From: Pegea sp. RAD2-039
Lineage: Eukaryota; Chordata; Thaliacea; Salpida; Salpidae
Length of the DNA stretch: 64,000 nucleotides
Direction of reading: 5' to 3'
Assembly (NCBI GenBank): GCA_034620365.1
Contig: JAQGEQ010000345.1
Span: 1 to 64,000 of the forward strand
Shown here: piece by piece, positions 1 through 64,000 of the stretch
Numbering within the stretch: the first letter of the stretch is position 1
How the letters are laid out: each line of letters starts with the position of its first letter
The notes under the pieces: model-generated
The model's database searches: none
What the model was told of the DNA's origin: nothing
The model's input: only the letters and a program-made list of their open reading frames with translations
Translations under genes and position numbers: made by a program

Positions 1-1300
1 TAATAAGTATTTTAAAAGCAAATTGATTTTAAACAAGTTTTAAATTAATTAAAGTAGTTTAAAAAAATACAAGAATAAATTTATTAAACACAAATTAAGC
101 GAAATTATAAATTTTTTAGTTGAAAGAAGTAATAATGAAAGGAATAATAATAGATAAGAACAGGAATAGTTTCTACCACAAAAATATTAAATTAAACAGA
201 GGTCAACTCATGAAATAATTAATAAGAAATTAATAAAAATTCTGTTGCCAATTTTAGTATGAAACTCAACACTAACATAAATTCTAAAGGTTTGCATCTA
301 ATTCTGAAAAAAAAAAACCTTATAAATAGTAAAAATTTCACCTTTTAAAGTTCAAGCTAAAACGTATGTTCTTAAAAAAGTCTTTCAAATTTTATGATTT
401 TAGTGTTTGAGTAGTTTTTAATTCTATTTAAATGTTGAAAAAACTATTCTCATATTGTAAACCTAACACAAAATGTTGAGACACAACAAACGGTTTACAC
501 TCGTGGCAATATGCTATGACTTGCATACATTCGTTGAAAGAGGGAAAAACCCTGTAACAAAACATCTATCTATTCAGTACAACATAACATTTAGCATCAG
601 TTTATTTTGCTAAAATGCTTAAAAAATAAAAATTAATCATCAAATTTAGAAGATTTTTATTTTTTAACTGTTTCAAGAACTTGTTTAAAACACCTTATTG
701 TTTTAAATCAAGCTAATATTTCAATCGGAGGTTGTTTGAAACTACTTCGCTTATAAGAAAAAGAACTTTTGAAATTTAAGCATTTGAAATTTTATATTTA
801 TACAACAATCATATTATAAATTAGATTTCAATATAAATTTTGTCAGAAATTTGGCAAAAAGTTTAGATATATGCTGATTAAATCGACTACCTTCGAAAAT
901 AAAAAATTGCCTTCAAAGTTAAGAGTTTGGAAATCTGTTAAAAACTTTTCGGATAGTGTCGAATACTAAAAGAAATCTTAGTTTTACGCTGATTACCATT
1001 TCAAGCAGAACTAAAGTATATGTAAAAGAATGAAAAAAGGTGTTGGTATACAGTTTTAAAAAAATTTCAAACTTAAACAAATTTTAAATTTAAATAAGTT
1101 CATTTATAAATTATATGCTATATTCCAAAATGAGCCAATACATTTAATTAAAGTTAAGGCAAGTTTGGTAAAAAGCTTTTATCTTTAATGATTATTATTA
1201 ATAGTCACGAGTGGCATTTTTTTAGTAGTTAATAAAAGAGTAGAAACTTTTCGGTAATAAAAATTTTGGTGTATGTAATGTTTTAAAATATCAAAGCTTA
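1..1300. other. AT-rich intergenic DNA, no gene seen
   Basis: I find no exon-like open frames flanked by convincing GT-AG sites on either strand. A slightly more GC-rich patch lies near 480-560 but has no recognisable structure. Confidence 0.5.
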
Positions 1301-1439
1301 CAGAATATTATAGAATTCCATATTCTTACAAGTGTCTGTAAGATGATTGATCGTGACAGAAGGCCATTATGGTAAACTAACAGTTTTTAACACTCTTGAT
1401 CAGAGATATGCTAAGTTTTAATAGAAAAACCACTTTCCT

Positions 1440-2350
1440 CCTATCTTACTCTACCTCTACTGTTTAAAATCAATCTTAGAAATTATAAATATCCCCAAAT
1501 TTGCCATTGATCTTATTCAATTAAGGTGTGAAAGACCACTCCACCAACTAAAAACCATTTTAACGGACTTCAGTTATCTGTAAGATTGAAGAACCTATCA
1601 TTCACCATTATATGACCGATCATCTTATGAAGAACTATCTGATACCTGATGTCTAGGATGACTTTGTGACACAGATATCTTCCTTAACTCAATATATTTC
1701 ACCTTTTAACAAACTCATAGCCCATTATAAAAGTAGAAATTTTTGTGACATCATTTATCCTAACTTGGCTACATTATTAATTTTTTCATGCTGGTCAAAT
1801 TTTAACAAAAATTAGAGATTGACAGATCTGTTTTATAATGAATAGAATACGATATATTAGATAGATTACAAAAACTCGTATTTAAAGATCTGTATCTACC
1901 CTAGTCAAGTTATCTATGGAGCTTTATAAGCTTCCGTTCTTGGACCCCCTTGTTATTACGTTTTATTCAAGATCTAACTAAAGGACTTGTAGCAGTGGAT
2001 AATGTTAGTGGTTTGTATATGCAGATGACACTAAACGAAACTTTTGCAATCATTTAAAATTTCTAAAAGCTCTTCACACTGTAAAAGACTGGTATGCATA
2101 CTAGGAGCTCAAAACTTAGACCAAATATTCCTAACTAAACATTTTTTGTCAATCAGCTGTATATTTTAAAGACCAGCAATAAATTAACAGATTTATGATC
2201 CCATATTCGGTGCAATCCCTTGCCAATAACGTATCATCTGACTTTAAGTACAAGTTTATGTTTCTAAAATCTTTTCCATAACAATCAATCTTGATCACTT
2301 CAGTGTAATAACCTTTAATTAGTTGTACTCTTAAAATATATCAACTCAGT
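1440..2350 (+). mobile_element. Decayed non-LTR retrotransposon, reverse transcriptase remnant
   Basis: Two hallmark reverse transcriptase blocks are readable on the plus strand. A SVLGPP-like block lies at about 1,933-1,950 (usual family form GVPQGSVLGPLLF), and the catalytic-site block FVYADDTK lies at 2,012-2,035 with YADD at 2,018-2,029. The two are in different frames and stop codons are frequent, so the copy is dead. After YADD the frame continues for about 20 residues (HTVKDWY), as in jockey/CR1-type polymerases. A stretch near 2,230-2,260 encoding SDFKYKF-like residues resembles the better preserved 3' part at 47,380-47,410, so this is probably the same family. Its true ends cannot be placed. 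Confidence 0.6.
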
Positions 2351-2519
2351 CTAGTTTAAATATAGAATCTCTGGAACTACAATAAATTTTGTTTTCTCAA
2401 TATTCTTGTCGTATATATATAGTAGTTTTATTGTTTGTGAGAGTGTCTGCTATTGAGCCATGCTCTTTTCAAGCTCTCTCTCAAGGATTTGGTAAAATAA
2501 ATATCTAAATAAAGCAAAC

Positions 2520-3500
2520 AATCTTCTTATTTTTTATTTTTTAATATAAACTTCAAGATTTTTAAGAAGAATCAGTTAACAATTAAATTAAAAAAGCTTG
2601 TAGGTAAATTATTATAAAGGCTTGTAAACGAATAAAGCAACAACTCATCTTTAAGAAAAATCATACAAAGAAACTTCTTTAATTAAAAAAATGATTAAAT
2701 GTGAATAATATTTTAAAGGTCAAAAACCAATCGACGTAATTATGTTTGTATATCAATTTATCCAAAATTAACTAATTTATTTACTAATACAACTAAATAA
2801 AAGTTTTTTGTGAAAAATTTTTAACAAAAATATCTTATATAACCAGCATTTAACAATTTATACTGGAGAATATTTGGAGATTAAACAATTTTCTAAAGAT
2901 AGCTTTATAAAACTTTTATAAATAACTAGTACTGAGTTCTTTTTTTCTGTAAATAGCTAGACTTTTTCATTGTTAACTAAGAGTATTGCTTACTGTATTA
3001 ATATATGTTTTTTAAGAAATTCAATTTGATTTACTAAATTTAAAGTTTAGAAAGTTTACTGTAAAAGATATTCAATAACAGATAATCAGCGTTAAGGACT
3101 TTGATATAATTTAAATACAGTTGTTGTAGAAGGTTTTCTAGGTTACCTTAGAATGAGAAAAATTAATCTAAGATATCTATTTAAAGAAATAATTCATTAT
3201 AGTTAAATAAGTAAATTTTTAATGGTGTTTTCAAAGTGGCTTTTCCATTGTTAAGAAGCTACAAAGCATTGTAAAATATAAAATATCAATTAAATTTTTC
3301 TATTTCTTATTAAAGTTGATTTCAAGATGTAATTAGATTATTTGATTTATTATTTGAGGATTAAAGTTAGACATATTAGATTAGATATAACTTAAATTTT
3401 TATCATATTTGTCAGACAGCTAAACGAGAAAAAAAATTTCTAAAATATTTAAATTAGCAAGTACCATATATAGATATGCTTGTTTTACGTTTTAATAATC
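2520..3500. other. AT-rich intergenic DNA upstream of the tetraspan genes
   Basis: No coding signal seen. Any promoter for the gene pair that starts at 3,537 would lie here, but no promoter motif stands out in such AT-rich sequence. Confidence 0.4.
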
Positions 3501-3513
3501 TACAATATTTAAA

Positions 3514-3523
3514 TTTTTTTCAG
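3514..3523 (+). promoter_or_regulatory. 3' splice acceptor directly upstream of a start codon
   Basis: A T-run followed by CAG ends at 3,523, leaving 13 nt before the ATG at 3,537. The paralog downstream has the same arrangement with the same 13-nt spacing. It could be a spliced-leader acceptor or the end of an intron in the 5' UTR. Confidence 0.45.
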
Positions 3524-3536
3524 AAAAAAATTCAAA

Positions 3537-4619
3537 ATGCCATTTAAAGCTTCAATAAATTTGTAAGTTATTAATAATTAATATTCTTATATCCATTTAT
3601 AATAAAATATTTTTTTCAGAAATCCGATGCTTATCACTTACAACAATTTTGTTTCGAAGTTCTTGAAGTATCATATACTTTTTGAAGTATTATTGATTGC
3701 GCTCTTCACTATTCATATTTTGACTCCCATTGATAACTCCATTGGATTAAGTCCTCTAAACGAGTGTGCAAGAAATGATTCGAATTGGACGGTTGCATCA
3801 TCTGTATTTTGTGAGTAAACAATTTGATCAAATTTGTTTATTTAACTGATTATTTTGAATTTTTTTTCATTTTTTTAATGATTAAACATGTATTATGTCA
3901 TGATATAACGAAGAATAGTAAATTTAAAAAATTTTCAATAGGTTTTATAACATTTAGTTTTTCATTTAATTCTCATGAAATAGATAATCATATTCATTAT
4001 GATTATAGACACTTAAATAGTACATCTACCTTTTAAAATCCTTACAATGAACAAAAATAGTTTCTATATTTATTAAGTACACTGTTTTAGTACTTCTTTG
4101 TCTGTTTTACAAGTTGGAAGCTCTGATTGGTTCGCTTGGATTATCTTTTGTAGTTACCTAACATTTATAGCATACACGTCTTGGGGCTCCTTATATGTAG
4201 GGTTAAGACTTCAAAAGAAAAATTTATTCATACAGCAGCTTTTCATTAGAAGTGGACATATTATTTCAGGTGATTTTATTATTACTATCATTACAAATAA
4301 TACAAAGTTTATCTAACAGAAAACAAGTTTAGTTTTCTCAATTTTTACCTAATTTTTAGGTTTTACTTTCTTAGTGGTCAATTGTTGATAAGAATTTTGT
4401 TCGCAAACTAAACTATTTCATTTTATTTGTTTGATAGGTGCATTGTTTTTGGTTGCAATAATTAATGAACGTCAGAATCTAGCTTGTGATTCAATCAAAA
4501 GTCAAATAACATCTTTTGCTTGGCTGTTACCTTCTATGATTCTTTTTTCTGGATTTACTTCTTTGATTATAACATTCATCCACTACGTCAAGTACAAAAT
4601 TTCAGCATCTCATTTATAA
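3537..4619 (+). CDS. Four-transmembrane protein, tandem paralog 1 (family unrecognised)
   Basis: Spliced CDS with exons 3,537-3,562, 3,620-3,810, 4,114-4,269 and 4,438-4,619, giving 184 residues. All introns are GT-AG and phases agree. Hydrophobic segments lie at about residues 27-45, 79-103, 115-134 and 151-173. The two predicted external loops each hold one cysteine (C58 and C141), conserved at the same positions in the downstream paralog, so a loop-loop disulfide is plausible. Loop 1 has N-glycosylation sequons at N61 (NDS) and N64 (NWT). The conserved N-terminal motif NPMLI-x-Y starts at residue 10. The start is chosen because the 26-nt first exon is matched in the paralog. Topology resembles claudin/PMP22/MARVEL proteins, but I see no diagnostic motif of those families. 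The stop is 150 nt before the next ATG. Confidence 0.85.
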
Positions 4620-4743
4620 GAGTATCAACAATGATAATAGAAAATAACTATTAACTATTAATTTTGGTCAATGTTTATAGAGCTTTGCAAATAACAAATA
4701 TTTTAAGAAGTTTTTTTTTGAACAAATTGAATTTTTGATTGAA

Positions 4744-4756
4744 ATTTTATTTGCAG
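4744..4756 (+). promoter_or_regulatory. Acceptor upstream of the second tetraspan start codon
   Basis: A pyrimidine-leaning stretch ending TTGCAG at 4,756 leaves 13 nt before the ATG at 4,770. Only about 135 nt separate the previous stop codon from this acceptor, so a conventional upstream 5' UTR exon with its own promoter would have to fit in that gap. Confidence 0.5.
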
Positions 4757-4769
4757 AGAAAAAAAGAAA

Positions 4770-5991
4770 ATGGCTGTAGATGATCCTCAATTTGAGTAAA
4801 TGTTTCTTACTTTTTTATTAGTTTTTAATAGAAAATTTGGTATTAACTTAATAATCATTCGGTTTTTTGAACAGTGTTGCTAACTAAAACAATTAATTAT
4901 CCTTTTGTAGAAATCCTATGCTTATTAGATATCAAATTTTCGTGCATAAGTTTTGGAAGTTTCACGCACCATTAGAAATACTTCTGATCGCTTTCTTTAC
5001 TATTCTAATCATCACTCCCAATGATTTTGCTTACGATTTTGGTCCTTTCATTAATTGTTCGGAAAATATTTCTGATTATTCAATTGTTACATCTGTAGCT
5101 GGTAAGATTTGATTTTATAATGTTTTTTTATCTTAACATTTATTTTACTTATAATGCTTTCATTTAGCTTACTGAAAAGTAGAGAGGTTACGACTATAAT
5201 TGCTGAAGCATGAAAAATATCTTTATAGCTTTGTAACAAATTACTGAAATTTCATCTTACTAAACATTTTGAATTTAATCTAGGTAAAAGCAGTGATTAT
5301 TTTGCCTTAATGGTCTTCTGCAATTATCTAACGTTTGTTCTGTTTGCAATGTTTGGTACATTTTATATTGCTTGCAATATAATGCGAGTATTCTTATTCC
5401 AAACACAGTTTATAATTAACAGTGCGTACATTTCATCAGGTAAGTTTTGACAAACAACAAAAATTTATACTTTCTTAAGCTCTGTTGAATAAAAATTTTA
5501 TTTTTAGCATATTGTGGTTGATTGCTAAAATTTACTAGAAACTATATAATTCAATTAAAGTGTATTGAATATTTAATTGTAATAGTTTTACAAATTACCT
5601 TTAAAATTTTTCTTTAAAAGTTTGCATCAAAATTTAGAATTATCCTTTAATTATCCAGTAATTATCCTAACAAACTACAACTGGAAAATGTTTACAGTCA
5701 CTTTATTGTTTTAAAGGAACCGCTTTATTTCTTGCATTCTCGTATAGCCGTGAAATTTCAATCTGTGATCCGGAAGAAAACGAAGTATCTAAATATGCTT
5801 GGGCGTTGGCTTCTGCAATTCTCTTTTTTGGTTTTTCTCGTCTGGTTATAACATCTTTCTTTTTTATCAAATATTTGATATTGAAAAGGTTTTACAATAA
5901 TTCTAGAAAATACCTCGTTGAGTATCTTGACTTTACTGTTCATACACCTCCAAAACTTTCACCTTCATCGAGTAAAACCACTAGTGTGTAA
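4770..5991 (+). CDS. Four-transmembrane protein, tandem paralog 2
   Basis: Exons 4,770-4,795, 4,911-5,101, 5,284-5,439 and 5,717-5,991 give 215 residues. The first three exons are 26, 191 and 156 nt, the same lengths as in the upstream paralog, and the proteins align without gaps through C141. Four hydrophobic segments are at about residues 28-45, 79-102, 115-134 and 150-172. Loop cysteines C58 and C141 are retained; sequons at N57 (NCS) and N61 (NIS) lie in loop 1. The protein differs by a longer C-terminal tail of about 40 residues, basic then rich in Ser, Thr and Pro, likely cytosolic. An AATAAA signal lies at 6,276-6,281. The membrane role is unknown; the paralogs probably arose by tandem duplication. 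Confidence 0.85.
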
Positions 5992-6275
5992 TTAAATACT
6001 ATTTCTATTTCTGTTTATAAGCTTAGAAATTTGCATTTAATCCTCACATTTAAAAAGAGTGACTATTTTACCAACAAAAGGTCTTTCTATTCTCTCTTCC
6101 TCATCTGTTCTATATGTATCAGTATATATTTCGGTATTCTGTATCTCCATTATGTTTTTTTCTCAAGTTGGTTTCTTATCTAAGTGCTTCATACTATATC
6201 TTAATGGTCTGTTTAGTTTCTAAAAAAGGTTTTTTGTAACTTTTGAATATTTTGTATAACATATTAATACTTGAT

Positions 6276-6281
6276 AATAAA
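6276..6281 (+). terminator. Polyadenylation signal of the tetraspan gene pair
   Basis: AATAAA lies 285 nt after the second tetraspan stop codon. No comparable AATAAA is seen between the two genes (4,620-4,769), which fits processing of the first transcript being coupled to the downstream acceptor. Confidence 0.35.
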
Positions 6282-6299
6282 GATTTTCTTTATCAATTT

Positions 6300-7430
6300 T
6301 ACTCGTTTGACATAGTATTAAATAGTTCCTGTAGGGAATAATCAAATAATAACATTAGAGTTTTAAAGGTTTTAAACGATTTTTAAATTTTCTCGAAGCT
6401 ATTTTTTAAGATGAGTTAAGAATCATAAGAGGGATGTTAGTCAGTTATCAATGCTTAGTGCAACGTTTCCATATTTGGATTTACTATCAGAAGTTTATCA
6501 TGTGCTTGTTTAATGTACTTGACAATAATAATTAATTTCCTAATGAAAATCAAGTAATCCAGAGTAAGCAGTTTAAAATAAACTGAAAAATAAAAATTAC
6601 TTTTATTTCAAAATTTCAAATGACTTTTATTGATTAAAAATAAAAAGTAATCATCGTTCTTTGCAATAATCATAAATCACAAATGATATAGCAAATTAAA
6701 ACTTGATAGCAGTTTGAATCTTGATGCTTTAAACTAAATATAAAGATTTTGTTTACTTATCTTGAGGAAAAATTTGTATATACTAGTTATTGCTGCTATT
6801 AGCTGAAGTTTTGTATTTATTAAATATTTTCAGTCACTTTTGTGAACTAATTGATATGGTAATTCTTCTTTCACCAAATCACAAACTAATATTAGAAAAA
6901 TCCATCACTTAAAGAAACCACAATAATATTTTACTAGCTATATTTCCATCTACAAATATATTTTGTGGTTTGTTTAAAACTCGCTTTTTAAGTTGAAGTA
7001 TTCAATTCTATAATATAGCTAGAACAGAGTTAAATCTTAAACTTCAAATATTTTAAAAATGTTAAACAATCGTAAACGATTTTATCGAAAAGTTGTTTTG
7101 AATTCCTAAAATATCGCGTAATATCACAAAAATGAAAAAAATTAAACTTTCTGCTTGATTTTGGAAAGTGTTTTCAAAGCTTTTCGACTATCGGAAAATT
7201 TAAAAAATTTGTTTAGGAAGTTTCCGGTTAAACTACTTTCTTAGATAATATTGGTAAAGGTAACGAATTTCATTTGGTTTGAACATCGTGAGTCATTTAT
7301 AATTAAATAATTTTTTGCAAAAAAGTAAATGAAAAATTATTTTCAGCTGCAAATAACAAAAATTAGTTTATTACTTTGAAATCAAAAGTAATAGCTGCAA
7401 TAAGATTTCAAAATTATTATCAACCTTATT
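6300..7430. other. AT-rich intergenic DNA, nothing recognised
   Basis: No exon-like or element-like sequence seen. Homopolymer-rich AT sequence dominates. Confidence 0.4.
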
Positions 7431-7439
7431 TAATCAACT

Positions 7440-7700
7440 TATATAATTAACGTCACATTAGTAGTAATTTAATAATCTTAATTGAAGTAGTTTTTCAGCA
7501 CTAGAATCAATTTCTAAAATATTATTAATTATTTTAAAGAGGGCGAAACAGTTTTAAGTTAGAAGTTTTAAACATATAAGAATATTAAGCACAAAAAACT
7601 TGTTTGATTTTCAACTTGCAAAATTAAAAAGTTACGCTTATCTTAAAGGATTAAGGGTGAAAATATTTATACTTACCTTTTACAACTAAATGCTTGCCTG
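7440..7700 (+). repeat. Interspersed repeat R1, copy 1
   Basis: This shares an ordered set of blocks with 12,205-12,485 and 16,495-16,720: a GTAGTAAT-like start, an AAATATTATTA block, AAGAGGG(C/T)G, a CATATA block, TTGTTTGATTTT, and in copies 1 and 2 a block beginning GTTACGCTTATC near the end. It has no coding content. It may be a MITE or the fragment of a larger element. Confidence 0.6.
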
Positions 7701-9000
7701 GCACTTTTACTATAAGAAACGAAAAAACCTATATATATCAAAAGTCAGTAGATTTTACTCTATAGGGGATTTGAGAACAGTAGCTATTACCAAATTTTAT
7801 TTCAAGAAACATTGACAAATTAGAACAGAAATTCAAAATACTCACTGTTAACATATATTTGTATAATCCAGTTCATATTTTTAATACCTTCTTTCAATTC
7901 AGTCACCTCACATTTATTTTCTTATCTACATACAAAAGTCTAACTTTTAGCCCAACATATTGGTAAAATCTAACAAACTCCTACAACAACGCAGAGTGGA
8001 ACCCTGATGCTAAGCACCAGCAAAATCTCACAAATTTATGCTACGGTATATTTCTACATGACTTGTGTATGTATGACTTTTCCGGGCCAAGGTAGGCTAA
8101 ACTATACGTGTTGCCACTCCAATAGACATGTACAAGCTAATCGCATTTAATTTATTTAAAGAAAAAAGATGCTCAAATGTAAATTTTTACTTTTCAAAGA
8201 AAACTTTTAAAATTTATTTTGTTTAATTGATGAAGATGATTTCCTGCAGAATTATTTAAAAAGTAAAGTAACTAAAGTAATTAATATAAAAAAATGTTTC
8301 AAAATGTTTCAAAATATTCAAAAATCACTTTAGAACATTGTTTACCTCAACTTCAAGTTGCTTTATTTTGTTTAGGCTAAGTTTGATTTATTTTCATACC
8401 AAATCTCCGATCTTCTGTCAAACCTTATATATATTTCTCTTTGAAATTATAATATAATTTTTGAATTATATAAATTATTTTGATATCTATTTAGCATGAT
8501 TTTGATCCTTTAAGTTACCTGATAAACTTAGATATTAGTTTATACCTTTTTATTGTTTAATTAAAAAATTATATACCAAAGGCAGTTTGATCATAATAAA
8601 AAAGTTCAGCAGGCTTTTTTAAATATAAATTTTTGTAAAAATTTGTTCTTTATTACTTTTTAAAATTAACATCTAGGATTTTATGTTTTTTTCAATTACT
8701 ATTATTTTAATAGTATATTTTTGTGAAATTGATAGTGAGTTTTTAGAATCTCGGCGATTTAAATATTATTTTGCAAATGAGTCTCTTGGTATATCTTTAA
8801 TTATAAATTAATTCTAAACTAAACAATCAATTTTTTTTGTTTTTATAATTTTAATGTAAGATTTGCATTTCTCAGTAAATTTCTCTTTTATAATTACCTG
8901 TAAAAGTTATTTTAAAAAAATTTATTTTAATAGCTTGTTAGGTAAACATAAATATATCAAGTCTATTTTACAAGTTTTATTTAAATATCTAGTCTTTAGT
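7700..9000. other. Non-coding stretch with a GC-richer islet near 7,990-8,140
   Basis: The islet stands out from its AT-rich surroundings (for example TTTTCCGGGCCAAGG near 8,080), but neither strand folds into a recognisable tRNA or encodes a convincing exon. Nothing else seen. Confidence 0.3.
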
Positions 9001-9004
9001 TCAG

Positions 9005-9062
9005 GTATTAAGTAGTGCCGCAATAGAATATCCAGGAAACATCAATCAAGATTACAACCAAG
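9005..9062 (+). pseudogene. Isolated exon-like fragment (duplicate of the exon ending at 10,565)
   Basis: The open segment is preceded by TTCAG and followed by GGTAATT. It reads 19 codons, including SSAAIEYPGN, and ends in phase 1 with an NQG-type codon end, exactly as the exon at 10,483-10,565 does. The following intron sequence is also similar (an AGATTAACAAA block near 9,150 and 10,660), so the two are duplicates of one gene segment. No joined reading frame to other exons could be built. Confidence 0.3.
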
Positions 9063-10331
9063 GTAATTCATGTAAAAATCAACTAATTACCTAGTAAGTG
9101 TTCTGGCTAGTATATTTTAATGATACATTAAAGGATTATGTTATCAGATAGAAGATTAACAAACTGTAACCAGCTGACATGAAAGTGTGACGATGAATAT
9201 TAAAGTGGAAGAATTATTTCCTAGGTAATAATTGCCATGAGATGAAATTTGATCAGAAAACTTAGAAGCAAAATGATTCAACAACCAACCTAATTACCCA
9301 TTCATCAAATTTTGGACTAATAGAATAGGTATTACTTAGTTTAAAAAAGAAACATTCAATATAACTTTTTTAAATAGCTCTTTTATTAAACATCAATATA
9401 AATATTCTTGTAATATAATTTACAGTTCTTTAGTTAATGCTTAACTTATTTGATTTATAACAACTTCTTTGTTGTTAAATGATTGTTAAATATTCTTTAC
9501 ACATAATTCTTCTTTTCTGAATACTCATCTTAATTTAGATACTATGTTTTAAACTTCTCATGCAACAAATTGTTAGATAGTAAATATTTATTTGTATTCA
9601 TTTAGAAGAAATCTATTGAATAATTCTATGTTGCATAAATTCTTACCTATAGTATCAAATCAGGACTGTTTAATTATCATTTAACATATTCTCAAAATGG
9701 TTTACTTTATTCTAAAATAAATGAAAGTCACTAATCTGGTACTTTTAAATTGATTTTTATTAGGATAACTTTTAAAGTAGATCTGTAGTATTGTTCATAA
9801 TAGTGTTTTAATTTTTCACTCTATAGTAAATGTCTTACAAAAATAAAGAAAAATACTTTTTACTATAAATTTACTAAACATTCTATAATGTTGATTACTT
9901 TATTAACCAATTAGTTATTATCTATTTTGATAAAGTTGAAACAACTTTTAACTCCTTCTATATTTATATGTTTTCACTTAAGACAAAGCATTTTTCCTAA
10001 AAATATGATATGTTCTTTTGGTAGTGATAATAAATCAGTACATTCTAATTTTGAGAATAGAGTTTTAATGATATATAGATAAAAATGAAAGATTGATTTT
10101 TATAATTTTACATGTTTCAGCATTTTTTATACTTTCAGGAAATTGTTGAATTGAACTAGTTGAAATAAATATAGAGAAGTATCATTTGTCACAACAACCT
10201 GAAACATAAATGTTTTGTTTGTCAAGAGGCCCTTATTGATTTTAGCTGAACTACATTCTTCTTCATTCATCAACTTAAGTTGTGAGAGAACTAATCTCTA
10301 CCTAATATTTTTAACAAATTTCTTTCTATAG

Positions 10332-10565
10332 ATTTCAATATCTAAATAATTTGGAACTCTTCAAACATTGTACAAAAGGTCTTCCTGGTGAAATCTGTGA
10401 GGACTCTAAGACATATTGTGTGGTTGAACAGGTATTGATTATTTAAAGTTTTGAATTTTCAATTTTTATTCTACTCTTTCAGATGTCCGACAACTGCTGA
10501 TATAATTACAGCAAGTGGTGTCCTAATAGATTGTCCAGCAAGCACCATGCAAGATGTAAAACAAG
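10332..10565 (+). pseudogene. Two exons of an unidentified Cys-containing protein, out of phase
   Basis: Exon 10,332-10,431 follows CTATAG and reads 33 codons containing GLPGEICEDSKTYC, then a GT donor. Exon 10,483-10,565 follows CTTTCAG and reads 27 codons containing CPTTADIITASG and a second cysteine. Each is a clean exon on its own, but the first ends in phase 0 and the second needs phase 2, so the join is frameshifted. Either this is a pseudogene, there is a base error, or the exons belong to different splice forms. The even spacing of Cys, Gly and acidic residues suggests a secreted or extracellular protein; the family is not recognised. Confidence 0.4.
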
Positions 10566-10829
10566 GTATTTGATGTTAAAATGAACTCAACAACCCTTAG
10601 GTGTCTTGAATAGTATTTGATAATGATAGAGTAAGCGATTACGTCATCAGTAAGAAGATTAACAAATTGTATTCGATTGGCAGATAGATGATGGGGGTAA
10701 ATACCAATGTGGAAGGATCATTCGCAGCCTCATTACAGTTTTGTTTTCGCTTCACATTTCTAAATTTGTAAGATACGAAATTATGACCAGTAATGGAGTA
10801 GTCGTGAAGGCTTGATCTAATAGTCATGG

Positions 10830-12200
10830 GCTAACCAGGATGTTGCTGAAATTTCGTCGAAAATAGTTTCCGATCTCTTCTATTTATATCTCCTAAAAAT
10901 CAGGTGCTGATTCCTATCTACATAAAAAGTCAAATTTGTGATTCTGCAATCTATCTCGTCTTCATCACTTCAGTTTTTCATTTTCATCAAACTCTATTTC
11001 TTTTCTTAGTGTTTATTGTACTTTGATCTGTCAAATATTTGTGATCTTAGGTTTTCATTCTGTAATGTTTTGTTATATTGGTAGTGTGAGATTCAATTTT
11101 TTTTTTAATATGTTACTTTCATATGAGCGAACATTTACTTTTAGCTTCTGTCTTTGTATGAACAGATTCATTCAATGATGTTTCTTATATTAAACTAGCT
11201 GATTTCAAATAGGATCTGATCAGCAAGAATTTTGTAAGATGAAATTATTTTCGGTTTAATTTGTTTGAAAGTTTTAAATTCAGTGTTTATATTTGAGCAA
11301 ACTAACATCTCAATTGTTTCTGACATTTTTGTAAGTTGTTATCATCAACTAATTTTATAACTTCATCAATTTAAGGTTTTAAGCTTTGTATTTTGAGAAA
11401 ACTGTTGAAATAAAATTTTATTTGTTATTGCTTCGACATAAATCCAACATTCAAATTCTTTTATTCTACTTCATTTGATTTACTCAGTAACATAATAAAC
11501 TGAACATTAGTTAATACATCACTTATTGCAGTTGTTTAATAAAAACGAAAAGAAATATTTTAGTTGTGTTTAAAATTATATATTTTCTTTACAACTTGTA
11601 ACTTACAATCAAATTATTTCTGTCTATCAAAAACTTTATTCAAAGAAAAGTAAAAAGCGTAATTATTATTTCAAATTTAAGAGGTTTTTACTTGTTAAAA
11701 AACTGATTTGGTTGTAAATAATCTAACAACACTAAACCAGTGTGCAAACTACATAAATCACCTAAAAAGACACTCAAGACAGTTGTAATTTTTTTAATAA
11801 TAATATTTTAGTTTCAGATGTATATATATTTGGTTTTGGTCGGCTTTTTGATCAAAATTATTCATTGACATCTCTGATATTTAAATAGCTGACTTATAAT
11901 GTATTTTTATAGACAAATCTATTTAAATGAGCAATAAAACATCTTTATTGCTTTTGAATCAAACCTTAGTTTGGTGCAAACATCTTCAAAATGCCTATTA
12001 CAAACTACTTAATACTCCAAAAAGGCATTTAAAACAGTCCAAATTTTAACAACTGCATTATTATTGTCCAATAATGTAAATCGTCCAAGAAATTATTCAT
12101 TTGAAAGTTGAAGCCGGAATTTTAATTACAATTAAATGAAAGACATGCCCTTTGAATGTATATGGGTTATAATTTATGTTTACCTAGATACAAATAAAAA
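10830..12200. other. AT-rich non-coding stretch
   Basis: No coding or RNA gene recognised. Sequence near 11,700-12,060 has two loosely similar passages (ACTAAACCAGTGTGCAAACT-like and CCTTAGTTTGGTGCAAAC-like), possibly remnants of an old duplication. Confidence 0.3.
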
Positions 12201-12204
12201 GCTA

Positions 12205-12640
12205 CATAATTAATATCACATGGGTAATAATGTCGTAATCTTGATTGAGGTATTATTTTACCATTAGAATCTACATCTAAAATATTATTATTTTTTTAAG
12301 GAGGGCGAAGAAGTTTTAAGTTAAAAGTCTCAAACATATATGTTAATTAAGCATGAAAAAGCTGTTTGATTTTTAACCGAGAAAGTTAAAAAGTTACGCT
12401 TATCTTAAAGGAATTAGGATGGTATTATTTTTCTCACCTTTTACAACTAAATGCTCGCCTAGCACTTTGACTAAAAAGAACAAAAAATCAAACTGAAATA
12501 TTAAGTGTTATTTTAGGTAATTGCTTTGCTTTTTTTAGAGAGTTTTATCATTGAAACCACGTAGGACCTTGAATAAATTCAGAAAATATTTTAGAAGATT
12601 TTAAAGTTTATATCTATTGGTCTGTTATCAGATAATTTTG
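12205..12640 (+). repeat. Interspersed repeat R1, copy 2
   Basis: Same block order as copy 1, and it extends further right in parallel with copy 3: a TTAAGTGTT block, TTTGCTTT/TTTGCCTT, ATTGAAA(C/T)C and GTAGGAC blocks at 12,505-12,570 match 16,715-16,770. The longer shared span shows that copy 1 is truncated. Confidence 0.55.
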
Positions 12641-12659
12641 TTTATAATTCCGTACTTTT

Positions 12660-12815
12660 TACTGTACTGTACAAATATACTGTGTAAATTTTGGCTTTTA
12701 ATAAACATCAAGTTTATTGAGTTGGTTTTTGAATTATTTGTGTAAATATTTGTTAGCGAGAGGTGCTCTTTTTAGGCACCCTCGGTCGCATTTATTGTAA
12801 TAAATAAATAAATTT
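12660..12815 (+). mobile_element. 5'-truncated non-LTR retrotransposon, 3' end only
   Basis: This ends with the family's conserved tail: TGTTAGCGAGAGGTGC, a short loop, AGGCACCCTC, then TATTGTAATAAATAAATAAA. GAGGTGC at 12,760-12,766 pairs with GCACC(C)TC at 12,776-12,783 to form a 3' hairpin. Severe 5' truncation is normal for target-primed insertion. Confidence 0.6.
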
Positions 12816-12860
12816 CGCCTAGAGAAAGGCTTATTACTTATTTTGTACAATTTTTCTTAA

Positions 12861-13121
12861 TTAATTAAATATTTTCAATGGTTTCCTTTCTCTGTAGACA
12901 TGATAAGAACTGTTATCTAAATATTTGGCTAAAGTGATATCAACTGATATATGTTTATATCTTGTAGTTCTTATCTTCACATCTTCAAATTCTCTTATTA
13001 AGTTATTTAAAATTTTTTCTAGCCGAAATAAAGTATAAACATTTAACTGGTTTAAATGCTGAAACTTCCTCAAAATATTGTTTGGATTAAATTTATAAGA
13101 ACACCGTTGAACTTCACCCAT
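12861..13121 (-). CDS. Small ORF just downstream of the CCN gene, uncertain
   Basis: An 86-codon open frame starts 20 nt after the CCN stop codon on the same strand (MGEVQRCSYKFN...). It is rich in Lys, Asn, Ile, Leu and Arg, lacks a signal peptide or membrane helix, and matches no family I recognise. Two AATAAA signals (13,122-13,127 and 13,127-13,132 on the complement) lie between the genes, so it may equally be 3' flanking DNA open by chance. Its length is unusual for such AT-rich sequence, where stops are frequent. Confidence 0.25.
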   Translation of the reverse strand: MGEVQRCSYKFNPNNILRKFQHLNQLNVYTLFRLEKILNNLIREFEDVKIRTTRYKHISVDITLAKYLDNSSYHVYRERKPLKIFN

Positions 13122-13132
13122 TTTATTTTATT
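13122..13132 (-). terminator. Polyadenylation signals of the CCN gene
   Basis: Two overlapping AATAAA motifs on the minus strand start about 10 nt after the CCN stop codon, implying a very short 3' UTR. Confidence 0.4.
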
Positions 13133-13141
13133 TGCGACAAA

Positions 13142-14761
13142 TCAGTCATCTCGCATAATTTTACCCATGCGCAACACATCGCAAGACCCTTCAGTACACT
13201 GACACTTTTTAATGAGCATCATCGATTTATTGACTATTGTTGAATTAACATCCTTGCTTGGACAATTGAAGTTGCCACGAAACGTCTTGGAAATCATCGG
13301 TCGACAGCAGAAGCCATCGCATGATCTGCAGTAGCGTAGACGGTACTTTTTTTCACTAAGACATCCATCAATCTCAATCTGTTCATGACTTCGATGTCTC
13401 CATGTTTTTTCACACCAGTCGGGTGAATTTTTCTGTAAACGTAGAATGTTAATATTTGTCCGAAAACCTTACAAAGGGTGGTAACCTTTTGACGACGATA
13501 ATCGTTTTTCGTTGGACAAGGTCGGATTTCGCAGAAACGGATTTGTTTCCGCATTTCACAGTTAGCATTATCACTGTTGATTCGAGAGCTTGTTCCAAAA
13601 CCACAGCTAGCTGAGCATTGTGACCAATTGGTTATTTGAGCGGTACAGCCTTCACGTTCAATTAAGGTCGGACGATCAACTTTACTTATTTCTATAAAAA
13701 ATAATAAATGCATTTTTATTTCATTAATATCGTTATTGTTTACCTTCTGAGTACAGATCAGATTCAACATTCTCGTCTGTGCAAATCCAGCGGGGGCAAC
13801 ACTCAGTAGGGGTCTTTGAGAAGCTGTAAAAAATAATGATTAACCTTTACCCGACAGTCATAATAAGCTAAGTTAAAAATATGTTTTTGCAAAAATAAGC
13901 GAGTCCAGAGCTATTGTTTACTTACTGAGGGACATTACAGTTATCTGGTTGTTCCACCTCACTTTCTCGCGGACACTTGTTTATGCAAGTGATGAAGCCG
14001 TCATTGCATCTACATGCTTGATCACAAGTTGGTATAAGTTCTTCATTGTGAGAGTAAACTCTTCCATTGATGTAGCACTTTTTCCGAATTATTCCTAAGA
14101 AAAGCCATAACTAATGATTGCAAAAAACGGGAAACAGGCAACTTACTTCTGCAAGTTGATTCGTGATAATCACAGAATAAATCCTTTTTGGCATCACACA
14201 CTTGCAAAATACTGCATTGTTGTCCTAATTGGCTTGGGCAGGTTTGACAGCAACTGCAACCATCAAGAACAGTTCCATTTTCACAATTAAGTTCTGATGT
14301 TGGTGGGCAGGTCGGGGGGCAAGTTCCACAAAACGTCGGCTGTAAGATATGTTAAAAAGTTAAAATAGTTCAACATGATGCTGTACAACTGAAAGAACTT
14401 CAGTTGATAATTTTGTATGAGATAAAATCAGAAATACAAAATAATTGTATTTTCAAATTTCTTTTTTAAGTAAAAATAATTATAAGAATCTATCTATTAA
14501 TAGATCTTCTCCTCTTTAAAATAAACATTTACTGTAAACAATTTCAATAGTAAAAAATTTTTCTGTCAATATGACGCACACAAAGAAATTAATGAATTGA
14601 CTTACTTCATCTACAGGATTCATTTTATACTCGATAACTTGTACATCTACAGGATGATTATCGACCGTCACATGGCTGATGTTGCTAGACAACAATGGAA
14701 CGTTTTTGCTATCTTTTATAAATAAAAGAAGCAACAAAATAAAGATTTTTGATAGAGACAT
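13142..14761 (-). CDS. CCN-family matricellular protein, complete four-domain form
   Basis: Six exons: 14,761-14,606, 14,339-14,147, 14,094-13,926, 13,823-13,744, 13,691-13,486 and 13,432-13,142, giving 364 residues, within the usual CCN range (about 340-380). Order: signal peptide (residues 1 to about 20); IGFBP domain in exon 2 with the GCSCCQTC motif (79-86); VWC domain in exons 3-4 (CRCNDGFITC ... CCPRWIC); TSP type-1 domain in exon 5 with WSQCSASCGFG (222-232); C-terminal cystine knot (CTCK) in exon 6 with the GC-x-S-x-K-x-YR and FCCRP signatures. CCN proteins (CYR61/CTGF/NOV in vertebrates, Ccn in Drosophila) are secreted modulators of integrin, growth-factor and matrix signalling. The last intron (13,433-13,485) needs an atypical GTTACC or GTTTTC donor; phase and CTCK homology require it. 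An N-terminal linker of about 30 residues precedes the IGFBP domain. Confidence 0.9.
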
Positions 14762-14783
14762 ATCTAATAAACTTTAATGACAC

Positions 14784-14795
14784 CTTAAAAAAATA
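14784..14795 (-). promoter_or_regulatory. 3' splice acceptor upstream of the CCN start codon
   Basis: On the minus strand TTTTTTTAAG ends 22 nt before the CCN ATG at 14,761. As with the tetraspan genes, this suits either a spliced-leader acceptor or the end of a 5' UTR intron. Confidence 0.4.
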
Positions 14796-14932
14796 AGAAA
14801 TAAGTGATTATTAAGAAATTCAGAAGACAGATTTGTATAAATCCTTGATTTTATAAATAAGATGAACAACTATAAAGCAAATTGATTTAATAATAATTCA
14901 CATTTTTTAACGTTTTATAAATTATCCTAAAA

Positions 14933-15124
14933 TTAAAATAATAAAATTTCAGATTTCAGTTTAGGTAAATACTTAAACAAAGGCAGAACATTAGAAGTCA
15001 GCAACATAAAACTAAATAAACAAATAGAAAGAAGAACAGCTGCTCCCAAAAAATAGCCGCGATCTGAAATAAACAAATGATGAAGTTAGTGAAGCATCCG
15101 ACCAAGTGAACTTTGATTATCCAT
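14933..15124 (-). CDS. Possible single-helix membrane microprotein upstream of the CCN gene
   Basis: The main exon, 15,063-14,933, follows TTTATTTCAG and encodes 42 residues with one clear transmembrane segment (GYFLGAAVLLSICLFSFMLL) and a basic tail of about 20 residues ending at TAA. A short 5' exon from ATG 15,124 joins in phase if the donor is at 15,111 (GTTCAC, 48-nt intron, 47 residues in total) or 15,102 (GTCGGA, 39-nt intron, 50 residues). Neither donor is a consensus one, but the intron holds a good CTAAC branch site. It could instead be the last exon of a longer C-terminally anchored protein. The stop is 171 nt upstream of the CCN start on the same strand. Confidence 0.4.
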
Positions 15125-15134
15125 GTCCTAGATC

Positions 15135-15244
15135 TTATAGGTTAAATTCAGACTGCCTTTTTCTTTGTTCTATCGTTTTTTTAAACTGCTCGCAGTTTTT
15201 AGATCCTAATAAGGAAGTTTTTTTATCTACACGTTGATAACTAT
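15135..15244 (-). CDS. Possible terminal exon of an upstream gene
   Basis: The open segment follows a TTACAG acceptor and reads 35 codons (SYQRVDKKTSLLGSKNC then EQFKKTIEQRKRQSE) to a TAA at 15,135, ten nt before the microprotein ATG. The charged, helix-favouring composition looks coding, but no upstream exon with a matching donor could be found, and no join to the next exon works in phase. It could be a remnant. Confidence 0.2.
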
Positions 15245-15259
15245 CTGTAATTGGTTAAC

Positions 15260-16490
15260 AAGCTTTAATTAGCTTTTTTATGTTTTTTTATATTCTCTTT
15301 TTTACTTTGTTAAATCATTGCTTATCACACTTAAAGTCTTTGACTTTTACACTTATACTAAAATCTTCTCAAGGATATTTTAATAAAACTCTTTTTTTGC
15401 CTTAACGATTTTATAAATTAAATTTTTTTCCCAAAAACAAATTAAAATACAACCTTGGATTTAATTTAATATAAAGATTTAAAACAAAACTTTGACTCAT
15501 TAAAAAATATTTTTTAGCTCTTAAAAGAAGGTCAAATTCATATCTTTGAAAAACAACCAATATTTTCCTTAACAGTTTAATGTTTTTTGTTATTTTTAAA
15601 AATTGACTGCTTAAACCTATGTTTGAATTCATGTTTGTAAAGCAAAGTTCATTAAACTGCATCAATAAATCTATTCAAAATATATGGTTTCACCTTTGAT
15701 AAGTGTAACAAGTCATAATATTAAAGCTTCAACACATCTTCCCTAACCTCAAAGTTGATTATATTTCTTAAAAATGCTTTATAAAAAATGATGATTTTTT
15801 CTAAAGTTAATTTTCACAGTTTTTAAAAACTTTATTTAGGAAGTTTTGAGATACATTCTATCTGTAGTCTTAAGGTACATACTGATTGGCTAATCATAAT
15901 AACTAACGACATAGATTTGTTCTAATGAATTTTTCAATCTATGTTTTAATGGAAAACTTAAAATATCTCTTTGAATCATGAAAAATAATAAACGCTCTGA
16001 TCAAAAAGATAAGGCTTGAACTGAAATTATTTTTTATGGACTTTTTATGTAGATCAGTATATAAATGAAAATTAAAAACAAAACTATAAAGTTATAAGAA
16101 GTTATTCCAATGATAAGAAATTTCCGATTTACTTAAAACTCGAACAATTAAAAAACAAAAGCATAAACTTTTTAGATATTTTATTTTTTATGAAACAAGT
16201 CAGAAAATAATCTTTAATTATTTTTTTCTTTTAAATTTGTTTTAGTGATAATTAAAGCTCTAATTTTATTTTACAAATGAAAACTTTAATCAGATGCTAA
16301 TCTGTTCTGAAATTACAATAAAGTAACATTTAGTATTCATGACAGTTCTAATTCTAAAAATTGTATTACTTTATCATATCTCTTTCAAATAATTGTTTTT
16401 TTATTTGCCGAAGGCGGATTTTTAATATGAAATAAGTATAAAACAGGTTTTTTAAAGTATGTATGCTGTTAGTTATTTGTCTATCTGTCT
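15260..16490. other. AT-rich non-coding stretch
   Basis: Only low-complexity Leu/Lys/Phe-rich frames are open here (for example 15,411-15,665 on the minus strand). No supported feature. Confidence 0.4.
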
Positions 16491-16494
16491 ACAA

Positions 16495-16840
16495 GTTACA
16501 TAATTTTGCCAGCTAATTAACGCCACAATAGTAGTAAATACATAATCTTGATAAAGGTTTTATTTCAGCACTAAAATCTAATTTTGAAATATTATTATTT
16601 ATTTTAAAGAGGGTGGAACATTTTTAGTTAATAAGTTTAAAACATATATGTTCATTATGCATAGAAGGATTGTTTGATTTTTAACTTGGAAGGTTTTAAT
16701 AGGAAACCTAAAATTTTAAGTGTTGTTCTATATAATTACTTTGCCTTTCTTCATTGAAATCTTGTAGGACATTTACTAACCTTAAAAAATATCTTACAGC
16801 CAATCAATACCATTTATATTGGTTTCATATCATTTAAAAA
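16495..16840 (+). repeat. Interspersed repeat R1, copy 3
   Basis: Matches copy 2 across its full length, except for loss of the GTTACGCTTATC block, replaced by a short jump at about 16,700 to the TTAAGTGTT block. Internal deletion is the simplest explanation. Confidence 0.55.
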
Positions 16841-16849
16841 TGTTTTTAA

Positions 16850-18300
16850 AATTGTATGTTTAATCTTTGACTGATCCGTGTTTTAGAATGATAATTAAGA
16901 AACTTTCAAATTTGTAAAGTTGACGATTCTTTTATATTCATACAAGGTTTTATACAACAACTCGATTTTTGATAGATTAAAGTTATTTTTAGAAGTGAAG
17001 TTAATTTTTCAAGAAAAAATATCTCAAGTATTTACCACAATCATACCAAATGTCAGTTGATACATAAGATTTGGAAATAGTAATTTTTATGAATTTTTCT
17101 TATGAAGACAAAATGGTTAATAAATTATAGTTAAATTCAAGATACTTTTTACAATTCATTGCGTAATTTTTAGTCTTTTTTCATTAGCTACCTGATTTAC
17201 ATTTTAAGCAACTTAAGTTTCAGCCAAAACACTTTTTAGTTGAAACTTTTGTTTTATAGGTTTAAAAAAAATGCCAAAAACATCATATAACCAAGCTTAT
17301 GAGTTTTTAACTTTTCAAATTTACACTAGACAAGAGATCCTACAAGTTTATTCAATATTTTTCAAGATAGTATAAATATTTATCAATTATCTACAGTTTC
17401 CTAAAATATCTATTTAGAGTGTTTATAAATAAATCTATTTTTTAAACAAACTACCTCTGAATTTAGATAAATGTTTATGACTTCTTTTAATTGTATAATT
17501 AACGTTCTAGGAAATGACAAGCTTGTATACAAAAATAGACTTTAAACTTTATTTCAAGAACTTACACAAATACATCTTTTTAAAAAAGCAAAAATTCTAC
17601 AAAATAAAAATATTTTTTGCAAAAAGAAGAAAAGATCTGGTAAGTTTTTCATACAGTTTCAACAAAGTAGCTGCATTTTGTGTTTGTTTAGGTTATTTAA
17701 AAAAGAAACAAGCAATATAGTATATACAGCTTACACATTTGAAAGAATGTTTTAATGAAATGGTCATTTACTGAAAAGATAAGCTTTTAACTTTTTTATA
17801 TGGTGTTTGCTTAAAAACCGTTACTGTTTTTTACCTTAACCTTTACTCAATCAACCTTTGAGTAAAAACAACTGCAATATGTTAAACACCATACGATGAA
17901 CATTTAAAACTACTGTAATTAATGACTAAATACAATTTATTTTCTTATTTACAACATTATTTGGAAGTTTTAGAACTTTATAGATCTATAAAGTTAATAA
18001 ATCAAACATAATTATTATTATCTTTTACAAAAGGGAGTAATTAATTAAAACAATACAAAAAACATTACAGGTGCTAATTATCATTCTTTGAAAAAAGATT
18101 AAACAAATATGCATATCTTTCAGTGTTCTTATTAGCCTAATGTGATAGCAATTTTTGCAAGTTGCGTTTATGGCCTTGGATTGTACCTAAGAAAGAATAA
18201 AAACTAATCTATTTTTCAAAAATTTAATACAGAATTTAACAGATAACTTATAATCATTATAATCAATCAGAAACATTAATTTTTTAATTGATTATTTTTT
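16850..18300. other. AT-rich non-coding stretch
   Basis: The only open frame (17,514-17,720, plus strand) is Lys/Phe/Tyr-rich low-complexity sequence and is not supported as a gene. Confidence 0.4.
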
Positions 18301-18436
18301 AATTACTTATATGGGAAAATCACTGACCACAAAAGTTGAAGGTTCAAAACCTTTTCGCTTGCAGCTGCAAGACTTCGCATTTCGTTTTGTCTCTGAGCCC
18401 ACAAATTTTATTGTTTTAGCATTAATCATAATTTGC

Positions 18437-18815
18437 TTTATTTTAGCCATTTTTGGCCAGGAACAGCCATGCATTTATATGTAAACATATATGTGCCAGA
18501 GCAGAAGTTATGGATATTGAGCTAATGCCCATGCAGCAGGATTCCATTCTCTATGCCAGCCATGTTATGCAGCGGAGCAGAAGGAATGATGATAACAGTG
18601 ACGAGCTGCTTACGGGTCCTACTACCCAACTCCGGCTTTAAGCTCGAAGCTTTGCATCTCCCAGAAGTTTTGTCATTTTACTAAACTCACAGAGCCCCTC
18701 TACCCTGGTCTTACAATGACGTTTCTTTGTCACCAGTATGTTTCTACCTGGGATCGAATTCGAAAACCCCGGCTTGGTAGGGAGGTAAGGTAACCGCTTC
18801 GGCACCCAGATAGAC
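18437..18815 (-). mobile_element. tRNA-derived SINE, copy 1
   Basis: Read on the minus strand the element starts near 18,812 with a tRNA Leu/Ser-like head. An A-box-like GTGCCGAAGCGGTTA is followed about 40 nt later by a B-box-like TTCGATCCC, then a tRNA-unrelated body ending near 18,440. The body matches 21,600-21,965 (GCCAGAGCAGAA, TGCAGCAGGATTCCA/TGTAGTAGGATTCCA, CTTTAAGCTCG, TCTCC.AGA blocks). It is clearly more GC-rich than its surroundings. Confidence 0.65.
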
Positions 18816-19159
18816 AATTTGCTTTATATTTGGCTCATATTTTGAAAGAAAGATTATGAAATAAAACTTTTCATTAAATTAAAGTATTAAAGACTAAGCA
18901 GCTTATGTTCGAATATAGGTGAAAATTACAACATTTTAAAGATTTTTCCTTTTTTACATTTTATAAAGTTTTTTTTTTATTCAAACAATAGACATTTTTT
19001 GAGATAAGTCGGAAAGCAAAGTTTATGTCAGTTTGGAAAACTTTACAAAGAAAATATCTTCAAATTATTACTGAATCAATAATGTTTTTGATAATAAATT
19101 TGACTTATTTTAAATTTAATTAAATTAAAATTAAAATTTAATTTATTTATTTACACGTC

Positions 19160-19255
19160 AAATGGATCTAATTTGTGAGAGTGTGTGTTAGCGAGAGGTG
19201 CTCTCTTTAGGCACCCTCCTTCACATTTATTGTAATATATAAATAAATAAATAAA
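19160..19255 (+). mobile_element. Non-LTR retrotransposon 3' end, truncated copy
   Basis: Carries the GTGAGAGTGTGTGTTAGCGA block, the GAGGTGC/GCACCCTC hairpin (about 19,194-19,217) and a TAAATAAATAAATAAA tail. Only the last 95 or so nt remain. Confidence 0.6.
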
Positions 19256-19849
19256 AAATATAAAGGTCGATAGTTAATGCTTTTTTTGTTTAATAACTTG
19301 CAAAAACGCAAAACCAAATAGACACTCGACTTTTAAGACTTTTTTAGATGCAAGAATAAGTATCAGAAATTACCTCTTTAAATATCATGTTTTTTTCTAA
19401 GTTATGGCAGTTTTAGTGTTCATACAGAAAACAGTCAACCAACTGAAATATTGATTCTTTTAAGACATTCAACTTATTGTGACCACTGATAAATAAAATG
19501 TCAGGTTCACTAATTGTATTCCAATTTTAAATTTTTAAATAAACTGACATTGAGCAATTAGAGTAGGCAAAAGGTAAGTTTTATCTCTGATATCAAGTTT
19601 CCTCATTTAGTTGATCTAGAAATAACAAACCAGTCAAAAATTAATTTTACTTGAACTTATTTACTTGTTGCTAAATTGATTTAACATTTGCAAAAGACAC
19701 TTAACTCTCTTGAATAAACGTCAAGGAAGAAATAAGTAAAGAAGTGTGTTATTGTATATTGTGGCCAATTATTCTATATTTTGTATTTTTTGGTAACTTT
19801 CATTTTTATATTAGTAATTATTTTAATGACTATAAAGTAGACTTGCGGT

Positions 19850-19995
19850 TAAATCGGTTGGCTGCTAATTTCTTAAAGATTGATCTAAGCTCCACCAAGC
19901 GGTAGAAAAAACAGTAAACTGTGCACTACTATGCCACCTATCGAGCGCTAAAAACATATTTTCCGACTACAGGTCAAGAGTGCCACTATCATATG
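19850..19995. repeat. Short GC-richer repeat sharing a CACCTATCGAGCGC core
   Basis: The core block CCACCTATCGAGCGC (19,930-19,950) recurs at about 49,935 and 61,965. Flanking similarity is limited to about 30-40 nt, so this is a fragment of an unidentified element. Confidence 0.35.
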
Positions 19996-20479
19996 ATTGA
20001 TTTGGGAGAATCAAATTCCATAAAAATGGACCTATACAAGGATTTGTAATCCGCTAACCTTAATTTTCCTGTCCAAAGCCATAACAAAAAACCGGATAAA
20101 ATGAGTAAAGATAGTTCATTGTAACTACTCTGCACTATCATCAAGGCTATTGAACATTTATAAAATATTATGTGAGTCAAAATGCTCTTCTAAAGGCTCA
20201 ACAAGTCATACTAACCAGTAATAATGATGGTGGAAAAAATTTTGTTTAGTTTCTGCTTATAGGTGGTCCATTACCAAGAGAGCGCCTTGGGCAAATCATC
20301 TATTGGTCGTTTTAATGGTAACCAACTAAACACTTTTAAAGTTTTTCAAATATATATAAATTATTTTCAAGGTAAGTGTTTCATTTTAAAATGATTTTCA
20401 TAATATACTTTAATTTCGAAAAATTATTTAAGTTTATATTGATTTGATATCACCTGGTAAGTTATTCATAGCAAATTTT

Positions 20480-20810
20480 TTTCTTATACAGCACAAATAG
20501 TACAAGGAGCCAGCTGCCATCAGATATTGTCATCTCAGAATCACTCGTGTTACTGAAGCAAAAGTTGAACCGTTATAATATTGCCAACAATGACATTTCT
20601 AAACAGTGATTTTCCTCTTTTTCATATTATTAACATTATATGTAATTGTTAACTGTTATATGTTTTGAGGACTAGCAAACGGCCATGTGTTACATCTGTT
20701 CCTTCTATATTTCTAATTTAATGGAAAATATTTGAGAGATTTTGTCTTAGCGGGAGGTGCTTTCTTCAGGCACCTTCTGTTGAATTTATTGAAGTAAATA
20801 GATATTTAAC
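20480..20810 (+). mobile_element. Non-LTR retrotransposon, C-terminal and 3' UTR fragment
   Basis: Blocks at 20,500-20,605 match the 3' coding end at 47,850-47,945 (CAGCTACCATCAGA-like, AAAGTTGAACCGTTATAA, ACATTTCTAAACAGTGA). They are followed by the CCATGTGTTAC block and the GAGGTGC...GGCACC hairpin at 20,754-20,774. The tail has decayed to GAAGTAAATAGATA. Confidence 0.6.
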
Positions 20811-20819
20811 AATAATCAT

Positions 20820-21590
20820 AGCATCTGTTTTTCATAACGTTCAACTTATGGCAAATTTTTTAATTGTTTCCTAATAAGCCATAAAAGCCATAATAGGTTT
20901 TCACTAGTTTCTTATATTATTATATTATATCTGTTTTGCTTTTTACATACTTACATGATATCAACGTTTATAAGTAATAACAGTTACAACTAATTTGAAA
21001 ATATACAACTTATGTTACTGAAAAACATAGTTGTAAAAACCTTGTTTATAATTATACAAAAAATATACATTAAAATATAAGACACTTTTAATTGTTAATT
21101 CAGAAATGAAGTTTACCCCATAACTTTGGTTCAATATTTAAAGAAATTACCGCTTATAACTTAAAACAAAATACCTTCTATTAACTAGTTTCTTAGGTTA
21201 AAAGTTGATAATGTATACATGTTATTGTTATTGAACTCAGTTATTGTTATTGCTCTTAGTTTTCTATTGTTTTGAAATTTTACAGCAAAGTTTAATATGT
21301 TGGCCGGTAAAAAGAGTATTTTAAATATAACATTTCTTACTTAAAGTGTCTTTTTGCTTGAATTTCAAATACTAAACTTTGTTTTACCTTAAAAAGTGGT
21401 GGTATTACTGATTAAGAGATTTACAGATGAATTATATTCAAATATCTCGCATTTAGTGGTAGTTGACACTTTTCACTTTATGGCAGGTTTTAAATAATTA
21501 TTTCATTATACTAACGAGAAAAACATTAAACAAATTATTGCTAAACACGGTAACAAAATTTTATTTTTAAAAAGCCACTAGTTATTAAGT
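20820..21590. other. AT-rich non-coding stretch
   Basis: Nothing recognised. Confidence 0.4.
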
Positions 21591-21599
21591 TCCTATGTT

Positions 21600-21965
21600 T
21601 ATTAACTGTTAAACTCAAGATACCGAAACAATTTATATGCCAGAGCAGAAATTATGAAGATCCAGTTGTTGTCCATGTAGTAGGATTCCACTATCCACAC
21701 CAACACGTTTATGCATCGGAACAGACGGACTATTACAGCTGCACCCAGCTGGCGCCAGCTGTCAGAACGACACTGAACACGAGGTTTCAACCTCAACTTT
21801 AAGCTCGGAGTTTTGTGTCTCCTAGATGTGTTGCTATAGAGCTTTTCCCAGCATGTTTTTCAAGGAGATTTTTTTTGTCGTGAAAATGCGTCCACTTGGG
21901 TTCGAAACCGGAGCCTCCACCTGATAGACGGGTATGGTAACACAAGTAACACACTTGGAAAATGT
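21600..21965 (-). mobile_element. tRNA-derived SINE, copy 2
   Basis: On the minus strand the head near 21,960 reads GTGTTACTTGTGTTACC. About 40 nt on it has a near-perfect RNA polymerase III B box, GGTTTCGAACCC (near 21,905 on the complement). The body is shared with copy 1. The 64-codon open frame within it is an accident of the element. Confidence 0.65.
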
Positions 21966-23699
21966 TGAGTACATGATCTGCTAAATAACATAAAACAAAT
22001 GCATATCAGAATTTATATCACACTACATAATCCAGCAAAATTTATTGAGAACTGCTTAAATATATTACTATTAGGGTTATTAGAAAATACTATAATTAAA
22101 TGTAACATGCACTAAAACAAGTTCTCATTATATGTAAAAATATAATAGAAACTGTAGATCACTAGCTTATTAATATCTCTACTCAGATTATGATCTTTTT
22201 TCTAACATTCAATAAATGATAAGATATATATCGTATAACTAAATGTTGATTAAACTAAAAATTTAATAATTGAGCCTTATTAGGCAAGTGAAATTAACAG
22301 TTATTATATTACTTATTAGTTATACTACTTTTCATTAAATTTTATTTCAATTTCTACAGCTCATTTATGTATTAGTATGATTGAATAAATTTAAAACAAT
22401 TTTAGCCTTTAAATTATAATGTTTTGTTTTTTAAATTAATTCAAAATATTATCTACACAAAATAACTTGTAAAAACTAGTCTTATAAATAAAATTTGACA
22501 AAGACTGTTATTTAAATAAGCATGATTTTTATTAGAATAATAACTGAACAATTGAGTTTTTGATAAAAATACTGACCTTCATTAAGCAAGCAGTAGCCAG
22601 TAGACTTATGATTACGATTGAAATATTATAAATATATTATGTATTGAAGTTTACGCTTCAGTAACTTACTATCATAAGCTTCATATACCAGTTAACAGCT
22701 TTGATATTTCATAAGTAGCTCATATAAAAATCCAAATACGATAAACATATTTGCTCAGGAAATACAAGTTTGAATACTAAATTAAATATACTTTTTAATC
22801 GATTCACATTAATTGATGACATTTTATTTACATGAAATATATATAATTTAATTTGAAAAATAATTCTGTGAGACCTTTAAATATTACAGATACTTGACCA
22901 ATTTTTTATCGTGTGCTACTAAAAGCAGGTAAGCTCTCAAAAGCTTGTTTTTAAAACAAATTATTACTTTCTAAACAAGCTATCAGTTTCTTGGGATATA
23001 TATTTCCACAGTTTTTTCTATCTTTGTTTTTAAAAGATTGTTTTTACCAATTATCAATAAAAGATTATCCTTATTATTATCTCATTATTATTAAACTTTG
23101 TCAATAAAGACTATTTTATTTCCAAATTCTTAACGTCAGAGTTGAATGATAACAATAACAATAATTGCTTGATTGAAAACATTTTCAAAAAATTAAGCTT
23201 TAATATAAATCCTTTAAAACAAAATGATCTAGCAATATTCAAGTTGTTAATTTTGATGTTTTAGTCTTATAATTGTTTGATTACAAAAAAGATTACATAT
23301 TTTTTATGAAACTTTTAATAGACTTATATTATTGTTACCTATAGAAAAATTTTTAAAGTATTTTTCGAAAATAAGTAGAAACATTTTCTCAATTTTAGCA
23401 GAGAAATTTCATTTCTAAGAACCTTTCTTCCATTTTAAGATTACTCCAGACTAAAAAGTATACCTCTTGTATAAATGAACTTTTGAACAACAAAATTCGA
23501 TAATACTATCAACAACCTATTTGTTTTCGATCAAAATATTTTTATGTATCCTCTTGCTTATGACTTGAACAGTTTTAGTAAAACTGTCTACTGTTTCTTT
23601 ACTCACTAGATACATTATCTGAAAATCCAATGAAGTACAACTACTTATTTTCATAAATTTTATTATAGAATATCGATATTTTATCAATCAAATAAAAGT

Positions 23700-23724
23700 T
23701 TAAATCTAAATCTAAATCTAAATG
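23700..23724. repeat. Short (TAAATC)n microsatellite
   Basis: Four tandem copies of a TAAATC hexamer; the paralogous position near 31,070 has two. Confidence 0.6.
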
Positions 23725-23810
23725 AAAATACAACTATTTATCATTTTGGTAGATTTATTCAGATGATGAAAACAACTCTTAGTAAACATTAAAAGGAACG
23801 TTTCAATCAT

Positions 23811-25422
23811 TTAGGTTGCTACTCCATTACTTTCTGTCTTGTCAGAGTTGTCACATCCTTGCATTACCTCGAACTGCTCTCCAGCCATAAAAAACCTGCG
23901 CTTCTTAGACTGGATGAGACATTCCACCACAATAAGAGCCACATTAGATATGCTGGATTTCTAAATAAAACAAAGTATCGCTTGTTATGATATGTTGAAG
24001 TATAATTTGTACAAAGTGATATTTTAATTCAATACATTTTTGTTTTAATTGTTTACAGTTTTGATTCAGTTTTTAAAATTGAAACTTTTTGCAGACTTAC
24101 ATAAGCCAAGTATTCTTCGTATACATTTTTAAATTCAGTTCTTCCTTGGCGCTGTGTAACTACAGCTCCGTTGACCTTCTTGAATAATGATAATAAACTA
24201 CTGTATGTTTCATCATCAATATCTACCACTGGAATGTTTCCATTCAAAACCAGTAAATAACTCTCAAATCTGATAAAATTTGTTTAAAATTAGTTATGAT
24301 CATAATCAAATTTGAAGAAAGTTTTTAAGATAAAATCTTACTCAATCTTTTTCATGAATCCTATTCCGTCACAAGTTGTACAGGCAGTACAATGTGTCTT
24401 TCCTCTTTCTTCAGTTCTATTGTGATATTTTTATTTTTATGTGTTAATTGAAGCTTAAAACATGCATATATTTTTTAAGCTATCAAAATAATTGTAAAAA
24501 AATTTGATTTGACAATACACCTAATTTCTAACTTACAATTTTCACTGCAACATTTATTACAAAGTTATTTTATTTTGTAGACTTACAATATTTGGCAATG
24601 GTTACAGGAAGCACAAAATATCTCACCGCCCCAAAACAAGACTAAGTCCTTTAGAGAAAATTATATCTTTAGGATCAGTTAAAAACATTTACTAAAAATG
24701 AAACTCACCACTTTATTAACTACAAGACAATGCTCACAACGGTAGCAGATATCGTTAATCTTATTGACAAAACCAAGACCAAAACAGCTGAAATGAAAAA
24801 GCATATTTTAATTTATCAGTTTTTCATCAATTATTATCAGTTTGGCTATTACTTCTTATCTTTAAAATATGCCATACTTACACAGTACACTTAATTTCCT
24901 CGACTGATTTAATATATGTCCCTTCTCTTAAATCTTTTATAAATTTTAACTCATTTCTTGTCACCAATACACTCCAGCTGGTAATCGTTGATTCCTAAAA
25001 TAATGTTTAACTCTGTCAATGATCAAGATGAAAACAAAAGTAGACTAACCCGCTGGATGTAGCATTGCATGATACTTTGTACTTGTATATCATCAAAAGT
25101 TAGCCGATTCATGTGGAACTTTAAAAGCAGCTCCAGAACTTGCAGATAGTTTAGATTAGGCTTTATACTGAAGACAATTATTGTTAGTTGAATGTAACTT
25201 ATGCTAGAAACTATACAAAAGCAAATTTTCTCACCTTAATGCACCACTTTCTTGCAAGTATCTTCTAACATTATCCTTCTCATCCTCCAATTGTTCACTA
25301 GTTAAAATTTTTGAACTTTCATCCGAATTGAATTCACTTCCAGCCTCCAAACTGAAATCATTTTTAGGCTCCAAGCTTAATCTATTTCTAGATTCCAAGC
25401 ATGATTCATTTTTTTCCGTCAT
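23811..25422 (-). CDS. SSUH2-like Cys-rich (DnaJ-type zinc finger) protein, paralog 1
   Basis: Eight exons: 25,422-25,235, 25,167-25,050, 24,994-24,882, 24,787-24,709, 24,648-24,587, 24,416-24,342, 24,269-24,101 and 23,960-23,811, giving 317 residues. All junctions are GT-AG and in phase. Residues 1 to about 50 are acidic and low in complexity. The centre has paired CxxC motifs: CTVCFGLG (138-145), CYRCEHC (154-160), CASCNHC (178-184), and C196 with CTTCDGIG (199-206), resembling the CxxCxGxG zinc-binding repeats of DnaJ and of SSUH2 proteins. The C-terminal segment (NVALIVVE ... RRFFMAGEQFEVM) resembles the end of SSUH2 proteins (LTEVHY...G.....VYA). SSUH2 family function is poorly known (implicated in dentin formation in mammals). 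The two middle motifs lack the glycines of the DnaJ pattern. AATAAA lies at 23,754-23,759 on the complement. Confidence 0.75.
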
Positions 25423-26234
25423 TTTCTTAAACTACCAGTAGTCAGCTTATAGCTATTTTCAATAAAAGATCAGGTAAACTTGAAATATATTATAAAATGA
25501 ATACTCAACAAGTGAAAGAAAAATACTTTTTTAAGACTGTAGTAAACTAACTGAACATTTTGTATAAGACTCAAAGCACTTCTCACTTCTGTCAACTTAT
25601 TAAATTTAATGAAAAGTTAAAAATAATTAACTGGTAAAAGTCAGTCAAGAAGAAATCCCTCAAAAATTACAGCTAAGTAGTTTTTAATCTACCTTAAGGT
25701 TATACCAATGATAAATGTCATTACAAATTATTAAACTTAGGTTTAATAGTAGATTTCATTTTTTGATTATACAAAAAAAGAATTACATTCTCTCGTTTAA
25801 TATGGCTTTTTAAGAATTCCCTATAAAGAAACTGTAAGCTAATTATTATATCAAGTTTGTTTTTGTTATAATTAATTTGTATGACCAGCTGTATTATAAC
25901 CTTGAAATAAAATAAATGAATAATTATGTTTTACAATTTTACAATAAGTTTTTTAATAAGTTTAACGAAATTACAGCATTGACATTTTCTAAAGTTGAAA
26001 TTTACTTATAAAAGGTCAGAAATTATCTTATTATCTTATTAACATCGACTAACAATACATATGTGATGATGGTAGTTGTTTTTATAATAAAAATTACTTA
26101 GATGTTTAAAAAGCATGCAGTTCAGAACTTTCTCCACTAGACTATGCAATAAAAAAGAAAGTTATTTTTAGTAAAAACTGTCCTGTATTTTGATATAAAG
26201 ATAAGGTTATCTGATAAATAAATTTTAGACTCAA

Positions 26235-28895
26235 ATGTAATAGAAACATAACTCATATTAACTGTATATCAATTAAGTATTTGCTGTAACTTATATACTC
26301 AAATATTTTCTAATTCTAAATTATAGCTATTAGTATATTTAAAAAACTCCGAAAGTTGGCAACAACATTGCAATTTTTGTTATTAAAGAAATTATTATTT
26401 TGATTTTCTATTATTGCTGAAAACAATTTAAGGAATCTGATAGTTAAAACTTTCTGGTTTTATAATAAATGTTTTTTTTTTAATATACAAGACTTTAAAT
26501 CAACATTAAAGATTAAAAAATATTTTTTTTCTTAGCTAAACTTTCTGAATTTTTTGAATTATCTAATAAGAAAAATTATATTATATGTTTTAAATCTACT
26601 TTCAGATAATAGATTTCCTTAACTTCATCTAATTTTTTTAATATAATTTTCGTTAAAAAGTATTTTTATTTATCTCTGTGCATAAGATCTTATCAAAATA
26701 AATGCACATAAACAAATTGTTGTTTGAAATTATATTTTCCAGCTTTTTAAAAACTTAAAAGATTAAAATTAACTAGTAAGTGATTTCTATTTTGTGTTGA
26801 TGAATTCAAATTATTTTTTCAGATCTCAGCTTTCAGAACTGTTTGATTAATGAACGAGTGAATTAACTTTATAGAAAGAATCACAAATCAATAATGTGCT
26901 TGCAACAACAAAATGCAGAAAATGATCAAATTTTTTTTTATACTAATTTGACAACTTTTAACACGAAAATCTTTGTTAATTACATTTAATTGTATTTAAC
27001 CTAACAATTTTTTATTCTATTTACAATCTTTGCATCTTTCTAAAATGTATTTTCTTTATTTAAACAGTACTTTAGATTGTTTTACATTTACAAGAAGTTT
27101 ACAAAAAATTAAATACTTCCTTTTACCTGCAAAACTCACATGTAGAAAGTGTAATAGACTTGGATATGAAAATAAATAATAGGTTGTCGCATAAGTAGAT
27201 TCAAGTTGATGACAATGCCCATGGCATAACCTAAGCAGCTAAACATTTATTTTTTGACCGGCTTTATATACTGTCTACATGAATGCTTTAAATCTGAAGT
27301 CGGAAGCCGCAACAAGTTGGAGAGATACAAGCCTTACTATATAAGAGTGTAAATAATTTCTTGTAAATTGTAGCTACTTTAGTATATGGCGATACAATCA
27401 AAGAGGCAATCATATTGAACATCATATTTCTATAAAATATATATTTTCATTAGTTTAATTGTAGATTTTTGTTTAATACATAAAGTATTTAAAACAAAAC
27501 ATTTTACTTCTTTTTCTGAAAGCATTTAGTAAATTTACTTTAATCCATTACTATATAAATTTATTAATTACTATTTTAAAATTCATTTTAATAAAATGAT
27601 ACTTCAAATTCTAAGCAACTATCTTAAACCTGAAAATAACAAATGACAAAGGACCTATTATTATGAACAATGATTTTTAATATTGCTACGTCCTGCATAA
27701 AACTTTAGACTGCCTTAGGTCAATTGGAAGTTAAATTGCTAATTCACTGATCTACACAAAATGATCAACATATTTTCATTTTTGATGAAATTTTTGTTTT
27801 GTACCCTTTTTTATGTCCGATTATTCTTGTAGTTTTCCAATTCTTCACTCTCTTTTAAGATCAGCTATTTATGTATTTTAATCTCACACATCTTATTCAG
27901 CTCCTTCAAAATAGTCTTACACTTTTATGTAAAGTTGTATTGGGTTCAGCGGGTGAAATCAAAACTTATTTAGTTTTAATATCTTAAGTAGTAAATACAG
28001 CTTCATAGATAGTTTAATGGGTATAAATTATTGAACTAAAAAATGTTTTTTTTAATAGTAAGTATTTTAAAATTGGGCGCCATTACACTCTATTTTGTTT
28101 AAATTTTTCCTAAGGATTGCAGAATACTTTTCTATAACAAAAAGATAATATTAACTTTTAAAGTTACATATACAAACCTTTAGTCAAACAAATATTGTTA
28201 TATGCTCTAAATTTAAGATAATAATTTGTTCCTTAAATTAGAAAGTTCCTTTTCATCCTAAATAAGAAATTTAAATTCTTCAAAATATTATCTGGACTTT
28301 AAACTCAAAGATGATTAAAAATTTCAGTCTTGGAAATTAAATTATGAATATGATATATAATATAATAAGAATATTGAAACAACTTAAGAAGAAGTTTTAA
28401 ATAGAGCAAAAAGAAACTTTTAAAAAGTGTTTTAATTATTTCAAGTGCTTAAGGTTGGTCAACAGAAGTCAATTTGTTTACTTCTATAGAAAATAAATAA
28501 TATTTTATACCCTGGAAGAAATATTTTTAGTTTATTTTATATTATTTAACCATTATAAAAAATAATAAAAATAATATCAACCAAATCAAACTTACGCAAT
28601 TAAAAATATAAAACAAAATTAAAGCCTTTTTTAATACTATTTCATCATCTTTTTTTCACAATTTGAAATACAACAGAATTTTATTTTACTCAACTTAGCA
28701 AAGTATTTGCTAAAAATTATTATTGCTAACTAAAAGAACAACTTTTTAGTTTAAAAAAATACATAAAAAAACAAGTTCTGATGTTTATCAGTAAGTCCCT
28801 TGAATCATCAGAACATCTTGAATCTCATTGAGTTCTCATCAGAATTAATACCATACCAAACAATGCAGCACACGTATATTGATAACTGTATAAAT
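26235..28895. other. AT-rich spacer between the two duplication halves
   Basis: No exon recognised. A GC-richer patch at about 27,180-27,350 (contains AAGTCGGAAGCCGCAACAAG) is unlike its surroundings but matches no element that I can name. Confidence 0.4.
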
Positions 28896-28899
28896 AAAT

Positions 28900-31800
28900 A
28901 TATGGTGTGAATAATTGTATTTTAAACTACAAATTTAATGATTAAATATTAATAAGTAAGTTTAATTAACAGTTAATGGAGTATAAAATTTTCAATAGTT
29001 TTTATTGTAATCTCTATAGCTATTTTCCATGTTAGTATAACTAAACAGTTATAAAATAATGAAATACGAGTTATCAAATATTTTTAGCCTTTAATTCACA
29101 ATGTTTTGCAATTTGAATTGTTGCAAGCTATTATCAATACAAGATAAGTTACAGTGTTTAAAAAAAGGTATTCAACTATTTTTTAGAATAATATTTGACC
29201 AAAAAGCTATTTAACAAAACATGATTTTTATCAAAATAATAATTGAACATAAGAATTATTGATTAAAATATTCACCTTCATTAGCAAGTAGTAGCCAGTA
29301 GACTTATGATTACGATTGATTAATGATTATGTTTTAAAATTTACCCTTCAGTTAGGATCTTACAGCTTTGGTAGCTCATAGATAGCTCTTACAGAAATCC
29401 AATCACCACAAAACATATTTTGTCAAAACATAAAAAATATAGTTTCCTTTGCTGGTCGGTAAAATTAGCAATAATTTATAGTTCCATTTACGATTTTGTA
29501 TACTTCATTTTCACCCAAAATAAAAAATCAACTCTCTTCTGCTAATTGAGCTTAATTTATAAATGATCATAATATGTACCCAAATCATTAATTAAATTGA
29601 AATTGAATTTAGCCCATGTGTTATGGGCTTGCTGTTTGTATACTTGAAATTATTTTTTAAGTGATTTTTATTTATTCAAAGTAGCATTATTAGATGTTGA
29701 CATTAAAAATTTTGGTTAAAAACTAATTTTTTTGTTTAATTTTAAACATCACGATTGCCAAATCCAATTTGGAATTGCTTAAATTGAAAAAATACTAGCG
29801 TTAGAATGCCTTAATAAACTTAAATTATACTAATAAAGACATAAAAATAAATTTAATAGAACTATTAGTAACTTTAAGAGAGATTATAAGTAAAGTTTTT
29901 TAGGGTTTAATATAAGGTTTTGCTAGATTTAAAACAATTTTCCTTTTTAAATTAAAGATAAATTTTGGATAAATTTTAAGACATTACAAAGTTGGTAAAA
30001 TCTGTTCGTGTGCCATTAGAAGTGAATAATTTTTAAAAAGTCTAAATCTAGAATGGTGGTATCTTCTGGTTAAACAAATTTTCATAATAAAAGTTTACTT
30101 AGACTAGAAATTAAATTGATAAATTTTTAAAATGTTGAAATATCACTTTTGAAAATGAATTACAAAATTTTGAAAACAAATATAAATGTATTCTCTATAT
30201 GTTTTGTTCACTGATAAACTTTCAAATTAATTTTAAAATTTTAGGATTAAGTCTTTTCATAAATTTCAATTTTGTTTGTACAAAATAAGGTTTTGAAAAC
30301 TAATCTTTAACCAATAAATTGATGCTACTAAAAACCGTTTAATTTTTAGGTTTCCATTCCAATTTAGAAGTGGAATGTTAACAATTTTGGAAAAATTTTA
30401 ATTTATACAAATATCATTCTTACAAATATCAGTTTCCAAGATTTATATGAATTTTCATATTAGTTTTCTTCTTTGTTCTACAATCTTTACCAGTAAACTT
30501 GCTCAATGAGTAAATAATCAATTTTTTCAAAGAAATAACTTCAGAATCAAATTATTAAAAGAACAAAAATCGCTTGATTGAAAGCATTTTCAAAAAATTA
30601 ACTATTGAATAAACAAGCTTTAAAACAAACTGTGTTAGTAACAGCATTATCATAAGATATAAATATTTTGATGTCAGGGCTTGAAAAGGTTTTTGATTAA
30701 TGACATGAGTAAATACATAATCTATGAAACTTTTTTGGAATCATACAAATTTCCACCATAAAAGTAGACTTCAAGGGAAATTTGTTTAGTTTCAAAATTA
30801 CTCCAGACTAAAAAGTATACTATTTGTAAACTTGAATTGATGAGCAACAAAATTCGATAATACTAAGTATCAACAACCTATTTGTTTTCGATCAAAATAT
30901 TTTTATGTATCCTCTTGCTTATTACTTGAACAGTTTTAGTAAAACTGTCTACTGTTTCTTTACTCACTAGATACATTATCTAAAAATCCAATCAAAGTAC
31001 AACTACTTATTTTCATTAAATTTATTATAGAATACTGATATTTTATCAATGAAAGAAATTTGTAAGTCTAAATCTAAATGAAAATACAAATACAAATATT
31101 TTTCTTTTTGGTAGATTTATTCAGATGATGAATAAAACTCTTAGTAAACAGTAAAAGGAACGTTTCGTTAATTTAGATTCCTTTTCCACTACTTTCTGTC
31201 GCGTCAGGGTTGTCACATCCTTGCATAATCTGGAAGTCTTCGCCAATGATCCAAAATCTGCGCTTCTTAGACTGAATGAGGCATTCAACTACCGTAACAG
31301 CAACATTAGATATGCTGGATTTCTAAATAAAACAAAATATCGTTTCTTATGATATGTTGAAGTAAAATTTGTACAAAGTGATATTTTAATTCAATACATT
31401 TTTGTTTTAATTGTTTACAGTTTTGATTCAGTTTTCAAATTGAGACTTTTTGTATATTTTAACTTACATATGCCATGTATTCTTCGTATACATTTTTAAA
31501 TTCAGTTTTTCCTTGGCGCTTAACCAGTATTTTTGCTTCGGCTTTCTTGAATAACGATAACAAAGTACCGTATTTTTCATCATCTTTATCTACCACTGGA
31601 ATGTTTCCATTCAAAACCAAAGAAAGACGCTCAAATCTGATAAAGTTTGTGAAAAATTAATTACTAGAAAATACTCAAATTAAAAAGAGTCTTAATGATA
31701 AAGTTAAAGAAAAAATCATACTCAATCTTTTTCAGGAATCCTTCCCCTTCGCAAGTTGTACAAACAGCACAATTTTTCTCCACAGTTTGTTCGGTTCTAT

Positions 31801-33510
31801 TGTGATAATTTTAGTTTTCGTGAGTTAATTAAATCTTAAACTATTCTTTTAAGTATCAAAATAATTTTAATAAATATTTTATTTTGATATTACAGCTAGT
31901 TTATCATTAGAGTTTGTATTGCAACATTACATTATAACAAAATTGTTATGTTTTGCAGACTTACAATATTTGGCAATGGCTACATGTTTCGCAAGAGATT
32001 TCAGAACCCCAAAAAAAGGCTAATCCCTTCAATAAAAATTGTATCCTTAGAATAAAATAAAAGCCATAACTACAATTAAAACTTACCACTCTTTTAACCA
32101 CAAGACATTGCTTACAACGGTAACAGGTATCGTTAACTCCACCGATAAAACCACGACTAAAACAGCTGAAATGAAAAAATACATATTTTGAATAATTAAT
32201 TTTTTCCAAATATTTATCAGCTAAATTTTTCTTCTTATCGTTTAAAGATTGTCATACTTACACAGTACACTTAATTTCGTCGACTGCATTGATATATGCT
32301 CCTTCTTGCAACTCTCCTATATATCTTAACTCGTTTCTTGTCACCAATACATTCCAGTAAGTAGCAGTTGATTCCTAAAATAATGTTTAACTCTGTCAAT
32401 GAACAAGATGAAAACAAGAGTAGACTAACCCGCTGGATGTAGCATTGCATAATTTGATTTACTTCTATATCCTTCATCGTAAACCAACCATTATGGAATC
32501 TTAAAAGCAATTCCCTTACTTGTGGAAGGGTAAGAGTTGGCTTCATACTGAAGAAAATTATTGTTATTTGAATATAATTTATGGCAGAAACTATACAAAT
32601 GCAAATTTTCTCACCTTAATGCACCACTTTCTTGCAAGTAATTTCGAACATGGTTTTTCTCCACCTCCAACTGTTCGCTTGTCAAAATTGTTGAGCTTTT
32701 ATCCGAACTGAACTGACATAGATGGTCCAATTTTAAATCACTTTCAGAATCAAAAGATGATTCATTTTTTTCCGTCATCTTCTTAAACTACCAGTAGTCA
32801 GCTTACAGCTATTTTCTATAAAAGATCTGTTAAACTTGAAATATATAATAAAATAAATACTCAACAAGTGAAAGAAAAATACTTTTTTAAGACTGTAGTA
32901 AACTAACTGAATATTTTGTATAAGACTCAAAGCACTTCTCACTTCTGTCAACTTATTAAATTAAATGAAAAGTTAAAAATAATTAACTGGTAGAAAGAAA
33001 TGAGCTTAACATTAGAGAAAAGAAGTTCTATTTATATATTTTAAGCTTCAAAACTAACGATAACAATCTTTTAGAATGATTAAGGTTAGGCTTGACAGTA
33101 GATTTTATTCTTTGATTATTAGAAAAAAGGATTCTCTCGTTTAATTTTACTTTAAAGAATTCCCCATATTGAAACTGTAAGCTAATGGTTGTGACAAGCA
33201 TTTTTTGCTGTTAATTATTTATTTAACTGTTTGTACTATAATCTAAAAATTAAAAATTTACCTACACATTCTATATCTCTTACAATAATTTTTAAACAAT
33301 TTAACAACATTTTGGCGTTTTTTTAATTCAAAAACTACGTTTAAGAGTTCAGTAATTATAACAACATTAACCAATATTCCATATTAAACGATATTAAAAG
33401 TTTTGATGCTAAAAATTGCTTAGATGTTTAAAAAGCACGCAGCTTAGATCTTTCCCTCATTAAATATAAAAATTATTTTTAGTAAGTACTGTATTGTTTT
33501 TCGGTTATCT
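28900..33510. repeat. Segmental duplication, right half (contains SSUH2-like gene 2)
   Basis: Direct-orientation copy of 22,240-26,230. Offset changes from about 6.7 kb at the left to about 7.35 kb around the gene, reflecting insertion of about 650 nt of AT-rich sequence, mostly between 29,330 and 30,790. The exons are by far the best conserved part. Confidence 0.75.
31173..32778 (-). CDS. SSUH2-like Cys-rich (DnaJ-type zinc finger) protein, paralog 2
   Basis: Eight exons: 32,778-32,615, 32,547-32,430, 32,374-32,262, 32,165-32,087, 32,026-31,965, 31,796-31,722, 31,636-31,468 and 31,322-31,173, giving 309 residues. Exons 2-8 have exactly the same lengths as in paralog 1; exon 1 is 24 nt shorter. 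Cysteine motifs are conserved, with changes between cysteines (CTVCFSRG, CYRCKQC, CETCSHC, CTTCEGEG); the first motif has lost its first glycine. Strongly conserved blocks include VLVTRNEL, LVLNGNIPVVD, TEFKNVYEEY, ECLIQSKKRRF and MQGCDN. Intact reading frame and equal exon lengths argue that both copies are under selection. The donor of exon 6 is GTATGA rather than GTAAGA. AATAAA lies at 31,116-31,121 on the complement. Confidence 0.75.
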
Positions 33511-33514
33511 GATA

Positions 33515-34825
33515 GATAAGTTTTCTACTCACTTCTCACAGCAAAACTTGGACCTTGTCGAAGGATAACGAAAATAAACTCATCATTTTTCTTTTTTGTT
33601 ATATATTACGTTTAACGTTACAGCAAAAGATTATAAGCGAAGAAATCTTGTAGTACAATGGTCTAACAATAATATACATCATGCTAAGCAAAGGCTTCGA
33701 CGGCTCAAACAAGTCCATTGCATAGATGATGGATATATCGTAAGACATCTGTAGTGAGGAGAGAACTACGAACATCCAAACACAAGACTGGCCTTTCTTT
33801 CTCATTTTTAAAGTTACCTGCAAGCGAGATATGAACTCTCTCAACATCAATACCAGTAATTGAGAGGAAACTGCGGAGGATTGCCTCAAATGGGTTCTAC
33901 CTCTTAAACAATTGAAGATGAAACAAGAAAAATCAGCTTTTAAGAAAAAAACCAATTCTAAAATTTTCATCTTTTTGTATCCAATGTACTTTGCTTTAGT
34001 TTTCGCTGTTGTACATTATTTTTATTATTATTACACGACTTCCCGTGTAAGTAGGTGACAACTAATCATAAAAATTATTGTTTGGTTACAGTATTTTAAA
34101 TGTATGTAGAACAACAAATATAGAATAATGATTGTATAGAGTTTATATCAATTAAAAAACGAAGTTTACAGCTTTTCACGGCTACTTCTTTCTTATTAAA
34201 AGATGAATTAAATGGTTTTATTTATTATACTTCTTAAATATCTTGAATTACTTCAAAGCTTTTAAACCAAACCAATTAATTAGTTTAAAGGAAGTCAGGC
34301 AATTGTTAGATCTTTTACAATTCACAGAAACTTTGATTTTTTTAAATCTACTTTTTTAGAATCATTGTACTTCAAACTTTGAAAAGCTTAAAAATAGTTT
34401 CAGTTTCTAGCAAGCTTAGCATAAGCTGCGGTCATGTAAAATTTGTCATGCTTGTATAGGTATTACTTAATATATAGGTTTTTTCATTTGATTTTTTATG
34501 ATGCCTTACAAGTCAAGTTTTTTTGAATGAGCAACTATTGTTTTAAATCTCAACTTGGCGAGTTCAAAATAAACAAATCAGTGTTTGATAACATGTTTTT
34601 TGTTTGCTTCTAACAATAAAGGTTTTTAGATACCAACTTATAACTTTTCATAAAATTCTCTTTGAAAATCGGTAATTAATAGGTTTTCACAGCTTAAGCA
34701 AAGTTTTAAATTGTTTTTTTAAGATTATATGCTATAAAGTGAGTTATAGAATCTTTACTTTATAGAAACTTTACTTCTCGACCAATCGAGTGTAAAAATC
34801 GTTTTATTTAACATTAATTGTTTAA
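33515..34825. other. Non-coding stretch with one unexplained ORF
   Basis: Largely AT-rich. A 123-codon minus-strand frame (33,599-33,970) is open in a somewhat GC-richer patch. Its hydrophobic Leu/Ile/Ser-rich sequence matches no family I recognise; it may be a decayed retroelement. Confidence 0.35.
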
Positions 34826-34829
34826 AAGA

Positions 34830-35035
34830 TGAACTCTGCTAATAGTTTGCTTTTGTTTGAGGAGAAGAAAGAGCTTTAGTATTATTACTATTATGCATGT
34901 TACTAAACAGTGATCCTAGAGATAACTCTGTAAAGCTTTACTCCTAAGGAAAATTTGATATGTATAAACAAACAAACAAAGCTATCATATTAATTTCATC
35001 TACTGTTTTGGACTACATAGCTAAGCCAAAAAAAA
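34830..35035 (+). repeat. Interspersed repeat R2, copy 1, adjoining the satellite
   Basis: Shares GAACTCTGCTAAT, GTTACT.AACA.TGA, CTCTGTA..GCTTTACT and CTA.CATATT blocks in the same order with 49,979-50,240 and 62,013-62,275. It ends about 35 nt before the first satellite unit. Confidence 0.55.
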
Positions 35036-35069
35036 TTGACAAAATAACTCACAAGTTGGCCTCAACACT

Positions 35070-38000
35070 TCAAGTATTTAGGTAATCATTGCAGCTCTTC
35101 CCATTCATTGTCTTCCTGAATGTTTCTTGGATGACCTCTTCTAAAATATGCTCAAATAATCTCATCAGCTCTTAAAATGTCAAGGCTTACTACCTACACA
35201 TTTTGAACAAACTACTATCTCTAATTCTTCTGCACCTTCACACCATCAGCTAGCCCAAAACTGTTGCTTGTTCCGATGGGCATTTTCCAGTGACACTGAT
35301 TGCTTAAAAGCTTCTTCCAATGTTAAAGTTTCAAGCTGGAACAACCTTTGCATAAAATTTTTGAGATTTATATATCTGTAAAAGAATCCCTGATCATACC
35401 ATTCCTGTGTTTGCTGCTGAGGCGGTTTTATGATCACAGTTCTTGGCCAGACGTACCAAAGTTCATCGAACGCCTCTAAAAGATTGACTCCACTATCAAA
35501 TATGCATGCGAATAACCATTCATCTCATTGGTGTTCGAAGTATTAAATGAAATCTAATTTAAAATCTCATTAAAAATCAAATTATTCAACCTGTTAAAAC
35601 CAACCAATAAAATCCAAGAAGTCATTCTCTCTCAATTAGAGTCTGTAAGCTGCTCCGCTTCCTGATGCTTCAACAATCTTCTAACAGCATCTACTCCTGC
35701 CAGTACTTTCTAAATAGTAGACAGATTCCAATTCTGGCTGTGAGATTTCATCTCATTTAACAAAAACCTTAAAAACCTGAGAAGTCAAATGGTTAGTTAC
35801 CTGAAGGATTAAGGTGATTCCGCTTCATAACATTTGTGATTCAATTGAAGATCCATTCACCAGAAAAAAATCATCTCAAGTGACTGAAAAGTTAACTTTA
35901 CTACTAACAAAGCTCTGAAAATATCAGGTATCTGAAAGACTTAAATAGCTTGCCTGCAGTAGAGATATCCACCAGCACAGTTCAAAATCCTGGAAAACTG
36001 AGTAAGCTCCCGTACTTCATGTCTTTATGTAATCTTTGCAACTCTATCCATTCTTTTCCTTCCTGACATTTTATTTAGAGACCTCTTCGGAAGATGAGAG
36101 CCTCGACTTTACTGTCTCCTTTCCCTAGATTCTACAAAATATTAAATCAAAATTAGCATCTTCTACAATTGTGAGATTTGCTATCTCTTTAATTTGAAAA
36201 AAAAAATACTTTGATGGCTGCTATTATGGATTCTGCTTTGTTCTCAACATCATGTTCCATTGAGTTAACTGCTTCATCTACATCATTTCAAGCTTGAACA
36301 ACCTTTGAATAAGATTTATGAAAAAATACATCTGTAAAAGAATCCCTGATCATACCATTCATGTGTTTTGCTGCTAAGGTGGTCTTCTGATCACAGTTCT
36401 TGGCCAGACGTACCAAAGTTCATCGAACGCCTCTAAAAGATTGACTCCACTATCAAATATGCATGCGAATAACCATTCATCTCATTGGTGTTCGAGGTAA
36501 TAAATGAAATCTAATATGGAATCTCATTAATAATCAAAGTATACAACCTGTTAAAACCAACCAATAATATCCAAGAAGTCATTCTCTCTCAATTAGAGTC
36601 TGTAAGCTGCTCTGCTTCCTGAAGCTTCAACAATCTTCTAACAGCATCTACTCCTGCCAGTACTTTCTAAATAGTAGATAGATTCAAATTCAGGCCATGA
36701 GATTTCATCTTATTTAACAAAAACCTTAAAAATCTGAGAAGTCAAATGGTTAGTTACCTGAAGGATTAAGTTAATTCCGCTTCATAACATTTTTGATTCA
36801 ATTGAAGATCCATTCACCCAAGAAATATCATCTCAAGAACTGAAAATTTAATTTTACTACTAACAAAGCTGTGAAAATATCAGTTATCTGAAAGACATAA
36901 ATAGCTTATCTGTAGTGAGATAACCACCAGCACAGTTCAAAATCCTGGAAAACTGAGTAAGCTCCCGTACTTCATGTCTTTATGTAATCATTGCAACTCT
37001 ATCCATTCTTTACCTCCTGACAGTTTATTTAGAGACCTCTTCGGAAGATGAGAGCCTCACTTTACTGTCTGCTTTCCCTAGATTCTACAAAATATTAAAT
37101 CAAAATTAGCATCTTCTACAATTGTGAGATTTGCTATCTCTTTAATTTGAAAAAAAAAAATACTTTGATGGCTGCTATTGTGGATTCTGCTTTGTTCTCA
37201 ACATGATGTTCCATTGAGTTAACTGCTTCATCTACATCATTTCAAGCTTGAACAACCTTTGAATAAAATTTATGAAAAAATACATCTGTAAAATAATCCC
37301 TGATCATACCATTCATGTGTTTTGCTGCTGAGGCGGTTTTATGATCACAGTTCTTGGCCAGACGTACCAAAGTTCATCGAACGCCTCTAAAAGATTGACT
37401 CCATTATCAAATATGCATGCGAATAACCATTCATCTCATTGGTGTTCGTGGCATTAAATGAAATCTAATTTGAAATCTCATTAAAAATCATAGTACCCAA
37501 CCTGTTACAACCAACCAATAAAATCCAAGAAGTCATTCTCTCTCAGATGGAGTCTGCAAGCCGCTCTGCTTCCTGATGCTTCAACAATCTTCTAACAGCA
37601 TCTACTCCTGCCAGTACTTTCTAAATAGTAGACAGATTCCAATTCTGGCTGTGAAATTTCATCTTATTTAACAAAAACCTTAAAAATCTGAGAAGTCAAA
37701 TGGTTAGTTACCTGAAGGATTAAGGTAATTCCGCTTCATAACATTTGTGATTCAATTGAAGATCCATTCACCCAAGAAATATCATCTCAAGAACTGAAAA
37801 GTTAACCTTACTACTAACAAATCTCTGAAAATATCAGTTATCTGAAAGACTTAAATAGCTAGCCTGCAGTGAGATAACCACCAGCACAGTTCAAACTCCT
37901 GGAAAACTGAGTAAGCTCCCGTACTTCATGTCTTTATGTAATCATTGCAACTCTATCCATTCTTTCCCTCCTGACAGTTTATTTAGAGACCTCTTCGGAA

Positions 38001-41000
38001 GATGAGAGCCTCGACTTTACTGTCTCCTTTCCCTAGATTCTACAAAATATTAAATCAAAATTAGCATCTTCTACAATTGTGAGATTTGCTATCTCTTTTA
38101 TTTGAAAAAAAATACTTTCATGGCTGCTATTATGGATTCTGCTTTGTTCTCAACATGATGTTCCATTGAGTTAACTGCTTCATCTACATCATTTCAAGCT
38201 TGAACAACCTTTGAATAAGATTTATGAAAAAATACATCTGTAAAAGAATCCCTGATCATACCATTCATGTGTTTTGCTGCTAAGGTGGTCTTCTGATCAC
38301 AGTTCTTAGCCAGACGTACCAAAGTTCATCGAACGCCTCTAAAAGATTGACTCCACTATCAAATATGCATGCAAAAACCATTCATCTCATTGGTGTTCGA
38401 GGTAATAAATGAAATCTAATATGGAATCTCATTAATAATCAAAGTATACAACCTGTTAAAACCAACCAATAAAATCCAAGAAGTCATTCTCTCTCAATTA
38501 GAGTCTGTAAGCTGCTCCGCTTCCTGATGCTTCAACAATCTTCTAAAGGCATCTACTCCTGCCAGTACTTTCTAAATAGTAGACAGATTCAAATTCAAGC
38601 CATGAAATTTCATCTTATTTAACAAAAACCTTAACAACCTGAGAAGTCAAATGGTTAGTTACCTGAAAGATTAAGGTAATTCCGCTTCATAACATTTTTG
38701 ATTCAATTGAAGATCCATTCACCAGAAAAAAATTATCTCAAGTGACTGAAATGTTAACTTTACTACTAACAAAGCTCTGAAAATATCAGTTATCTGAAAG
38801 ACTTAAATAGATTGCCTGCAGTAGAGATATCCACCAGCACAGTTCAAAATCCTGGATAGCTGAGTAAGCTCCCGTACTTCATGTCTTTATGTAATCATTG
38901 CAACTCTATCCATTCTTTTCCTTCCTGACAGTTTGTTTAGAGACCTCTTCGGAAGATGAGAGCCTCGACTTTACTGTTTCCTTTCCCTAGATTCTACAAA
39001 ATATTAAATCAAAATTAGCATCTTCTACAATTGTAAGATTTGCTATCTCTTTAATTTGAAAAAAAAATACTTTGATGGTTGCTATTGTGGACTCTATTTT
39101 GTTCTCAACATGATGTTCCATTGAGTTAACTGCTTCATGTACATCATTTCAAGCTTGAACAACCTTTGAATAAGATTTATGAAAAAATACATCTGTAAAA
39201 GAATCCCTGATCATACCATTCATGTGTTTTGCTGCTGAGGCGGTTTTATGATCACAGTTCTTGGCCAGACGTACCAACATTCATCGAACGCCTCTAAAAG
39301 ACTGACTCCACTATCAAATATGCATGCGAATAACCATTCATCTCATTGGTGTTCGAGGTAATAAATGAAATCTAATTTGAAATCTCATTAATAATCAAAG
39401 TATACAACCTGTTAAAATTAACCAATAAAATCCAAGAAGTCATTCTCTCTCACTTAGAGTCTATAAGCTGCTCCGCTTCCTGATGCTTCAACAATCTTCT
39501 AAAGGCTTCTACTCCTGCCAGTACTTCTAATAAGTAGACAAATTCCAATTCTGGCTGTGAAATTTCATCTTATTTAACAAAAACCTTAAAAACCTGAGAA
39601 GTCAAATGGTTAGTTACTTGAAGAATTAAGGTAATTCCGCTTCATAACATTTTTGATTCAATTGAAGATCCATTCACCCAAGAAATATCATCTCAAGTGA
39701 CTGAAAAGTTAACTTTACTACTAACAAAGCTCTCAAAATATCAGTTATCTAAAAGAATTAAATAGCTAGCCTGCAGTGAGATAACCACCAGCACAGTTCA
39801 AAATCCTGGAAAACTGAGTAAGCTCCCGTACTTCATGTCTTTATGTAATCATTGCAACTCTATCCATTCTTTTCCTTCCTGACAGTTTGTTTAGAGACCT
39901 CTTCGGAAGATGAGAGCCTCGACTTTACTGTTTCCTTTCCCTAGATTCTACATAATATTAAATCAAAATTAGCATCTTCTACAATTGTGAGATTTGCTAT
40001 CTCTTTAATTTGAAAAAAAAATACTTTGATGGCTGCTATTGTGGATTCTGCTTTGTTCTCAACATGATGTTCCATTGAGTTAACTGCTTCATCTACATCA
40101 TTTCAAGCTTGAACAACCTTTGAATAAAATTTATGAAAAAATACATCTGTAAAAGAATCCCTGATCATACCATTCATGTGTTTTGCTGCTGAGGCGGTTT
40201 TATGATCACAGTTCTTGGCCAGACGTACCAAAGTTCATCGAACGCCTCTAAAAGATTGACTCCACTATCAAATATGCATGCGAATAACCATTCATCTCAT
40301 TGGTGTTCGAGGTAATAAATGAAATCTAATATGGAATCTCATTAATAATCAAAGTATACAACCTGTTAAAACCAACCATTAAAATCCAAGAAGTCATTCT
40401 CTCTCTATTAGAGTCTGTAAGCTGATCCGCTTCCTGATGCTTCAACAATCTTCTAACAGCATCTACTCCTGCCAGTACTTTCTAAATAGTAGACAGATTC
40501 CAATTCTGGCTGTGAAATTTCATCTTATTTAACAAAAACCTTAAAAATCTGAGAAGTCAAATGGTTAGTTACCTGAAGGATTAAGGTAATTCCGCTTCAT
40601 AACATTTGTGATTCAATTGAAGATCCATTCACCAGAAAAAAATCATCTCAAGTGACTGAAAAGTTACATTTACTACTAACAAAGCTCTGAAAATATCCAG
40701 TATCTGAAAGACTTAAATAGTTTGCCTGCAGTGAGATAACCACCAGCACAGTTCAAAATCCTGGAAAACTGAGTAAGCTCCCGTACTTCATGTCTTTATG
40801 TAATCATTGCAACTCTATCCATTCTTTACCTCCTGACAGTTTCTTTGAAGACGTTTTGGGAAGATGACAGCTGCGACTTTAGTCTCTCTTCTCCCTAGAT
40901 TCTACAAAATATTAAATCCAATTTATCATCTTTTACAATTGTGAGATTTGCTATCTCTTTAATTTGAAAAAAAAAATACTTTGATGGCTGCTATTGTGGA

Positions 41001-44000
41001 TTCTGCTTTGTTCTCAACATGATGTTCCATTGAGTTAACTGCTTCATCTACATCATTTCAAGCTTGAACAACCTTTGAATAAGATTTATGAAAAAATACA
41101 TCTGTAAAAGAATCCCTGATCATACCATTCATGTGTTTTGCTGCTGAGGCGGTCTTCTGATCACAGTTCTTGGCCAGACGTACCAAAGTTCATCGAACGC
41201 CTCTAAAAGATTGACTCCACTATCAAATATGCATGCGAATAACCATTCATCTCATGGGTGTTCGAGGTAATAAATGAAATCTAATATGGAATCTCATTAA
41301 TAATCAAAGTATACAACCTGTTAAAACCAACCAATAAAATCCAAGAAGTCATTCTCTCTCAATTAGAGTCTATAAGCTGCTCTGCTTCCTGATGATTCAA
41401 CAATCATCTAACAGCATTTACTCCTGCCAGTACTTTCCAAATAGTAGATTGATTCCAATTCTGGCCATGAAATTTCATCTTATTTAACAAAAACCTTAAA
41501 AACCTGAGAAGTCAAATGGTTAGTTACCTGAAGGATTAAGGTAATTCCGCTTCATAACATTTGTGATTCAATTGAAGATCCATTCATCCAAGAAATATCA
41601 TCTCAAGTGACTGAAAAGTTAATTTTACTACTAACAAAGCTGTGAAAATATCAGGTATCTGAAAGACTTAAATAGCTTGCCTGCAGTGAGATATCCACCA
41701 GCACAGTTCAAAATCCTGGAAAACTGAGTAAGCTCCCGTACTTCATGTCTTTATGTAATCATTGCAACTCTATCCATTGTTTACCTCTTGACAGTTTCTT
41801 TGAAGACGTTTTGGGAAGATGAGAGCCGCTACTTTAGTGTCTCTTTTCCTAGATTCTACAAAATATTAAATCCAAATTATCATCTTTTACAATTGTGAGA
41901 TTTGCAATCTCTTTAATTTGAAAAAAAAATACTTTGATGGCTGCTATTGTGGATTCTGCTTTGTTCTCAACATGATGTTCCATTGAGTTAACTGCTTCAT
42001 CTACATCATTTCAAGCTTGAACAACCTTTGAATAAGATTTATGAAAAAATACATCTGTAAAGAATCCCTGATCATACCATTCATGTGTTTTGCTGCTGAG
42101 GCGGTTTTATGATCACAGTTCTTGGCCAGACGTACCAAAGTTCATCGAACGCCTCTAAAAGATTGACTCCACTATCAAATATGCATGCGAATAACCATTC
42201 ATCTCATTGGTGTTCGAGGTAATAAATGAAATCTAATATGGAATCTCATTAATAATCAAAGTATACAACCTGTTAAAACCAACCAATAAAATCCAAGAAG
42301 TCATTCTCTCTCAATTAGAGTCTGTAAGCTGCTCTGCTTCCTGATGATTCAACAATCATCTAACAGCATTTACTCCTGCCAGTACTTTCCAAATAGTAGA
42401 TTGATTCCAATTCTGGCCATGAAATTTCATCTTATTTAACAAAAACCTTAAAAACCTGAGGAGTCAAATGGTTAGTTACCTGAAAGATTAAGGTAATTCC
42501 GCTTCATAACATTTGTGATTCAATTGAAGATCCATTCACCAGAAAAAAATCATCTCAAGTGACTGAAAAGTTACTTTTACTACTAACAAAGCTCTGAAAA
42601 TATCAGGTATCTGAAAGACTTAAATAGCTTGCCTGCAGTGAGATAACCACCAGCACAGTTCAAACTCATGGAAAACTGAGTAAGCTCCCGTACTTCATGT
42701 CTTTATGTAATCATTGCAACTCTATCCATTCTTTACCTCCTGACAGTTTCTTTGAAGACGTTTTGGGAAGATGACAGCCGCGACTTTAGTGTCTCTTTTC
42801 CCTAGATTCTACAAAATATTAAATCCAAATTATCATCTTTTACAATTGTGAGATTTGCTATCTCTTTAATTTGAAAAAAAAAATACTTTGATGGCTGCTA
42901 TTGTGGATTCTGCTTTGTTCTCAACATGATGTTCCATTGAGTTAACTGCTTCATCTACATCATTTCAAGCTTGAACAACCTTTGAATAAAATTTATGAAA
43001 AATACATCTGTAAAAGAATCCCTGATCATACCATTCATGTGTTTTGCTGCTGAGGCGGTTTTATGATCACAGTTCTTGGCCAGACGTACCAAAGTTCATC
43101 GAACGCCTCTAAAAGATTGACTCCACTATCAAATATGCATGCGAATAACCATTCATCTCATGGGTGTTCGAGGTAATAAATGAAATCTAATATGGAATCT
43201 CATTAATAATCAAAGTATACAACCTGTTAAAACCAACCAATAAAATCCAAGAAGTCATTCTCTCTCAATTAGAGTCTGTAAGCTGCTCTGCTTCCTGATG
43301 ATTCAACAATCATCTAACAGCATTTACTCCTGCCAGTACTTTCCAAATAGTAGATTGATTCCAATTCTGGCCATGAAATTTCATCTTATTTAACAAAAAC
43401 CTTAAAAACCTGAGGAGTCAAATGGTTAGTTACCTGAAAGATTAAGGTAATTCCGCTTCATAACATTTGTGATTCAATTGAAGATCCATTCACCAGAAAA
43501 AAATCATCTCAAGTGACTGAAAAGTTACTTTTACTACTAACAAAGCTCTGAAAATATCAGGTATCTGAAAGACTTAAATAGCTTGCCTGCAGTGAGATAA
43601 CCACCAGCACAGTTCAAACTCATGGAAAACTGAGTAAGCTCCCGTACTTCATGTCTTTATGTAATCATTGCAACTCTATCCATTCTTTACCTCCTGACAG
43701 TTTCTTTGAAGACGTTTTGGGAAGATGACAGCCGCGACTTTAGTGTCTCTTTTCCCTAGATTCTACAAAATATTAAATCCAAATTATCATCTTTTACAAT
43801 TGTGAGATTTGCTATCTCTTTAATTTGAAAAAAAAATACTTTGATGGCTGCTATTGTGGATTCTGCTTTGTTCTCAACATGATGTTCCATTGAGTTAACT
43901 GCTTCATCTACATCATTTCAAGCTTGAACAACCTTTGAATAAGATTTATGAAAAAATACATCTGTAAAAGAATCCCTGATCATACCATTCATGTGTTTTG

Positions 44001-46182
44001 CTGCTGAGGCGGTTTTATGATCACAGTTCTTGGCCAGACGTACCAAAGTTCATCGAACGCCTCTAAAAGATTGACTCCACTATCAAATATGCATGCGAAT
44101 AACCATTCATCTCATGGGTGTTCGAGGTAATAAATGAAATCTAATATGGAATCTCATTAATAATCAAAGTATACAACCTGTTAAAACCAACCAATAAAAT
44201 CCAAGAAGTCATTCTCTCTCAATTAGAGTCTGTAAGCTGCTCTGCTTCCTGATGATTCAACAATCATCTAACAGCATTTACTCCTGCCAGTACTTTCCAA
44301 ATAGTAGATTGATTCCAATTCTGGCCATGAAATTTCATCTTATTTAACAAAAACCTTAAAAACCTGAGGAGTCAAATGGTTAGTTACCTGAAAGATTAAG
44401 GTAATTCCGCTTCATAACATTTGTGATTCAATTGAAGATCCATTCACCCAAGAAATATCATCTCAAGAACTGAAAAGTTAACTTTACTACTAACAAAGCT
44501 GTGAAAATATCAGTTATCTGAAAGACATAAATAGCTTGCCTGCAGTAGAGAAATCCACCAGCACAGTTCAAAATCCTGGAAAACTGAGTAAGCTCCCGTA
44601 CTTCATGTCTTTATGTAATCATTGCAGCTCTATCCATTCTTTTCCTTCCTGACAGTTTATTTAGAGACCTCTTCGGAAGATGAGAGCCTCGACTTTACTG
44701 TTTCCTTTCCCTAGATTATACAAAATATTAAATCAAAATTAGCATCTTCTACAATTGTGAGATTTGCTATCTCTTTAATTTGAAAAAAAAATACTTTGAT
44801 GGCTGCTATTATGGATTCTGCTTTGTTCTCAACATGATGTTCCATTGAGTTAGCTGCTTCATCTACATCATTTCAAGCTTGAACAACCTTTGAAAAAGAT
44901 TTATGAAAAAATACATCTGTAAAAGAATCCCTGATCATACCATTCATGTGTTTTGCTGCTGAGGCGGTTTTATGATCACAGTTCTTGGCCAGACGTACCA
45001 AAGTTCATCGAATGCCTCTAAAAGATTGACTCCACTATCAAATATGCATGCAAATAACCATTCATCTCATTGGTGTTCGAGGTATTAAATGAAATCTAAT
45101 TTGAAATCTCATTAAAAATCAAATTATTCAACCTGTTAAAACCAACCAATTAAATCCAAGAATTCATTCTCTCTCAATTAAAGTCTTTAAGCTGCTCCGC
45201 TTCCTGATGCTTCAACAATCTTCTAAAGGCATCTACTCCTGCCAGTACTTTTTAAATAGTAGACAGATTCCAATTCAGGCTGTGAGATTTCATCTTATTT
45301 AACAAAAACCTTAAAAACCTGAGGAGTCAAATGGTTAGTTACCTGAAGGATTAAGGTAATTCCGCTTCATAACATTTGTGATTCAGTGGAAGATCCATTC
45401 ACCAGAAAAAAATCATCTCAAGTGACTAAAAAGTTAACTTTACTACTAACAAAGCTCTGAAAATATCCAGTATCTGAAAGACTTAAATAGCTTGCCTGCA
45501 GTAGAGATATCCACCAGCGCAGTTCAAACTCATGGAAAACTCAGTAAGCTCCCGTACTTCATGTCTTTATGTAATCATTGCAACTCTATCCATTCTTTTC
45601 CTTCCTGACAGTTTGTTTAGAGACCTCTTCGGAAGATGAGAGCCTCGACTTTACTGTTTCCTTTCCCTAGTTTCTACAAAGTATTAAATCAAAATTAGCA
45701 TCTTCTACAATTGTGAGATTTGCTATCTCTTTAATTTGAAAAAAAAATACTTTGATGGTTGCTATTGTGGATTCTGCTTTGTTCTCAACATGATGTTCCA
45801 TTGAGTTAACTGCTTCATCTACATCATTTCAAGCTTGAACAACCTTTGAATAAGATTTATGAAAAAATACATCTGTAAAAGAATCCCTGATCATACCATT
45901 GATGTGTTTTGCTGCTGAGGCGGTTTTATGATCACAGTTCTTGGCCAGACGTACCAAAGTTCATCGAACGCCTCTAAAAGATTGACTCCACTATCAAATA
46001 TGCATGCGAATAACCATTCATCTCATTGGTGTTCGAGGTAATAAATGAAATCTAATATGGAATCTCATTAATAATCAAAGTATACAACCTGTTAAAACCA
46101 ACCAATAAAATCCAAGAAGTCATTCTCTCTCAATTAGAGTCTGTAAGCTGCTCTGCTTCCTGAAGCTTCAACAATCAACAAG
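35070..46182. repeat. Satellite array 1: about 954-bp unit, about 11.6 copies
   Basis: The anchor GTTCTTGGCCAGACGTACC recurs at 35,439, 36,396, 37,350, 38,302, 39,257, 40,211, 41,166, 42,118, 43,072, 44,026, 44,981 and 45,937, spacing 952-957 nt. Units are visibly more GC-rich than the flanks and mostly well above 90% alike. The first unit (35,070-35,430) is strongly diverged to the left of the anchor. The right end stops mid-unit at 46,182. Each unit has an A-tract of variable length (A7-A10) after TTTAATTTG. Confidence 0.95.
35246..35524 (-). pseudogene. Gag-like open frame in the first satellite unit
   Basis: A 92-codon frame is open from 35,524 to a stop at 35,246 (minus strand). Readable parts: FDSGVNLLEAFDELWYVWP, then EWYDQGFFYRYINLK, then LTLEEAFKQSVSLENA. 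The last block resembles the end of Ty3/gypsy-type gag capsid regions, where a FV-x-GL segment is followed by LTLEKALxIAxSLE-like sequence. There is no start codon at the beginning and no zinc knuckle or protease follows. All other units carry one extra A in this frame (GCAGCAAAACACATG instead of GCAGCAAACACAGG), which breaks it. The gag assignment rests on motif resemblance only. Confidence 0.4.
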
Positions 46183-47279
46183 ATTTATCAGAAAAATAAA
46201 ATCTAGAAAACAAAATTATCCAAAGATTTTTTATAAAACAAACTCTTATAGAATTGTTATTTAATTAGTCTATAACAAAATAAAAATTAGTTTAAGGAAC
46301 AAAACCTAAGAGTAAGCAAAAATCTTTTTGAAACAGAATAGCAATGAATGAAATTAAACCTAATTTTGTTATTATCAACTTTAAGAATTTTCAAAGGCAA
46401 GTTTTTAAAAGTTACATTATAATTTTTAAAGTAGTTACATTTCTGAGGTACATGCTTTTAGATATAACACCATGTTTCTAATTAAATTAATTTTTATTTG
46501 CTGTACAAATTCCTTATAAAATTGAAACTTCATTGGAAAAAATCTTTATTATAATTTTATACTTATATAAAAGGAAATTATATGCTAACTAAATTTACAT
46601 TATTAAATAGAAAAAATTATCAAAACTAAAAAAATTCCAAAATAATTAGATATTATTTAGTACGTTTACTAATAAGTATACTTAATTTGCAATTGAATTT
46701 TAATTAAAGTTTAATACCTTGAAATAATAAAATGAAACTTGTCATAAATTAAACAAACATTTTAAGAAGCTGTAAAAACAAGTAATAAAAATGGCTTTCA
46801 ACTATTACGTATTATGATTTTCCGAAACTTAGTTCACAATTTTTTGATATTTTTTATTTTTTTTACTTTAATTTCTGTACTTTAGGAGTATTTTACACCA
46901 AACGTGAATCAAAATGTAATATTTGATCTTTTGAATTACAATTAGCTTTTGAAACAATTCATAACTAAAACATGAAAATGAAGTTGAATTTTTTAACATT
47001 TTGTTGTGCAGTAAAAACTAATTATAATTTTGAAGAACAAAAAACAAAGTTAGATTTCTGATTTAAAAATTTAAAGTGAATAAATTATGTTTAGTATGTA
47101 TTAAGTTACCTTAAGCAAAACTCTGTGTTAATAAAAATATCCATTAATTGTAATAGCTGTATATAAATTCAAGTCTTTTAAGTAAAAGCACTGAAAATGA
47201 AACTATAAAAGCATTTTTACTTTGGTTATTTACAAAAGTAAGTAATAAGTACTTAATCTCATTCGACCTTTTCTTTCAA

Positions 47280-48125
47280 TACAATTGAAATTAAAGTGAG
47301 CAAAATTGATTATCCTTCAAATTCCTCGAATCAATACTCCATCAATGGATTTATTATTTAACGATTATCTTCGGTCCTAGACCTTGGCATTAATCTAACA
47401 TCTGACTTTAAATGGCGCAATAATGTTTTCAACATCTTTCGAAAATCAATCAACCTTGTCTTCCTTATTACAAAGACCTTTAATTCTAATAACAATGTTA
47501 GTGCATGAATGCCATATGAAATTCGTGATATAGAAAAAATTGAGTCTGTTCAGGCAACATTTACGAAATTGGTATCCAGGAAACTTAATATTAAATATAA
47601 TAGTTACAAACATCGTCTCAGTTTCTTCAATTTAGATGCTTTGAAAACTCGACAGAGTAAATAAGACTTAATTTTTTGATTATCCACAATTTGATTAACC
47701 TTCAGTTTGATGATTTCTTTTTCATTAATCCTTCTTTCAAGTTATATCAGCTCAGACGACACACATTTCATCTTAATGACCCTATATAACCTTGCATATT
47801 AATCAAAGCAAAATTTTTCACTATCGCAAAATTAGTATATGGAACCAGCTACCATCAGACTTTGTCATAATCACTGGCATTGTTCAAGCAGAAGTTGAAC
47901 CGTTATAACATTGCCAACACATACATTTCTAAACAGTGAATTTTTCTCTTCTTTGCAATTATTCACTGTTATATACTTTGAGTGGTACCGAAATGCCATG
48001 TGTTACTTTCTTTGCTTTCTATATTTTTGAATAATAAGATGTCACTTGTGAGAATGTGTGTTAGCGCGAGGTGCTTTCTTCATGCACCCTTCTTCGCTTT
48101 TATTGTAACAAATAAATGAATTATT
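47280..48125 (+). mobile_element. Non-LTR retrotransposon, C-terminal ORF and 3' UTR
   Basis: Readable blocks are those following the reverse transcriptase domain in jockey/CR1-type elements: DLGINLTSDFKWRNNV, FRKSINLVFLITKTFNS, then after a stop MPYEIRDIEKIESVQ, LVSRKLNIKY, KHRLSFFNLDALKTR. A degraded WNQLPSDFV-like end sits near 47,840-47,865. The 3' UTR ends with the GAGGTGC/GCACCC hairpin (48,068-48,089) and an AATAAATGAA tail. The reading frame has several stops, so the element is dead. Confidence 0.75.
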
Positions 48126-48194
48126 TTAAAGGAGCAACATCAAAAAGCATATAAAGATAAACGTTAGCTGCAAATGTTACCTTATTTTAACTAG

Positions 48195-48560
48195 ATATAT
48201 TTGTTTGAACTGCTTCACTCGACAACGACCTTCCATACATGATAAAGCAAAAATTATAAAGATCTAATAGTTGGCCATGAAGCAAGATTACACTTTTTAA
48301 GTCATCAAAGTTGATCAAAGCAGATAAATTGATGCAGGCACGCACGAACGACGCTCGAACGACTACAAAACCAGCAAAAATGACTTCAAGTAGAAAAACA
48401 TTATGCCTACCAGGTTCTAACTATGAGTTTATATTTCGAGTAAAGGGTCTTTTATAGGTGGTCTCTACCAAGAAAGCAGAATAATTATAGCTGAAGTTTA
48501 AAAGCTCTTTATTGCTTGGAAATGCGTCCACCTTGCCCTTACACTGATCATTTTTGAATC
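48195..48560 (-). mobile_element. tRNA-derived SINE, decayed copy 3
   Basis: Body blocks parallel those of 21,600-21,900: an AGCAAAAATTATAAAGATC block, GTTGGCCATGAAGCAAGATT, and GAAATGCGTCCACCTTG near the head. The A and B boxes are no longer recognisable. It lies about 70 nt after the retrotransposon tail. Confidence 0.45.
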
Positions 48561-49978
48561 ACATTAAAAAGCTAAGAAAATAAAAAGAATTATCATTTTT
48601 TTCAAAACTAAAATTTTTCTACAATTCTAAGCTTCCTATAGACTAAAAATGTTTAAATTAAGTTTTATGTTTAGAGTAAAAACTTGTAATGGTTAAAATT
48701 ATTGTAGTGTAAATGAAACGAAACGTGACATAAATAGCGGTTTTTCAAAAAAAATCATGCTTTATTATTTTATTATTTTAGTATTGCTCTAAAATGGAAA
48801 ATTGAAATATGATATTAAAAGCTGTAAATCTTGTTTATCAATCAAAAATTAAATAAAAAACTTTACATCATTTCATATTTCAGATAGATAGAACGATTTT
48901 GATATACTTTGTTTTTGTATAAACTTCATTAAAGTATAAAACTAAGTTTTATTTATCTTGTTCTGAATATTTTACGAGTTTCTGCTAAGACCATCAAAAT
49001 TCTCTTATGTGGAAAAATTTGAAATCTGTTGACGTCATTGCAAGATGAGTGAGAATTACAATCAAACAGCAAATCAAAACAGCTCACTGCGCCACCACTT
49101 GCTATTTTTAAAATAAAAGCAAAAATCAAGTCTGTGAAATATATACGAACGGAGTTGGTATTCCCTGATTCAAAAATTTCTCATTTTTCTAATAATTTTT
49201 ATCATAAATACTTTGAAAGAAATCAGTTCATCAAGCATCGTTGACAAAAAAAATGAGTAATGAAATAACAATTTTATAGAAAATAGAAATAACTTTGAAA
49301 CAACCATAATAAAGATAAGTGATAACTCTAATAACCTCTATCAAATATACAAAACTTAAAAAAAAAAGATTCAAAACACCTAACTTTGCAATAATTTTAC
49401 GTACTGTTAACTTTTTAGTTGTTTTAAGAGATTTAAGAATAAACTATCTATTGCATTGTCAAAAAGATCAAAACTTATTATTAATATCCTTAAAAACAAT
49501 TTCTTTTTATCAATGTAAATTATAGAACCAGAATAAAATAATAATTATAACCTGAACAATTTTTGTCAAAAAGTTTCATTTTAAGTAATTCTGAATAACT
49601 AGTACATAATTTAAAAATACTTAATCTATAGAAAAATCTTACATAGTTTTTTTAGATTAACCCCTAAACATAATTTATCTTATAAACATATTCTCAAACT
49701 AAATAACTTTCTTTTATGGTAATCTAAAGAAATAAATACGTAAATGTATTTGCAACAATAATAATTTAATAATATTGATTTAAATTTATTAAAAGTATGT
49801 AAGATTATAAACTAGAGACAAATTATGTGTATTTAAGTCGTTTAATTGCTAATCTGAAAGTCTAACCAATGATTTCCTTCAAATCCGATTGCGTTACCAA
49901 GGCTACAGCATAACATGCTATACTACTCCACCTATCGAGCGCAGAAATCGTTTCTGTTTAACTACATTTGTTCTACAA

Positions 49979-50240
49979 GTGAACTCTGCTAATTTATTGT
50001 ATTTGCTTGTGAAAAAGAAGACTTTATGAAAATATCCAAAAGAAAAATAAACAGTTTATTGACCTTGATTTCACTGTTCTAGGTCATTTTGGATGTTACT
50101 GAACAATGAATCTAATAAACTTCTCTGTAGCTTTACTGCTAACGATAATTTAATAAGTAGTAAGAAAAATAATATTGCTACCATATTGTTTTATTTAGTG
50201 TTTAGGCCCACAAAGTTAAACACGAAAAGCTTTGACAAAG
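49979..50240 (+). repeat. Interspersed repeat R2, copy 2
   Basis: Same block order as 34,830-35,035. Immediately upstream lies the CCACCTATCGAGCGC core also found at 19,935, so R2 and that core may be parts of one larger element. Confidence 0.5.
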
Positions 50241-51404
50241 CGTTTTGTATAACTAAGTAAATAAAAAGCGTAGAAAGTCATTAAAGAAATCATGATCTAC
50301 AACTATTTTGTACTTTCTAAAGATTAATTAATTGGTTAACTTGGGACTATAAGGTAACTAAACCTATAATATTGTTTGAAATCAATATTTTAGAGAATTA
50401 AACACAAAAATCCGACCAAAACTTTTCAGTTGCTTGGTTATGCTGTTCTACATCTTTAAAAGTAAACAACTTTGTAAAACTTGTTCTACAAACTATTTGT
50501 TTAAAGTTAACAATCTTTTATAATTTTAATAATTTACCAAAGTATTAATAATTTAAGTTAAATTAAGAAATTAGTTCAGCATGAGAAACTGTGTTGGTGA
50601 TTTGACGAAAACCCAGTCTTGTGAAAAGCCTGAATTTTCCCAAGTTTTTAATCTACTTCCTGCTGTGAATACTTAAAAATATTAATAACAACTCCTAAAA
50701 AATTTGGATTGAAAATCAATTTGAGTTGAACTTTAGATTTAATTTAAGATTAATGCAGAGTTTTCAAACCCCTAAATGTAAACAAGCTAACGTCTTGAAA
50801 GTAAAGATAACATTTTACCAGTAGACCTTTCAAACAAAATTTGATGATTTTGTAATCAGTTAATAGTTACAATTAATTAAGTTTGTTCTGTAGTTTTAAA
50901 TTCAAAATTCAAAGTTTCCATTCTTGTTGCGTATTAAGTCTGAGACTTAAATAGTTTGTAAACTTAATGTGTAACTTCAATAAGTAAATTTCAGTTTGTA
51001 GATTTAATGTGTAGATTTAATTTTGAGATTTAAATTGTACATTCAGGTTGAAGTGTTAAAATGCAGTTTCACTTTGTACAATCAGTTTTCAATAACTACA
51101 AATATGTGATGGACTTTTTTTTTTAAATACTAAATATTGTTGTTTACTTTTTATTTTGTTTATCGTTTAACACAAGGATGCATACAACAAATCATAGAGC
51201 TCTTAAAGCAAACACAAATATATATTTACAAATTATAATACAAATCTGAAACAACAAAATTTAGAACAAGTACTATTTGCCTCTACATTCTACATCGAGC
51301 TCTTTCATGACAAACAGAAACTTAAAATTAGAAGCAACTTAAAAAGATGGGCCATTATAACATTGAATGGATGTGTTATCTTGTGAACTTTAAAGTTTCG
51401 AGAA

Positions 51405-54400
51405 AATTCCTACTAACAAAGATCTGCAAAGTTCAGTATCTAAAAGACTTAAATAGCTTGCTTGCAGTACAGATATCCACCAGCGCAGTTCAAACTCCTG
51501 GATAACTGAGTAAGCTCCAGTACTTCATGTCTCTAGGTAGACATTGCAACTCTTTCCATTCTTTTCTTTCCTGACAGTTTCTGTAGAGACCTCTTCGGGA
51601 GATGACAGCTTCGACTTTAGTGTCTCTTCTCGCTAGATTTAAAAATTGACAAAATTTAAATCAGCATCTTCTACAATTGTGAGATTTACTACCTCTTTAA
51701 TTTGAAAAAAAAATACTTTCATGGCTGCTATTGTGGATTCTGCTTTGTTCTCAATATGATGTTCCATTGAGTTAACTGCTTCATGTACAACATTTCAAGC
51801 TGAAAAACCTTTGCACAAAATCAATAAAATTATACATCTGTAAAAGAATCCCTGATCATACCATTCATGTGTTTTGCTGCTGAGGTGGTTTTATGATCAC
51901 AGATCTTGGTCAGAATGTACCAAAGTTAATCGAACGCCTCTAAAAGATTGACTCCACTATCAAATATGCATGCGTGCATCAAATATCATTGGTGTTCGAG
52001 GTATTAAATGAAATCTAATGTGAAATCTCATTAAAAATCAAATTATTCAACCTGTTAAAACCAACCAATTAAATCCAAGAATTCATTCTCTCTCAATTAG
52101 AGTCTTTAAGCTGCTCCGCTTCCTGATGCTTCAACAATCTTCTAAAGGCATCTACTCCTGCCAGTACTTTTTAATTAGTAGACAGATTCCAATTCAGGCT
52201 GTGAGATTTCATCTTATTTAACAAAAACCTTAAAAACCTGAGAAATCAAATGGTTAGTTACCTGAAGGATTAAGGTAATTCCGCTTCATAACATTTTTGA
52301 TTCAATTGAAGATCCATTCACCCAAGAAATATCATCTCAAGAACTGAAAAGTTAACTTTACTACTAACAAAGCTCTGAAAATATCAGGTATCTGAAAGAC
52401 ATAAATAGCTTGCCTGCAGTGAGATAACCACCAGCACAGTTCAAAATCCTTGAAAACTGAGTAAGCTCCCGTACTTCATGTCTTTATGTAATCATTGCAA
52501 CTCTATCCATTCTTTTCCTTCCTGACAGTTTGTTTAGAGACCTCTTCGGAAGATGAGAGCCTGGACTTTACTGTCTCCTTTCCCTAGATTCTACAAAATA
52601 TTAATTCAAAATTAGCATCTTCTACAATTGTGAGATTTGCTATCTCTTTAATTTGAAAAAAAAGTACTTTCATGGCTGCTATTGTGGATTCCGCTTTGTT
52701 CTCAACATGATGTTCCATTGAGTTAACTGCTTCATCTACATCATTTCAAGCTTGAACAACCTTTGAATAAAATTTATGAAAAAATACATCTGTAAAAGAA
52801 TCCCTGATCATACCATTCATGTGTTTTGTTGCTGAGGCGGTTTTATGATCACAGTTCTTGGCCAGACGTACCAAAGTTCATCGAACGCCTCTAAAAGATT
52901 GACTCCACTATCAAATATGCATGCCAATAACCATTCATCTCATGGGTGTTCGAGGTAATAAATGAAATCTAATATGGAATCTCATTAATAATCGAAGTAT
53001 ACAACCTGTTAAAACCAACCAATAAAATCCAAGAAGACATTCTCTCTCAATTAGAGTCTGTAAGCTGCTCTGCTACCTGAAGCTTCAACAATCTTCTAAA
53101 GGCATCTACTCCTGCCAGTACTTTCTAAATAGTAGATAGATTCAAATTCAGGCCATGAGATTTCATCTTATTTAACAAAAACCTTAAAAACCTGAGAAGT
53201 CAAATGGTTAGTTACCTGAAGGATTAAGGTAATTCCGCTTCATAACATTTGTGATTCAATTGAAGATCCATTCTCCAGTAAAAAATCATCTCAAGAACTG
53301 AAAAGTTAACTTTACTACTAACAAAGCTCTGAAAATATCAGGTATCTGAAAGACATAAATAGCTTGCCTGCAGTGAGATAACCACCAGCACAGTTCAAAA
53401 TCCTGGAAAACTGAGTAAGCTCCCGTACTTCATGTCTTTATGTAATCTTTGCAACTCTATCCATTCTTTTCCTTCCTGACAGTTTGTTTAGAGACCTCTT
53501 CGGAAGATGAGAGCCTCGACTTTACTGTCTCCTTTCCCTAGATTCTACATAATATTAAATCAAAATTATCATCTTTTACAATTGTGAGATTTGCAATCTC
53601 TTTAATTTGAAAAAAAAATACTTTGATGGCTGCTATTGTGGATTCTGCTTTGTTCTCAACATGATGTTCCATTGAGTTAACTGCTTCATCTACATCATTT
53701 CAAGCTTGAACAACCTTTGAATAAGATTTATGAAAAAATACATCTGTAAAAGAATCCCTGATCATACCATTCATGTGTTTTGCTGCTAAGGTGGTCTTCT
53801 GATCACAGTTCTTGGCCAGACGTACCAAAGTTCATCGAACGCCTCTAAAAGATTGACTCCACTATCAAATATGCATGCGAATAACCATTCATCTCATTGG
53901 TGTTCGAGGTAATAAATGAAATCTATTATGGAATCTCATTAATAATCAAGGTATACAACTTGTTAAAACCAACCAATAAAATCCAAGAAGTCATTCTCTC
54001 TCAATTAGAGTCTGTAAGCTGCTCCGCTTCCTGATGCTTCAACAATCTTCTAACAGCATCTACTCCTGCCAGTACTTTCTAAATAGTAGACAGATTCAAA
54101 TTCAAGCCATGAAATTTCATCTTATTTAACAAAAACCTTAAAAACCTGAGAAGTCAAATGGTTAGCTACCTGAAAGATTAAGGTAATTCCGCTTCATAAC
54201 ATTTTTGATTCAATTGAAGATCCATTCACCAGAAAAAAATTATCTCAAGTGACTGAAAAGTTAACTTTACTACTAACAAAGCTCTGAAAATATCAGTTAT
54301 CTGAAAGACTTAAATAGATTGCCTGCAGTAGAGATATCAACCAGCACAGTTCATAATCCTGGATAGCTGAGTAAGCTCCCGTACTTCATGTCTTTATGTA

Positions 54401-57122
54401 ATCATTGCAACTCTATCCATTCTTTTCCTTCCTGACAGTTTGTTTAGAGACCTCTTCGGAAGATGAGAGCCTCGACTTTACTGTTTCCTTTCCCTAGATT
54501 CTACATAATATTAAATCAAAATTAGCATCTTCTACAATTGTGAGATTTGCTATCTCTTTAATTTGAAAACAAAATACTTTGATGGCTGCTATTATGGATT
54601 CTGCTTTGTTCTCAACATGATGTTCCATTGAGTTAACTGCTTCATCTACATCATTTCAAGCTTGAACAACCTTTGAATAAGATTTATGAAAAAATACATC
54701 TGTAAAAGAATCCCTGATCATACCATTCATGTGTTTTGCTGCTGAGGCGGTTTTATGATCACAGTTCTTGGCCAGACGTACCAAAGTTCATCGAACGCCT
54801 CTAAAAGATTGACTCCACTATCAAATATGCATGCGAATAACCATTCATCTCATTGGTGTTCGTGGCATTAAATGAAATCTAATTTGAAATCTCATTAAAA
54901 ATCATAGTACCCAACCTGTTACAACCAACCAATAAAATCCAAGAAGTCATTCTCTCTCAATTAGAGTCTGTAAACTGCTCCGCTTCCTGATGCTTCAACA
55001 ATCTTCTAAAGGCTTCTACTCCTGCCAGTACTTTCTAATAAGTAGACAGATTCCAATTCAGGCCATGAGATTTCATCTTATTTAACAAAAACCTTAAAAA
55101 TCTGAGAAGTCAAATGGTTAGTTACCTGAAGGATTAAGGTAATTCCGCTTCATAACATTTGTGATTCAATTGAAGATCCATTCTCCAGAAAAAAATCATC
55201 TCAAGTGACTGAAAAGTTACTTTTACTACTAACAAAGCTCTGAAAATATCCAGTATCTGAAAGACTTAAATAGCTTGCCTGCAGTGAGATAACCACCAGC
55301 ACAGTTCAAAATCCTGGAAAACTGAGTAAGCTCCCGTACTTCATGTCTTTATGTAATCTTTGCAACTCTATCCATTCTTTTCCTTCCTGACAGTTTATTT
55401 AGAGACCTCTTTGGAAGATGAGAGCCTCGACTTTACTGTCTCCTTTCCCTAGATTCTACAAAATATTAAATCCAAATTAGCATCTTCTACAATTGTGAGA
55501 TTTGCTATCTCTTTAATTTGAAAAAAAAATACTTTGATGGCTGCTATTGTGGATTCTGCTTTGTTCTCAACATGATGTTCCATTGAGTTAACTGCTTCAT
55601 CTACATCATTTCAAGCTTGAACAACCTTTGAATAAGATTTATGAAAAAATACATCTGTAAAAGAATCCCTGATCATACCATTCATGTGTTTTGCTGCTAA
55701 GGTGGTCTTCTGATCACAGTTCTTGGCCAGACGTACCAAAGTTCATCGAACGCCTCTAAAAGATTGACTCCACTATCAAATATGCATGCGAATAACCATT
55801 CATCTCATTGGTGTTCGAGGTAATAAATGAAATCTAATATGGAATCTCATTAATAATCAAAGTATACAACCTGTTAAAACCAACCAATAAAATCCAAGAA
55901 GTCATTCTCTCTCAATTAGAGTCTGTAAGCTGCTCCGCTTCCTGATGCTTCAACAATCTTCTAACAGCATCTACTCCTGCCAGTACTTTCTAAATAGTAG
56001 ACAGATTCCAATTCTGGCTGTGAAATTTCATCTCATTTAACAAAAACCTTAAAAACCTGAGAAGTCAAATGGTTAGTTACCTGAAGGATTAAGGTAATTC
56101 CGCTTCATAACATTTGTGATTCAATTGAAGATCCATTCACCCAAGAAATATCATCTCAAGAACTGAAAAGTTAACTTTACTACTAACAAAGCTCTGAAAA
56201 TATCAGTTATCTGAAAGACTTAAATAGCTAGCCTGCAGTGAGATAACCACCAGCACAGTTCAAAATCCTGGAAAACTGAGTAAGCTCCCGTACTTCATGT
56301 CTTTATGTAATCATTGCAACTCTATCCATTCTTTACCTCCTGACAGTTTCTTTGAAGACGTTTTGGGAAGATGAGAGCCGCGACTTTAGTGTCTCTTTCC
56401 CTAGATTCTACAAAATATTAAATCCAAAATTATCATCTTTTACAATTGTGAGATTTGCAATCTCTTTAATTTGAAAAAAAATACTTTGATGGCTGCTATT
56501 GTGGATTCTGCTTTGTTCTCAACATGATGTTCCATTGAGTTAACTGCTTCATCTACATCATTTCAAGCTTGAACAACCTTTGAATAAGATTTATGAAAAA
56601 ATACATCTGTAAAAGAATCCCTGATCATACCATTCATGTGTTTTGCTGCTGAGGCGGTTTTATCATCACAGTTCTTGGCCAGACGTACCAAAGTTCATCG
56701 AACGCCTCTAAAAGATTGACTCCACTATCAAATATGCATGCGAATAACCATTCATCTCATTGGTGTTCGTGGCATTAAATGAAATCTAATTTGAAATCTC
56801 ATTAAAAATCATAGTACCAACCTGTTACAACCAACCAATAAAATCCAAGAAGTCATTCTCTCTCAATTAGAGTCTGTAAGCTGCTCCGCTTCCTGATGCT
56901 TCAACAATCTTCTAACAGCATCTACTCCTGCCAGTACTTTCTAAATAGTAGACAGATTCAAATTCTGGCCATGAAATTTCATCTTATTTAACAAAAACCT
57001 TAAAAACCTGAGAAGTCAAATGGTTAGTTACCTGAAAGATTAAGGTAATTCCGCTTCATAATATTTGTGATGCAATTGAAGATCCATTCACCCAAGAAAT
57101 ATCATCTCAAGAACTGAAAAGT
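51405..57122. repeat. Satellite array 2: six units of about 954 bp
   Basis: Anchors lie at 51,902 (diverged), 52,854, 53,808, 54,764, 55,719 and 56,671. The first unit carries flank-specific changes (TAGGTAGACATTGC, CTGTAGAGACCTCTTCGGGAG) shared with the first unit of array 3, so the left junction is a conserved boundary. The array stops mid-unit at 57,122 within the GAACTGAAAAGTT block, where unique sequence begins. Confidence 0.95.
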
Positions 57123-58203
57123 TGAAAAAAAATTAATATTAATCATTTGACAAAGTGTACTTTTAAGATGTTATTTTTGATAATTTAATTATTTGTTAAA
57201 AACCTTTCTACCTGGAATTTTAAAAATATTTTGAAAACTTATTCAATCGGTATAATCTTAATCAAGTTTATATGAAACCAGCAGGAGATAAAAAATAATC
57301 TTTGCTAATTTGTTATTTCTAGCATGAGTTTGCTCAAAACCGTGTCGTCAATGGTACAGCCTCATGAACTATATAACGCTATCAAGTGATAAAAGGTTAG
57401 ACAAAATAGATGAAAATAGTGAGGAAACGAGAAGTGATAGATAACACTTGTTAAATCATTTGTGTTAAAAAAGATTTTAAAGAAGCAGTTAAAAAGATGT
57501 GTTATACTTTGATATAAAGATGGAAGGAAATTTCGATTTTTGCCAGTTGGTGTTTCTAAAGTTATTTAGTAATTTTAAAGGAATAGTTTCTGTGAGCATA
57601 AAGGAGATTGCAATCTAAAAACTACTAATTGAAATTAAAATGGCAAACACTATTGATAATTTCTTATGCAACGTCAACAAAGAGGATGTTGATATTACAA
57701 GGATTTTATATTTTTCTTGGAGACGGTCTGTGTATGATAAAAATGGTATCAAGTATCTAAGAAAAGATTCCCTATTATCAAAGACGAAAGCAACTAAGCT
57801 TGTCTTTAATAAACAGGTTTTGAGAAATGTGATATAAAAAAGTTCAATTTATACTTCATGCAACCCTTAGAAACCTTAAAGGAAATTTGTTTACAAATTA
57901 GAGATTAGAATAATTGGACAACTAGAAGCCAAAGTAGTACAAGGCAATTTATCTTTGAATATGAAAATAAAGGGAAACGTTTCTTCACACAAGAAGTTTA
58001 AGATTTACAAAAATAGAAAAATCTATGAAAGTCAAACACAGATGTCAACTTATATCAACAATCACAAGAAAACCTTCCTAAAATGAAATTCTAAAAATAA
58101 TTTAAAACATATTCAAACTAATACAATCTTAATGAAACTTATATCAAAGAAGAAGACAAAATAAGAGGTCAAGAAAACAAGAATTATTTGTAGCTAATTA
58201 AAA
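57123..58203. other. Unique segment between array 2 and the second 12-kb copy
   Basis: Absent from the equivalent junction at 46,182/46,183. It holds a decayed coding region (57,520-58,086). No terminal inverted repeats or target-site duplication could be identified at its edges. Confidence 0.6.
57520..58086 (+). pseudogene. Single-frame decayed coding region, product unknown
   Basis: Three open stretches lie in the same reading frame: ATG 57,520 to TAA 57,618 (32 codons), ATG 57,640 to TAA 57,837 (65 codons, MANTIDNFLCNVNKEDVD...), and 57,880 to TGA 58,086 (68 codons, KLEIRIIGQLEAKVVQGN...). They are separated by 7 and 14 codons that hold the only stops. Frame coherence over about 570 nt suggests one former gene of about 190 codons. 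The composition is rich in Lys, Asn, Ile and Leu; no signal peptide or known motif is visible. An intron joining the last two parts was tried but none kept the frame. Confidence 0.35.
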
Positions 58204-59314
58204 ATTTATCAGAAAAATAAAATCTAGAAAACAAAATTATCCAAAGATTTTTTATAAAACAAACTCTTATAGAATTGTTATTTAAATAGTCTATAACAAA
58301 ATAAAAATTAGTTTAAGGAACAAAACCTAAGAGTAAGCAAAAATCTTTTTGAAACAGAATAGCAATGAATGAAATTAAACCTAATTTTGTTATTATCAAC
58401 TTTAAGAATTTTCAAAAGCAAGTTTTTCAAAGTTATATTATAATTTTTAAAGTAGTTACATTTCTGAGGTACATGCTTTTAGATATAACACCATGTTTCT
58501 AATTAAATCAATTTTTATTTGCTGTACAAATTCCTTATAAAATTGAAACTTCATTGGAAAAAATCTTTATTATAATTTTATACTTATATAAAAGGAAGTT
58601 ATATGCTAACTAAATTTACATTATTGATTAGAAAAAATTATCAAAACTAAAAAAATTCCAAAATAATTAGATATTATTTAGTACGTTTACTAATAAGTAT
58701 ACTTAATTTGCAATTGAATTTTAATTAAAGTTTAATACCTTGAAATAATAAAATGAAACTTGTCATAAATTAAACAAACATTTTAAGAAGCTGTAAAAAC
58801 AAGTAATAAAAATGGCTTTCAACTATTATGTATTTTGATTTTTCGAAACTTAGTTCACAATGAATATTTTTTGATATTTTTAAATTTTTTTACTTTAATT
58901 TCTGTACTTTAGGAGTATTTTACACCAAACGTGAATCAAAATGTAATATTTGATCTTTTGAATTACAATTAGCTTTTGAAACAATTCATAACTAAAACAT
59001 GAAAATGAAGTTGAATTTTTTAACATTTTGTTGTGCAGTAAAAACTAATTATAATTTTGAAGAACAAAAAACAAAGTTAGATTTCTGATTTAAAAATTTA
59101 AAGTGAATAAATTATGTTTAGTATGTATTAAGTTACCTTAAGCAAAACTCTGTGTTAATAAAAATATCCATTAATTGTAATAGCTGTATATAAATTCAAG
59201 TCTTTTAAGTAAAAGCACTGAAAATGAAACTATAAAAGCATTTTTACTTTGGTTATTTACAAAAGTAAGTAATAAGTACTTAATCTCATTCGACCTTTTC
59301 TTTCAATACACTTC

Positions 59315-60155
59315 AATTGAAATTAAAGTGAGCAAAATTGATTATCCTTCAAATTCCTCGAATCAATACTCCATCAATGGATTTATTATTTAACGATTAT
59401 CTTCGGTCCTAGACCTTGGCATTAATCTATCATCTGACTTTAAATGGCGCAATAATGTTTTCAACATCTTTCGAAAATCAATCAACCTTGTCTTCCTTAT
59501 TACAAAGACCTTTAATTCTAATAACAATGTTAGTGCATGAATGCCATATGAAATTCGTGATATAGAAAAAATTGAGTCTGTTCAGGCAACATTTACGAAA
59601 TTGGTATCCAGGAAACTTAATATTAAATATAATAATTATAAACATCGTCTCAGTTTCTTCAATTTAGATGCTTTGAAAACTCGACAGAGTAAATAAGACT
59701 TAATTTTTTGATTATCCACAATTTGATTGACCTTCAGTTTGATGATTTCTTTTTCATTAATCCTTCTTTCAAGTTATATCAGCTCAGACGACACACATTT
59801 CATCTTAATGACCCTATATAACCTTGCATATTAATCAAAGCAAAATTTTTCACTATCGCAAAATTAGTATATGGAACCAGCTACCATCAGACTTTGTCAT
59901 AATCACTGGCATTGTTCAAGCAGAAGTTGAACCGTTATAACATTGCCAACACATACATTTCTAAACAGTGAATTTTTCTCTTCTTTGTAATTATTCACTG
60001 TTATATACTTTGAGGGGTACCGAAATGCCATGTGTTACTTTCTTTGCTTTCTATATTTTTGAATAATAAGATGTCACTTGTGAGAATGTGTGTTAGCGCG
60101 AGGTGCTTTCTTCATGCACCCTTCTTCGCTTTTATTGTAACAAATAAATGAATTA
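59315..60155 (+). mobile_element. Non-LTR retrotransposon fragment, second 12-kb copy
   Basis: The same insertion as 47,280-48,125, carried along by the large duplication, with the same stops, 3' hairpin and tail. It is not an independent insertion. Confidence 0.75.
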
Positions 60156-60229
60156 TTTTAAAGGAGCAACATCAAAAAGCATATAAAGATAAACGTTAGC
60201 TGCAAATGTTACCTTATTTTAACTAGATA

Positions 60230-60600
60230 TATTTGTTTGAACTGCTTCACTCGACAACGACCTTCCATACATGATAAAGCAAAAATTATAAAGATCTAAT
60301 AGTTGGCCATGAAGCAAGATTACACTTTTTAAGTCATCAAAGTTGATCAAAGCAGATAAATTGATACAGGCACGCTCGAACGACGCTCGAACGACTACAA
60401 AACCAGCAAAAATGACTTCAAGTAGAAAAACATTATGCCTACCAGGTTCTAACTATGAGTTTATATTTCGAGTAAAGGGTCTTTTATAGGTGGTTCACTA
60501 CCAAGAAAGCAGAATAATTATAGCTGAAGTTTAAAAGCTCTTTATTGCTTGGAAATGCGTCCACCTTGCCCTTACACTGATCATTTTTGAATCACATTAA
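60230..60600 (-). mobile_element. Decayed SINE, second 12-kb copy
   Basis: Duplicate of the element at 48,195-48,560, differing by a few substitutions (for example CACGCTCGAACG instead of CACGCACGAACG). Confidence 0.45.
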
Positions 60601-62012
60601 AAAGCTAAGAAAATAAAAAGAATTATCATTTTTTTCAAAACTAAAATTTTTCTACAATTCTAAGCTTCCTATAAACTAAAAATGTTTAAATTAAGTTTTA
60701 TGTTTAGAGTAAAAACTTGTAATGGTTAAAATTATTGTAGTGTAAATGAAACGAAACGTGACATAAATAGCGGTTTTTCAAAAAAAAATCATGCTTTATT
60801 ATTTTATTATTTTAGTAGTGCTCTAAAATGGAAAATTGAAATATGATATTAAAAGCTGTAAATCTTGTTTATCAATCAAAAATTAAATAAAAAACTTTAC
60901 ATCATTTCATATTTCAGATAGATAGAACGATTTTGATATACTTTGTTTTTGTATAAACTTCATTAAAGTATAAAATTAAGTTTTATTTATCTTGTTCTGA
61001 ATATTTTACGAGTTTCTGCTAAGACCATCAAAATTCTCTTATGTGGAAAAATTTGAAATCTGTTGACGTCATTGCAAGATGAGTGAGAATTACAATCAAA
61101 CAGCAAATCAAAACAGCTCACTGCGCCACCACTTGCTATTTTTAAAATAAAAGCAAAAATCAAGTCTGTGAAATATATACGAACGGAGTTGGTATTCCCT
61201 GATTCAAAAATTTCTCATTTTTCTAATAATTTTTATCATAAATACTTTGAAAGAAATCAGTTCATCAAGCATCGTTGACAAAAAAAATTGAGTAATGAAA
61301 TAACAATTTTATAGAAAATAGAAATAACTTTGAAACAACCATAATAAAGATAAGTGATAACTCTAATAACCTCTATCAAATATACAAAACTTAAAAAAAA
61401 AAGATTCAAAACACCTAACTTTGCAATAATTTTACGTACTGTTAACTTTTTAGTTGTTTTAAGAGATTTAAGAATAAACTATCTATTGCATTGTCAAAAA
61501 GATCAAAACTTATTATTAATATCCTTAAAAACAATTTCTTTTTATCAATGTAAATTATAGAACCAGAATAAAATAATAATTATAACCTGAACAATTTTTG
61601 TCAAAAAGTTTCATTTTAAGTAATTCTGAATAACTAGTACATAATTTAAAATACTTATTCTATAGAAAAATCTTACATAGTTTTTTTAGATTAACCCCTA
61701 AACATAATTTATCTTATAAACATATTCTCAAACTAAAAAACTTTCTTTTATGGTAATCTAAAGAAATAAATACGTAAATGTATTTGCAACAATAATAATT
61801 TAATAATATTGATTTAAATTTATTAAAAGTATGTAAGATTATAAACTAGAGACAAATTAGGTGTATTTAAGTCGTTTAATTGCTAATCTGAAAGTCTAAC
61901 CAATGATTTCCTTCAAATCCAATTACGTTACCAAGGCTACAGCATAACATGCTATACTACTCCACCTATCGAGCGCAGAAATCGTTTGTGTTTAACTACA
62001 TTTGTTCTACAA

Positions 62013-62275
62013 GTGAACTCTGCTAATTTCTTGTATTTGCTTGTGAAAAAGAAGATTTTATGAAAATATCCAAAAGAAAAATAAACAGTTTATTGACCTT
62101 GATTTCACTGTTCTAGGTCATTTTGGATGTTACTGAACAATGAATCTAATAAACTTCTCTGTAGCTTTACTACTAACGATAATTTAATAAGTAGTAAGAA
62201 AAATAACATAGCTACCATATTGTTTTATTTAGTGTTTAGGCCCACAAAGTTAAACACGAAAAGCTTTGACAAAGC
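62013..62275 (+). repeat. Interspersed repeat R2, copy 3 (duplicate of copy 2)
   Basis: Carried within the 12-kb duplication; nearly identical to 49,979-50,240. Confidence 0.5.
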
Positions 62276-63424
62276 GTTTTGTATAACTAAGTAAATAAAA
62301 AGCGTAGAAAGTCATTAAAGAAATCATGATCTACAACTATTTTGTACTTTCTAAAGATTAATTAATTGGTTAACTTGGGACTATAAGGTAACTAAACCTA
62401 TAATATTGTTTGAAATCAATATTTTAGAGAATTAAACACAAAAATCCGACCAAAACTTTTTAGTTGCTTGGTTATGCTGTTCTACATCTTTAAAAGTAAA
62501 CAACTTTGTAAAACTTGTTTTACAAACTATTTGTTTAAAGTTAACAATCTTTTATAATTTTAATAATTTACCAAAGCATTAATAATTTAAGTTAAATTAA
62601 GAAATTAGTTCAGCATGAGAAACTGTGTTGGTGATTTGACGAAAACCCAGTCTTGTGAAAAGCCTGAATTTTCCCAAGTTTTTAATCTACTTCCTGCTGT
62701 GAATACTTAAAAATATTAATAACAACTCCTAAAAAATTTGGATTGAAAATCAACTTGAGTTGAACTTTAGATTTACTTTAAGATTAATGCAGAGTTTTCA
62801 AACCCCTAAATGTCAACAAGCTAAAGTCTTGAAAGTAAATATAACATTTTACCAGTAGACCTTTCAAACAAAATTTGATGATTTTGTAATCAGTTAATAG
62901 TTACAATTAATTAAGTTTGTTCTGTAGTTTTAAATTCAAAATTCAAAGTTTCCATTCTTGTTGCGTATTAAGTCTGAGACTTAAATAGTTTGTAAACTTA
63001 ATGTGTAACTTCAATAAGTAAATTTCAGTTTGTAGATTTAATGTTTGAGATTTAAATTGTACATTCAGGTTGAAGTGTTAAAATGCAGTTTCACTTTGTA
63101 CAATCAGTTTTCAATAACTACAAATATGTGATGGACTTTTTTTTAAAAATACTAAATATTTTTGTTTACTTTTTATTTTGTTTATCTTTTAACACAAGGA
63201 TGCATACAACAAATCATAGAGCTCTTAAAGCAAACACAAATAAATATATTTACAAAATATAATACAGATCTAAAACAATAAAATTTAGAACAAGTACTGT
63301 TAGTCTCTTCATTCTACATCGAGCTCTTTCATGACAAACAGAAACTTAAAATTAGAAGCAACTTAAAAAGATGGGCCATTATCACATTGAATGGATGTGT
63401 TATCTTGTGAACTTTAAAGTTTCG

Positions 63425-64000
63425 AGAAACTTCCTACTAACAAAGATCTGCAAAGTTCAGTATCTAAAAGACATAAATAGCTTGCTTGCAGTACAGATAT
63501 CCACCAGCGCAGTTCAAACTCCTGGATAACTGAGTAAGCTCCAGTACTTCATGTCTTTAGGTAGACATTGCAACTCTTTCCATTCTTTTCTTTCCTGACA
63601 GTTTCTGTAGAGACCTCTTCGGGAGATGACAGCTTCGACTTTAGTGTCTCTTCTCGCTAGATTTAAAAAATTGACAAAATTTAAATCAGCATCTTCTACA
63701 ATTGTGAGATTTGCTACCTCTTTAATTTGAAAAAAAAAAAATACTTTCATGGCTGCTATTGTGGATTCTGCTTTGTTCTCAACATGATGTTCCATTGAGT
63801 TAACTGCTTCATCTACATCATTTCAAGCTTGAACAACCTTTGAATAAGATTTATGAAAAAATACATCTGTAAAAGAATCCCTGATCATACCATTCATGTG
63901 TTTTGCTGCTGAGGCGGTTTTCTGATCACAGTTCTTGGCCAGACGTACCAAAGTTCATCGAACGCCTCTAAAAGATTGACTCCACTATCAAATATGCATG
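63425..64000. repeat. Satellite array 3, first unit, cut by the window edge
   Basis: The anchor lies at 63,931, and the first-unit variant is the same as at 51,405-52,000. A 93-codon minus-strand frame (63,514-63,795) is open here because this unit lacks stops found in others. It contains the MEHHVENKAEST block, which lies in the same region of the unit as the SVSLENAHRNK block of the gag-like frame. Confidence 0.95.

Follow-up and report, generated by a model that had tools for sequence, protein, structure and literature searches.

How a broken piece of a retroelement comes to be repeated tens of times at one place in an animal genome is the question raised by the beginning of contig C257 (686,837 bp) of the 105.7-Mb, 387-contig Pegea sp. 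assembly. The analysed stretch, called the window hereafter, comprises bases 1-64,000 of this contig and is AT-rich, with a GC content of 22-35% in 2-kb steps. A first reading made from the sequence alone had proposed a gag-bearing satellite occupying 35,070-64,000 and descended from a single damaged retroelement piece.

Organization of the repeat units

The recurrence of a unit of about 954 bp at least 19 times, as first described, was confirmed: units of ~955 bp lie head to tail, and of the 30 present on the contig the window contains 19 (A0-A11, B1-B6 and the part of C1 that falls inside it). All 30 share the same orientation, with the coding sense on the minus strand, and complete units measure about 951-957 bp. 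The region from 35,070 to 64,000 is not one array, though. Units make up 17.4 of its 28.9 kb, in three blocks of 12, 6 and 1 (35,067-46,176, 51,407-57,123 and 63,431-64,000), the remainder being spacers of 5.2 and 6.3 kb. Along C257 the 30 units span ~52 kb in five arrays, A to E, separated by spacers, and arrays B, C and D contain 6, 2 and 8 complete units with matching spacer junctions. The array is absent from the TRF output for the window, in which the longest period is 500. The layout is as follows (the last three entries in contig coordinates):

35,067-46,176, minus strand: units A0-A11 (12 units)
35,067-35,893, minus strand: outermost left unit A0, which keeps a gag segment deleted in 28 units and shows gag similarity in three frames
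35,894-46,176, minus strand: array A, units A1-A10 and truncated A11, from unit register and alignment
46,177-51,406, no strand: spacer S1, without ~1.07 kb at the array-A side
51,407-57,123, minus strand: array B, six complete units B1-B6, from junctions and unit register
57,124-63,430, no strand: spacer S2, 6.3 kb, 99.54-99.62% identical to S3 and S4, both beyond the window
63,431-64,000, minus strand: unit C1, incomplete at the window end; array C extends to contig base 65,336
63,431-65,336, minus strand: array C, two complete units C1-C2
71,650-79,279, minus strand, beyond the window: array D, eight complete units D1-D8
85,595-87,438, minus strand, beyond the window: array E, units E1-E2

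Elsewhere in the window, exons of a CCN-type secreted protein lie on the minus strand at 12,864-14,351, with Pfam matches that pass the cut-off for IGFBP and TSP1_CCN and a weak, sub-threshold one to DAN; a gene of this type points to an animal. A 2.4-kb direct duplication with 81% identity (23,433-25,843 and 30,790-33,186) has its second copy ending ~1.6 kb to the left of the array's outer flank; two of its frames scanned (25,026-25,235 and 32,274-32,615) matched no Pfam family. No known RNA was found in the window at gathering thresholds.

A gag-protease fragment joined to locus-specific DNA

Each unit consists of ~404 bp of locus-specific DNA and ~550 bp of gag-to-protease homology, as in the following examples, which include a probable protease remnant at an array end:

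38,756-39,306, minus strand: unit A4, C-terminal part of gag to the protease start, from unit register and homology to dispersed copies
39,307-39,710, minus strand: unit A4, 404-bp locus-specific part
63,338-63,430, minus strand: probable protease remnant running from array C into spacer S2 (tblastn)

As a query against the 105.7-Mb assembly the 404-bp part gave 30 matches, all on C257 between 35,489 and 87,383. This bears on whether the array could be one stretch of a satellite that occurs at centromeres or in heterochromatin throughout the genome, the term satellite having implied a genome-wide repeat. In being tandem, homogenised and retroelement-related it is like several plant centromeric repeats, as these are described in the cited accounts (PMC9659126, PMC3648361), but confinement of every match to 52 kb of one contig makes such a satellite very unlikely, with the qualification that assemblies can lose satellites. 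In the strict sense, which demands high copy number or long arrays, the term does not fit 30 copies at one locus of the assembled sequence.

The ~550-bp part, by contrast with the 404-bp part, has relatives elsewhere in the same genome, and it is through them that the unit was found to carry a retroelement gag fragment, as the sequence-only reading had claimed. Nucleotide identity to dispersed loci is ~61-76% (17 loci), and many of the matches begin at one shared position of the unit. At the protein level, tblastn matches between the array and the family reach E 1.9e-15 for unit E1 and 7e-9 for A0 among the matches listed, and the protease region of a dispersed copy matches 63,592 to 63,338 with 33% identity over 92 aa (E 7e-6). 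With a 162-aa gag piece of locus L028 as query there were at least 151 matches in the genome including the query itself, most with internal stops (scoring covered the best 150 of 337 candidates; some matches are two pieces of a single copy).

When ten single pieces of dispersed copies were compared with Pfam, everything fell below the curated cut-offs. The matches were gag-asp_proteas on L027 (E 8e-5, 23.6 bits against a cut-off of 28.2) and on L012 (E 0.062, sub-threshold), zf-CCHC on L030 (E 8.5e-4, 19.7 bits against 20.8), and, on a decayed copy at L035, RT_RNaseH (E 5.9e-4, 20.4 bits against 24.8) and RT_RNaseH_2 (E 9.2e-4, sub-threshold). Two pieces (L034 and L035:7625-7981) matched unrelated families alone, weakly, and four of the ten (L029, L035:8397-8729, L028 and L032) gave nothing. 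The translated dispersed loci run through what we take to be gag, then a zinc-knuckle stretch and then a protease-like stretch, the knuckle being visible for instance in L014. Taken together, the sub-threshold profile matches and the motifs point to an LTR-retroelement gag-protease fragment as the retroelement part of the unit, and the parent family is likely Ty3/gypsy-like.

An RNase H query, which was a decayed 92-aa piece, gave ten genome matches including itself, against at least 151 for gag. Most gag copies may possibly lack pol, i.e. belong to a gag-rich, pol-poor non-autonomous family, or else the query may be poorly sensitive. Genomic context was read at 24 fetched loci. In 13 of 21 oriented copies, the interval lying 400-600 bp ahead of the anchor also occurs in six or more others, and sharing declines downstream. 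Some gag matches form same-strand pairs ~5.5-6.7 kb apart, as if duplicated in tandem with their flanks (e.g. C259:470039/476771, C60:283797/289300, C35:787386/793346 and C6:1969298/1974930). Presumably LINE-like frames lie between the two gag matches of L033.

Some known piRNA loci are one-orientation arrays of retroelement sequence, and the units resemble them in this respect. A role as a piRNA source that silences the retroelement family and is selected for copy number is highly improbable, however, given that the longest exact match of a unit to the 24 fetched gag-family loci is 22 nt (14-18 nt for 21 of the 24) and that identity to the dispersed copies is as low as stated above (~61-76%, 17 loci).

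The open frame of the outermost unit

According to the sequence-only reading, a gag-like frame had stayed open in A0, whereas a single shared 1-nt insertion had destroyed it in every other unit. The frame in question is the following:

35,249-35,524, minus strand: 92-aa open frame (P0001), of which only the last third is in the gag frame

A plus-strand reading of the 35,246-35,524 peptide was rejected, as stops interrupt it whereas the frame is open on the minus strand. By tblastn, gag pieces of L028 match A0 at 35,489-35,412, 35,418-35,374 and 35,344-35,249, that is, in three different frames. The 92-aa frame coincides with the gag frame at 35,344-35,249 alone, so about two thirds of the peptide are out of frame with gag. 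The first two gag pieces have a common frame in A1 and A2, which are inner units. Moreover, in an alignment of the 30 units with 22 dispersed family loci, the 1-nt site between these two pieces shows a gap in A0 alone, a base being present in 29 of 29 other units and in 22 of 22 family loci; the 1-nt event therefore took place in A0, and the direction proposed at first is reversed. A shared lesion does exist among the interior units, as had been supposed; it is a deletion of ~90 bp and not a 1-nt insertion (see below).

The length of the frame carries little weight, since a frame of at least 92 aa on one strand occurred in 334 of 2000 first-order Markov sequences modelled on A0. Against Pfam the peptide gave no gag match and PX alone (E 0.035, below cut-off), which was taken as chance, and a PDB sequence search with it gave no gag match either. 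Absence of gag similarity in a profile search had been named as grounds for abandoning the gag assignment; for the peptide itself such absence was indeed found, but the gag identity of the unit stands through its dispersed relatives. The case corrects the notion of an edge unit preserving the gag frame, and in AT-rich decayed DNA frame length by itself misleads.

Could the unit nonetheless represent a domesticated gag gene family? Apart from a few stops, a single frame of C1 runs across a large part of the gag-protease region, and C1 has the longest within-unit frame (102 aa; 63,517-63,822, minus strand). A length of 102 aa was nevertheless reached by 120 of 2000 random unit-like sequences, the knuckle cysteines are lost in the inner units translated, and frames vary among units: the C1 frame is kept at less than half of positions in 8 of 26 other units, the highest share being 0.80. 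Furthermore, diversity at codon positions 1, 2 and 3 among 27 units is 0.056, 0.063 and 0.049, with no excess at the third position and hence no coding constraint seen by this measure, and it is similar in the non-gag (0.062) and gag (0.054) parts (27 units). Domestication is accordingly extremely improbable. No sign of coding or silencing function was seen in these comparisons, and we infer from this that the array is non-coding and effectively neutral.

A shared deletion and a homogenised interior

The junction of a ~90-bp deletion within gag is found in 28 of the 30 units, the undeleted family segment being retained only in A0 and E2, both outermost. The distance from the anchor to the next landmark is 92 bp in A1 and C1, 197 bp in E2, and 182, 185 and 179 bp in family copies L016, L032 and L021, respectively, against which the deletion measures 87-93 bp. 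Together with the homology to the dispersed family, this shared deletion supports the proposal that the array derives from one damaged retroelement piece.

The 28 units other than A0 and E2 are 87.9-99.4% identical. Of these, 24 inner units are 92.5-99.4% alike, and the four first units of blocks are 87.9-93.6% identical to them. Within the window no unit is as diverged as A0 (81-86% to units except E2), as had been stated, but E2 (73-80%), elsewhere on the contig, is more so. The 404-bp part of A0 (35,489-35,893) is homogenised with the array, showing 94% identity to the query unit. A0 and E2 could have survived from an array that was older and larger; in what order the old steps took place is uncertain. 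Units A6-A9 are 97-99% alike, which points to a local recent expansion.

In a unit tree with 14 of its 27 inner branches open and an unsettled bootstrap, the first units of four blocks (B1, C1, D1 and E1) form one clade (100/99) and the last units of three blocks (B6, C2 and D8) another (95/95). Among blocks, first units are 94.8-96.9% identical (3.1-5.2% apart) and last units 96.9-98.1% (1.9-3.1% apart). These edge units are mosaic. That is, out of every 100 columns the first units differ at 0-3 next to the spacer and at as many as 12 deeper in, and D1 passes from edge type to interior type, being near-identical to D2 over part of its length.

Spacers and probable block duplication

Spacers S2-S4 are mutually 99.54-99.65% identical (0.35-0.46% apart), and the arrays between them differ in size. 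S1 is 98.76-98.87% identical to the others (1.1-1.2% apart) and has its own truncated junction. Part of the divergence of S2 falls in the final bin of the alignment, next to the array, which holds 9 of the 24 differences from S3 and 9 of the 29 from S4. Insertion of the spacer as a transposon was rejected, no clean target-site duplication being present at the junctions, and five spacer reading frames scanned matched no Pfam family. Two further features concern the spacers:

34,769-35,043, plus strand: diverged spacer remnant on the outer left flank, in two pieces, 72-77% identical to 61,952-62,053 and 62,120-62,273 and to the equivalent positions of the three other spacers
59,347-60,162, no strand: dispersed repeat inside S2, with ~74-84% matches on many other contigs (a lower bound, 40 of 3026 candidates having been scored)

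When 34,000-35,066 was used as a genome query it matched itself and the four spacers, and nothing else. On the outer right flank, 58 bp at 87,451-87,508 are 81-83% identical to the spacer, a weaker case than the left. With diverged spacer on both outer flanks, an older block layout seems to surround the young one.

Spacers 0.35-0.46% apart lie beside units 1.9-5.2% apart, which requires exchange between non-identical units after block duplication, or else misassembly. Under the latter explanation the block structure, not the unit array, would be partly an assembly artefact, with alternative alleles or mis-expanded repeats placed in tandem; the divergence of S2-S4 is of a level possible for alleles, and array lengths vary between blocks. 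We consider this unlikely, because the first and last units differ among blocks by more than the spacers do, because S1 stands apart in both sequence and junction, and because old, diverged spacer remnants are present on the outer left and, weakly, on the outer right. Such an artefact would moreover be compatible with the rest of the history proposed below. Unless the region is misassembled, then, the pattern points to recent block duplication plus unit exchange. A stronger version is a tentative and rather doubtful reading: a young, still-moving block array, perhaps with a small-RNA role, in which ongoing unit exchange in near-identical blocks would have left the edge units diverged ~4-15 times more than the adjoining S2-S4. 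If true, the ends of exchange tracts would be naturally recorded at this locus of an animal.

Origin of the array and comparison with known systems

The history that very probably explains the locus is that a decayed gag-protease fragment plus ~404 bp was amplified in tandem locally, with later duplication of blocks, as non-coding and effectively neutral DNA. Within a larger block, head-to-tail duplication would have affected a decayed LTR-retroelement gag-protease fragment and ~404 bp of adjacent DNA. A single copy would then have lost ~90 bp of gag, and the deleted version would have spread by unequal exchange, with exchange or conversion keeping units mostly 92-99% alike. Afterwards, blocks of spacer plus units would have been duplicated, unit number and sequence at block edges continuing to change. 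Unequal crossover or conversion is the presumed mechanism, and the order of the steps is likewise a proposal. The locus is a small, readable case of a broken transposon piece becoming a tandem array by what looks like ordinary genome decay and copying; within ~52 kb one can see the old edge units, the deletion at its founding, the duplicated blocks and the mosaic units at their edges.

D4Z4-type macrosatellites are local arrays of tens of kilobase-scale units, to which the present array is similar in unit size, copy number and local distribution; D4Z4 carries a gene, whereas none was found in the units here.

The suggestion that the locus was the window's strongest candidate for something undescribed was not upheld, as satellites derived from retroelements are well documented in the literature, among them the gag-containing repeats of rye and wheat (PMC7004042, PMC9659126, PMC3648361, PMC6947457). 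As far as the cited accounts describe them, rye E3900 and the wheat 250-bp repeats, both related to Ty3/gypsy gag, likewise consist of tandem units containing, or similar to, part of a gag frame (PMC9659126, PMC3648361). They differ in being plant repeats, the wheat one being called centromeric, whereas here 30 units occupy one locus in an animal, and the unit also holds 404 bp that are unique to this locus within the assembly. Maize CRM1TR and CRM4TR are described as retroelement-fragment tandem repeats at one or two loci, locally homogenised and with a variable internal repeat number, as here, but they are LTR/UTR-derived and up to 97% and 95-98% identical to their parents, compared with ~61-76% nucleotide identity for our units (PMC3648361). 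In the Ogre-derived satellites of Lathyrus sativus, too, retroelement sequence has grown into tandem arrays; according to that report these came from pre-existing 3′ UTR tandem repeats of dispersed elements, whereas here one coding fragment was amplified in one place (PMC7004042). With its head-to-tail units, a dispersed homologous element, and a homogenised interior with diverged edges, the array on C257 appears to be a new instance of a retroelement-derived tandem repeat, a kind already published.
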